A DNA stretch of 64,000 bases from Cavenderia fasciculata (Eukaryota > Evosea > Eumycetozoa > Acytosteliales > Cavenderiaceae), in NCBI RefSeq assembly GCF_000203815.1, contig NW_004457703.1, forward strand, positions 558,001 through 622,000. Direction: 5' to 3'. The position numbers and the translations under genes were made by a program. Below are positions 1 through 64,000 of this stretch, piece after piece. Numbering within the stretch: position 1 is the first letter of the stretch; the number at the start of each line of letters is the position of its first letter. Below the pieces are notes generated by a model. That model searched no databases, was not told where the DNA came from, and was given only the letters and a program-made list of their open reading frames with translations.

Positions 1-1710
1 AATAATTTAAAAGAACAATAATAAATCCCAAAACCATATTAACATTACAACCAATCAACTATATATTATTATACCAGATTTGATTTGATTGATCAATCAA
101 TCAAAGTTGATCCAAAAAAAAAAAAAAACAGAGTTTAAATGCTAATTGTTGAGATTGATAAGATATAGATTAGTTCATCTATTTTGACAAACAAGTGGAG
201 TGAAGATCTTTAAAAAAAAATTTTGATTGTAAATAATAATAATAATAATATTGTTTATATTTAATTTTTGTTTTAGATCAAAAATAGTCAAAATATTTAA
301 TTGATCTTGACCTATAATATTATCTAATTTGATTAAATAAAATAGATATAATGATATACTTACTGTCTGTCATATCACATGACATACCAATATTAAAACG
401 AAACGACTTGCCTTCTAATTTGACCTAACATTTTAGTGATTGATGGTTTGACTTTTTTGTTTGTTGTTGGAATATAGGTTGACAAACCCCACCATCAAAG
501 TGAAAGTGTGGTGTGATGCAGATATATTAATTAGTGAACCACTTAACACTAAACACTACACTATTCCAGTATAAAGATTGTTTGAAAATACGTTTGTTGT
601 AAATTACACATTCTGGCTCGTTAGATGATAAAGAGTTTGCCGATATCCAATCACAAGCTTTGTTTTATGAATCATATTATCGGATGTGGATTAGTCATAC
701 ATGGCAATCAATCTTGTTTCCACTTATATAAACTTTAAATAAAGAGGAATGTGTTACTTCTTTATCTTCTGATCAGTTAGTGATGGGCGTTAAAATAATT
801 TGTTTGTTCAAATTTTGTTATAATCCTTCATACATACATATATAGTTGGTTAGCGTTTGGTTCATCTTTATATAGATTTATCTATAATTGCCAATTAATT
901 ATATATTGTTAATTTCGATCGTTTACCACTAGAACCCTTCAAACGTTTAATGTATCAACGAATCTGTAGAATTAAAATAAATCAACCGGTGATAGTAAAT
1001 GTGTGTATTTTAAATTAAAGAGATCATAAATATACTATTCAATATGTCTTACTTGTCTACGTAGTTACCACCTCAACAACCAAGTGACCAAGTGTGTGTC
1101 GATTAATTCCAACTGTTTGTTGTTATTGTATATGACGCAAATATTAAATATGATAAAAATTATGTGTGCGTGTGTGTGCGATGTATACTACTACAACAAC
1201 AACAACAACAACAACAACAATAACAATAAAGTTATTTGATGCAGCCGATGGTTATAAATACAAGAGGATTTGGAGTCCTTTTAGTTTGGATTCCAACCAA
1301 CCATCATTTAGTTTTCCAAATTACCAAATTTTTAACCTTATCCTGGAACATATATATATATATATTTATATTCATATCCATATATATAAAAATAAAGATT
1401 CTTAATCTAAGATTGATATTAATATTATAATTATAATTGCCATTTATATATATATCCATCTATATTTATATCCTTATCTATATTCAATAATCTCTATCTT
1501 ACCTATTCCAAGACTTTTGCTTGTTATAAATTTCTTGCTTGCTTGCTGCTGCTGCTGCTGTACTTTTGGATAATACTATAGTTCAACCAAACCAAATCAA
1601 ATCAACTATCCAACCAATCCAATTCAATCCAATTCAATCCAACAATCAACTATATCCAACCAAATACCAAATACCAAAACCAAAAATCAAAACTATAATT
1701 TCCTTTTTCC
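1..1710. other. Intergenic AT-rich DNA, no gene seen
   Basis: No open frame here has coding character. The DNA is AT-rich, with poly-A runs, an (ACA)n stretch near 1190-1220 and TA-rich stretches around 1350-1480. Short frames at 1166-1430 translate to low-complexity T/I/Y-rich sequence and are simple-sequence artefacts. The last few hundred bases probably hold the promoter and leader of the gene starting near 1711. Confidence 0.6.
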
Positions 1711-2226
1711 ATGATGAGACAAGTACTACTTTATCATTATTCATATATAATTATTACTATACTATTATTTATGGCCAACAACAAATTGTTGTTGGCACGT
1801 AGCCAAGACTATTATTTACCATTTACCAAATTTTCCATTACCAGACAAGAGACTGCACGTGATAGGGTTCTGTCGTTTGAAATTGACCTCGATCGTCATG
1901 AGATTATCGTGTCGAGTGACGAAGGAGAGTATCTTGAAATCGGTATTCCAGAGACTACATACCACGAGATTGCCCAAACCATCCTTTCGATCGACCAAGA
2001 GACCACCAACGTTCGTCCCGACGACTACTTTTGCCAGTCCTCTAATCCGACCCTATCCATGACTCTCACCATCAATCCACATGCACAGAACCAACATCAT
2101 CAACAACAACAAGAGTCTACACAGAACCAACAACAACAACAACAGTCAGTTCAATGGGACCATCCACTATGCTCCAACAAACCACACTTTATTGATGCTA
2201 TCGAAGCATTAATCGATCAAATCTAA
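1711..2226 (+). CDS. Unrecognised protein, possibly secreted or membrane-anchored
   Basis: Single-exon frame of 171 codons. I do not recognise the family. The first 30 residues are hydrophobic (IIITILLF core) and could be a signal peptide or anchor. An alternative start at 1771 (MANNKLLLAR) would remove part of it. Residues 30-110 have balanced composition, with many D/E residues and synonymous codons more GC-rich than the flanks, which supports real coding. A Q/H-rich linker (about 120-145) precedes a short conserved-looking C-terminus ending in ALIDQI. The base composition changes sharply at about 1800, which fits coding sequence. The start is uncertain and a 5' exon cannot be excluded. Confidence 0.55.
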   Translation: MMRQVLLYHYSYIIITILLFMANNKLLLARSQDYYLPFTKFSITRQETARDRVLSFEIDLDRHEIIVSSDEGEYLEIGIPETTYHEIAQTILSIDQETTNVRPDDYFCQSSNPTLSMTLTINPHAQNQHHQQQQESTQNQQQQQQSVQWDHPLCSNKPHFIDAIEALIDQI

Positions 2227-2438
2227 ATATATATACATACATACATCACATACATATATACACACGCATTCTATACGCAATAAAAAAAATATTAACAAAA
2301 TAGAGTTCGAGGAAATTTGAATTTTTCCCTCCCTTTTTGTTTTTTAATTTCTTTTAACTTTTGTATTGAAAGTTTGAACAATCTTTGTATCTGTGCATGC
2401 CTATAGAACTTATAATATACTATAATAATAATAATATA

Positions 2439-2777
2439 ATGGCTGATCAACAACAACAACAACAACCATACGAGAAAAGAGTATCACCTGAACAATCAAC
2501 ATCAACATTTGTTAGAATCGAACCACAATTGATAGACCCATGCATAGATGCTGGTATCTTTAATGTTGTCATTGTAGGCAAGATTTACAGTTACGATAAC
2601 GCCACTAACAAAATGGTACTTGGAGTCAGTGATGAAAACCAGATCACCGGTCATGTTAATAATCAAAAGTATAAAGATATGTGCAAGAGAGCCTACGACG
2701 AAGGTCATGTTGTACAAGTATTTTTCTTACTCAAACAGGGTGATGTAACTCATGAGGTTTGTATTACAAAAAATATT

Positions 2778-2812
<35 letters not shown>

Positions 2813-3101
2813 CACACAAATATTTATATACTAATACTAGATCATTTGATTTGATTTGATTGTCTTTTATAGATTCTAGGAGCACATGACTTTGGACAAA
2901 ATTTTGGTATGTTGTTATAATTAATTAATTAATTACAAATTATTCTAGTACTTTTTCGAATTGTATTTTATTAACTCTTTCTTCTACTTCTCTCAATTAA
3001 CAGATTTAGGTTTATATCATTCATGGATTGAATTGGCAACTTCACATTTTAGACCAGATAAAAGAGAAATTAATGAAGGTTTCATTCCACTTTTCCCATA
3101 G
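2439..3101 (+). CDS. Small conserved-looking protein, three exons, function unknown
   Basis: Exons 2439-2756, 2873-2906 and 3004-3101 give 149 residues. The introns start GTTTGT and GTATGT and end in AG, and the phases agree. The ATG at 2439 is chosen because upstream codons in this frame are TA-rich leader sequence. After a Q-run the protein is globular: a beta-rich segment (GIFNVVIVGKIYSYD), then a short helix (KYKDMCKRAYDEG), then a beta strand (VVQVFFLLK). This order is reminiscent of a single OB-fold protein, but I cannot name a family. The C-terminal part encoded by exons 2 and 3 reads GAHDFGQNF...WIELATSHF and ends in LFP. No TM or signal peptide is seen. The neighbour 250 bases downstream is on the same strand. 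Confidence 0.7.
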
Positions 3102-3351
3102 ACTATATTAATAATAATAATAATAATACCCCTTTTATAAATAATAATAATAATAAAAATAATAATTAAGTTTGTTGTATATATTAATTAAATTAATCCC
3201 CATTTCCGGTACAGACGACTTGTGATGCTGAATTTTGATTTGGTTCTTTTTTTTTTCTCACAAGTATGTAGAAACAAACAATGACACAACCATCTATGAT
3301 CATAGATATCATATCAATGGATGATTGATAGTTAGAAAGAAAGAAAAAGAT

Positions 3352-5024
3352 ATGTCAACAGAGACTATAACAACACCATCAATGGTTGATATAACGCTAC
3401 TACAAGACAACAATGAAGAATCAACTCTGACAGAGCCTGTCAAAGTTCTTGAAGACAGTAGTGGTAGTAGTAGTAGTGAGTTTGATCTAAATGTACTTGA
3501 AGAATTACAATCTATTATCAAAGGTATCATTGTCAAGCATCTATCTTCTGTCACCATTACAACTACAACAAATGAACAACATGATGATAAAGAAAAAGAA
3601 GATGATGGTGAAAAAGAAATCAAAGCAAATGGTGACCAAGAAGAACAAAAACAAGAACGGTTGCAAGATACACACTCTAATATAGTGGTTTATCCTTTTG
3701 GTAAGAGATAGACAGACATAATCAAAAGGATATATAAATATATATATTAACGACTAGTTCTATTCTATAATAGATCATTTGAGCCAAGATGAATTGAAAC
3801 AATTGATTGGAGACGATGAACAACCTACACTATTTCTCGATCCTCTGCAAGCTACCAAGTTCAACTATGACAATCAATTGGATTATTTAATGTTGTTAAA
3901 GAATAACAAGTTGTATTATCCTTCTAAACCATATCACAAACATGTATGTAGTTAGGTTAGTTATTGGTATACATCTCCGATGATATATATATATTAATCC
4001 AAATATTATTATTTTAGGTTGGTATTGTATTGTATGCCTGGGGTGCATTACAAAGGTTTCCAGTTAGTTTTAATCAACTTTATGGTTTAAATGAAACTGT
4101 CATTGTTAAAGATACCATTGATAATAATAATAACGTCAAACAAGAAGGAGAAGAAAGAGAATCATCTACATCTACATCTACTACGAAATCGGTTGATGAA
4201 AATAATACTACTTCATTAAATTCACCTGAATCATCAACCTCTACGACGACTAGTACGACAACACCACCTCCTCCAATTACAATTCAAATTAATCAATTAA
4301 CAAATCAAACCAATACAGATAGATTGGTTCGTTTAATTTCAAATTGGAAGAACGATATGATAAAAGACAAGGAAGAACAAGTTTATCAATTTTTAAAACC
4401 TCTTACCATGAGATGTATATTAACCATGTTTGGAGTAAGAAAAACTTTGGGTTCTGTAGATACCTATTTTCCACCTGGGTATGTTAAACTATGAAAAGCT
4501 GTATTATTATTACACCTTTACTTATATTGTTCTCTTTCTTTAGACCAATTAAACTTATAAATACAAGTAACCAATTACATTCACCAAAGAGTGCATCTAA
4601 ATTGACAGTATCATCAAGAGCTTTATGTAAACATGGTATAAGATCAGAGAATTCATTTTGGGGTTCTGGAAAAGGACCTGAACCAATTAAAAATCTAAGG
4701 GCTGAGAAAGTAATGGTATCCATTCTATCTGATCCCACTTGGATCAATATTCATTTATTACCTGTAAGTATTGTTGAGGAGTCAATGACAAAATACTAAT
4801 TAATATTAATATCTTTCTTTCTCATAAGCATAATATAACTATCATTGAAATTAGAAATTATCTTGGTTATGGATTAAGATGGGATGCATCGGGTGAATCA
4901 TTTAGAGGCTATTTAGAACCACAAATGGAAGGTATTTAAAACTAAAAACATCCGATATGCATGTACATATATTAATATTCAAATCTTTAATATAGATGGA
5001 CATGAAAAAGGATGGAAACATTAA
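3352..5024 (+). CDS. Conserved protein of unknown function, six exons
   Basis: Exons 3352-3700, 3774-3943, 4018-4478, 4544-4763, 4829-4931 and 4996-5024 keep frame and give 443 residues. The N-terminal 115 residues are acidic and low complexity. A globular part follows (LGDDEQPTLFLDPLQ..., then VGIVLYAWGALQRFP), interrupted by an S/T-rich insert of about 60 residues typical of dictyostelids. The last 110 residues look strongly conserved: LCKHGIRSENSFWG, ILSDPTWINIHLLPH, EIRNYLGYGLRWD and FRGYLEPQ, ending with DGHEKGWKH. The invariant-looking W, H, R and Y residues suggest a binding or catalytic site, but I do not recognise the domain and assign no function. No signal peptide or TM is seen. 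The small last exon (9 codons) is supported only by splice sites and phase. Confidence 0.75.
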
Positions 5025-7697
5025 ATTTAAAGAAAGACTCTTCGGCCATAGAGACATATATGAATTCCGCCGGCGTCGATAAATCTTTGTCGGCTCATTA
5101 AAAATGATGTTGATGTTGACGACATGTAAATACAAGATTTAATTTTAATTGTACAATATATAGAATGACCAAAAGTCAGAAATACAATCTGTTGTTGGTA
5201 AAGTTATTGTTGATGTTGTCATCAACTTTCAAATCTTTAATTTTATACGATGATCAAGTTTAGTGGAAGATTTTCCACTCCACACACATTTATCTACTTT
5301 AATGCCAATATGTCCTATATCTTTAATGTATGTTAAATTGATCAATAATTGTGATAGGCAGGATGAATAATTAATTATTTAAAATGGAATTTCATTCATC
5401 AAAGAAGCCAACCAACCAACCAATACTAGTCCTTAACCCCTACCACCTCCAATTGAATACCACATACTATAGATCGATCTATAGTGATTTGACCATTATA
5501 TCCACACCCACGCACACACACAAAACCATCCTCAAAAATGATAGGGATACAAAAAAATATGAACCCAATCAAAATGATCTGATCACCCCACCCACCACAC
5601 ACACAATTGGATTGATGGGTGGTGGGTTTTAAAAGAGTGGGTGATGTTGTGGTAACTACAATGAGTACCAATCAAACACCCACACACCCCACCCCCGCTC
5701 TACAACTCTGTATTAAAGAGTGGTCTACGATTGTAAACAGACATGAAGAGGGACTGAGAGGTTGGTGATGGGCTCATCTGATGATCACTACTTGTTTATC
5801 TTTGGAAAACAACCACTCAACACACCCTCACAACACACAACATTCTATGTACAAATATATTTGGTACTATCTGCCAAGGTGAGGACAGAGCAGCCCTCAT
5901 CAGCAGCCGGTTCAAAGTAGGGTTACGATAAAAATAGAAGTTGTTTCTTTTTCTCTCTTTTTAAAAAAACATTAAAATACAATTTAAAATATATATCGCT
6001 ATCGATCCATCCCATCCATTGTTAGCAAAAGAGAAAAAAAAAAACAAGGTGAGAGACTTTTGAAAAATCACCAGTAGCAACAGGATTAAGGATATCTTAT
6101 CTTACCTACCCAAAAGAAAAGAAACACTATTTAGCCAATAATCCAACAACAAACCATCAACAAGCCAATTATAATTGATCAAAAGTTGGTCACACAAGAA
6201 CAATTGGGATTCATTTTCCATTCTTGAATAGATACATACATAGATAGATACATCCAGTACTTCATTTTAGTAGTATATATATTTTTTTATAAAACCTTCC
6301 CATTTTTGTACAAAGTCTCTTTTTCCAATTTATATAAACATTTAATTTAATATTTTTTCTCTATTCCACAACACCAACAAAATAGGCACCTCTCCATCTT
6401 CATCTTCCTTTTCTTCTTCCTCTACTTATTCTCTTACTCCTCTCACACCAAATAAAACACATCACCAAATTTGTTATTTTTTTGGTTCATTCATCCATCT
6501 ATCCATCCAGTACCAAAGGAAATACGATAGGAGGTCTCGTTAGAATCATCAACAATACCCTCTAGTCTATTTTTATAACTACTACTACTTGCATTGTTGG
6601 GAACCAAGATCTTTTTTTTTTTCATTTCAGTTTCGATCGCTGCAATTCGATTGTGCACCCATTTAAAAAAAAAAATCAATTTAAAATTAATTTTGTTGAT
6701 TTTTTAAAATTGGAATCACTACTGACAACGACGGCTTTAGATATCTAGTTGTATATCTAATTTTCAGTTTATTGTTGTTGGCGCCGGTTTTTAAAAAGTT
6801 TAAAATTGGATACCTTCCATCATCCAGCTTTGAATGTAAGTTAAAAGACTCTCTCTTTATATATTTAAATTTATATAAAATCTTATTTATTTGTTGTACG
6901 AACAACACACACACACACATATATATATATGCAGGTGGCTCACTACAACAATTGTATATATCTGTTTTGTTTGGATTTTTGTTTTAATGTGTTGTGGTTA
7001 GGGTTAGAGTACTCTAACTACTACCAACCACAAACAGTTGTGCCTTCCCCCCTTTCCATCCACCCACACCACCACATTTAATCCATCAACTTTGACCATG
7101 CCCATGGTGGGCTCACTCAACCCTTCCCAACCCATCCCAACACAACACAACACAACACCATCAACAAAACATAACACCATTTCCATCACTATATAGTTAG
7201 TTAGTACTTACTTTACTTGCTTGGAGGAGGGAAGGGAATTCAACAAATCAAATAATCACACACACACACCTTCTCTCTCACCACCATCAAAAATGGTTTA
7301 AATTGTGAAACAAACAAATACAACAATTCAATTGTGTTATATGTTTTGTTTAATGGTTGGAACCCAACTCTCTTCCTCTCTTTCATTCTAAATTCTTCTC
7401 CTTATCAATTTTAATCATCCATCCATCTCACTCAGTCAGCCAGCGTCACATAATTAATGTCCTCCACACTCCTTTATCAATATTAAATTTCCATCATCAC
7501 CAAAGAACAAGTACAACAACAAGAAGAAGAAGAAGAGGAAGAAGAAGTAGTAGGTGCATATACTTTGACTGATTGATTGATTGAATTGGTTGATATCATT
7601 ATTATTATTGCTACACTGTACTATTACTGCTGTACTACTCTTACTCTTGTTGATTCAACTGCAGTAGTAAGATATCTTTCTTCTTCATCATCATCAT

Positions 7698-7700
<3 letters not shown>

Positions 7701-7746
<46 letters not shown>
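7701..7746 (+). repeat. (ATC)n microsatellite
   Basis: About 15 uninterrupted ATC/CAT units in the non-coding region upstream of the 8427 gene. It is not within a convincing reading frame. Confidence 0.9.
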
Positions 7747-8240
7747 GCAGTTCTTTGGATTAATTGGTCAGTGGGAATAGAAACACTGATCATTCAGTCA
7801 GCCAGTCTAGCCTGTATGACACACAACACAAACAGCAACAATCATCTTTCTTTGTAAGATTGATTTCGTCACGATATATTCCGTTGACCCAACGAGACGT
7901 TGAACGTTTGTGATTGATAGATAAGATATAGATATAGATATATCAGTCAGTTGAATCGTTATTCATTCATTCATTCATTATCTCTATCTCTTACAACGAC
8001 GATCTTGTAATAATAATAATAATAATAATATTAAATAATAATAGTGAACAAACTCTAGTCTTCTTCTTTGTCAGTCTCACCCTCATTAAAGACTGCAGTC
8101 GCCCATTCAATTTATTATTTATTTTATTTGTTTTAATTCTTTTCATTCCTATAATTAAATTTTATTGGTTAGTTTTTTATTTTTAAAATCCAATGCGATG
8201 ATTTTGATTCAATATTGAATATATATATATTTATTCTACA

Positions 8241-8263
8241 CTCTCTCTCTCTCTCTCTCTCTC
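8241..8263 (+). repeat. (CT)n microsatellite
   Basis: Eleven CT units about 165 bases upstream of the ATG at 8427, in the presumed leader or promoter. Confidence 0.9.
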
Positions 8264-8426
8264 ATTTTTTTAGAATCTTGTACAGTACCGTATTTATTAA
8301 CGTACTTCTTTTGTTTTTTTTTATTTCCTTTTTCAGCTTTGCGCAAACAATCAAATAAAAAATTAATTAAATAATAATAGTAGTAATAATAATATAATAA
8401 TCGATTATTGTAATATTTGACCAAAA

Positions 8427-11400
8427 ATGTATCAAATACAAAATGAAGATTTGAATAATGGTAAGAATAGAATAGAATAGAATAGAATAGAGAGAACTAG
8501 TTAGTTTAGATAGACCTATATTTATATATTTATAATTTAATATTTCATTGGTTGTATTTTATTATTAACAACAATTACTCATACTTTCCATTCACTCATT
8601 CATTACACTACTTGATACATGTATCATCATCATCATCATAAATAATATAATATACATTTCTAAATTATAGATTATTTCTTAAAAATGTTAACAACGCCAC
8701 AACAACAAAATACTAATAATATTAATAATAACAATAATAATATCAACAATAATAATGGTTCGGTTGGTGCACAGACACCATATTTTATTGATATGAATCA
8801 ATCGCAAATGCAAACACCACAACATATAACCAATCCTCAAATGAGAAATAATAATAATGGCGCGCCACAGGTACAAATGATATCTATCAATTCAACTGTT
8901 GATGGAATGGACAATCATCAACAGCAACAACAATTACATATGATCCACAAACCAATCGATCTACCACCTCCAACTATTACAACGTCGTCGACCTCTGGAA
9001 AATCTTCAACTTCCAAACCAAAGAAACCAGCTGGTGGATCAGGTGCATCATCCTCTACTACCACTGCAAAGAGGACCCAAAAGAAACAACCTACTACCAA
9101 TATTCCAACCACAATAGCCATCACTACCATTCCACAACAACCAACCTCTGTAAATACAACCTCTGCAAATAATACCCCAAATATCAATTCCAACAATATC
9201 ATTACTCCATCATCGATCGTTGGTGGTGGTGATTTGAACAACTTTTGTACTAGCAATAGTAATAGTAGCATGAACCTAATATCAAATACTCCGCCAACCT
9301 ATCCATACGATTTTGATGGACAGTCTTCCAAATCAGTGATGATGCAACCGACAACCTCTGGATCGACTCCCATCTCGAGTGGAGGATGCGACCCATCTTC
9401 ATTTCAAATGATGGATATGATGAATGCAAGCTCACCCATCTTGACAATGCCACAGTACGAAAAGGAAGAATTGGTGGGATATTACAATCCTCAACCAATG
9501 ACGGTGGGACAACCGTCGTCATCGGATCATCAACAACAAAATACATTTAATCTTCAACATCAATTGCTCGTGCACAACCAATTGCAACAACAAAACTCCC
9601 AAATGATGTTGACTGATTACCCCGTGCCAAATTCTGCCAATAGTTCGCCAAACTCTTTTCCCGATGACAGAATATCTCCCTCCATCCCAATGCATCATCA
9701 ACAACTAATCTCTCAACAAACTCCTCAACAATCAATGTGTGATTTTCAATCAAATCAACAATTTCAACAACACCATCAACAAAATCAACATCAACAACAG
9801 CAACATCAACAGCATCAACAACAAATGCAACAACAAATGCAACAACAGCAACAAATGCAACAACAACTTTCATTTATTCCCGAACCATTACAAATGAATA
9901 GTTCACCACAAAACAACAACAATAACAATCAAATGACAATGACCGATTACAACCGACAAGCATTACATATGTCTTCCAATCTTGTTTTACCATCAAACAA
10001 TAATAATAATATTAATATTAATAATAATAACACCGAATTATCATCTTTACAACCTCCCCATCAGACGACACCATCACAACTATTACAACAACAACAACAA
10101 TCTGTATTAAATCTTCAACCACCTCCATCTCTTTCATCGTCATCTCCACCCAACACCATGACAATACCTTCTTCGCTTTCATCATCGACAGGATCGATCT
10201 CTAGTCCAAAGAAAAAGGCACCAGCCAAGAAAAGAAAGCAGACCAAAGATGACAAGTTCAATCCTCCTCCACTCACCTCATCTCTCAGCCAACCACTTTT
10301 GATGGTTTCCCTCAAAGATGATCCCATGATCAGCTCTCCACTCCACTCGAGCCAAAAATCCGTTCCCATCTCCAACCAGGTCGTTGGAGCTGGTGCTTTG
10401 AACAGTTCAACCAATGATTTTGCATTGGGTCCACCAAACGCTGAAAATGCATTCTCTCGATTCCTCCGTATCGCAAACGAGTTACCACAACATGAACTAC
10501 AAAGATTTTGTTCAATGGTTTATCAATTTTCTATTTATCATCTTTCACAATTACAACAACAACCTCAGCAACCTCAACAACAACAACAATCTCAACAGCA
10601 GCAACAATATTCTACACCACCTCATCAACAACAACCAAACTATCAACAACAACAAAATTCTCAACCACCTTTAAACCAACAAATCCAACAACAACAACAT
10701 TTCAATAATAATAATATTAATACTAATACAAATAATAATAATAACAATAATAGTATTAATAATTTTTCAAATTATAATTATCAACAATTGTCATCTTCTC
10801 CACCACAACAACAACAACAAATTCAACAACAACAATATTATCCAAATAATCAACAACATGCACTACCAATGAATCATATGATGCACCAACAACAACAACC
10901 AATGATTCAACAACAACCACCACCACCAATGATGCAATCTCAAATTCAATCATCTACACCTTCATCATCATATTCGTCGCCACTCAGTAGTGATCAACAT
11001 GCTCACCCATTGTCATCATCTGGAATGTTGAGTTCTTCCTCAAATACCATTATTGCTCCAAGTGGTACCAAAAAATCAAAATCAACCAAACCCAAAGACA
11101 GCAAACCAAAAAGATCAACTTCTAAATCAAAAAAGAAGACTCCAGAGAATGATACCACTTCAAGAGATTTTATCACCTCTAAATGTTCTCCATTGGCAAA
11201 TCTAAATGTAAAGGTATGTATTTATTACAATAACAATCTATTCTTCTATGTAAAATAATAATATTAATTTTCCTATTAATATCAAATTTAAAGGAAATAA
11301 TTAACAAAGATATTTTAAAAGTATTAGATGCCAATCAAAGAGAAGAATTACAAAAATTACTACCAAATTGTGACAATGTAGATTCCATTTTTGATCACAT

Positions 11401-11479
11401 CATTTTTGAAGAAAGTATAGAAAAGTACAGAAAGGATTTACAAGCAGGTGCATTGGAATCCCTACAAGATGGTTGGTAG
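8427..11479 (+). CDS. Q/N-rich nuclear protein with C-terminal ASXH/DEUBAD-like domain
   Basis: Exons 8427-8460, 8671-11213 and 11294-11479 give 920 residues. The short first exon (MYQIQNEDLNN) is supported by a GTAAGA donor and matching phase. Most of the protein is low complexity (poly-N, poly-Q, S/T/P) with basic patches that look like nuclear localisation signals (KKKAPAKKRKQTK near residue 520 and a K/S/T-rich block before exon 3). A short ordered segment lies around residue 590-625 (NAFSRFLRIANELPQHEL). The end of exon 2 plus exon 3 is compact: SPLANLNVKEIINKD, then REELQKLLP, then FEESIEKYRKDLQAG. This follows the Asx-homology pattern (LxxLLP followed by an FxxxLxxFQxxLxxG helix) found in Asx/ASXL, INO80G/NFRKB-type and plant GATA26/27 proteins, where it binds BAP1/UCH-type deubiquitinases or acts in chromatin complexes. 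The family call is by eye. No GATA finger is visible. Confidence 0.75.
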
Positions 11480-11720
11480 TAAATCAAAACAAAAAAACTT
11501 AAATATTTATAGGATCAATGATTCAAAAAAAACCATTAATCCAAAAATACCTGAAAATAAATTATTATATATAATAAATAACACCGACCAAAAAAAAAGA
11601 CATCATATATAATTGTCAAAGCTCGGTGTTATAAACTAATCCAAACCAACATATTTCCATTCTATTCTATTCTATTCTATTCTATATACAACATTGATTT
11701 TATTATTATTATTATTAGTA

Positions 11721-11744
11721 TTATTGAGGTGGTTGTTGAGGTGG

Positions 11745-11794
<50 letters not shown>

Positions 11795-12584
11795 GAGGTG
11801 GTGTAGATACTGATTGAGGTTCAATTGGTCTTGGAAACTAAATTAAAAATAATAATTAACAATGTTTAAAATTAATGAGTTATTATTATTATTATTATTT
11901 GCTCTTACCTTGTTAAATAAAGAATCAACAACTAAACCTAATCTTTTTGTATCTTCAATTTGTTTGATTGTATAGGCAGCTATTTTGAGTTTATCTTGAT
12001 GTGCATTGGGATCGAAATTGATAGAGTAACCATTGACAATATCCCAGTTGACGATTGACCCAATCTTATCAAAAGCTTGACGTAGATGATACAATGATTG
12101 TGTAAGACGAGATGTCAACACTGCCTTTAGATCAGGTGCTTGATAGATACTACCATTGATGATATAGTACAATGTTTGAACCTTTACATCACCAGGTGAT
12201 TCTCTATATTGTCTTGCTATTAAAAATAATGATGGTTCTTGATAATTTATAACTTGATATTCTATTCCTACCATTGTTCTAAAAAGAAAAATATAAATAA
12301 TATAAAACATTAGTTATCTTTCTCTCTTTCTTTCTTCTATCTCTATCTCTATGTCTCTCTTACTTTAAAGCTGAAGGATCTAATCTTTGCATTTTAAGTA
12401 TTTCATTATTACATTGTTTATCGTAGAACTGAGACATTGAAAAGTAAGTCAATACTGTCATTTGATTCAACGGGAACATTTGTAACCATAACGGATCCCT
12501 CCACATGATTTGAGTGAGATCTTCAACCTCACCCTCACGAGCTGATCCTTCAAACAAAGGAGAGTTTATTGATCCTACATTCAT
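11721..12584 (-). CDS. med6: Mediator of RNA polymerase II transcription subunit 6
   Basis: Minus-strand exons 12584-12364, 12278-11909 and 11837-11721 give 235 residues, close to animal Med6 in length. Med6 is a head-module subunit linking activators to RNA polymerase II. Diagnostic segments are [33 protein letters not shown] followed by ILKMQRL (exon 1), then [38 protein letters not shown] and the [17 protein letters not shown] helix (exon 2). These match the conserved Med6 core in order. Exon 3 is a dictyostelid extension: [13 protein letters not shown] followed by a poly-Q run (about 20 Q) and PPQ. Exon phases agree (2, 0). The gene converges with the 8427 gene, leaving about 240 bases between the stops. 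Confidence 0.93.
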
Positions 12585-12886
12585 TAGAACTCTCTTTTCT
12601 TATCTCTATCTATCTAAACTATCTGATCAGATAACAAACTAAAAACAAAAAACAACTACACAACAACTTGAAGTTTGACCTCCAAAGTTTGTTTTTTTGA
12701 TTCATTTAATATTTACAAAAAAGGGAAGGAATTGATTAATAATTTTATTTATTAATAAGATGGTTATTAATTAAATGTAATATAATGTTGAACCATGACG
12801 TGACGTAGTTGGTTATATAATAATATATATATAAGGATGTTTTGGAGGATAAATTAACAAATTAATTGATTTGTTTGTTGGTTGGT
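12585..12886. other. Short intergenic gap, med6 upstream region
   Basis: About 300 AT-rich bases between med6 (transcribed leftward from 12584) and the end of the next minus-strand gene at 12887. No coding frame is seen. It probably contains the med6 promoter and the 3' UTR of the upstream gene. Confidence 0.6.
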
Positions 12887-13576
12887 TTAATCAATAAGTT
12901 TGGATTTTTCGGAAACCTTTTGGTCTTGCTCTTGTTGGATAACAGCGTCTATGGTTGGACCTTGTTGGTATTGTGGTGGTTGTTGTTGTGGTTGCTGTTG
13001 TTGGGTGGTGTATGATTGGTATGGTTGTGGGGCACCGCCAGCAGTGGTGTTGTAGCCAGCTGGAGCATAGTAGCCTTGTGGGGCGTAACCTGGTTGTGGA
13101 GCGTAACCTTGTTGTGGGGCATAACCTTGTGGGGCATAACCTTGTTGTTGGTAGCCGTTTGGAATGACGACAACCTCTGGAGTGACAATGACGGCTTGTG
13201 GAAGATTGACAAAGACTACACGGTCTCTGTAGCCGAGCCAGAATCCGAGGAAAATGATTGGGATCAAGACCAAGGCAAATAGACCAAAGAAGAGACCCAA
13301 GAGGAAAAAGAGGATAAAGAGGAGGACGTATCCAACAGTGACCTTTGGCTTACAGTCAATATGCTTACCAGTCTCGACATTGATGCCGTTAAAGTATAGT
13401 TGTAAGTCAAATCCTAGTGAACGGGTGGTTCCACCAGTGACGACCCATTTGCCATCGACTGTGTAAAAGCACATCTGCTTTCCTTCCTTGACCATTGGAA
13501 TAACAATACCATTAATCTTCATCTCACATCCATGAACATGGACTTCTCTATCTGGGAATATAAATGTTTTTTTCAT
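12887..13576 (-). CDS. Membrane protein with hydrophobic hairpin and GYAPQ-repeat tail
   Basis: Single exon of 229 residues with GC-rich preferred codons, suggesting good expression. Residues 1-75 form a small beta-rich domain (REVHVHGCEMKINGIVI, then MCFYTVDGKWVVTGGTT). Residues 81-114 are strongly hydrophobic with central F/L/G residues (LLGLFFGLFALVLIP) and could be one long or two short TM segments. The tail (about 140-205) has repeats of GYAPQ/QQGY followed by a P/Q-rich stretch, resembling the low-complexity tails of annexin VII and scramblase-type or Shisa-like proteins. The end is charged (EQDQKVSEKSKLID). I do not recognise a named family. The tail probably faces the cytosol, but topology is inferred. 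Confidence 0.8.
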   Translation of the reverse strand: MKKTFIFPDREVHVHGCEMKINGIVIPMVKEGKQMCFYTVDGKWVVTGGTTRSLGFDLQLYFNGINVETGKHIDCKPKVTVGYVLLFILFFLLGLFFGLFALVLIPIIFLGFWLGYRDRVVFVNLPQAVIVTPEVVVIPNGYQQQGYAPQGYAPQQGYAPQPGYAPQGYYAPAGYNTTAGGAPQPYQSYTTQQQQPQQQPPQYQQGPTIDAVIQQEQDQKVSEKSKLID

Positions 13577-14500
13577 TCTCTCTCTTTAAAAGTATTTATA
13601 TATATATGTATACAAATAAATATGTATTATTAATAACTGTTTAAGAAACACATTAAAGTGTGTTTAGTAGATGTGAGGCTAGCAGGGAGAGGTCTTCGAT
13701 TTTTTTTGTTTTCGACGAATCATTGAAACGAAATCTTTCGAATCCAGGACACCTCACTCAGAGGAGCTAGTGCCAGCTCACCCATGATCTTTTCCCACCT
13801 CATCAATCCTTAACTTTTCTCAATTATTACAGAGAACTATTACTATTATTTCTTTGATGAATGAGAAGAGATTCTCTCTCTTTTTGTTTTGAAAGCGATG
13901 TTATGTTTTGAAACCAAAGAGCAAGAGTTAGCAATCGCATCGATGGTACCAAAAGCCAAACGACGAATCATCCGTTGTTGTGATGATAAACCATTTGCAC
14001 ATTTTTTGTTTACACGGTTTTGTGTACTTACAAACACAAATAGCTTTATTTATATTTATTTAACATTGATCGCTCGAATGAACCATACGAGAGATATTAT
14101 GATTTTGAAACGAATGTAAGGCGGAGTGTCTTCATACCCCACATGTGATCTCCTCTTCATTGTCTCTCTCTCTCTCTCTCTACTCGTTACTCAACAACCC
14201 TGTCACCACCTCTAACTCTAGAGAGAAAGAACAAGAACACCCCCCTCCCCACACACATACACATAGCAGCATTGTGTTCTTAGTGATTACGAAACAAACA
14301 CATACACACAAACATAATTTATAGTTATTCTCACCTCACATCCTTTTTTAAACCAAATTATTCTTCTCTACTTTACTTTTTATAAATAGAGTTTGTTTAA
14401 AGAATATATATATTTATATTTATAACAGACAGGAAGGAAGGAAGGGATCAACTTTGTTTGTTGGCTGTCATGATGCGTAGAGGAACCCTGATGAAAACGA
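13577..14500. other. Divergent intergenic region
   Basis: Region between a minus-strand gene (start 13576) and a plus-strand gene (start 14501), so both promoters should lie here. A GC-richer island at about 13670-13800 contains palindrome-like CGA/TCG-rich words (TTCGACGAATC, CTTTCGAATCC). Overlapping small frames at 13846-14119 on both strands have no recognisable features and I do not call them. There is a (TC)n run at about 14162-14182. A short upstream frame (ATG at 14470, 12 codons) overlaps the 14501 start. Confidence 0.5.
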
Positions 14501-15304
14501 ATGAATGACAGACCTAACTATTTTTCAACAACAACGCTAGAACAACAACAAAATAATAATAATAATAATAATAATAATACATATAATAGTATACAACAAC
14601 AACAAATAAGATTTGGTAAATGTTCAATAAGAGAGGATCAAAGTGATGCATCGTATATATCGTTTCCGGATGAATGCCCAGTTGAGGTGATCCATTTAAT
14701 TTCAGCGCAAGAACATTCTCATAATATCGAGTTGATCAATAACCTGACAATCAATTATCGTGTACGCAAAATAGTCTATATCCCATTGATTATCATTTGT
14801 TTTTGTTTTATAGCCATCTTTGAATCCATTGGCAACACTGGAAACCGAAAAAAGGATAAAATATATTATCAGATTCCAGTCATCTTGATCATTGTTCTTT
14901 CCTTTATCATAGTTGCCATTATTCATAAAAATCAAATTAAAAAGGTAATTACTAAATAACAAAACAAAAGAGATAGGAACTAGTTAATATTAATATTAAT
15001 TTATATATTATTTATTATTTTTAAATAGTTAAAGAAAAAAGTAAAGAAATTAATAGTTGTAATTAATACAAATATTAGTAGTAGTAATGGTAGCGATCCA
15101 TTTAAAAAATTATTAAAATATTCTTTTCATGAATTGGATTCTGATAATTATCTTATCATTGATTATCCAATAATCCCCAACAATAATAATAGTATTAATA
15201 ATAATAACAATTACAACAACAATGATGATAATCGTAGCAATATTATAAATAATAATATTGGCATTAATCAACAATACCAACAACACCAACAAGAACACGT
15301 ATAA
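14501..15304 (+). CDS. Membrane protein with two TM segments, function unknown
   Basis: Exons 14501-14944 and 15029-15304 give 239 residues. The intron begins GTAATT, ends in AAATAG and is phase 0. Residues 1-40 contain a poly-N run. After a soluble segment there are two hydrophobic helices, about 92-110 (IVYIPLIIICFCFIAIFES) and 122-142 (YYQIPVILIIVLSFIIVAII). They are separated by a short charged loop (GNRKKDK) and followed by a very basic stretch (KKVKKLIVV). The C-terminal half is N/Q-rich. No family is recognised. A 12-codon upstream ORF (14470-14508) overlaps the start in another frame and may reduce translation. Confidence 0.65.
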
Positions 15305-15501
15305 TAAACATATGATATGATATGATATGATAGTTACAAAACAAAACTATTGTTTTAATAATAATAATAATATAAATGGAAATCATCATTATTGAATATT
15401 GGGGTTTGATCAAAAATACCAATATAATATGTAATATATGTAAATAATAATTGATTTTTAAAGATTGAATATTATTATTTATTTATTTGGTGTATAAATA
15501 A

Positions 15502-15675
15502 TATCATACTCGCACTAAAAATGGAGATAATTTTAATCTATTAGATTTCTTGAATAGAATTGCTCGTTGGTTTACTTGGTCTCTCGCTCCAACCTATTCC
15601 AATGAACTTTTTGGTACTTTTGAGGTTTATACAATTAATAAGACCAATGACAATTGGACCAATACCTATAAATAG
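15502..15675 (+). pseudogene. Possible gene remnant or unannotated exon upstream of the CBM49 gene
   Basis: A 57-codon open stretch without an ATG uses the preferred codons of highly expressed dictyostelid genes (GCT, TCT, CTC, ACC, AAG), unlike the surrounding DNA. Recognisable-looking segments are NLLDFLNRIARWFTWSLAP and ELFGTFEVYTINKTNDNWT, ending in TAG, with two N-glycosylation-type sites. It is preceded by a stop at 15499 with no obvious splice acceptor at the boundary. It could be the 3' end of a decayed secreted-protein gene or chance. It also overlaps the putative TATA box of the gene downstream. Confidence 0.3.
15667..15674 (+). promoter_or_regulatory. TATA-like box upstream of the CBM49 gene
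   Basis: TATAAATA lies 105 bases before the ATG at 15779 and is followed by an A/C-rich leader. The position fits a dictyostelid core promoter, though the TSS is not known. Confidence 0.4.
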
Positions 15676-15778
15676 TCTGAAATAATCATTCAATTAAATA
15701 TCAAAACAAACAAACAATCAAATTAACAAACTATTTAGCTAAATTCCTAAACAAGAACTGTCTCTTTCAAAAAAAAAA

Positions 15779-16180
15779 ATGATGATGAAATCAATTACTC
15801 TTTTCTGTGCTATGCTCCTTTGCATTTCCTTTGTAGCTGCTCATTACCCAACTTATCCAGTTTCCATTGACCACAAGTTAATTGGAACATGGCAAGATGG
15901 TTCCAGAGGTGGACAAACCTTTTCACAATTCGATATTGTATTGACCAACCATGCCACCAAGAACATCAAACAAATTGTCATTGGTACTGATGCCACTTGC
16001 AGACTCAGAGACAATAACTCTATCTGGAATGTAAAGGTCATTGATACTTCATCTTTTGTTGATTTCCTCATCCTCCCATCTTACCAAGACATCAACGCTG
16101 GTGCCTCTTACACTTTTGGTTACATCATCCATGGTACCTCCAAGGCTAACCTCTTTGTCAAGAATGTTATCTATGCTTAA
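15779..16180 (+). CDS. Secreted CBM49 cellulose-binding-domain protein
   Basis: Single-exon frame of 133 residues with strongly biased, GC-ending codons, implying high expression. Residues 1-21 are a signal peptide (ITLFCAMLLCISFVAA). The rest is one carbohydrate-binding module of the CBM49 type. It has an N-terminal strand with an exposed Trp (GTWQDGSRGG, W38), FSQFDIVLTNHATKNIKQIVI (the Q..I.I.N pattern), SIWNVKVI (W83), LPSYQDINAGASYTFGYIIHG, and a closing strand. In Dictyostelium many small CBM49 proteins coat the cellulose of stalk and spores, so a role in the extracellular matrix or spore or stalk wall is likely (inference from family). Length and order are typical for single-module members. 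No catalytic domain is present. Confidence 0.88.
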   Translation: MMMKSITLFCAMLLCISFVAAHYPTYPVSIDHKLIGTWQDGSRGGQTFSQFDIVLTNHATKNIKQIVIGTDATCRLRDNNSIWNVKVIDTSSFVDFLILPSYQDINAGASYTFGYIIHGTSKANLFVKNVIYA

Positions 16181-16456
16181 AAAAAAGTAAAAGCAAAACA
16201 TCTCTGTCAAATGTCAATCCAAACATACCAAAATAATAATAATAATCTGATTCCTTTTTTTCTATGTTGTATCTAATCCTACAATATAATAAAAATGGTT
16301 TATACTCTTTATATCTACAAATTGGTTCTTTCTGTTATTGTTCAAGAATTCTTCATTTTATTCTTGTTGTGGTCTCTCTAGAGTATTCTAGAGTAGTAGG
16401 ATGGATTGGGTAATAATTATTGGTTATCTATAGCTATATTCTTTTCTATTCTATTT

Positions 16457-16635
16457 CTATTTGCTAATTTTTTCCCATTCCATTTTAATCATATCTATAA
16501 ATTCCAAGCAAGATATACCAAAGTAATCATGATCGAATGCCATTTTAGAAGATTTGTCGTGAGCTTCAAAGAATGAAAATAAATCTTCAGACTCTTTGAG
16601 GAAGAATAGTAATTTGTTGTTGTTGTTGGCTGTTA

Positions 16636-16715
<80 letters not shown>

Positions 16716-19700
16716 GTATTGCTGCTAGTTGTCGATGATGTACTGGTTGTTGAAGTGGTTGTCGTCGTAGTACTACTACTTGATTGTTGTTGTGGATTTG
16801 GTGATAATAATGGTGAGGTTGGAGTTGATGGTGCGGCGGCAGTAGTTGAAGAAGAAATGGTAGTAGGTAAAGATGTAGAGGATGTATTAATTGATGAACC
16901 TTTTCCTTGATTTGAAGAATACAACTCTTTTCTTAATGATTTCAATTGTTCACGTTTTAAATAAAACCCTTTAGCATGACAAAATGATGTACATTTTAAA
17001 CTAAACAATAATGAAATATAAATATTAATATATTATACATGGGTATTAACTTTTAACTTTTCAATTTACATACAATAATAAAGAAGCTTGTTCATGTTTA
17101 AAAGAAGAGGATAATTTTGAAGTAAATGAAAAGAATACACCAGCATCATAGAAATAGCTTGTTGTTTTACTGGTCGAGTCGACTTCCATCATTAGATGAG
17201 CTGCATGAATATATTTGAATCCAACTTGTAGATAGACTTCCAAACATTCGACTTCGTTGAGAGTTTGTAATTCGCGTGCCGACTTTTTCAATCGCTTTGA
17301 CTCTTCTTTGAGAGTTTCAATTTCCGCTCGAATAATCTTTTCTTCAGACTTTGATTTTTTGGCTCTAAAAGGATCGTCCAATAGTTCAATCTTGCTATTC
17401 TCTGCATCACGTTTGTTCTTGTCTCTTGTTTCTCTTTCCTTTTCATTTCGGTCTGATCTGTCTCTGTCGCCGCCGCGGTCTCTATCTCTATCTCTGTCGC
17501 GGTCTCTGTCACGGTCACGATCTCTATCTCTATCACGATCACTTCTTCTCTCTCTGTCGCGGTCACGGTCACCTCCTCTATCGCGATCTCTGTCTCTATC
17601 ACGATCTCTGTCTCTGTCACGGTCTCTATCGCGGTCTCTGTCACGGTCACGATCTCTGTCTCTGTCACGTGTGTCTTTTTCCTTTTCTTCAGTTCTCGAT
17701 TTACTTCTACCACTTTCTTTTCCACTTCCACTGCCGCCGCCACCTACTTCCTTTTGTACACCTTCTCTTGGTGGTGATTTTCTCTTTTCAATTTCCTTTT
17801 TTTCTTGATCCGTTACCATGAATGGATCCTTATCCTTTTTACCAGTCGATGATGATGATGGAGGTGGTGGAGGTGGTGCATGAGGTGGTGGAGGTGGAGG
17901 AGGTGGAGGTGATAGATTTTCAACAGACGATGAATTGGATGATGAATTTGATGATGAATTTGATGAGGATTTCTTTTCAATTTTATCATTATTTTCTTCT
18001 TTTTTAGATTTTGCAATTTTTGTATCCTTTTCATCTCTTTCTCTTTCTTTTCCTGTTGTTTCTTTTCTTTTTTTGTTGTTGGTATTTCTTTTACTTTTAG
18101 TTCCTTTTTACTTGAAAGTTCTCTTTGAGTTTGTTTTTCTTTTTCTTTTTCTTTTTCTCTTTCTCTTTCTTTTGGTTTCAAATCTCTTTCTCTTTCCTTT
18201 TCTTTGTTGTTGTTGTCCTCTCTACTACTGTTACTACTACCACCTCCAACATTTTCCTTGTTTGATTTGTAGTCTCTTTCAGCGCTGACAATATTTTCTT
18301 TTCTCTTTGATGATGACGATGATGCATTCTTTTTAAGAGATGATGGTGGTCCATGTTCTCTTTTAGACTTTTTATGTGATCTTTCAGGTTCCTCATCTTC
18401 TGATGATAAATCCATTGGTTGTTGTTGTTGTTCAACAACCATCGACGTCGATGATGATGATGATGGTTGTATTGGTGGTTTCTCTTGTTCAACAGGTAGT
18501 TGTCGGTGTGTTTGTTGTTGCTGTTGTTGTTGTTTAATCCTTTGTAATTCCTCTTCTTGATCGGAATCATAATACTCTTCTGATTCAGAGTCTGACAGTA
18601 TTTGATCTTTTGTTGATTTCTTATTTTTGTAATCATCTGTTGATTTTCTCTTTGACAATAAAGTATCATCTTGTTTCTTTGAGTTGTTGGAAGAAGAGGA
18701 AAGAGTATCCCTTTTATCAACCATTTTAACATCCTTGTCAAGTACTTCTTTTTTAACATCACCAGATGCATTATTGACAGCAACCTGCGCAGGCTTTGTT
18801 GTTGTTGTTGTTGTTGTATCTGCTGGTTCTTTGTCTTGATCTTTAGCAACAGCAGAGGCAGTAGTGTCGTTACTACTACTACTACTTTTCGCAACCTTGT
18901 CTTCCTTTTTTGATAATTTGATAGTAATCTTCATTGCCTTTTTATCTTGTTTTTCTTTTTTTGGTTGTTCTACATCTCCTGCTACGGTTGCTGTCGCATG
19001 ATCTTGATCTACTTTACTTTTACTATTTACATTGTTGTTATTATTATTGTTATTATTGGTGGTTGATTTGGATTGATGATGTTGAGAGTTGTTGTTGTTG
19101 TTGTTATTTTGTACATTGTCATCTACATAGTCTTCTTTTTTAATGGTTTGATGATTGTGGTTGTGATGATGATTAGAATTCCCATTCATCCTAGGTGATT
19201 TGTCATATTGTTGTTGTTTCATCATAGAAGAAGAGGAAGAGGAAGAGGGAAAATTGATGTCTATATTAGTTTGACCAAGAGGAGGTGACATTAATGGTGT
19301 GATTGTCATTGATTGGAATATAGTTGATGGATTCTTTTTTGGTTGTGATTTGGCGATAGTATAGTTTGCAGCACTACTGCCACTACTCACACCGCCACTG
19401 CCACTTCCACCGATCAAAGATGATGCAGTTCCACTACCTCCACCACTACCTCTAGTAGTAGCCGAACGTTTACCATGTTGTTCTTGCTTTAAATCAATGA
19501 GTGCAGGTTGATTATATGTTATACTGCTGCTACTTCCACTGGTACCACTACTACTACTACTACTCTTACTATTATTATTATTATTATTATTATTGCTAAG
19601 ATTGATTTAATTTAGTGACTTTTGATCAAATGATGATGCTATCTTTTTCCTATTCTTGAATACACATACCTATGACCATTACGATGTTGATCATTTAATG

Positions 19701-19941
19701 AAGATGCTGTCGACATGTTACTACCGATATAACCGTCACTTGGGAGACGTAGAGGAAGAAAGGAGCCGTGTTGCCCCTTGCCCTTGTCAAGATCAAATGT
19801 TGGTTTCAATCGACTGATCTTTTGGTCGATGATTGATTTCTCCTCTCCCTCTTCTGGCTCTTCATCATTGAATGAAGAAGAGTTGCTTTGGTTGGTACTC
19901 GATGATGGCGAAGAATCCATTTGTATTGATTTTTCAATCAT
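16457..19941 (-). CDS. Large low-complexity protein with AF4/FMR2-like C-terminal domain
   Basis: Minus-strand exons 19941-19670, 19595-18112, 18052-17074 and 17000-16457 give 1092 residues. The 59-base intron 18111-18053 is doubtful (see findings). The N-terminus (MIEKSIQMDSSPSSS) is acidic with a short ordered patch (HGSFLPLRLPSDGYIGSN). The middle is poly-N, S-rich and K/E-rich. A proline-rich stretch and about 35 RD/DR dipeptides follow, as in SR-like nuclear proteins. The last 240 residues are helical: SKRLKKSARELQTLNE, VGFKYIHAAHLMMEVD, SYFYDAGVFFSFTSKLSSS, then KCTSFCHAKGFYLKREQLKS, interrupted by an S/T/poly-N insert before LKESEDLFSFFEAHD. This order resembles the TPR-like C-terminal homology domain of AF4/FMR2 scaffold proteins of the super elongation complex. 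The similarity is by eye and moderate. A nuclear transcription role is an inference. Confidence 0.65.
16637..16714 (-). repeat. In-frame (AAT)n encoding about 26 asparagines
   Basis: A TTA/TAA-type trinucleotide tract within the last exon of the AF4-like gene. On the minus strand it reads as an uninterrupted poly-N run that splits the predicted C-terminal domain. Such N-runs are common and usually tolerated in dictyostelid proteins. Confidence 0.85.
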
Positions 19942-20455
19942 CGTACTGTACAGTAATATATAATATAAATAATATAAAGATTTCTTTCTAATACACACTA
20001 TATATATGTTTGTAAGATATGATGAGATATTAACATCTATAGATATTATCTTTTTCAAATTCTGCAAGTATCTGATCTGCTTGTTTGCTTGCTCTACTCT
20101 ACCTACACAATCAAAAGAATGAAATGAACTTAAATACTACTAGCTAACTAGAGGTCTTTCTATCTATCTATCGTATTTATGATATATACTATCTATACTA
20201 TCTATCTATCTACAGATATCATAAAAAGAAAAAGAAAGATGATTGATTGATTGATCTGATTATTAATAATAAACCTCAGAATGAATGGGTTGCTGATGAA
20301 GTTGGGAATGAGGGTGTTGGGTGATAAAAAATAGATTTGAGCAAAATTAAGGTTTGGTTTTTTGCATGATTCTTGAGTATTTGGACAAGAAAAGTAGTAA
20401 ACATTCATTCATGTTTAGTATTTCCTTTAGAATAGATTTCTATTTATTTATTTAT
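19942..20455. other. Upstream region of the AF4-like gene and 3' flank of the methyltransferase
   Basis: AT-rich stretch with TATC/TAGA-type repeats around 20155-20215. A short minus-strand frame (20202-20408) reads as sequence without family features and is not called. The region should hold the promoter or leader of the minus-strand gene starting at 19941 and the terminator of the methyltransferase. Confidence 0.5.
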
Positions 20456-21704
20456 TTATTTCTTTGACATTATGACCAATGATTGGATAAATGATTTTCC
20501 TTGGACCCTTCGGATATCTTCTATTTTTAGGTCACAATTCCTAGCCAATTCTTCAAATTGTTGGACTGTTCTCTCAGCTCCATTAAATACTTGAAACATA
20601 TCTAGATAGATTATGGAAGGGATTACATGTTTTAGTAATATGGTTTGAATTGAATATTACATTGATTTTTGTGTCTTACGAATATCATATAGTGAAATTG
20701 CTTGATCAATATTTTGATCACCAGAGAAAACATAATCATAAATATAAATTTTAGAATCTTGGTCACATGATTTTGTGATGGTATTTAGAATTTGACATGA
20801 ATGTTTATCATCCCAATCATGAAGAATACTTTTTAAAATATAGAGATTAGCTTTTGGAACACTTTCAAAAAAGCTTCCTGGATGATTAACATATCTTTTC
20901 AGGTCATGTTGATTATTATCATTATTAGAATGATTATCCAATACTTGTTTCAAATCAAAATTAATTCCTTTTTCAACTGATGGATTATTTTTTAATATTT
21001 TATCCAAAAATCTAAATAAATAAATAATATATTAAAAAATAATTAATATTTAATAATAAATCAATTTCCTTTTTTGATTTGATACATTACAAACCATGAG
21101 AGCCACCAATATCAGCAATAATTTTAAATTTTGAATAATCTCCCAATTCTAATAAAGGATCGATTGTTGATTGTGTGTATCCCATTATCCCATTTTTAAA
21201 TAGGGAATTGGTTTCTGGTACAGATTTACATATTTCCCAAAAATCTTTACCTTGAAGTCCTTGGGGATAGGTAGAATGTCCTTTTTCAATAGAGTCACCA
21301 ACTCCTTTCCATATATCATAATAAACATCACTTGTTCTTAGTTCAGACAAATTTCTTCTTTTTTCATCCAACAATAATAATGATAACTCTGAATGTTTGA
21401 ATTTTGTTTTTTCAAACGATGATCCTTCTTGATTGACCATTTCAAATAAACCAAATAAACTTGACATTCTAAGTAACCTAAACAATGATTTACAATCAAC
21501 ATTACATTGATTTGACAATTCCCTAGCTGTCTTTGATTCGGTCATTGTATCTCCAATCAACATTGGAATATTTAATTTAATAATAGTTTGTAAACATCTT
21601 GATCTAATGAACCCAGTTTCCAAAAAATATAATTCTTTATCTAATTGATCATAGTTTTTTGAACTACTGCAATACTTTTGTTGATTATCTATTTTTGGAT
21701 TCAT
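20456..21704 (-). CDS. SAM-dependent O-methyltransferase (caffeate/hydroxyindole OMT family)
   Basis: Minus-strand exons 21704-21091, 21011-20680 and 20601-20456 give 363 residues, the usual OMT length. The N-terminal helical dimerisation region contains FIRSRCLQTIIKLNIPMLIG and a winged-helix part (LFRLLRMSSLFGLFEM). The SAM-binding glycine motif IIADIGGSHGLFL spans the first intron. The conserved catalytic-region block YILKSILHDWDDKHSC carries the His expected to act as general base in plant-type OMTs. SLYDIHMFQVFNGAERTVQQF is the typical substrate-pocket and C-terminal segment. Dictyostelids have many such enzymes, often next to polyketide synthases and acting on differentiation-inducing factors. 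No PKS is present here, so the substrate is unknown. Intron phases 2 and 1 fit. Confidence 0.9.
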
Positions 21705-22230
21705 AATTTTTTATAAAATAGGTGAAGATGATGGGTGAAGGTGAAGGAGAAACCAATATAAAAATATAAATTTTATATAAATACAAAAAAAAAAAAAAAA
21801 AAAGTAAAATAATAAATGACATGTTCTTCTTTTTAATTATATCCCAATTTATTTTTATTTTTATTTTTATTTTTATTTTTATTTTTATTTTTATTTGTCT
21901 AATCAAATACAAGGCAAGTCAGGGGGTGAATGAAGAAAGTATACTTTCATACGTAAATACATACATTCACGTAAAATCTATGGAGGGTGAGGTGAGAAGG
22001 GATGGGAGTGTGTGTTGTGTGGATCATGATATTTTCAAACCCAAACCAAAAAATAGTATTTTTGGTTCTTGCATATAGTAGGTTTGTGGAAATCGAATCT
22101 ATCTATCTTTCTATCTATCTTTATGATCTGAAGTTAGATTAATTAATTGTCAATTATTATTATAAATATCTATATAGATGATGGGTGTTTTATTAAGTAT
22201 TATTATTATTATTAAGTATTATTAGAATTA
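21705..22230. other. Intergenic region between OMT and GlcNAc kinase
   Basis: Contains a poly-A run (about 21785-21803), the ATTTTT hexamer repeat (21848-21896) and TATC repeats near 22100. No coding sequence is seen. The OMT promoter should be at its left end. Confidence 0.55.
21848..21896 (+). repeat. (ATTTTT)n hexanucleotide repeat
   Basis: About eight perfect ATTTTT units in the upstream flank of the O-methyltransferase gene. Confidence 0.9.
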
Positions 22231-23445
22231 TTATTTTTCAGCAGTAGAAGCAGATTTATATTTTTCGAGTGCAAGGAGAGCAGCACCCTTTCCACTATCA
22301 CAACTTGGGAATACTGGTTTGGCATTTGGTAGTATTTTAGCAATAGATGCTTTCAATTGATTGCTGTACAAACACTCCCTCTCGATATTACCTCCTGCCA
22401 ATACTAATGGAACCGATTCGCTTTCCTTGTCCAATCCAAGCTTGACAAATACACTTTGAATATATTCCTATACATACATAACATACATACATATGATATG
22501 ATATTAATTAGTATCTATCTTGAACCATTCATGAAAATTGTCAATCTATCATTCAATCTATCATTCGAATTCTATTCTATTTAATTAATTTTCATTAATT
22601 AATGTTAATGTTAATTTAAATTACATACAACCATAGCTTGAACATTTTTGTCTAATACTTGTTGAGCTGCAACGTCACCGGCCAAAGCACACTCTGTGGC
22701 GATGGGTGCAAGTTGAGCAAACTTTTGCCAACCTTGATTTTTGGGGTCGTATGCCCAGGTGATCAGTTCATCCTCTGACTTCATACATAATTGCGTCAAT
22801 ACCTTGTCAGTCATCAGTGTCTTTGGTCTCGTCTCATCCTTTGCGCTGACAATTGCTTTCAACATATCGAATCCAACTTGGTATCCTGCTCCTTCATCTC
22901 CCAACAATGGTCTACACAAATTGATATAAATGTTATTAGTTTAGTTTAAGTTATAATATATGTATGATTGATTGATTGATTTGTGTTGTTTTGTGTGTAT
23001 GTACATACCCCCAACCAGCAGATCTAGTTGATTTGCCTTGACGATTGAAACCATATGCAATACAACCAGTACCACTGATAATGACACAACCGTATAGTTT
23101 TCCCATTGTACCACTTGCGAGGGCAATGACAGCATCGTTGCTAACATCGTATGTGACGGATGGGAGGATATCGTTCATCCAAGTACCAACCAGTACTTGA
23201 TCTTCGGGTCTATCGATACCACTGATACCAAGACATACACGTGCAACATCTGATAGTGAACCTCCAGCCTTCTTTACAGTCTCTTTAATACCTTCAAAGA
23301 TAGCTTCTCTTGCCAACTCTTCACCTACACTATGATGATTACTTCCTCCAGAGTGGTGTCTACCCAACTCATTACCTTGTTCATCAATCACCACTGTCAA
23401 TGTCTTTGTACCTCCACCATCAACTCCAATAAATAGTTTAGTCAT
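22231..23445 (-). CDS. nagk: N-acetylglucosamine kinase (BadF/BadG/BcrA/BcrD ATPase fold)
   Basis: Minus-strand exons 23445-23009, 22911-22629 and 22467-22231 give 318 residues, close to the 344 of human NAGK. It phosphorylates GlcNAc to GlcNAc-6-phosphate with ATP in amino-sugar salvage in the cytosol. Motifs in order are the N-terminal phosphate-1 loop FIGVDGGGTKT, the substrate region ELGRHHSGGSNHHSVG, GISGIDRPEDQ, the phosphate-2-like segment VSNDAVIALASGT, VIISGTGCIAYGFN then STRSAGWGPLLGDEGAGYQVG (split by the first intron), and the adenosine motif PLVLAGGNIERE. The C-terminus FPSCDSGKGAALLALEKYK is the standard family ending. Intron phases 2 and 0 agree. No targeting sequence is seen. 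Confidence 0.92.
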
Positions 23446-23923
23446 TCTATCTCTAATAATAATAATACAAATTTAAATAAATAAATAAATAAAAGATTAC
23501 TATCTATTTATGCTTTTGCTCAACTTTATATTAGTGAAGATATCCGCGCTTCATCCCCGATGATCAGAAATTTAATTAAATTTATTTTTATTGCTCACCC
23601 TCTGCTCAGTCGAACTTGAGTGTATATCATTCATTTCATTTTTGTTACATCTAGAGATAGAGATAGAGATAGAGATAAAATACAATCAATGACTAATAAT
23701 AATATTAAACAAATGCCTCCCAGGCTAAACATAGAGATTGAACTATAGTTTATTCGCAGCAACGATGAGATTTTCAACTTTTTAACCTGTGCGCGAATGT
23801 CTTTGACCAGCCATTCCAATGAATGTCACATCAAACTCAAAGTCGTTCATTCATTCATTCAACCGTCGTTCATCTATCTATCTATCTATCTTTGTATATA
23901 TATATTTATAGAGAAAAGAAAAG
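23446..23923. other. Divergent promoter region at the left edge of the ComC-like cluster
   Basis: Lies between the GlcNAc kinase start (leftward) and the first cluster gene (rightward). It contains short (TTCA)n/(ATCT)n repeats and TATA-like sequence immediately before 23924. No gene is seen. Confidence 0.55.
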
Positions 23924-26900
23924 ATGAAAGCACTGATATTATTATCATTGCTATCGAGTGTGATGAGTGTCACCATTATTATGGCTCAACCAGAGGTCAT
24001 TTATACCGAATCAACCATTCAAAAGAACTTTGTTGTTATGAGTGTCTATGCAAATAGTGCTTGTAGTGTTGGTGGTACTCCAACAGGTCTGCCTGAAAAG
24101 ATTGTTTCGTTTATGCCAAATACTTGTTACAACTATCCCACGTTTAGTGTCAATGTCTCTGTTTCAACAACCAACCAATATTCATACCAATTCTACACAC
24201 TACTAGGTTGTTATCCACAATCTGCAAGCAGTATAGCAATCCCTACCATGCCATCAAAATGTATTATCACCGATAACACTGGTACCACCCCTTCACCTCC
24301 ATGGATGACCTTTTACCTTGGTCCTCCACCCATTCCAACGTTGACAGGGCTATCATCAAGTTTATATTATGAACGTTTATCAACTACCATTTCGTATGTC
24401 TTCTCTCCCCTATATATATATATATATAAATGTTAACAGTCAACAACTACTCGCACTAATATAATATCTTTGATTATTATTTATTTTATTATTTAGTACT
24501 TGTAATATTACAAATATAAATAATTATCAAAATCAAAGAGTTGTTATTTTACCAAATACATGTACTTTTAGTGATATGCGATCCGGGTCTATCAAGTCGC
24601 TAGATGGAACAGCATCGAGCATTCAACTGGATACCAATTGTGCTGGAGGATCACCTGTTACCTATCAAAGTCAATGTCCACCGACGTTGGATGGTCAAAG
24701 GATTATGAGTGCCTTTAAAAATGGGTTGATTTCAACTTCCAATCCAATCCCATCCGTTACATCCTACACTACTGTAGGTGTGTCTAATCTGAACTTTGGG
24801 TATCCTTTGGGTACAACCATTTTTGCAAATGTGACTTGGTTGTCATCCAATGGATCATCATGGAATCAACAACCAGGTTACATCTATAAAATGTCCGATC
24901 AAATGTATTTCCCTTCTCCACACGTTAATTTCACAGGTTACCTTTTGTTTGTTCAAAATGGTTTAAATTATGTCCTCAACAAACCAAATTCAATTGAATT
25001 TAAAACTTCACAATTTCATATCCCTCCTTGTAAGTAAATTAAAAAATATATTTATTTATATATATATATATTTATTTATTTTATTTATTTATTTAATAGA
25101 TCCAAAAATGAAGAGTATTTCAACTACATTGATAACTACAAGAAAAATAGAATTTAATTATCAATCAGAGGGAGGATTTGTTGGTCAAAACTTGTATGGA
25201 ATTGTAGTAGTAGTGTTTCCTGGTGGTGTGGTTGGTGGAGTATATGATCAATCTACTTGTCCACCAGTTGGTTGTGTACTGAATGATTTACCAGCTGGAT
25301 CAGGCATCTCTATCAAGGTAACGGTCAACAATACGTTTGCGACTAATTTGATGCAGAAAGATGTTATGCTTGCACTGCCAATCGAAACATTTGATTTTAC
25401 ATTGACTATTGTATCAGATACCGTCGAGATTGGTTTCGTCTACTTGGGATATGGGTATGGTCCAAGCACCAGTGGCCTCTTGATTGAATCTAATGGTGTC
25501 AAGTTGGTAGACATCTCTTCTATCCTCACTGCCTCTTACATCTATTCGTACAGTTCAACTACCCCCACCATATTCACGGTCACTTGTAATGGTACCAATG
25601 ATGGAACTACTTTGAATGCTCCATCACAACAATTTATATCAAAAGGAGGTACGTAAAGTTTATCAATCTTATTATTAATATATTTAATTTAATTTTTAAT
25701 TAATTTTTTTTATTCTTTTAGATTTTAAATTAAATAATGTTACGATTGAATGGGTTGGTCTTACAAGAGCAATGGTTTCATTTGGAGCAGAGGGTTTAAA
25801 CCCTAATTATACTTTGTATATTGATTCAATGGATGGTTCTTCTTGGACTGAAAAGAATTCATTACAATACCTCATTACACCATTAGTTGCTTCAACATAC
25901 TACCAGTTTGAGGCCTATATTGAAGACACTGTGACCACCCTCAGAACTGATTCAATTATTTTCAACTTGACCACTGTTGTCAGTTACCCACCCATTACCA
26001 ACTTTACAATCACACCTTTCCAGTGATTAAATTCAAATGGGACAAACAATGCCGAATTTACATTCTTTTCTCTTGGAGGAGAACCAAATGCAACCATTTA
26101 TACATGGACTACTGATTATCCAGTTGTAACGGATAACTATCAAAATAACATTTACACTATATACAATCCCATCATTCCTAGTGGTCCCTTTAATATGGAT
26201 GGGTATGCTGATAGTGTTCCCTATTCAGAAAAAACAAATTTAATCTTTTCATTATACAATTGTATGTACTCATATAGAATAATAATTTAAATCAAAATTA
26301 TATAAATAATATTAATTAATATTATTTTTATAGTCCCATCTTTAGAGGCAAATGTATCAGCTGAATATGAATCTGTTTTAATTCAGTGGAATAGTACTGG
26401 TGGTGTACCTGGTAATATTACCTATCAAGTATCAAGTATTCCCTCTGACACCAGAAATTCGCCGTATGTATGGTGCAGTGGAATGAATATTAATTCATGT
26501 CTCATCACTGGATTGGTATCACAAACAAATTATTCATTTGAAATTCAAATGTCATCAGTTCAATTTGATCCATTTGTTAAAATAATTAACACTCAAACAA
26601 AACAATGTATGTTTTATATTTTTATATTTTATTCATTAAATGTTAACCTTTTTTATTTATTATTAATAGATCCAAATAATGTAACATGTGTTGATTATAA
26701 TAATGGAAATAGTCAAGTTGATTGTAATGGTCATGGTGAATGTATTGACAGTACTTGTTTATGTGATGATTCAAGAACTGGTATTTATTGTGAAATCGTT
26801 ATTCCAGGTGGAAATGGAAATGGAACAAATGGTGGTGGTGGAGGAGGATCAACAATTGATCCAATCTGTTGGCATTGCAACTCTGATGTTTCCATTAAAA

Positions 26901-26950
26901 TTAATAATTTTTTTTTTTTTCATCAAAAGCACAACCCAGATATACACTGA
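23924..26950 (+). pseudogene. ComC-like surface protein, copy A: in-frame stop and 3' truncation
   Basis: Exons 23924-24393, 24497-25029, 25100-25648, 25722-26261, 26334-26606 and 26670 onward match the intact copies in order and phase (2, 1, 1, 1, 1). The signal peptide (ALILLSLLSSVMSV) and four beta-rich ectodomain exons are present. A TGA at 26024-26026 interrupts exon 4, after which the homologous frame continues (GGEPNATIYTWTTDYP). Exon 5 is the fibronectin-like module (STGGVPGNITYQV). Exon 6 has the EGF module (QVDCNGHGECIDSTCLC). After GSTIDP at about 26874 the similarity stops, and the frame runs into unrelated AT-rich DNA to 26950. The membrane-proximal ComC domain, TM and tail are absent. 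Exons 5 and 6 are nearly identical to the copy at 53111, suggesting recent duplication or conversion. No full product is expected. Confidence 0.75.
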
Positions 26951-27198
26951 GACTTTTGTTCATTATATTTTATTATTTCCATTTAGATTTATATCTCAGT
27001 GCATCCATCGAGGGAGAATTATCAAGATGGCTTTGATCATCCCTCCCACTTGAGGTTCCTTCTAAAAGAGGGGAGACTGATATAACATAAAAAGATGTAC
27101 AATATGATCACATTGTGTTCATTCGTATTATACTATTCAATTTGTTGTTGTTATATCTTGATGTATATATATAAATATATATAAACAACCACACAAGT
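26875..27198 (+). other. Non-homologous DNA after the truncation of copy A
   Basis: Sequence unlike the paralogues joins abruptly at about 26874. It contains a T13 run, short inverted words (ACTGAG/CTCAGTG) and A/T-rich DNA up to the start of copy B. No coding frame is convincing. It may be a deletion join or insertion remnant. Confidence 0.4.
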
Positions 27199-29899
27199 AT
27201 GAATAATAATAATAATCATCATTGTATAAATAGATTACTAGTACTATTAGTAGCGCTAGTTGTAATAAACAACAACATTAGTCACAATACTATTGGAGTA
27301 GAAGCGCAATCAAGAAAGTAGCCGTACCGCTCCCCTCTTTTTTTTTTTTTAAATAGTACTATTTATCAAATGTCTTGATGACTAATGTAACTACTTTCTT
27401 TTTAAATAGAAGGTCCGATTTATATTACAGCCAAACGACTCGTAAATTACAACACTATCAATGTGTCTTGGGTAATTGATCCACCTGGTCATGGTCCAAT
27501 CACCGTCCTTTTCAATGTTTCACAATCAAACTTGAGCAATGTCACTCGCGATACCTTCACTGATAACAGGTCTTGGGTCAATTTTCCGGTTGGCCTAGAT
27601 CCTGCCAATTATACTTTTCATATTACAGCTGTGAATGAAGGAACAACTAGATCAAACTCTCTTTTGGTCCGATGGCTTGGTCGTATGTATTTTCTATAGA
27701 TTAAAAAAAGATATTTAATAATTAATAATTAATTAAATTTATTCTTTTTTTTTTTTTTTTTTTTTTGAAAGCATTGATAATTAGTCATTCAGAAATTACA
27801 AAAACTACTACAAATAAGATTCAAGTTACATTGGAAGTGGTTGGAAGTGATGTCCATTATTTTAAATTAAATATTACCGTAAATAATATGATGACAACAA
27901 CAAATTTTCCAGTGATCATGGAAGGGCCAGATTTCTTTGTTGTTCAAATTGAAATGCCAGAGAGTGCAACGACCCCTGTCAGTATAGTTGCTTTCGATGA
28001 TGATGGCCGTGTTTCCAACACTGTATATTTCGACGCGACAACCTACCCAGTCATCTCGAATCTCTCGTTGCAAGTTCTTCAAGTGTACGACGCTGGGTAT
28101 TTTATAGTGACGGCACACCATGATGGAGGTGTACCAGGTGATACTTATTATACATTTGGCTTTCGATACTCATCCCAGACACCCGAAAAACAGAAACACA
28201 ACTCTACACTCTATATCTTACCAGATGACCTCACTGTCTCTTACCCAATTAACATTACAATTGATAATGATCTAAAAGTATTATTTATCTCTACTGTAGA
28301 GACCGAAATTACCTTTTATAATTGTAAATATAAAAAAAAGAAAAAAAAGAAAAAGAAAATGAATATCTTAATTAATTAATTTCTTTTATTTATATTCATG
28401 ATTTAGTTCCAACTATAAATTCAACCAATTCAACAAGTGATTATGAATCAATTTATTTGACATGGATTAGTGATGGTGGAATGCCAGGTAATATTACTTA
28501 TCAAGTATCTGTATCTAATCCAAAATCAACGATTCAAGTACCATTGATTTGGTGTTTAGGTTCGAATATTAGTTCATGTCTCATCACTGGATTGACTTCA
28601 AATACTGAATATTCTATTGAAGTTCAAATGTCATCTGTTCAATTCTTACCAATTAATCAAACTATTTTTGTTTCAACTTTACAATGTATGTTAAGAACAA
28701 ATCAAATTAATTAATTATTTAATTAAATATTAATTGGTTATTGTATTTAATTTAGATCCAAATAATTATACATGTATTGATCGTCAAGGAATTAATAACT
28801 CAGTTGAATGTAATGGATTTGGTGAATGTATAAATGGAATATGTCGATGTGTGAATAATAGAGTTGGCATTTATTGTGGCACAGTTCTACCTTTTTGTGG
28901 TGGAAATGGTGATGGTGGAGAAGAGGTAGCAGATTATCGGGTAAACAGTCACGTCGAACCATCACCAAACAAACCCAAAGCAGTTGTCAACAATGCAGAT
29001 ATATTTTATCAATTTGTTGTTTCACAAATTAGAGAATTAGATATTGACCAAAATATTATCAAGTCATTGGATTTAACAACTCTCAACTGGACAATGACAA
29101 ATCAAACCAATCAACCAACATATCACCTTTAATTTTACTTAATAATTGGTTTTATTCAACATATAGTAATAGTAATAGTAATAGTATTTATAGAACAATT
29201 AAAATTACATTTTTACAATATGTACAACAAGATGAAGAAGAAGAAACAACTCCAACTTCAACTCCAAAAGACATTCCAGTTACATTTGCAGGTCAATTAT
29301 TTTATGTTACAGTTGGATCGATTAAATATACAATTGATATTGAAGGTTGGAATTTTGGTAGTCAATTAAATACTCTTGAATTGGTTACCAATATCACTCA
29401 ACCATACAATGATAAAGATCAAGACACGACCATCGTCAACAACAATATAGTATCAACCAACTCTACCGATTTCACATCGTTTGTAATTGGAACCGATCAA
29501 TTAGTTTTAGGTAAATTAATTAATCGTGCATTATTGGATGATATTCCTCGAAAGGTATCGAATCGAATTGTTTCAGTACCACTATCACCCTCCAGTTCCT
29601 CATCCTCTTCTGAATCTCAACAACAAATGTTATACAGTATTATTACAACGATACCATACTTTAATCTCAATGCTGTATTTGATCCAGAGCTTCAATTATT
29701 GGTCAAACCAAATGACCGTTCGTCATCATCATCTTCATCAAACTCATGGAAGATTGTTGTTGGTGTAGTAGTTGGTTTTGTTGTTGTGGCTGCAGTCTCT
29801 GTGGCCACTATATTCTACAGAATCAAAATGAATACTCAAAGACGAGATTCTATTAGCAGGCAAGAAAGGTTCAGAGCATTTAGCATAAACAACAACTAA
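27199..29899 (+). pseudogene. ComC-like surface protein, copy B: short form lacking N-terminal domains, frameshifted
   Basis: A signal-peptide exon (ATG 27199, NRLLVLLVALVVINNN, ending GVEAQ) is followed directly by the second half of an exon-3-type module (27410-27682, INVSWVIDPPGHG), then 27772-28323, 28407-28685 and 28756 onward. Domain exons 1-2 and half of 3 seen in the intact copies are missing. The first exon meets the next in the wrong phase, so no clean product results. In the last exon the EGF (VECNGFGECINGICRC) is followed by a four-base deletion at about 29117-29122 relative to the copies at 58424 and 61051. The frame then resumes to a TM (WKIVVGVVVGFVVVAAVSV) and the tail ending SINNN at 29899. 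Best called a pseudogene. The closest relatives are the minus-strand copies K and L. Confidence 0.7.
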
Positions 29900-30037
29900 T
29901 AGCTTCCCGTTCAACCAATTCCGAATTGAAGCCGTCGATGACGTCCTGCTCTTGACGCCTCGCGCCCTTTTTCAATAAAAAATTAATTTTAATCGAAAAA
30001 ATCTCAGTTGCGTAGAACATTTCGAATGGCTTTGAGA

Positions 30038-30045
30038 ACGAACGA
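30038..30045 (+). promoter_or_regulatory. ACGAACGA word in a GC-richer island upstream of copy C
   Basis: Lies 126 bases before the 30171 start inside a GC-richer patch. The same or a one-base variant word recurs upstream of three other cluster genes. Function is unknown. Confidence 0.3.
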
Positions 30046-30170
30046 CTTTCTCTCGAGTGATCGACACTGGGTCTCAAAACTAAAACGAGTCCTCATATTA
30101 AAAAAAAAAGACAATCATTTATTTATAATATTTCTATGTCTATGTATAAGTAGACACCACACACACACAC

Positions 30171-33100
30171 ATGTATTATAATACTCAAAATAGAAGAATA
30201 CTTTATATTACAAGTATAGTAGTTTGTATTTTAATTAATTTCAGTTTACTATGGGACTCGGTCGGTGTGATGGTAGTGGAGGCTCAGCAGCAGCCCACAT
30301 ACACCCCAACCCCTAAATACAGTCTTGCTACCACCCCATACCCTGTCACTTTCAAACATTATAGCACTCTAGGATGCACTGGAACCCCTATGAAGGTAGT
30401 TTCATTGTACCCAGGTGAATGCATGCCTTATTACAATAATTTTTTTGTGACACTCATCGATGTGGGTGGGTTACTCGGTGACGAGTGATTGCATCATTCC
30501 CATCTTTTCAAGGCCAAAACCGCTAGTTTGCACATTTTGGTCTGAAATGGATGCCTATGTCATGGCGACTACTGATGTTCCCATCATGCCCGTTCCATCA
30601 GATACAGTTGGTTATTTATACTATGAAAAATATTCAAATCAATCGTATGTTTAAATTAATATAATTGAAAAGAAATCATTGAAATAATAATATTAATATT
30701 TAATTAATTAATATTTGTTTTTAGATGTAATATTGATACAGATATGACACTTAAATATTCGAGGACAGTTGTAACACAAAACTTATGTGTTTCGGATGAT
30801 GTTGGATCAAAGGTTAGAGCACTTGGAGGAACCAGTTCATCGATCCAGTTAAATATGACAGCATCACTTGATTGCGTGACGTCATCTGATACACGAACCT
30901 ATACAACTGGATGTCCAGTGACACCAGACTCTTATCAAATAGTCAATGCCTTTGCATCAAAGAGTGCATATACTAAAGTGAACCCTACCATCACAGTCAT
31001 TGGATACAAAGATATACTCATTGAAAACGGATCGTTTGGAACAGAGCCAGCATCAGTCTTCGCATTCATCTTATGGTTTAATTCACAGATGATACAGATT
31101 GGATCAGATTCCAGTATTTACAAGATGAGCAGTCAAATGGTTGTCTCTATCGGTGGATTCCCAGCTGCCACTCCAATGTACATTAAATTAAAGTCCTATG
31201 GTATGGACTTCTCCGGTGCTCCAATAGAAATTATCTCACAATCTTTAATTCAATTTCCAGATGGTAAGTAACTGTGTAAAACAAATCAAATCAAAAAAAA
31301 TCAAAACAAACAAACAAACAAACAAACAAACAAACAAACAAACAAACAAACAAACAAACAAACAAACAAACAAACAAACAAACAAACAAACAAACAAACA
31401 AACAAACAAACAAACAAACAAACAAACAAACAAACAAACAAATAATAATTAATTTTTTTTTAAATTATATTTATAGTACCAACCATTTCACAGTTAACTC
31501 CAAGTTTAATAACTACTAGAAGTTTTACAGTCACATCAACTTTACAAGGTGGATTTATCGGAGAGAATGTTTTTAAAGTAACAACTTCGTATTTAGGTAC
31601 CATTTTTAGTCCGAGTTGTAATACGACCAATATTTGTACATTGAGTGGGTTCCCACCGGGTGTTGATGTCAGTCTCACGGTTAGAGTTACCAACAGAGGA
31701 CGAGCGGCTACTTCTAGTCTTTTAGTTCCCCTCATGGAACCAATCACCAATTTAGAGATTGACAGTGTAGTTCGCATTCCAGCTGGTATGAATATTTCTT
31801 ACTCTCTATCTGGTGGAATAGGAACCTACTACCTAATCTCTATTACCAATTTAAGTACCACTGGTGGTAATCCAGTCACATTCAATACAACCAATTCATA
31901 CTTGCTATACAATACTACAATCACTGCCAATTATTCAATCGTCGTTGATGCTTTCGATGATGGAACTCATCTATCAACTCAAACTACCTATGAATATAAT
32001 TATAGTATGTAAAAAACATAAACAGAAAACATCCATTAAATGAATGAATCATTTTAAATTAACTAATTGTTTTTTTATTTTCTTTTAGATTTAAAAATGG
32101 AAATTCAAATTATTGATATTAGAACTACAAAAGTATACTTATTGCCAATTGTTAAAGGAGTGATACCAAACGTTTCAACTAATTTTACGGTTAGTTTGAA
32201 TGGTATTGCTGATCCAATTGATTATACCGATTTTGTAGAGTTTTCGTTATCTACGCTACCAGACACACTCAACAAAGTTTGTATGTTTGCAGTTGACGCC
32301 AATCTTAGAAGTTCACCTAGTACATGTATCCAATTCAACTCGTATCCAACTATTGGCGATCCGTCGGCCATTTATACGCAGAGAATGAATCTGTCCAACG
32401 CTCCACAATTCTATTCAAATGGATGTCAATACTACTGGAGGTGTTCCAAATAATTCAACCTATACTCCCACTTTTACTTTCCTAGGTAAAGTTGTCAGTC
32501 CCCCAACATCCAGTAGTATCCTACTCAATGGAATAACAATTGCATCCAATACCTTTAATATCAATGTAACCATTGTAAATGATATTACAACTTTATTATT
32601 TCAATCTTCATTTAAACTTTATTCATGTAAGATAATCAAAATTAATTATAAATATTTAATGACGAATATATTTATTAATCTTTATTCTATTCTTTATTTA
32701 TTTTTTAGTCCCAGGAATTATTGAATTCAAAAATATTGTAGATTATGAAACTGTTAATTTAACATGGGTGGGAATGGGAGGTATGCCAGGTAATATCACA
32801 TACCAAGTATCTATATTCAACCCAAATGCAACTGGTCCACAACTCGTATCAAATGTTGTTTGTAATGGACTAGGTATTTCAAAATGTAGTGTCACTCGAC
32901 TGACTTCAAATTCATACTATGGTTTCACTCTTAAAATGTCGTCTGTTCAATTTGATCCAATTGAATCAACTATTTATGTTCATACCTTAACTTGTAAGTA
33001 AATTAAAAAAAAATATAAATATTTAAATATTAATTTATTTTATTGTTCTTTTTATAGATCCAAATAATTATACATGTATTGATCATCAAGGTATAAATAA

Positions 33101-34154
33101 TACAGTTGAATGTAATGGATTTGGTCAATGTATAAATGGTACATGTTTATGTGTGAATAATAGAATTGGAATTTATTGTGAAACTCCAACAACTGATCAA
33201 GGAGGAAACAGTGGTAATGGAACCAATGTAGATCCAAACCCATCGGTTCCAGAGATTGTTATTACCAACTCGAATATATTCTATCAATTTGTAGTCTCTC
33301 AAATCAGAGAGGTCGATGTTGACGATCATGTTATCACCAACTTGGATCTAACCACTTTAAATTGGACTTTAAAAAATGAAACGACTACTCTTAATAACTT
33401 GGTTACAAGTTTTTGGAATTATTCATCAGTTGCAACCAACACAAGTATAAAGTATTTAAATGCCATTCATATCAACTTTATACAAATTAAATATCAAGAT
33501 GACACAAATATTAATGGAGAAGAATCAAAGATACCATTAACATTTGCAGGTCAATTATTTTATATTGATGTTGGAGCTATCAAATATACAATTGAAATTG
33601 ATGGTTGGCATTTTAATGGTAGATTAAATACACTTCAATTGGTAACAAATGTAACTCAACCAGAGCAAGTTGATGAATGTGGTGATGGTAGTGGAAGTGT
33701 TGACTCTGCCGACTTGGATATTCAATTTAATGGAAACATTGTAACAAACTCTACGGAATTTACATCATTCTTTGTTGGAAAGGATCAAATGATTTTGGGT
33801 AAATTATTGAATCGTGCACTATTGGATGATATCCCAAGAAAGATTGGATACACAGTTGCACCATATACCAACCCATCCAACCAACAACAGATGCTCAGTA
33901 TTGTAACACTCATCCCTTACTTTACATCCAATGCTGTCATGGATCCAGATCTCTCTCTTTTAATCAATGTCGACAGTGGAAAGAATGAATGTTCTTCACC
34001 GTCGTCCAACACTTGGAAGATTGCTGTCGGTGTGGTTGTTGGTGGTGTTGCTGCTATTACCATTGCTACAGCATCTATCATGTATTACAGAAAGAAAATG
34101 ACCTATGTAAAGAATCAAAAAAAGATGGAAGCAAAATTAAAAAATTTCAATTAG
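30171..34154 (+). pseudogene. ComC-like surface protein, copy C: two frameshifts
   Basis: Exons 30171-30644, 30725-31263, 31477-32004, 32089-32626, 32709-32993 and 33058-34154 follow the family layout. The signal peptide is at about residues 10-40. Exon 1 loses frame near 30460-30480 and is shorter than its homologues there (frame resumes as GYSVTSDCIIP). Exon 4 has a second shift near 32417, between SNAPQFYS and MDVNTTGGVPNNS, so its length is off by one. The last exon is intact: EGF (VECNGFGQCINGTCLC), ComC-type domain (FAGQLFYIDVGAIKYTIEI), TM (WKIAVGVVVGGVAAITIATAS) and basic tail (YYRKKMTYVKNQKK). Intron 2 carries a (CAAA)34 tract. It could still be a functional gene if the shifts are assembly errors. 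Confidence 0.7.
31306..31441 (+). repeat. (CAAA)n tetranucleotide array inside an intron
   Basis: About 34 perfect CAAA units fill most of the second intron of copy C. The reverse strand reads as an open FVCL frame purely because of the repeat. It is not coding and not a CRISPR array, since there are no spacers. Confidence 0.95.
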
Positions 34155-34291
34155 ACGGAAAGAAATAAACAAAAGAAATAGAATATCTAGGATTTATCGA
34201 ATTATTTAAATAGGAAAAGAAAAATGTAGAATAACGGACTAATAGTTTCCATTTTACTAATATTTCTAAATTGTTGGAATCCCAGTGGCAT

Positions 34292-34519
34292 TTAATACCC
34301 ATATAAATAATCATCTTCATCGTCTGGTTCATTCATGATTGAGATTAGTTGGTCAGTTAGACCAGCTTTTTTGGTGTACTCATAGAAACAACGGAGCATA
34401 TGTACAGGAAATATGATTTCGTTTTCACAAAACGATTCACCACACAATGGACAAGTATGATTGAATCTATTAAATTCTCTTGTTACTCTAAATTTGATTA
34501 AATTTGATTCCATTGACAA
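34292..34519 (-). CDS. Small acidic protein with a CPLC...HxxxC zinc-finger motif
   Basis: A 75-residue minus-strand frame in the gap between copies C and D. It contains HTCPLCGESFCENE, then FPVHMLRCFYEY, giving a Cys-x2-Cys / His-x3-Cys set that would bind one zinc, as in C2HC or RING-adjacent knuckles. It ends acidic (NEPDDEDDYLYGY). Start at 34519, or at 34513 (second Met). Upstream exons are possible because AG/GT signals occur at about 34535-34600. I cannot name a family. The intact Cys/His spacing and sensible composition argue for a real gene. Confidence 0.5.
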   Translation of the reverse strand: MSMESNLIKFRVTREFNRFNHTCPLCGESFCENEIIFPVHMLRCFYEYTKKAGLTDQLISIMNEPDDEDDYLYGY

Positions 34520-35103
34520 ACTCTAGATTCTAAAGAGAATGATTAGTAAAAGATATCTTTTAATAATTCCATATTTATATATATATCTTACTCTTCTTAT
34601 TTATTGGTATTAATTGTTGTTAACTAATGAGAATAACCATAACATAAGTATATAAAAATTTAAAGGCAAAAATAAGAGAAAGAGAAAATCTCTTATAATC
34701 TTTTGAATTATATTCTTTAGATGTTTACCTGAAGATCTGGCTAACTGTACAGGAGGTGGATGATTTATTAGCGTCCCTATAAAGATAATGGGAATCGATC
34801 CATATACACCATATTGTACAATTATTTTGAAGATAATGTATGTACAGATGATTGTATATTTTATAACTATAGACCTGGTCAGAATGATCATTAGATTAGT
34901 AAATATCTTTTTTGATTTCTAAAAATATCTTGTAAAACTTTTTACACGAACGGCGAGAATCGATGAAAATATCATCTGTTTTTGTCTTGGATAGGTAGGT
35001 CGGGCTGTTGTTGTGTATCACAACAGATGATATAGATTCTTATCACTTTTTCATTATTTATTTATTTATTTATCTATATACAAGAGAGAAAGAGATAACA
35101 GCA
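34520..35103. other. Gap between the zinc-finger gene and copy D
   Basis: A 93-codon minus-strand frame at 34610-34891 is hydrophobic and I/F/Y-rich. Part of it (VQLARSSGKHLKNIIQK) looks less random, and a donor-like GTAAAC follows RSS, so it could be a 5' exon of the zinc-finger gene, but this is weak. Right of 34900 lies the promoter of copy D with the ACGAACGG word. Confidence 0.35.
34946..34953 (+). promoter_or_regulatory. ACGAACGG word upstream of copy D
   Basis: One-base variant of the ACGAACGA word, 151 bases before the ATG of copy D, again within a local GC-richer patch. Confidence 0.25.
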
Positions 35104-38100
35104 ATGATAACAACAACACACAGAAGCTGTACCAGCAGTACTGTGAAAAGTCATCATCATTTTATTTTAATTTTTTATTTATATTTTTGTGTGGTTGGTG
35201 TGGTAGTGTAACTTCACAGCCAACGTTTGTTGAAACTAGTAGCATACTAACAGCAGAGTATGTAAACGTAGCAATCTATCAACAACTAGATTGTAGTGCG
35301 TCGGGTCAACCCAAGGCTGCATCAGTCCCACAAAAGGTCGTCTCCTTCTTACCCGATCAATGTTACCAATACGATGTAAAGAGTGTCAAGGTGTCAGTAT
35401 CGGCTAATAAACCATACATGATCACATACAACATCTACAGTACATCCGACTGTTCTCTCGCACCTCTTGCCACAAACTACAATGATGGCGTGTGTGCTGC
35501 CCCGTACCAAGGTGTTGGCAAATGGGCTTATTTCAAGGTCGGTCCACCTCAATCAGCTTCGTCTAAAGGTTCAACTCCTCCTTTTCTCTATTTTGAAAAG
35601 ATTGCTACTACTTCGTATGTACATTTGTATTAAGTTATAAAGAGAGAGAGAGAGAGAGAGAGAGAGGATGAGAGGATATAGAGTAGATATATTAACTTTT
35701 TGATTTACTTTATATAGTGTTTGTGAAGGAATAAGTAATAAGACATATTATAATGCAAGAACTATGTTGTCGATTGGTCAATGCACTTATAATGACTATA
35801 GTGATTTCGTTGTACAAGGAGTTAGTGGTGATGCAACCTCTATCACCTTTGCAAATGATGTGTCTATTTGTACGGGTGCTGCAACTATGTATTACGGTGG
35901 ATGTAATATATTGGGTCCGCATCGTATTGCAAATGCATTCCTAACTGCTACTACGCCGACCACCAACGAAGGCTACGTCGAAGCAGTATCGTACACGGCA
36001 ATCAATCTGACCAACCTCGACTTTGGATACAATCTTCACAGCAAGTCGTTTGGATCGATTGTCCTCGTACCATCGGTTGGCTCACCCGTTGACTACAAGC
36101 CAGGCTACTCATTTATCATCTCCAAAGATATGACATTTATCAACTTGCCAAACCCCTTTCAAGGTCTCATTAGAGTATACCAAGATTCATTTGATTATAT
36201 CAAAAATACCTCTATCCCATTTATTAAAACAAATTCTTTTTCAATGCCTCTATGTATGTACACATAACAACTAAAAGTATTTATTTATATTGTTATTAAT
36301 TAATATTTATTATTTATTTATTTATATTATTTAATATTTTAGATCCAACAATAAATCAATTTGATATAGTTTCGGTGACAACTGATACAATTCAAATTAA
36401 TTTTACATCGATTGGAGGATTTAATACGGATGGTGGTAATGTGTATCAAGTGACTACTCAATCACCGGGATCGCAAACATGGGAGTGTTTGCCTGCCACT
36501 GTGTGTACTTTGGACGGGTTGCCAATTGGGGCAATGGTCTATGTCACTGTCAAGGTTACCAATTTCGGCCAGTCCCAAGCTAAAATACAACAGGTCCAAT
36601 TAAAGTCAATCATTAGTAACTTGGGCTTTGACCTCGTTCCCTCGTACAAGGCCATCAATATTTCATTCACTCTGGGGTCAATAGGAGAAGGACCAGTTAC
36701 CTATACAGCAGATATCACAGATCTAACTACCTCGACTACTCGATCATCAACAACATCTACACAATCCTATATTGTATTCCCAGCTTCATCAACACCAACC
36801 AATTATACAATTAAAACATCTGCTACCAATAGTGGAACAATACTTAATTATTCAAGAAATTTTATTTGGTTAGGAGGTAAACATTTAAAAAAAACAAAAT
36901 ATTAATATTTATTATTAATATTTAATATTTATTAATTTTAATTTCTTTTCTATTTTTTTTTTTTTTAGATATTAAATTAAATACAACATTCAATCCAAAT
37001 ACAGTTGCAATTAAATCACTTACAGTATATAATAATGTTAGCAATCTTGCCAATTCAACTTCATATGTTGCTTATTTTTATGATGGTGATGTGCTTGTTT
37101 ACAATGTTACCAACAAAACTGCATATTTAAAGATTGATAATTTACGAGCAGACACAAATTATAATCTTTCATCGTTTATCGTTGACCCATTGACATCTCG
37201 TCGTTCCAATATCGAGTACGTCGTATTCAAAACCTATGCCAACTTGTCCAACTTTGAAGTTGCGGTCACACAACGAAAGAATGAAACTGATGCAACCAAA
37301 ATTTCATATACCTTTGTCATGACTTGGTTAGGTGGATCGCCACTGCTTTCTTTTGCTCATCCCTCCATGAATTACTTCCCCGGTACTGGTGGGGCTCTAC
37401 TCAATACCAATGTTAGTAATATAGTGATTGGAGTTAATATCCCCTTTCCATTTGCTGATAACCTATATTATGCTGCTCTCACAACTGCTCAAGATAATAT
37501 CCGTCTCGATAAAAAGGTATTCATAAATTATTTCCCTTGTAAGTTAAATAGTAAAAAGAAAAAATTTAAAAATTATAAAAAAAGTACTTATTAACTAATC
37601 AAAATAATAATATTATTATTATCTATTATAGTCCCAAATATTACATCTTTGGATTTTACAACAGGACATGATACTGTAAATTTCACATGGGCAGGTATTA
37701 ATGGTGTCCCAGGTAATATTACCTATGGATTATCGATTTTTAACCCTCTTACTCCACAAGTAGCTCCATACACCTTTTGCATTGCATTGAATCTTGGTTT
37801 TTGTAATGTGTCTGGTTTGATTCCAAGCACCGATTACTCATTTACATTAACAATGAAATCTGATCAATTTGATCCTGTGACTCGTTCAGTCTCTGTTCAA
37901 ACTATTCAAAGTAGGCATATAAAAATATTAAATAATCAAAATAATTAAATATTAATTTATTTCTTATTATTTAGGTCCAATTAGTCCATGTATGGATTTA
38001 AAGCTTGGAGCTAATAATACAATTGATTGTAATGGATTTGGTCAATGTTTGAATGGTACATGTTTATGTGTGAATAATAGAGTTGGTATTTATTGTGAAA

Positions 38101-39056
38101 CTCCAACTACCGACCAAGGTGGAAACAGTGGAAATGGAACCAATGTAGATCCAAACCCATCGGTTCCAGAGATTATAATCAACAACAAAAACATATTTTA
38201 TGAATTTGTTATTTCACAAATAAGAGAGGTTGATATTGAAGACAACACTGTAAAGATGGTGGACTTGACAACACTCAACTGGACACTTTCCAACCAAACA
38301 TCAATCTACAACACTTCATTTATTCAAAGTAATTGGATTTATATGACCTCGAATAATAGTTATTTCAATTCAGTCAATATTACCTTTTTACAATTTAAAT
38401 CAACCTCAGACAGCCAATCACAGTCAAAGATACCATTGACATTTGCAGGTCAATTATTTTATCTGGATGTCGGTTCGATGAAATATACTATCGATATTGA
38501 TGGTTGGGAATTTGATAGTAGATTAAATACACTTGAATTAATAACCAATATCACTCAACCACAAAGAAATGATGGATGTGGAGAATTAGATATAGATTTT
38601 AATAATAATAATATAGTCACCAATTCAACAGAGTTTACATCAGTCTATGTTGGAGAGGATCAAGCTGTTGTTGGCAAATTAATCAATCGTGCATTATTGG
38701 ATAATGTACCAAGAAGAATATCATATAAAGTACAACCATACCAATCAACAGATAATAACAACAATCAAGACAGCGATACACCAAAACAAATACTCAGTAT
38801 CATTACACTCATCCCCAACTTTAATTACAAAGCAACACTTGATCCTCAGTTTGACCTTTTAATCAATTCAGATCCAGAGGATAATTGTGCATCTTCATCA
38901 AATTCTTGGAAGATTATCGTTGGTGCTGTAGTTGGTGGCATTGGTTTGATGGCTGTTGGTGCTGGTGTTACCATACATCAAAGAATGCAATTAAAGAAAA
39001 AACAATACAACCTAAAATTAAAAAAGGTATCAATGGAGATGAATAATGGTAATTAA
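35104..39056 (+). CDS. ComC-like EGF/ComC-domain surface protein, copy D (one-base lesion in signal peptide)
   Basis: Exons 35104-35614, 35718-36253, 36343-36876, 36969-37538, 37632-37910 and 37975-39056 give about 1170 residues. The only problem is in the signal peptide. The ATG frame (MITTTHRSC) meets a stop, while the mature frame (TSQPTFVETSS) is one base out. One extra T in the T6 run near 35173 would join them and give a normal signal peptide. The ectodomain exons are followed by the fibronectin-like exon (VNFTWAGINGVPGNITYGL), EGF (IDCNGFGQCLNGTCLC), ComC-type domain (FAGQLFYLDVGSMKYTIDI), TM (WKIIVGAVVGGIGLMAVGAG) and basic tail. Many N-glycosylation sites are present. The last exon is almost identical to copy E. 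In D. discoideum ComC is needed for normal aggregation-stage development, and ligands of this family are not established to my knowledge. Confidence 0.78.
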
Positions 39057-39369
39057 ATTAAATAAAAAATATCTCTGTAATTTTCGTTTATCTTTAATTA
39101 TGATGATGATGTCAAATGACGGTTCATGACAAATTCACAAAAATATCCTAGCTGCCTCGGAATGTTTCGTTTCAAAAAATCAGAAAGAGGAGCTTTGAAT
39201 TTTAAAGATTTTTCTCTATACGGATTCGATTTTTATAAAATGATTTCACAGTCTCAATTTATAGAATAGAATATTTATTTAAATAATATTCGATACCCTG
39301 TATTTAAGGAAAAACTCTTTGATTTAACCATTGTAAAAGTTTAGTAAGACATTCTCTTTTCAGTCAAAG

Positions 39370-40589
39370 ATGAAATTAATTATTTTATCAACTCTACTCC
39401 TATTATTTTGCCTTGGTAGCATAGTATGTATAAAACTTAAGTTGATAAGAAAATATATAGTTTCTAGATTGTATTGATTATTCAATTTTATTATTGTACT
39501 ATTTTAGAATGGTCAATCTTCACCGATGATGATTTTCAATCAACAACCCGATATGAACATTGAATATCTTGAAATTGATATTTATTCTGGCCAAGTTTTA
39601 AAAAACCAATCAATTGTCAACAATGCTGGTGTTAAAATCCTCAAGTACTTACAAGTTGTTGATCCATTTGTTACATTCTTTACCACCAATGGTACAAATT
39701 ATCAAATTTATTCTTTCAATGTCAATGTATGTATTTGTTTAAATTTATTACCCATATATTATTTATTTATTAATATTAATATTTATTATTTAGACCAATG
39801 AATTTATCAACACATTTAATTCAACAACCAACTTTTTAAATGAGCCAACATTCTCTGATCAACCATACGGATATTTCTCGCAACAAACCAAGACTGCTTA
39901 CTTTCCAGGTTTGGCCGGAACTGGATTTGAAACTGTTGCTTTACTTCCATATAGTTTCAGCACTGACTATCCATCCAAGTATGTATAGTTTTTTAAAAAT
40001 ATACAACTATTAATTATATTTCCAATAAATAAATCAATAAATACTAATCTATTTCCATTTCTCTTTTAATTAAAATAGGACACCAATTGCATTAGGACCA
40101 ACACAATTAAATCGTTCTTCTCAATTCAACTCTGTGCCAACCTGTGCATTTGATGGAATTGATTACTTTTATGTCTACTTTTCGATTGGTGAATACACTG
40201 GGATTAGCGAGTTTTCTCTTTTGGGAAGTACCGCTAAACAAGTGATCCTTTCCACTAAAGGTCGTCAAATCCAAGGTACCGAACAACTCTTTATGGTGTA
40301 TGGTCAACTCTACTATTGTGTCTTGGAGAATGGTGTAGGTGTTACAGTGTCTCTCTTGAACCTTGATAATGGAGAGGTAGATATCATCTACAAAGATCTC
40401 AACCCAGAGTACCAAAATACATTCCAACCATTTGTACTCAACAAGATTGCTGGATCCATCACCATCCTTGTTAAAACCAGTGATAACAAGATCCTCTCCA
40501 CCATTATCTTTTCTAACCAATCTACCAAGCAATTCACTTTCGATAATGTTATTCCTGTCAATTCCAATATTATTATCCCAGGTTTCTAA
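39370..40589 (+). CDS. Secreted protein of unknown function, four exons
   Basis: Exons 39370-39423, 39508-39726, 39794-39978 and 40079-40589 give 322 residues. Exon 1 encodes the signal peptide (KLIILSTLLLLFCLGSI). The mature protein is beta-rich, with segments such as QVVDPFVTFFTTNGTNYQIY, FPGLAGTGFETVALLPY, AFDGIDYFYVYFSIGEYTG and FMVYGQLYYCVLENGVGV, ending at NIIIPGF. It has no TM or GPI-like tail. This pattern could be a beta-propeller-like or lectin-like secreted protein, but I do not recognise the family. Codon use is more biased than in the neighbouring ComC-like genes, suggesting higher expression. It is unrelated to the array genes that flank it and has no disruptions. Confidence 0.8.
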
Positions 40590-41246
40590 GAACCTTTCTG
40601 TTAAACCACAAACAAACAAATAAATAAATAAATAAATAAATAACCAAACCAACTTTTCAAACGATGATCATTATAATGATTCATCAAAAAGTAAAGTTCA
40701 CTTAATCTTGTTTCTTCTTATGAATCTATTGTCTCTCTGATCTCTGTCTAATCGATCCACATCCTACATACTCTTCTAACTCATCGTGATAGTGATTGTG
40801 CTATAGTACACATGCAATTAAACATAATGATAATAGTGTGACTATGATGATCGCTAACTAGCCGAGTTACAATCAACAACAGTTTTGCATTGATCTATTA
40901 CTGTTGATGATTGTTAACATTCAATCTATCCTCCAATATAATTCGTTGAACAAATATGTTGAAGATGAAAACTAAAGATAAAGGGTAACCAATAAATAAT
41001 ATTATTGTTTGTTTGTTTGTTTAGACATAAAAAGGAAAAAAAAAAAACACCAAGTCATCAAAAATGAACAAAAGGTTTGGTTTAAATCTTCATTGTTTTA
41101 GTTAGATATTTATCGGAACTAAATAATATTATAATGATGAGCGTCTATTATAAAGATGGCAGCTATCTATCATCTTCATCAACATTATCTTCTTAGAGAT
41201 ACATGTACATATAGCGCTCCTCACAATCTATCATTCATCAGTTGCA
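40590..41246. other. Intergenic region upstream of copy E
   Basis: AT-rich with short A/T repeats (AAAT near 40615-40640, TTTG near 41008-41025). No coding frame, RNA gene or ACGAACGA word is seen. It holds the promoter of copy E. Confidence 0.55.
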
Positions 41247-44200
41247 ATGTTGTACACCAACAAATCATCATCACCATTATTTATATATGTATATATCATC
41301 ACGATCATCATACTCGTGATTATCAGTAGCAGAGATAATAATAATAATAATGTATTACTAGTATCAGGACAAGTAAACTATAGTTATACAGCGTCACCTA
41401 GGGTATCATCAGGTTCAAATGCACTATTTATCAATATGCTTGTATACAATCCTGCAGACTGCCCAATGAACCAAAGTCCGACAGGCAAGCCCGAAAAGGT
41501 TGTTTCATTCTTGCCAGGCCAATGTTACAACTATCCCAACCACACAAGCGTTGCAATGTACATTGTAAACAGTCTATTGTTTAGTTACAACGAGTATGCT
41601 AGTTGGAACTGTCTCAACCTCGTCACTACCTTTCAATTCACATACAACCCTGGTGTGTACTGCACCACCAACCCCAACCAACTCATCCCAAAGAACTATG
41701 TATTCAACATAGGTCCTCCTCAACTACCCATCACCAATTCACCTCCCTACCTCTACTATGAAAACATTCCTTCTACTTTTTCAAATGGTGATCCGTATGT
41801 ATAATATATATATATCATACAAATGATGATGATCATCATTACTTACTTTATATTTGTATTTGTATTAGAACATGCGGTTCTATTTTGAATGATAATGGAT
41901 CGTTTGGAGTATCGAGAACGGTGGTGTTACCAAATACATGTACATTTGGTGATACGGAATACACCAGCTTGTTGTCTGGTGATGGCACATTGTCGTCGAT
42001 TCAATTGGCCTACAATGCATCACAGTGTATGATGAGTAAATCAACGACGTGGACTGTAGCATGTCCGGTCGACACACCCGAGCCCGTCAAGATTTTGAGC
42101 GCATTCAAGGGTAATGCGACTGTCCCTCTACCTGTCCCTGCCATCCCCAATGTCATTGTCCTAGGGTACGATGCTATTCGACTCCAATTTATCGACTTTG
42201 TATTCCCATACCAACAACAATCAACCCAATACATAGCAGTGGCCATGCAAGACATCAACGGTACATTTTTCAACACAAACTATGTGTACAAGCTCGATCA
42301 AAATGTCACCATCACAGGACTCAATGCAAACTTTACTGGACGTTGTCTCATCAGTGCTCATGGAAGTGACCATGTCAACGGATTAATAGGTCCTTCTACA
42401 AACACTGCCAATTTTAATATTCCTGCCTGTATGTATATCAAAATATAAATTATTATTATTATTATTATTGTATTTAATATTAATTGTTTGATTGATTTAC
42501 TTTTTTAAATTTTAGATCCAAAGATTGCAACTATAAAGAGAAGTGTGACAACTACAACGATGAATTTAACGTATACTACAGTTGGTGGATTCGATAATTT
42601 GAATGTATATCAAATTGTGACATCGATCACACCGTCTACGACAACCACACATTATCAATGCAACTATACAACAACATGTGTTATTGGTGGGTTTCCACCT
42701 GGTTCGATTGTCAGTCTTACCGTTGGAGTGACTAATTTCGGAAAGACTAATTTATTTGGTCCGTATCCCGTCGAATTGTTGCTGCCCATTGCCAACCTAA
42801 CAATGACAGGTCAAGCAGTGTCTGGAGGCATTTCGTATCATTACACGGTTGCTGGTATGGGGTCTGGACCAACCACCTATTCACTTAACGTGCACAACCA
42901 CCTACTACTTAACACAACCACCTACACCGCCTTGCCATTCACCAATTCTATCACAGTTCGACTATACCAACCTGGCAACTACACAATCTTGGGGTTTGCT
43001 GAAAACGATGGAACTCGTTTAGAAGTAGGTCCAACCACTATTTATTATCAAGGAGGTATGTTACATACATTGTTCAACAAAACAATTAATTAAATTACAA
43101 AATATATTAATAATATCTAATATCTAATTATTAATATTTTATTTTTCAATTTTAGATTTAAAGATTGAAAAAGTTATTTTTGTAAAAGTTGGTATTGATA
43201 TATTTATTGGATCAATCTTTGCGAGCAATGTTCATAATATGTCAAATGTTAAAGTAATGATTCAACCTTTTAACGAATGGATATCCCCTAGCTTTTCGAT
43301 TCAACCTTTACAACCAGCCACCCAATACAATTGGACGGTACAGATTTTCGAAGACTTGCGAATCTCTAACACCATGCCATTCAGTTTTACCACATATCCA
43401 CTAGTCTCTTTGCTGTCGCCAAGGGCTACCCAACGAAAAGATTCCTATGGTACTGCCACTTTACAAATCGAAGCCTTTTCAGAGGGTGGTATACCAAACT
43501 CGTCATTTTACTTTTTCACCACAGAATTCCCTTATTCTTCTTCCATAAACAAAAACAACACGATCATTGGATATAATCTAACTTATCCAAGTGGTCCATA
43601 CCAAGTTCCAATCAAGGTTGTAAATGATGTTTCAATTGACACTCGAGTATATAATTTTAAACTTTATAATTGTAAGTATCAAATCAATCAATTAATTAAT
43701 TCAATATTAAAATATTAAAATATTAATTTAATTTAAATTTATTATAGTTCCATTAATTGATAATGTAATTGTTAATAGCGATTATGAAACCATTGATTTG
43801 AAATGGAGTGGTAGTGGTGGTATGCCTGGTAACATACTATATACAGTTACAGTATTTAATCCTAATCAAGGAGGAGGAGGAGGAGCAAGTGGTGTACAAT
43901 GGTGTAGGAGTCCTAACATAACAGAATGTCTTGTTACTGGTTTGACATCAAATACTTTTTACGGATTCAACATTACAATGTATTCAACTCAATTTGATCC
44001 ATTCACATTTACATTATTTAATTCAACTTTAACATGTATGTATTATTATTATTTAAATCTATTTATTTAAAAGAATTTATTTATTTATTTATTTATTTAT
44101 TTTAATTTTAGATCCAAATAGTTTAACTTGTATTGATATGAATGGAGTAAATAATACAATTGATTGTAATGGATTTGGTCAATGTTTGAATGGCACATGC

Positions 44201-45169
44201 TTATGTGATAAAAATAGAATTGGTATTTATTGCCAAAATCAAACAACTGATCAAGGTGGAAACAGTGGTAATGGAACCAATGTAGATCCAAACCCATCAA
44301 AACCAGAGATTATAATCAACAACAAAAACATATTTTATGAATTTGTTATTTCACAAATCAGAGAGGTTGATATTGGCGACAACGTAGTAAAGATGGTGGA
44401 TTTGACAACACTCAACTGGACACTTTCCAACCAAACATCAATCTACAACACTTCATTTATTCAAAGTAATTGGATTTATATGACCTCGAATAATAGTTAT
44501 TTCAATTCAGTCAATATTACATTTTTACAATTTAAATCAACATCAGACAGCCAATCACAGTCAAAGATACCATTGACATTTGCAGGTCAATTATTTTATT
44601 TAGATGTTGGTTCGATGAAATATACAATTGATATTGATGGTTGGGAATTTGATAGTAGATTAAATACACTTGAATTAATAACAAATATCACACAACCACA
44701 ACGAAATGATGGATGTGGAGAATTGATTGATTTTAATAATATAGTCACCAATTCAACAGAGTTTACATCAGTCTATGTTGGAGAGGATCAATTTGTAGTT
44801 GGTAAATTAATTAATCGTGCATTATTGGATGAACTACCAAGAAAGATTTCATATAAAGTACAACTTTCAACAGATAATAATAATAACAATAATTCAACCA
44901 CACCAAAACAAATACTCAGTATCATTACACTCATCCCCAACTTTAATTACAAAGCAACACTCGACCCACAATTTGACCTTTTAATCAATTCAGATCCAGA
45001 GGGTGACTGCTCACCCAAATCCAATACGTGGAAGATCATTGTAGGTGTTGTTATTGGTGGCGTGGTTGCAATTGCAATCGCAACAACTTCTATCATATTA
45101 TTCAAAAAGAAATCGTCTGCAAAGCTTTACCAAGCCAAATTAAAAAGAATATCAGATAAACAAATATAA
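41247..45169 (+). CDS. ComC-like EGF/ComC-domain surface protein, copy E (intact)
   Basis: Six exons: 41247-41794, 41869-42428, 42516-43055, 43156-43671, 43748-44035 and 44112-45169. They total exactly 1170 codons (1169 residues) with no break. Domain order: signal peptide (IYVYIITIIILVIISS), a Cys-containing N-terminal domain (GKPEKVVSFLPGQCYNYP), second domain with paired cysteines (exon 2), exon 3 (TTVGGFDNLNVYQIV), exon 4 (LQIEAFSEGGIPNSSFY), fibronectin-like exon 5 (GSGGMPGNILYTV), then exon 6. Exon 6 carries the EGF (six Cys, IDCNGFGQCLNGTCLC), a G/N linker, the ComC-type domain (FAGQLFYLDVGSMKYTIDI, INRALLDELPRK), TM (WKIIVGVVIGGVVAIAIATTS) and a short basic tail (FKKKSSAKLYQAK). A single-pass plasma-membrane receptor or adhesin is likely. 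The tail shows no signalling motif. This copy is a good reference for the family. Confidence 0.88.
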
Positions 45170-45303
45170 ATCAAATCATTATTATCAACGTATATTACCA
45201 CTCACAGGGTTGTTGTTGTTGCTATATATTCTAGAAAACAGACTTAATCATTCACAGATAAATATATTTATTAATGTTCGAAGGTCCCCATAACCCATCT
45301 GAG

Positions 45304-45311
45304 ACGAACGA
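45304..45311 (+). promoter_or_regulatory. ACGAACGA word upstream of copy F
   Basis: Lies 181 bases before the ATG of copy F in a GC-richer patch. TATA-like TATTTATATAAAA occurs at about 45460, just before the start. Confidence 0.3.
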
Positions 45312-45491
45312 AGTTGCACCAAGATATTTTTATAAAAAAAAAAATCTTCAATGACTTTAGATATTTAAATGATTTGAACATTCTACACGAGATGATGTCA
45401 AACAGATCATGAATGAATGAGCTAGAACAAATCATTCGTTCATTCATTCATTCAGTTACTGTATTTATATAAAAAAAGAGATAGGGATAGG

Positions 45492-48400
45492 ATGATAATA
45501 AGTTCAAGATTTAGTCATTATACAGTGATAGTTGCAATTATACAGATAGTATTTATTATTCTATGTAGTTTTAACAGTGTGGTAATGGCAGCAGGCCCAT
45601 TAGTAGAGACACCAAAGATACTACTTTCAAATTACACGTTTGCAAATCTAAAGGTTTATTCATCGAGTGGATGTGCACTTAGTCAAGTCCCCACTGATAA
45701 GCCCGAAAAAGTAGTCTCTTTTATGCCCAATTATTGCTACCCATACGACCAAAACAGCTTGAGAATCTCTTTGATTAGTCCCACCGCTCTCTCTCACGGC
45801 TTGCACGCTCTTGACACAACGTGTCAGTCACCAGCAGGCCCTTTCATCATGTTCAACCCAACTCAGGTCACTTGCTCCACCAGATCCACCAATGCACCAA
45901 ACTTAAAGTATATCATCTACCAAATGGGCCTCCCACAAATCCCCATTGATGATATAAATACTCTCTATTTTGAAAAGTTTCCATTGTATGTATAAATATT
46001 AAAAAAAAAGTCATCAAAAGATATCAAATGATAAATATTAATTATTTTATTTTATTTTATAATTATTTTTAGTTCATGTAATGCAGATTTACCAAATGTT
46101 TATGTTAATTCAAGAAATATAGTTAGAACTAATATTTGTGCAGCGGATGACTATTCATTGTATGCTGGGTTTATGACGGGTAGTGGTACTGCCACATCTG
46201 CTCAGTTGAGCATGACTGGTACCGACCAATGTACATCCACGGTATTCACAAACTATCCATCTGGATGTCCAGGCTTTTACGATGGATACAGAATATCAAG
46301 AGCTTTTAGAGCCGGTGGTCCAGTCCCCAAGATACCAATTGTCACTCCAGTCACCTACGACACGATCAATATCACCAACATTGATTTTGGATACCAAACC
46401 AAATCAACCGACTATGTTCAATTTGAATTTTACGTTGCAATCAATGGGAGTACATACACTCACAATCCAACCTATGTCTACCAAATCCGAGACACTGTCG
46501 TATTGACAGGTGTACCCAACAACCTACAATTTAAACTTACCATCAAATGGATGGGGTATGATTATATCAACAATATTGCTCCTACTCCAATCCAATCTGA
46601 TTTCTATACAATCCCTGTTTGTATGTATCTCCTCTATCTCAAAATAATAATTAGTGTCATTATTAATTAATATTAATATTTTTGTTATTTAATATTGAAT
46701 ATTTTAGATCCAACAATATCTAGTGTAAATGTTGTTAGCAAGACTACATCTACTATAACTATTTCATACTCTTCGATTGGAGGGTATACAGATACAACTG
46801 GAAATACCTATACTGTCACCTCAACATCGCCATCGACTGCGATGGCTAGTTATCCAGAATGTGCAACCACTACAACTTGTGTGTTGAAAACAAACAACCC
46901 AGGCTCTACAATAACTTATTCAGTGTTGGTTAACAGCCGTGGCTACAGCTCACCAGCCAACGCGGCTACCGTCAACCTCTTGCCTCAAATTAATTTTATA
47001 TCTGGAAAAGCTTTGATCGTCCAAAATGGTGTCAATATTACCTATCGCGTTGGAACCGGTGGCTATGGTCCAACTACATTCAACGTAACCATCACTAATA
47101 ATCAAACCTCGGCAGTAGTGAGCACCTTTACAAACCTCCCATCGTCACCAGGGTACCTTATATTGCCTTTGGTTGCGATTGGAACTTATCGAGTAGATTT
47201 TGTAGCAATGAACGATGTTATCTATTTAACTACTCTAATTTATTTTGATTGGCTTGGAGGTATGTACCAAAAAAAACAAACAAACAAACAAATATATTTA
47301 TATTAATATTCCTTCTTCTTCTTCTTCTTCTTCTTCTTTACTAGCTATTACAATTAGTAGTTGTGTAGTAGAAGCGATTAAAACAAAAACTGCTACTTTA
47401 GCAATCGAGGCAATTGGAATATATCCTACAGAGGGATACCAAGTCAATGTATATCCAAGTCTCGAATCGACACTTTTCGACACCTATACTACATTGACCA
47501 GTATCATCACACTTCCCAACCCACCAGGTTCAATTCAAAACATCAAAGTACAAATCGTTCAAGGTGATCGTCGATCAGCATTTTCTACACTGCAATTCCA
47601 GTCCTATGTCACTATTTCCAATTTGAGATTTGCTCCTATTCAGAGAAGGAATGAATCAGATCAATCTCAATCAATCCTATACATTTCAGTTCAAACTGAT
47701 GATGGTGTCCCAAACGATACAAAATACTATGTTCAATACAGTGGTTTTGGTAACATTATGACAAATATCAACATCAATTACATCGTAATTGATAATGTTG
47801 TCATTTCACCAAATCCATCGATTTTAAATATTACAATTGAAAATGATGGAACTATACTTTCATCAATTAGAAACATAACAATTTATGAGTGTAAGTAGTG
47901 TAGAAAAAAATTACAACACGCAAGAATTATTTTAATTTCAAATTTTATTGATATATATATATTTTTAATGTAGATCCATTAATTAATGAATTAAACATTC
48001 AACAAGGATATGAAAATTTATATGTGACTTGGAATTCAAGTGGAGGTATGCCTGGATCTATCCAATTCCAAGTATCTTTGGATAATGCAGATGAACAACA
48101 ATCTGTTGTTTGTGTAACCAATAATTCATATTGTAATATAACTGGTCTCATCCCAGACTCTAGTTATACAGTTAGATTAACAATGAAATCTGTTCAATTT
48201 GATGATATTTTTAAAATTAATCAAACTCAAACTTTAAAGTGCAAGTCAAAATTAAATTCCCTAATCAAATAGATTTATATTTATTATTTATTAATATTTA
48301 TTATTATTTTTAATTTTATAGATACTGAAAATGAAACATGTATTGATCCAAAAGGAGTAAATTTAAATGTATTTTGTAATGGATTTGGTCAATGCTTGAA

Positions 48401-49415
48401 TGGAACATGTTTATGTGTTGGTAATAGAGTTGGTATTTATTGTGAAACGGAAAAGAATCCTGGAGGTGGTGGAAATAATGGTACCAATAATGGTGGCAAC
48501 ATTGAACCAAATCCAACCAACCCTTATATAATTATTGTAGAACAAGATGTATCGTATCAATTTACATTTTGGCAAATTAGAGAGGTTGATTTGGACGACC
48601 AAATTGTAAAGACTTTGGATTTGACAGCCATGAATTGGACTCTTGACAACCAGACCAATCAAGATACACCAGTATCACCATCAATCATATTGAATCAATG
48701 GAAATACAATAATAATAATAGTTTGGAGTATTTCGATAAGATGGGTATCACATTTACTCAATACCAACAAAGACCTGGCTCGACAACCAACAACACGACT
48801 GACCAACCAAAAATACCAGTGTTGTTTGCAAACCAAACCTTTTATATTGATGTTGGATCACTCAAATATACAGTCAATATTGAAGGATGGAATTTCAACA
48901 GTCGATTAAATACTCTTCAAATCCTGACCAACATTACTCAACCTAAAAGTGACAGTGGATGTGGTGATGACGAGTCACTAGAAAACACAGTCACAAATTC
49001 AGCCGAATATACTTCATTCTATCTTGGAAAAAAGTCAGCAGTATTGGGTAAATTCATCAATCGTGCATTATTGGATGAAATACCAAGACGTATTAAATTT
49101 GCCATTGAAAATAGCAATAACACCCAAAGTGACAATAGGAATACACAAACATTGACATTCGTAACTTTAGTTCCTTATTTTCAATATTCAGCCACTCTCG
49201 ATCCTGATCTCCAACTTTTGATCAGTCCCACCCAAGATGAACATTGTAACTCAAATTCCAATACATGGAGGATCGCAGTTGGCGTGGTTGTTGGTGGTGT
49301 TGCAGCCGCTGCCATTGTCACAACATCTATTGTGTTGTACAAAAAGAAACTGATTGCTAAAAATTTAAACAAAAAATTTGCAAACAAATTAAAGGTGTTT
49401 AATGAAAATGAATAA
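45492..49415 (+). CDS. ComC-like EGF/ComC-domain surface protein, copy F (intact, one GC-AG intron)
   Basis: Exons 45492-45985, 46073-46620, 46708-47259, 47345-47890, 47974-48240 and 48322-49415 total 1167 codons (1166 residues) without a break. The fifth intron needs a GC donor (48241-48242). The nearest GT option shifts the frame into a stop. Layout is as in copy E: signal peptide (IVAIIQIVFIILCSF), N-terminal Cys domain (DKPEKVVSFMPNYCYPYD), three further ectodomain exons, fibronectin-like exon (SSGGMPGSIQFQV), EGF (VFCNGFGQCLNGTCLC), ComC-type domain with a FWQIREVD variant, TM (WRIAVGVVVGGVAAAAIVTTS) and basic tail. The last exon is more diverged from copies C to E than those are from each other. 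Its 3' end overlaps the minus-strand gene coding frame by about 27 bases. Confidence 0.87.
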
Positions 49416-52357
49416 AACAATATTTATGATATTATTTATTTTATAAACCGCTCCAACAACTACTCCAACTATAATTTTCCATTTGTTTTTGTCTGATCCT
49501 GATCCTGATCCAGAATCATTATTTGATGTTTGTGGATATGGAATGAATAATAATGATGACGATGAATAATTTCCATTTGTAACTGATACAGAGATGGTTG
49601 CAGGACCACTGATTAGTATTTGATCGAGTGTACAATTAATAAATGTCAGTGTTGTTGTTGCAATGACACAATTGATTGTATTATTGATCAATACACTTCC
49701 ACCGGTTGAATTGTTTCCAAAATATCCAAATAATAAAAGTGTTTGATTTGATTGTAAATTAGCTGATGTTATAATAGTATCTATAAAATGGAGGGTGAGA
49801 ATTAGGGAAAAAAGTCAAAAGATGATTGATGAATAATTGATATATATTACTTACCTTTGATAATAATGATACTAGAATCAACAAAGGATTGTGATTGTAA
49901 TGAGGTAAAGAAATTGATATCCATCATTGTATCAAAATTAAATGGTGATGGAATAGTATATATTGCTTGGCATCCTGTGAAACAATATTTTGAATTGATT
50001 GATTGTAGAGATTGTAAACTATTTCCAACATTTACATTTGGTGGATATTTTGGAGTAGCATAATCATAATTTACAATCATCTCTTGATTGGTTTGAAGAT
50101 CCAATGTAACATTATTGACTGAAAAATCAATACATGTTACATTCACCGGTGCCCAAATATTTGGACGAACTGAAAATACAACTTGTACATATTGAGTAGT
50201 TCCTCTTGGAATTTTAAAATGATTTCCTCTATAGAAATAATACAATAATGAATATCACAAGAAAGAAAAATCAATGAACAAACATTGTTTATCTCGAAAT
50301 AATTACACTACTATTCTATTGGCCACTACAAGATCTAGATAAAAATCACCCCAACCTATATTATTACCAACAATCGTTACACTTTGATTGACTGAAAATA
50401 GTTCAGTACTTTTCAATTGAGGACCTATAAATATATATATATATATTTAGATGATTTCGATTAGATTTTGATATAATATTTTTTAAAGACATCATGATCT
50501 TACCAGGACAGTCAATGGATGAAGGTTTGGTAAGGGATGTTGCGAAATTTTTGTTCTTTATACCATCGTAAAAACACCACCAGCAATCTGGAACTGAACT
50601 AATACTAGTGTTTGTAATAGACAAAATATTGACATGACATGATTCCTCTCCAATAATACCTTGAATGAATGGATTATATGCCACTGCAAATTCTCTAATA
50701 TTTGGATTCATTGCAAAGAAATTAGATGGAATAGTCCCTGAAAAATTATTATTAAAATATAAACCTTGTCTAGAAGTAAAGAAAGGTAAATAAATAAATA
50801 ATAACTTATAAAAAACAATGGATAAACAATACTAAATATGATAAATTTGTTGGGAGAGGTTTATCAAATGGAAGGGTTCCGCTCCCGTCATACATTAAGC
50901 TAAAATAAATTAAATAATGATTATTTTCTATCCTTTTGCAGAAAAGAAGATTAAAGAACTTCATCAACTTACAGACTTTCTAAATTTTTCATTTCTCCAA
51001 AAATACTATCTAATGAAAGGAGGGGGATGTAGCCATACTAATAGTTCTAAAAGTAATTGGATAATTAATTTGGTAAGTATAGATAAATAAATATTCATTT
51101 TTTTCCAACAAGAATGTATTTACAGTGATTTAATCGAGTTTGGGTATGAGAATATAGGATTGATAAAACCACCAGATGGTTCTCCACTATTCCAATTATC
51201 AGAATAGATATCATCATCTGTTGGGTCACTGTCAGAGTAGATTTTTGTATGCGATAAGCTAATGAGTGGGGAATCAACTTGAATGGTTAGGACTTGGTTT
51301 GGACTAATGCTCAATGATAATATTGTCCTAAAAGTAAGAAAATGAATAAATAAATGAATATTGGTTTGTTGGTTGGATGGTTGGGGATGGATTTGATAAA
51401 AAGATAATTACAAATTTTGAAGATTTGGAAATTGTTGTTGACTAAATTGATAGGTAATGTTTGATTGGTATTGATAGAATTAGTTCGACACACGAACTGG
51501 AAGAGATTACAGAATCTATTAGTTTTGGCGATGTCAATGTAAGAGATTGTAAAGTAGGGGAATTGAAAAATACTGGAATCGATGTCAGGTTGTAACACTC
51601 TTGACATCTCCTAAAATATAATGAATGAAGAATGATCATTGGTTTGTTGTTAATAAAGAAATTTTTGTTGGTGGAATTAATCAACATACAAAGTTTTGAG
51701 ATTTGGAAATGCTTGATTGAAATAGACTGGAATTTCAGTAACTCTATTATCGTTCCAAAATACTAGACTTGTACATTTTGGATAAGTACTATTGAAATAA
51801 TCTAATGGATTGATACCTGGATTACGAGTGGCTGGGGCTCCGCCTCCAATAAAAATACTTGTTACTTCAGGGAATATAAATTGAGTGATTGATGAGTTTA
51901 AAGTCTGAACATTATAATTTGCCCATAAATTCCTATTATAAAACGACACTTAATTATTAATAACAGAAAATAATTGATTGGTTCTATTCAATTGTTATAC
52001 TTTAGTATGATTGTTGCACAATCTTACAATTTTGTTATATGTTTTTCAGATCCTATTACTGAGCATTGAAACCCTAGCGAAGTAGTGCTACAAACATTAT
52101 TTTCATTTGTCACAGCTGGTTTCAATTGATAAAATTGACTTAACCATATTGCTGAATTCACTATGAGTACAAAGAAAGTAATAAGATAAGATGATTTAAT
52201 TTATGTTTAATATCAGTATATCAGATATTTACAACATACGTTGATCGATTGGGAGTGTCTGACCATCAACTAAATAGTGTTTACTAGAGTAATGTGATGT
52301 CATCACAAATGAAATCAACACCAAGGTGCTTGATAATAAATATTGAAAGAGTTTCAT
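49389..52357 (-). pseudogene. LRR/IPT-type membrane protein, disrupted
   Basis: Minus-strand exons: 52357-52240, 52160-52028, 51932-51690, 51610-51412, 51327-51124, 51046-50973, 50899-50833, 50769-50504, 50424-50307, 50228-49855 and 49780-49389. Signal peptide (LFQYLLSSTLVLISF), then leucine-rich repeats with nearly one intron per repeat, always at the NL|xxL position (FPNLKTL, FPNLQNL, MKNLESL), then a capping exon with Cys residues (DCWWCFYDG). An IPT/TIG-like piece (VNQSVTIVGNNIGWGDFY) is followed by beta-rich sequence and a TM-like end (KWKIIVGVVVGAV). Exon 4 needs two single-base additions, exon 6 one more (in a C5 run at 51022-51026), and the exon 7/8 junction is out of phase. The TM is short and the frame stops inside the 3' end of copy F. 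Probably a decayed gene. The LRR call is sure, IPT moderate. Confidence 0.7.
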
Positions 52358-52987
52358 ACAAATAACAACAATATTATTGGTAGAGAGGATTGATAAATAG
52401 AATAGCACAAACAAAATAATGGTCATCATTGTCTTGTGTTTGTGATTTATCTTTTGAAATTTCAAAATGTTTTTAGGGAACATTGCCCATTATGAATGAT
52501 AGTCATCATCATTTTCTATATATGGCAAAACAGTGAACTGAGTTTGATCCATAAAATATCTCAAAAAATATCATGAGAAAATGATTCTTTTTTAATCTTC
52601 CAAATTTATTTTCTTGTTCTGACAATGATAACATTGTTACTTTAGTTTCCTAAATTTAAAAAACTTTGAGATGAATAATAATGATCTATTCCATGGTTGT
52701 TGAATTGGTGTTTGTTAGTTTAACTATTAAACAACTAAATTGGACCAGATCTCAATTCTCCCCCAATCTTTTGCATTTTTTACACGTATTAAATCAATAA
52801 AATAAATCTATCAACAATAGAGATAATAGAATATTATTTACTTCACCGTTTAAAAGGTGATGAATTTCATTGTTCGTGATCATGAATGTCTCAGGGGTTT
52901 TCCCGGATTTGAAAAAATTAAAATTTTAATTGTTTTTTTATTCGTCGCCGTTTCGAAAAACGCTGAGATTTATCTCAATGCAATTGG

Positions 52988-52995
52988 ACGAACGA
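52988..52995 (+). promoter_or_regulatory. ACGAACGA word upstream of copy J
   Basis: Lies 116 bases before the ATG at 53111, in the same relative place as in copies C, D and F. Confidence 0.3.
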
Positions 52996-53029
52996 AATTT
53001 TAGTTGATGAACCATTCTATCTATCACTA

Positions 53030-53031
<2 letters not shown>

Positions 53032-53060
<29 letters not shown>
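53032..53060 (+). repeat. (CA)n microsatellite
   Basis: About 14 CA units some 50 bases before the ATG of copy J. Confidence 0.9.
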
Positions 53061-53064
<4 letters not shown>

Positions 53065-53110
53065 CTTTGTTCGTCTTTGTATCTCTCCTCTATCTCAATC
53101 CTTATTCAAG

Positions 53111-56100
53111 ATGGAGAATAAAATGTTTTACAAAAACAATGCAATCGCAGTAGCAGTATTATTTTTAATGTTTATATTATCAATAATATCTAATCATCGA
53201 GTAGCAGCACAAGAAACAGTACTATCAACCCAAACAAAGGATTTTGTGACAATGATAATCTATGCAAACACTGATTGTTCATTGGGTGGACTTCCCACAC
53301 AACCTCCACTCAAAGTAGTTTCATTCAGTTTCAACACTTGTTACAGCTACGGAACATTCAGTGTACAGATACAAAATATTCAACCTTATTTCTACACTAC
53401 CTACGATCAAATCAATTGTGGTGGTGCCATTGATAACATTGCTTTTGACCAATCGACAGGTAAATGTATCAAATCTGACGCATCTGCTACACCATATTGG
53501 TTGGTTTTTAAAATCGGGCAACCTCAAACACCATACATCTTATCATCATCCTATTTATACTACCAAAGAGTCCCCACTACAGTTCTGTATGTTTAAACTA
53601 TACCATCAAAAAAAACTGGATTTATATTTATATAATTTTAAATTTCTTTTCTAATCTATCATTTATTCTACTCTTACATACTAAATATATAGTACATGTA
53701 ATATGGCAGTGACTACCAATTACGACTATCAAAGAGTTGTTGCCAAACCTAGTAGTTGTATGATGAATGACTACCCAACAAGAACTATGTTAACCAATAC
53801 TGGAACGGTTTCACGAGTCACTCTAACACACAATCCAACAGGTTGTACTGGAGGTACCAGCTCTAATTATGGGTCATTTTGTGCAGCACTTGATTCATCT
53901 CGTATCGCCAATGGAATGGTGACTTTTTCGTCGCCATTGCCTGATCCCTCAGTAAATGTAGTCACCTTTGGCCGTATATCAATCTTGGAACCTGCTTATG
54001 GTTTAACAAACGTTGCATTGTATGCACATGCATCTTGGCAAGCTGCCAATGGTACATCCTGGGATCACAAACCTGGATATGTATTCATGTTGGACAACAA
54101 TATGTATTTCAATGCTCCAATGAATTTCACAGGTCATTTTATCTTGACAATCGATGGATACAATTATATTCAAGATAAAAATATAACTACTCTTGTATCA
54201 TCTGAATTTTATTCACCTGATTGTAAGTCCTGCAAAATATTATAAATTATCCGATATTAATATTAATATATTTTATTTCAAATTTAGATCCAAAAATTCA
54301 ATCTATAAATATAATAGATGTAACAACAAAGAGAATTGAATTCAGTTATGACCCAACTGGTGGATTCCCAAATCCCCTATTTGATATTGAATTGTTGGAT
54401 GACCAAGGTACTATTTTGATGTTTGATACCGGTTCAAATTGTCCACCTGTATATTGTGTATTTGATATGTTACCAAAAGGCATAAATGTGACAATCAAAG
54501 TAGAAATGACTGATATAGCAGGTTTTGTCGACACATTGTCAGTAACGGTCAACCTAGTAGATCCAATATCAGCATTCAATTTTACTCTGACTCCTCAATC
54601 ATCTCCTTATCCTTCTGTCAACATTTCATTCCAATACACTGGAACTGGTTTTGGAGGATGCACAACATGTCTTTCAATTATAGACACTCGAACCAATACT
54701 CAACAATTCACATCCTCGTCCCTCTCAACCTCATCCTATCTCTTTGGACTCTTGTCACCATCACCAACCATTTACAACTTTACTGCCAACGGTACAAATG
54801 ATGAATTAACTCTTTATCCACCTTCTCAACTTTATACTTTTATTGGTTGTATGTATTATTTGTCATTTTTTTAATTAATTAATTAATTAATTATATTTTC
54901 TTACTGTCTCTCTTTATAGTGAATTTTGGTATAAAAAATGTTACTATTCAATCAATAGAGATTACATCGGCATCAGTTTTATTTGGAGTTAATGATATCA
55001 ACCCAACTTTTTCTTTAATTATTACCGATCTGGATTCAACCATTTCAGTACAATCTTCAAATACTTTAGAGTATAATTTCACAGAATCCCTATAAGCAGG
55101 TGCTACTAATCGATTTAGTGCACTCTTGAGGGACACCTTTACAAATGTTGAATCAAGTCTATTTTATTTCAATATGACCACCTATCCTCTATTGTCGGAT
55201 TTTACAATCACTGTATCCCAAAAAATCAATTCATCCGATCCTAATAGTAACTATTTAGAGATTAGATTCGATTCGATTGGAGGTGCTCCCAATGCAACCA
55301 ATTATGGGTACACTTCAGACTATCCTAAAATTTTAAAAGGAAATTATTCTGAATTGGGAGTATTTACAGATGCCAACCCTATTCTTCCCAGCGGACCTTA
55401 TTCCATTACAGGTCAAGCCAATAATACTCAATCCATTCTAACAACAACCACAATATTCTCTTTATATAATTGTAAGTATATAAATCAACAAGAAAAAAAG
55501 AGGTTAATTAAAATGAAGATTTATTAATCTTTTATTTTATATTTATAGTCCCTTTAATCAATGTAACAGGATCAACTGAATTTGAAACAGCCCTTATTGA
55601 GTGGAATAGTACTGGTGGTGTACCTGGTAATATTACCTATCAAGTATCGAGTATTCCCTCTGACACTAGAAATTCGCCGTATGTATGGTGCAGTGGAATG
55701 AATATTAATTCATGTCTCATCACTGGATTGGTATCACAAACAAATTATTCATTTGAAATTCAAATGCTATCCCCAATATTTGATCCAGTTGTTTTAAATA
55801 TCGACTTGCAAACTAAAAAATGTAAGATTAAACTGTTAAGTTTTAAAATAATAATAATAATAGCTAATTAATTATTTGATTGATTTATTGTTAATCCTAT
55901 TCCTTTTTTATTTATTATTAATAGATCCATATAATGTAACATGTGTTGATTATAATAATGGAAATAGTCAAGTTGATTGTAATGGTCATGGTCAATGTAT
56001 TGACAGTACTTGTTTATGTGATGATTCAAGAACTGGTATCTATTGTGAAATCGTTATTCCAGGTGGAAATGGAAATGGAACAAATGGTGGTGGTGGTGGA

Positions 56101-56835
56101 GGATCAACAATTGATCCAAATCCAGGGATCCCAGAAATTATAATCACCAATGACAATTCATATTATAAATTTGTTATATCACAAATTAGAGAGGTCGATA
56201 TTGATGATCAAATAATTAAACTGATCGACCTAACATCATTCAATTGGACACTGTCCAATCAAAGCAATCAAGCAACATCAATATCACCATCAATTGTTGT
56301 TAATTATTGGAATTATTGAACATTACCAAAAGTAAACACCAACTTTAATTCAATCAATATTACATTTTTACAATTCAATAATACTAAAGATATTAATCAA
56401 GGAGATAAGAAGATTCCAATCACATTTGCAAGTCAAACATTTTATATTGATATTGGATTACTCAAATATACAATCGATATTGATGGTTGGGAATTTAATA
56501 GTAGATTAAATACTCTTCAATTGGTCACCAACGTATCTCAACCAATTATTGATTATGGAGAGTGTAGTGATAAAGAAAATGATGATGGATCTTTTAATAA
56601 TATTATCAACAATGCCACTGAATTTACCTCATTCTATCTTGGTAAAGATTCAGCAGTATTGGGTAAATTAATTAATCGTGCATTATTGGATGATATTCCA
56701 AGAAAGATATCTTATAGAGTTGAACAAATTCAAGTTACTGGAGAAGAAGAACAATTGAGTGTCATCACACTTGTTCCCAATTTCAACAGTCGAGCCACCC
56801 TCGATCCAGACATGCAATTGTTGGTAAAGAGATAA
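53111..56835 (+). pseudogene. ComC-like surface protein, copy J: two in-frame stops, TM missing
   Basis: Exons 53111-53586, 53693-54222, 54288-54848, 54920-55471, 55549-55821 and 55925-56835 keep frame throughout (1101 codons) but contain TAA at 55093-55095 (exon 4, after TESL) and TGA at 56317-56319 (exon 6, after NYWNY). Signal peptide (AVLFLMFILSIIS), all ectodomain exons, EGF (QVDCNGHGQCIDSTCLC) and the ComC-type domain (FASQTFYIDIGLLKYTIDI, INRALLDDIPRK) are recognisable. It ends at MQLLVKR, just before the linker and TM of the other copies, so even a read-through product would lack an anchor. Substitution-type stops rather than indels make assembly error less likely. Exons 5-6 are close to identical to copy A. 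Confidence 0.78.
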
Positions 56836-57239
56836 TAGAAACAAAGAAAAAGAGGATGATAAACATGATGACAACTATGATACCATTCAAAAGAAAGTAG
56901 ATAGCCAGTAGTGATGGTGGTGGTGGTGTATTTACTTTTACAGCTACAACAATAAATACTCCTAATTAAATTAATAAATTGGACCATCGTTTGTTAGAAC
57001 TATATATGCATGTGTTAATATACTATAGTAATTCAATTTTTCTATGTGTCAACTCATCAATGGTTTTTCTATTTCTTTTTAACAAAAAATGAATGCGATT
57101 GTATTTATTTAATATTTAAACGATGATTGTATGTTATGTCATAAAGTACTTGATTATTGTTGAAAAAAAAAACCACAGTAGGTGAAAAAAAACAATATCA
57201 CTAGTAGAAATAAATGGAATGGAAGCTAATTCTTGTGAT
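56836..57239. other. Intergenic region, no gene seen
   Basis: 3' flank of copy J. It contains a GGT-rich stretch at about 56910 and A/T-rich DNA. No trace of the missing TM exon sequence is recognisable here. Confidence 0.5.
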
Positions 57240-57612
57240 TTAAGTATTTGGGGGATTTTGAGCAGCTAAAAAAGCTTGAAGTTGAGTTCTGAGATCTTCA
57301 ATCACTTTTTGTTGTTGTTCTCTTAACTGTCTTTCCTGAGCCAAGGCATCCCTGATTGCTTGGTTTTCCTGGCGGAGGGCTCTGACTGTGTTGTTTGTCT
57401 GGGCGGAGGTCATTGCTGAGGTTTAGGTTTATAAAAGGAAGGAATGATAAAAGAAAACAAAATGATGATGAAAAAAAAAGGGGACTATTAGTAATAAAAT
57501 AAAAAATTATTATTATTGGATTTCTTTTTTATTTTAAACATACATGAGGGTTCTCCCCACTCTGGGAATTCGAATTCCCTCCAGGATTTAAAATTTTTGA
57601 ATTGGTTGACAT
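57240..57612 (-). CDS. Small coiled-coil protein, two exons
   Basis: Minus-strand exons 57612-57544 and 57398-57240 (stop TAA at 57242-57240) give 75 residues. The donor is GTATGT after ENPH and the acceptor is CAG at 57399-57401. An alternative start at 57413 inside the presumed intron (MTSAQTNN) gives 58 residues. The N-terminus is polar (NPGGNSNSQSGENP). The second exon is one amphipathic helix (VRALRQENQAIRDALAQERQ, then QQQKVIEDLRTQLQAFLAAQ), a probable parallel coiled coil. Codons are unusually GC-rich for the region (CTC, CGC, CAG, GCC), which suggests a real and well-expressed gene or an element-derived one. I recognise no family. Confidence 0.55.
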
Positions 57613-58423
57613 CTCTTTTGGATAAAATATAATTTGTTCGATAAGATAAGATTGAATTGTATTATTTATTAAATATTTAATTAAAAATTAAGATAAGATA
57701 ATGAAGAATGGAATGATGAGAATGTTGAAATTCAATTCAAGGTTTAAATGGAGAAAAATAGTTGGTAAACTTTCTTTGACTTTTAAATTAAACCTTTTTC
57801 TTCCATCAATAGGTTATCAACCCCTACCCTGTATCCTCTATATATACTACTCTCTATCCCTCTATCTCTCTATCCCTCTTCCCCCCTCTCATATATTTCA
57901 GAAGACAAAGATGAGTGGTCATATTTCCATATTTGCTAATTTAAAATGTCCAATGATTATAATCATTGGATCATCTGTTAAACAAATCTGTAGAGGTGAT
58001 GGGGGTGTACCAACACCATTGGATATTATGACATCATCCCGCTTGGGTACCTAAAAAGGTATTACCAGCCAGTGTGACATTTGGTGTTTGTCTCAATAAA
58101 AGGTCCACAAATCCTCCTGACTGGTAGTTTAGAAAAAAAGAATGTTAATTTAATGTTTGACAAAAAACAATTTTAATAGGAAGTTATAAACTGGTATGAT
58201 GAATGGTAGAGAGAGAGAGAGAGAGAGAGTTGATTGAGTAATCTAAACTAAACAAGTAGATTCTCCCTGATGTTGTTCTTTCCCCAACAAGTTTTGCTCA
58301 GATGGTTCTAAAAAGCAAAAAATTGAGAACAATAAATAAATAAATAAATCTATCAATATATGATTATTTTCTAACATTTTTCTTTTTTATTTAATTAATT
58401 GTACAATGATTTAATGGAATATT
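57613..58423. other. Gap with decayed coding-like pieces
   Basis: Between the small coiled-coil gene and copy K. A plus-strand frame at 57701-58054 is a shadow with no family features. The minus strand holds coding-like fragments (listed separately). A (GA)n run lies at about 58210-58230. Confidence 0.45.
57919..58120 (-). pseudogene. Fragment of an unidentified protein-coding gene
   Basis: On the minus strand, after an acceptor-like CTACCAG, a frame reads SGGFVDLLLRQTPNVTLAGN to a stop at 58036-58034. The adjacent frame continues from the same point as VPKRDDVIISNGVGTPPSP, LQICLTDDPMIIIIGH and FKLANMEI, ending at 57919. The change of frame sits at TTTTTAGGTACC. A further exon-like piece (PSEQNLLGKEQHQGE) lies at about 58250-58300 after TTTTTAG. 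Composition is protein-like, so a decayed or mis-assembled gene is plausible. Family unknown. Confidence 0.3.
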
Positions 58424-60839
58424 TTAACACTTTTGGAGGATTTTTTGGCTGTATCTTCTTGATAATTCTAGTAACTTTAACCTTAATTGTAAACGAGCCT
58501 TGTACTTTTTTTCTTTATCCATTTTGATTTTATAGATAATAGTGGCAATCGAAATTGAAATCAAAGTAGCAACACCAATGACTACACCAACAATAATCTT
58601 CCATTTTTTTGATGGTGTTGTCAAAAATTGGTTAATGGTATCAACATTGATCATCAATTGAAGATCTGGATCAAATACAGCATTAAGATTAAAGTATGGT
58701 ATCGTTGTAATAAAACTGTAGGACATGTGTTGTTGAGATTTTTCTTAGAGTATTCAATTCGATTTGATATCTTTCGAGGGATATCATCCAATAATGCACG
58801 GCTAATTAGTTTGACCAATATAAATTGATCATTTCCAATTAAAAATGATGTGAATTCTGTAGAGTTGGTTGATAATATATTATTGTTGTAATCTTCTTGT
58901 CCACATTTATAGTTGTATGGTTGAGTTATATTGGTAACCAATTCAAGAGTATTTAATCTATTACCAAAACTCCAACCTTCAATTTCAATTGTATATTTAA
59001 TCGATCCAACTGCCAAATAAAATAATTGACCTGCAAATGTAACTCGAATGTCTTTTGGAGTTGTTTCCTCTTCTTCTTCATCATCCTCCTCTTCTTGTTG
59101 TTGTACATATTGTGAAAATGTAATTTTAATAGTATTGTAGAAAGAACCATCACTATTTGTTGAATATATCCAATTATTAAGTAAAATTAAAGGTGATATG
59201 TTGGTTGGTTGATTGGTTTGATTTGTCATTTCCCAGTTGAGAGTTGTTAAATCCAATGACTTGATAATATTTTGGTCAACATCGAGTTCTCTAATTTGTG
59301 AAACTACAAATTGATAAAATATATCTGCATTGTTGGTGACTATTTTTGGGTTGTTTAGTGATGGTTCGACGTGACTATCCCAATCCCTTCCACCATCACC
59401 ATTTCCACCACCACCACCAGGTTTTACAGTACCACAATAAAGTCCAACTCTATTATTCACACATCGACATGTTCTATTCAAACATTCACCAAATCCATTA
59501 CATTCAATTGTATTATTAATTCCTTGGCGATCAATACATGTATAATTATTTGGATCTAAATTAAATACAATAATTAATTATTAGTCATTGATTTTTAATC
59601 AAATTTGATTTTTGTTATTTTGCTATTTTTTTTAATTTACTTCATACGTTGTAAAGTTGAAACTAAAATAGTTTGATTGATTGGTAAGAATTGAATAGAT
59701 GACATTTTAATATCCACAGAATATTCAGTATTTGAAGTCAATCCAGTGATAAGACATGAATTAATATTGGCACCTGAACACCAAACCAACGGTACTTGAA
59801 TCGATGATTTTGGATTGGATACAGATACTTGATAAGTAATATTACCTGGCATTCCACCATCACTAATCCATGTCAAATAAATTGATTCATAATCACTTGT
59901 TGAATTGGTTGAATTTATAGTTGGAACTAAATAAATAATTAGAAAATGAAAGAAATAGAATATAGCTCTTCTTCCTATTCTTTTTTTTTCTATTTACTTA
60001 CAATAATAAAAGGTAATTTGAGTATAAAGGGTTAAATCGGTACCATCATTATTAACCATCAAGGATAAATTTTGAGGATCAGTGACAAAATCTGGCATGT
60101 AATAGATGATACTGCCGTTATACATTGTCCTTGGTAGATAATTGATTGTAGACCATAATGAATAATTCGAATCACCTGGTACACCTCCATCTGAGTGCCG
60201 TCAATTCAAGATACCAATCATTGGGATCGTTGGTTGAAAGGTCGTATGCTTGAAGAACCTGCTTTGTGAGATTCGAGATGACTGGATAGGTTGTCACTTT
60301 GAAATATAAAGTGTTGGAAACACCATAAAAATCATAAGCAACTAGCCCAACATTTGTTGTTGTCCCAGATGGTAGATTAATTGAAATTAATCGATTTGTC
60401 ACGTCACTAAACCTAACTTCGGTGTAGGTCATTGTATTATTTAAAGAAATGTTACAAAATACCATGCCATTCTCGCTTGGCACTGAAAATGTAAAATCAA
60501 CAATCTTTGTCTTGATGTTTAAAATTTTTGGATCACTAATAATTAAAGCTAAACAAAAAACAAATACAATAGTATTAGATGAAAGATAATGAATAAATGG
60601 ACCAGTTCATTGATTCTAATAGTAATACCTACGGTCTAAATATTTATCAAATCAAGTTTGAATAAGAGGTGAACCAATATATAGCCAACATTTTGATTTG
60701 AAGATTAGAATCTACATTGTAACATACCTGTAGGAATTTGAGTTTGTCCGAATCCAAAACTATTGAGATGATTGTTGACTATTACTAGAACTAATATTCC
60801 AAATAATATTCGAAGTATATAAATAATACTGTTATTCAT
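58424..60839 (-). pseudogene. ComC-like surface protein, copy K: short form, two frameshifts
   Basis: Minus-strand exons 60839-60728, 60548-60002, 59926-59648 and 59555-58424. The signal-peptide exon (RILFGILVLVIVNN, ending QTQIPT) is phase 1 and joins directly and in frame to an exon-4-type module, so the domains of exons 1-3 of the full-length copies are absent. A one-base lesion at about 60190-60200 (after LELTA, before SDGGVPGDS) and another in the T5/A5 run at 58739-58743 break the frame. Otherwise the fibronectin-like exon (SDGGMPGNITYQV), EGF (NRTCRCVNNRVGLYC), ComC-type domain (FAGQLFYLAVGSIKYTIEI), TM (WKIIVGVVIGVATLISIS) and a longer basic tail ending ILQKC are complete. It pairs with copy B as a shortened subfamily. 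Confidence 0.72.
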
Positions 60840-61050
60840 ACTTGTATTTGTTTTATAATATATATATTTATATAAAAGTAAAAGATAAAAAATAACCTTT
60901 GTGTGTTGGTTTTGAGGAAGGGGAAGGGATGATCGTCGGGGACATCCATCTTGATCATGTAAACAAACGACACAATTTGAATTTGGCTTTGGTTTGGTGG
61001 TACTAATTATAATTAATTTTGATGGGTATTTTTTTTTCACCTCTACCCTT

Positions 61051-64000
61051 TTAATTATTATTATTTATTTCTTGAAATCTTTCTTGTAAACGGACATTGT
61101 ACTGCTTTCGAGTATTCATTTTGATTTTATAAATAATAGTGGCTACAGAGACTGCAACCACAGCAGCAAAACCAACTACTACACCAACAACAATCTTCCA
61201 TGAGTTTGATGGTGATGACAAACATTGGTCAATAGCATCGACATTGATCAACAATTGAAGATCTGGATCAAATACAGCATTAAGATTAAAGTATGGTATA
61301 GATGTAATAATACTATATAACATTTGTTGTTGAGATTCAGAAGAGGAGGATGAAGATGAGTCTGAATCTGATAACACAACTGATACTATTCGATTTGATA
61401 CCTTTCGAGGAATATCATCCAATAATGCACGATTGATTAATTTGCCTAAAACCAATTGATCATTTCCAATTAAAAATGAAGTGAATTCTGTAGAGTTGGT
61501 TGATACCATATCGTTGATGGGATCTTCTTTTCCACATTTATCGTTGTATGGTTGAGTGATATTTGTAACCAATTCAAGAGTATTTAATTGACTATTGAAA
61601 TTCCAACCTTCAATATCAATTGTATATTTAATCGATCCAACTGCAACATAAAATAATTGACCTGCAAATGTAACTGGAATGTCTTTTATAGTTGCTTCCT
61701 CCTCTTCTTGTTGTTGTACATATTGTAAAAATGTAATTTTAATTGCTCTATAGGTTGAATCTTTTGAACGACTATATGTTGAATAAATCCAATTATTAAG
61801 TAAAATCAAAGGTGATATGTTGGTTGGTTGATTGGTTTGATTTGTCATTGTCCAGTTGAGAGTTGTTAAATCTACAGATTTGATAATAGTGTCGTCAATA
61901 TCTAATTCTCTGATTTTGTGAAACGACAAATTGATAAAATATATCTGCATTGTTGATTATGACTTTTGGGTTGTTTGGTGATGGATCAATATGACTTCCT
62001 CCTCCTCCACCATCACCATTTCCACCACCAGGTTTTACAGTACCACAATAAAGTCCAACTCTACCATTCACACATAAACATGTTCCATTCAAACATTCAC
62101 CAAATCCATTACATTCAATTTTATTACTCATTCCTTGACGATCAATACATGTATAATTATTTGGATCTAAAAATAAATAAATAAATAAATAATTAATATT
62201 AATAAATTAAATTGAGATTTGTTTTTTTAATTTTCTACATACATTGTAAAGTTGAAACTAAAATAGTTTTGTTGATTGGTAAGAATTGAACAGATGACAT
62301 TTTAATATCCACAGAATATTCAGTATTTGAAGTCAATCCAGTGATGAGACATGAACTAATGTTTGAACCTAAACACCAAACCAACGGTACTTGAATAGAT
62401 GATTTTGGATTAGAGACTGATACTTGATATGTAATATTACCTGGCATTCCACCATCACTAATCCATGTCAAATAAATTGATTCATAATCACTTGTTGAAT
62501 TGGTTGAATTTATCGTTGGAACTAAATTAAAAAAAAAAAGAATTCTTAATTAATTATTATTATTATTTTTTTGTCTATTTACTTACAATAATAAAGGGTA
62601 ATTTCAGTATTAAGAGATAATGTTGTTTGATCATTTTCAAGTGTAATGGTCATTGGTTGAGGGATAGTGGTGATAAAGGTTGGCATGTAATAGGTGATTG
62701 AGTTGCCCTGTTTGCTGGTCGATTGTGATACGATAGGAGTCGAGTATGCATATGTAGAATCACCTGGTACACCTCCACTCGACAGTGTTGTCACTAAAAG
62801 ATACCAATCATTTGGATCATTGACAGTCAAGAGGTCGTATGCTTGAAGAACCTGCATTGAGATATTCGAGATGACTGGATAGGTTGTCACGTTGAGATAT
62901 ACAGTGTTGGACACACGACCAACGTTATCGTAAGCAATAAAACCAACGGTCGATGTTGTTCCAGATGGCACGCCAATTGTATATCCAGACCCTTCGGTAT
63001 AAGGAACCCCTGTATGAAGAATTTCATGATTTAGCGTAAAATTTAAAAGCACAGGACCATTATCTCCAGACAATGTAAATGTAAAAACAACACTCTTTGT
63101 AAGAGAAGACATTATTTTTGTATTACTTACAAATAATGCTTATAAAAATAAAAATAAAATAAAAAAGAAAGTTAAATTAATAAATTAATATTAAATTAAT
63201 TAAATAAGTATACATACAACCAAGCCATTGAAATGTAGAAGAGGTAGATTTAGTTGTACCATCATTTATAGCTGTTAAATGAAAAGTATAATTGTCGGGA
63301 TTTTGACCAACTGGAAATTCAAACCAAGTGATGTTTTTGTCAGTGAAGGAATGGAAAGTGAAATTACTAGAGGTTGTTTGTGATACATTGACAAGGACGG
63401 CGGTTACACCGTAACCAGGTGGATCGATTACCCAAGACACATTGATAGAGTTGTAAAGTGGTGTGGTTTTAAAGCTTGCTATGTCAATTGGAGGTAGCAA
63501 TGTAAATGGTTGTATATTTGTTGAACTTTGACCACGGTTGGTAACTCCAACAGACACAGAGATTATAGCTCCCACTGGCAAGTCATTCATGATACAAGTA
63601 GTGGTATACTGACACTCGGGATAATTGTATCTTCCAGGTCCCAAAGATCCAAACACAACATAAGTATTGGCATTTGGTGGATCATATCCACCCGATACAA
63701 CATAACTAATATTTAATGAACTAGTCGTTTTAGAATTTAAAATAATACTATCAATTATTGGTGCTAAAAAAATAATCAATCAATAAATAAATGAAATTAA
63801 TATATATTCTATTTCTATCTCTATTCTTTTTAGTTTAGCTTTGTACGTACTTGATGGAAGTATAAATGAATTTGATTTTAATGAAACCATTGTTGCATTT
63901 AATATATAGTCTGCTCCAAAAGGGTTGGCATAGATAGTCAAGTTTCCAGTGTATGGTATTTGATTGATGATCATGGCAACGCCCGTTGTTTTGTATATTT
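61051..64000 (-). pseudogene. ComC-like surface protein, copy L: partial at window edge, one frameshift
   Basis: The 5' end lies outside the window. Minus-strand exons visible: part of exon 2 (64000-63851, IPYTGNLTIYANPFGADY), 63763-63218, 63138-62587, 62521-62243 and 62166-61051. All are phase 1 as in copies E and F. It has the exon-3 module (VSGGYDPPNANTYVVFG), exon-4 module (LSSGGVPGDSTY), fibronectin-like exon, EGF (IECNGFGECLNGTCLC), ComC-type domain (FAGQLFYVAVGSIKYTIDI), TM (WKIVVGVVVGFAAVVAVSV) and basic tail. One extra base in the A4 run at 61914-61917 (FVVSQ | IRELDID in the paralogues) shifts the frame in the last exon. If that is an assembly error, this is a functional full-length gene. 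Confidence 0.75.

Follow-up and report, generated by a model that had tools for sequence, protein, structure and literature searches.

A cluster of ComC-like genes in Cavenderia fasciculata as a probable array of surface receptors or adhesins with a homogenised stalk

In social amoebae, surface-protein families determine which cells adhere to one another. How such families remain diverse in their outer parts yet similar close to the membrane is a question for which the silent-site profile provides a direct and cheap test. It is raised by a 41-kb cluster on contig C13 of Cavenderia fasciculata, studied here in a window of 64,000 nucleotides (the whole stretch of DNA analysed). The cluster comprises nine ComC-like loci of a six-exon type at 23924-64949; its last gene, copy I, extends 0.95 kb beyond the window, and the contig ends about 6.5 kb beyond the cluster. 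Taken as a whole, the cluster is best explained, with fair but far from full assurance, as an array of ComC-type single-pass membrane receptors or adhesins whose stalk tract has been homogenised. The loci and their surroundings are as follows.

23924-26873, plus strand: copy A, exons 23924-24393, 24497-25029, 25100-25648, 25722-26261, 26334-26606 and 26670-26873; stop in exon 4, truncated after the EGF, without the ComC supersandwich domain (SSD)
27406-29899, plus strand: copy B, partial exon 3 and exons 4-6; 5' end absent, frameshifts in exon 6
30171-34154, plus strand: copy C, six exons, with the frame broken in exons 1 and 4
35127-39056, plus strand: copy D, six open exons; weak donors in introns 3 and 5, no in-frame exon 1 ATG ahead of the conserved part, only 35418
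39793-40700, plus strand: stretch upstream of E, duplicated together with E on contig C14 (83%)
41247-45169, plus strand: copy E, intact, with 1169 aa encoded in six exons; intron phases 2,1,1,1,1
45492-49415, plus strand: copy F, intact, with 1166 aa encoded in six exons; GC-AG intron 5
about 52489-49392, minus strand: neighbour gene of other make, LRR-like, TIG-like (both matches below the Pfam cut-off), then a transmembrane segment (TM); no EGF or SSD seen
53111-56835, plus strand: copy G, exons 4 and 6 interrupted by stops; ends ahead of the TM
60839-58427, minus strand: copy H, exon 1 remnant, exons 2-3 absent, exons 4 and 6 frameshifted
64949-61051, minus strand: copy I, exons 1-5 open, exon 6 with a single frameshift in an A-run; exon 1 and part of exon 2 lie beyond the window end (to 64949)

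A preliminary description of this DNA had counted nine ComC-like loci, seven on the plus and two on the minus strand, ranging from intact (41247, 45492) to damaged, and all of this is borne out: A-G lie on the plus and H and I on the minus strand, E and F are intact, and A, B, C, G and H are broken. The encoded order is a signal peptide, two N-terminal domains, FN3-like modules, EGF, SSD, TM and a short tail. The gene can be pictured as a row of phase-matched exon modules, in which exons 1-2 would provide the signal peptide and the two N-terminal domains, exons 3-5 the FN3-like sandwiches, and exon 6 the EGF, SSD, TM and short basic tail. The four ectodomain exons described earlier have to be corrected to five, the fifth of which partly behaves with the stalk. 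EGF, ComC-type domain, TM and tail had been taken as common to the copies; this stands for the general architecture and fails for A, which lacks the SSD, and for G, which stops before the TM. Thirteen loci with this ectodomain type were found, nine of them in the C13 cluster, and at least 150 further places in the genome carry an SSD.

The assignment to the ComC type follows from profile matches. ComC_SSD (PF22933) exceeds the Pfam cut-off of 24 in E (28.3 bits), F (31.2 bits) and exon 6 of C (48.8 bits), and also in the relative on C18. The EGF before the SSD was recognised by its cysteine pattern by eye; EGF_2 reaches 19.4 bits in E (cut-off 22.1), and the exon 6 profile matches the EGF stretch of reelin (E 0.00097). 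With a putative EGF directly before the SSD, one TM and a short tail, these proteins resemble the Dictyostelium ComC and ComC-like EGF proteins (PF22933, PF24142, PF24143; compared via Pfam domains). They differ from them in forming an array with mosaic copies and in an N-terminus that matches Beta-sand_ComC_1st (PF24142) weakly, in one of seven spliced N-termini (E 0.005, 18 bits, below the cut-off of 27). CfaA_B_C (PF11912) matched one of ten exon 1 rows (E 0.0012) and, at E 1, none of seven proteins spliced from exons 1-2. The fn3 profile scored 20 bits in exon 5 of E (below the cut-off of 25) and matched none of ten exon 3 rows; the likeness of exon 4 is by eye only, and the exon 3 profile matches the IL-31 receptor (E 0.01). 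Predicted models had a mean pLDDT of 65.9 for exon 1 and 53.7 for exon 2, and the exon 1 model gave no PDB match at E < 0.001 (best 0.34).

Wide differences among the ectodomains had been claimed, and exons 1-4 indeed share only 34-57% DNA identity (212 pair-exon comparisons). Identity is 50-85% in exon 5 and 55-97% in exon 6 (62 pairs each), the 97% belonging to A-G over 204 nt only; all three ranges leave aside the pair of E and its C14 copy and the B/H/I group. By sequence comparison, the ectodomains are related beyond chance: the exon 1-2 protein of a relative on C1, used as query, finds exon 2 of D at E 7.7e-24 and exon 2 of E at E 7.2e-18. The preliminary contrast of a conserved exon 6 with a variable ectodomain exists, but part of it reflects recombination. 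Silent sites show the same contrast, which rules out selection alone as its source. Introns were unusable as a neutral yardstick, since the alignment of true pairs (56-77%) overlaps that of shuffled ones (45-67%).

Some pairs of copies share a bounded tract, covering EGF and SSD, in which their silent sites are similar; the flanking ectodomain and tail are near saturation. The clearest case is D-E, with a silent-site divergence (pS) of 0.71-0.79 in exons 1-4, 0.23 in the SSD and 0.59 in the TM and tail. The tracts concerned are the following.

37942-38939, plus strand: homogenised tract of D, comprising the end of intron 5, EGF and SSD, 88% to E; steep part about 37975-38870
44078-45061, plus strand: partner tract in E
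26283-26864, plus strand: tract common to A and G, comprising exon 5, intron 5 and EGF, 82% to 55505-56119

The longest concordant run of D-E covers 83 polymorphic columns, a length reached in 0 of 2000 shuffles; the next longest, between D and the C14 copy, covers 31. Since P < 0.05 was obtained in nine of 21 pairs, including C-E, constraint adds to the run signal, and only D-E lies far out. The pair of E and its C14 copy serves as a control: it is even across its parts, unlike the discordant silent sites of D-E. At 34 of 41 sites within 38130-38680, D agrees with E against the C14 duplicate of E (p 2.5e-5); four of five segments show no preference of D for E over this duplicate, so that most of the D-E tract may predate that duplication. 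Trees are weak as main proof of conversion: a grouping of D with the C18 and C1 relatives is rejected by exon 6 (p-AU 0.022), but exons 1-4 leave the grouping of D with E unrejected (p-AU 0.112). In this family, trees and dN/dS values computed on whole genes combine segments that differ in age. From the silent sites it is inferred that the likeness of the stalk in some copies was probably made by gene conversion. Within the window this is patchy, with D-E the only one of the six pairs among C, D, E and F; E and F are adjacent, yet not homogenised.

Other arrays of the genome appear to show the homogenised stalk more strongly. The TIG/EGF/SSD arrays on C1, C3 and C17 share the EGF-SSD-TM end and the silent-site profile of the window cluster; they differ in their ectodomain (TIG over the cut-off in C1, LRR-like by eye), and the C1 copies are more homogenised. 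There, all six pairs of four copies have the same bounded profile (median pS 0.67, 0.17 and 0.62). The last exon also has the lower silent divergence in C3 (three pairs, with a modest contrast of 0.47 vs 0.21 between copies 1 and 2) and in C17 (the one pair having both parts). Between arrays, SSDs are near saturation (pS 0.57-0.79, 42 pairs), so the silent sites of the SSD can change.

The copies are products of duplication, which took place in both orientations and reached another contig. Birth and death, as proposed earlier, is supported by five clearly broken copies out of nine, two inverted copies, and one inter-contig duplicate, formed by E and its C14 copy, which is itself damaged in exon 2. 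A subtelomeric origin was rejected: telomere-like words are few in the terminal 5 kb of C13, and on C14, C18, C1 and C3 the relatives lie at least 140 kb from contig ends. A transposon adjoining the broken end of G was likewise discarded, the flank at 56836-58300 matching only itself apart from one 53-nt match.

What the array does is less sure than conversion. The outer domains could be a changing contact face with which the amoeba adheres to or recognises other cells or prey, and the SSD stalk a constant part serving a common partner or packing; to judge by the sequences, a variable recognition system is possible. Extended to the genome, this leads to a rather doubtful proposal: a repertoire of at least 150 loci with variable ectodomain and constant stalk, in which array-wise conversion would keep the SSD uniform, so that a single partner specific to each array could serve many outer faces (TIG- and LRR-like in some arrays; here FN3-like, with an N-terminus of no named family). 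The repertoire would then act as a code for surface identity or for sensing.

Among the alternatives, adhesion to prey or surfaces survives best, although it too is on the unlikely side. The receptors would bind bacteria or the substratum during growth, with ectodomains tracking prey, and the cluster analysis, which yielded no pointer to a developmental stage, is compatible with this. Somewhat less credible is a mostly decaying family, in which the ectodomains drift under relaxed constraint and E and F are survivors devoid of variable function. The broken state of five of the nine copies fits such decay, as do the omega values between E and its C14 copy, all below 1 (0.16-0.62 over the five exons that can be compared). 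Against it, E and F hold frames of 1169 and 1166 aa with 21 and 22 cysteines, other arrays are alike, with SSD exons open in all four C1 copies, and exon 4 of B and I is open despite its fast change.

This exon also bears on the improbable reading of the cluster as a polymorphic locus for recognising kin or self, comparable to tgrB1/tgrC1 in D. discoideum, with selection keeping exons 1-4 diverse among strains. Only exon 4 of B/H/I nears an omega of 1 (about 0.87-0.98; 0.87 over 102 codons), with 0.21 in exon 5. Between B and I its dN equals dS, yet both are open, an outcome seen in none of 5000 neutral simulations. Diversifying selection is only hinted at, the B/H/I genes themselves are broken or doubtful, and the omega of E and its C14 copy speaks against the recognition reading. 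Omega is undecisive on recognition, since PMC12324515 itself reports dN/dS < 1 for tgrB1/tgrC1. For the Tgr family, and especially the tgrBC locus of D. discoideum and its kin, the same paper describes dynamics like those of the present cluster: surface-protein genes both intact and broken lie together, rearrangement is local and recombination occurs within genes. Here, in contrast, the membrane-near core is homogenised and a recognition role is putative. No TIG domain was matched in E or F at E 0.01, nor in the exon 1, 2 and 3 alignments at E 1; because E and F have no TIG match, tgrB1/tgrC1 would be an analogy, not kin by domain. An intact divergent pair with a shared promoter was not found in the window, E and F being in tandem on the plus strand and the single divergent neighbour pair (49392-52489 on the minus strand and G on the plus strand) including the broken G.

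An assembly artefact, with similar SSD repeats misjoined and frameshifts due to read errors, would suit the single A-run slip of copy I but is highly improbable, as some percent of sites still differ between tract partners, four arrays contain such tracts, and the breaks of A, B, G and H include stops, multi-base gaps and absent exons.

For the preferred array with a homogenised stalk, a likeness of process is found in vertebrate protocadherin and CEACAM clusters, where conversion evens one part and spares another. The proteins are unrelated, and the likeness lies in gene conversion within clustered adhesion genes.

Among the nine ComC-like copies of the cluster, E and F, which the preliminary description had called intact, were confirmed by full six-exon models, and the other copies are damaged or doubtful (SSD, ComC supersandwich domain; TM, transmembrane segment):

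Left of the cluster: BcrAD_BadFG-type ATPase fragment (Pfam)
A, from 23924, plus strand: broken; exon 4 interrupted by a stop, no SSD
B, from 27406, plus strand: broken; 5' end missing, frameshifts
C, from 30171, plus strand: broken; reading frame lost in both exon 1 and exon 4
D, from 35127, plus strand: six open exons; exon 1 lacks an ATG ahead of its conserved part, and donor sites are weak in introns 3 and 5
E, 41247-45169, plus strand: gene model with six exons, 1169 aa
F, 45492-49415, plus strand: gene model with six exons, 1166 aa
G, from 53111, plus strand: broken; stops in exons 4 and 6, without TM
H, minus strand: broken; exons 2-3 missing, frameshifts
I, minus strand: exon 6 slipped once in an A-run, which is one A shorter in B and H
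Right of gene I: unrelated gene, then a serine-carboxypeptidase-like frame (named by eye)

The window covers C13:558001-622000 of a 31.0-Mb genome in 21 contigs; with the last base of C13 at 629417, the cluster is situated close to the end of its contig. A duplicate of E on contig C14 takes in the adjoining stretch 39793-40700 and carries an 8-nt deletion in exon 2.

Intron 1 is in phase 2 and introns 2-5 are in phase 1 at all modellable junctions of the window copies and the C14, C18, and C1 relatives, with junction models picked by score and phase left free; exons 3, 4, and 5 are therefore symmetric 1-1 modules. Intron 5 of F (window 48240-48322) fits as GC-AG only (GCAAGT). ComC_SSD scores above the Pfam cut-off in both E and F, and the fn3 (exon 5) and EGF matches of E stay under it. 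Since none of ten exon 3 rows matched fn3 in Pfam and the exon 3 profile matched an IL-31 receptor at E 0.01, the FN3-like label is partly given by eye. Exons 1-2 harbor conserved cysteines, with weak matches to CfaA_B_C (one of ten exon 1 rows) and Beta-sand_ComC_1st (one of seven spliced N-termini). Signal peptide and TM were assigned by eye, and the whole proteins contain 36 (E) and 25 (F) N-glycosylation sequons. Because a sequon-rich ectodomain is combined with a signal peptide, a TM, and a short tail, the plain reading is that of putative surface receptors or adhesins, with kin, other cells, or prey as candidate partners.

DNA identity between D and E amounts to 39-47% in exons 1-4, 52% in exon 5, and 85% in exon 6; the values for A-G are 49-54%, 85%, and 97% (204 nt). 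B, H, and I share 60-68% in exon 4, 93-94% in exon 5, and 79-84% in exon 6 (B-I, 75% in a remnant of exon 3), and the whole-gene duplicate pair, E and its C14 copy, is even at 82-91%. Silent divergence (pS) of D-E is 0.79, 0.78, 0.71, 0.71, and 0.52 in exons 1-5 and, within exon 6, 0.27 in the EGF part (39 codons), 0.23 in the SSD (257), and 0.59 in TM/tail (54); the even pair E/C14 shows 0.24, 0.25, and 0.27 for these three parts. Silent sites track the course of DNA identity, and protein selection is therefore not the whole cause of the contrast. The shared exon 6 beneath divergent ectodomains, as previously described, is thus present in D-E as a contrast but not as pure conservation, since silent sites show the same. 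Introns were dropped as a neutral yardstick, their complexity being too poor.

In sliding identity, the D-E tract spans about 37975-38870 with an abrupt fall on either side. Within 38130-38680, D agrees with E over the C14 copy at 34 of 41 deciding sites (p 2.5e-5), four further sites fitting neither; no such preference was found in four other segments tested. Transfer of one piece thus postdates the E/C14 duplication; the remainder may be older. D-E (pS 0.23) is the one homogenised pair of the six among C, D, E, and F (pS 0.23 up to 0.66, median 0.63), A-G and B/H/I are partial cases, and the adjoining genes E and F lack homogenisation, which is patchy in the window.

The same profile recurs in other arrays. 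On C1, all six pairs from four of five copies (the first was left out, its SSD lying mostly beyond the stretch compared) are far apart in the LRR-like and first TIG exons, close in the next exon and the SSD, and far apart again in TM/tail (median pS 0.66, 0.67, 0.26, 0.17, and 0.62; tail range 0.46-0.71). Among three C3 copies, dS of the LRR-like exon is 0.47 for one pair and at saturation for the other two, and the last-exon values are 0.21, 0.23, and 0.30, the third copy's last exon being partial. In one C17 pair from a group of ten, upstream exons are saturated and at 1.07, and the last exon halves at 0.29 and 0.37; a second C17 pair, compared in the last exon alone, gave 0.56. Between four arrays, SSD pS reaches 0.57-0.79 (42 pairs), so SSD silent sites are free to change. 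The alike-tract pattern is thus general in this genome. A double crossover may have made such a tract; its being bounded on both sides points to gene conversion rather than one crossover. SSD-stalk conversion was not found in the literature searched, which covers few subscription journals and not the article describing the genome.

These arrays differ in domain content. In the C1 array, TIG exceeds the cut-off in both exons scanned, Beta-sand_ComC_2nd and EGF fall short of it, and SSD is present; a C17 exon shows SSD, EGF, and sub-threshold TIG, and in a C3 exon SSD is joined by an EGF match below threshold. The LRR-like exons, labeled by eye, matched no Pfam family (none of three on C1, none of two on C3).

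Genome-wide, 150 of 282 candidate ComC_SSD places were scored; the family is still larger, because no window copy is among them. They form 84 groups (15 kb cut), 26 with at least two members, so a ComC-like cluster as such is common in this genome; the largest groups (13 and 10 members) lie on C17. On this contig (0.94 Mb), 32 of 40 scored places apparently fall within about 196-500 kb (read off the list), a very dense array region. The ectodomain type sets the C13 cluster apart. When the C1 relative's exon 1-2 protein served as query (E 0.001, all 19 candidates scored), this type was found on C13 (seven copies), C1, C3, C14, and C18; of the 13 loci found, nine lie in the window, counting B and H, where exons 1-2 are absent or mostly so. 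A query with exons 3-5 of F contributes nothing beyond isolated weak places on C10, C4, and C5. The C3 relative (L022:860-3700, in C3:855001-860000) lies in the C3 array region, is 71-81% identical to the C1 copy in exons 1-2, and is cut off within EGF, resembling copy A, which is cut just after EGF.

The per-exon dN/dS (omega) comparison proposed earlier, applied here to paralogues, gave values below 1 for E versus its C14 copy and near 1 for exon 4 of B/H/I. The former amount to 0.27, 0.32, 0.51, 0.62 (interval up to 1.48), and 0.16 in exons 1, 3, 4, 5, and 6, the out-of-frame exon 2 being left out. For B/H/I, exon 4 reaches 0.87 (102 codons) versus 0.21 in exon 5 (92; IQ-TREE, kappa 1), with pairwise exon 4 values over 102 codons of 1.18 (H-B), 0.60 (H-I), and 1.04 (B-I); counting over 175 codons gave 0.98 (0.67-1.38) for B-I. 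Exon 4 is open in B and I, which is hardly compatible with simple neutral drift: none of 5000 neutral simulation runs kept both lineages open, and 0.7% kept one. These omega values and open frames hint at diversifying selection in a group whose members, all three, are now broken or doubtful.

In its dynamics, the closest published case to the C13 cluster is the tgr family: AX4 has 38 such genes plus 26 pseudogenes, rearrangement is local, and both tgrB1 and tgrC1 show internal recombination and a dN/dS below 1 (PMC12324515). Exposed proteins are described as forming large variable families, including TIG and EGF ones (PMC4931340).

Further genes lie in and around the cluster. A non-ComC gene inside it (49392-52489, minus) has LRR-like and TIG-like parts without EGF or SSD, and a TM (KWKIIVGVVVG) of the same sort as in the ComC-like copies. 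Between D and E, a gene with a signal-like start (window 39376-40700 and L019:1-871) gave no Pfam family for two frames scanned; its second part was copied to C14 along with E (83%). Downstream of the point where G breaks off, a short coiled-coil frame (57246-57422, minus) had been taken by eye as Gag-like, an identity rejected given its Pfam match to DUF3972 (28.7 bits; cut-off 26.2) and its nearly single-copy DNA. The plus strand at window 15743-16180 encodes a protein that looks secreted and has a domain of the CBM49 cellulose-binding type (E 7e-13).
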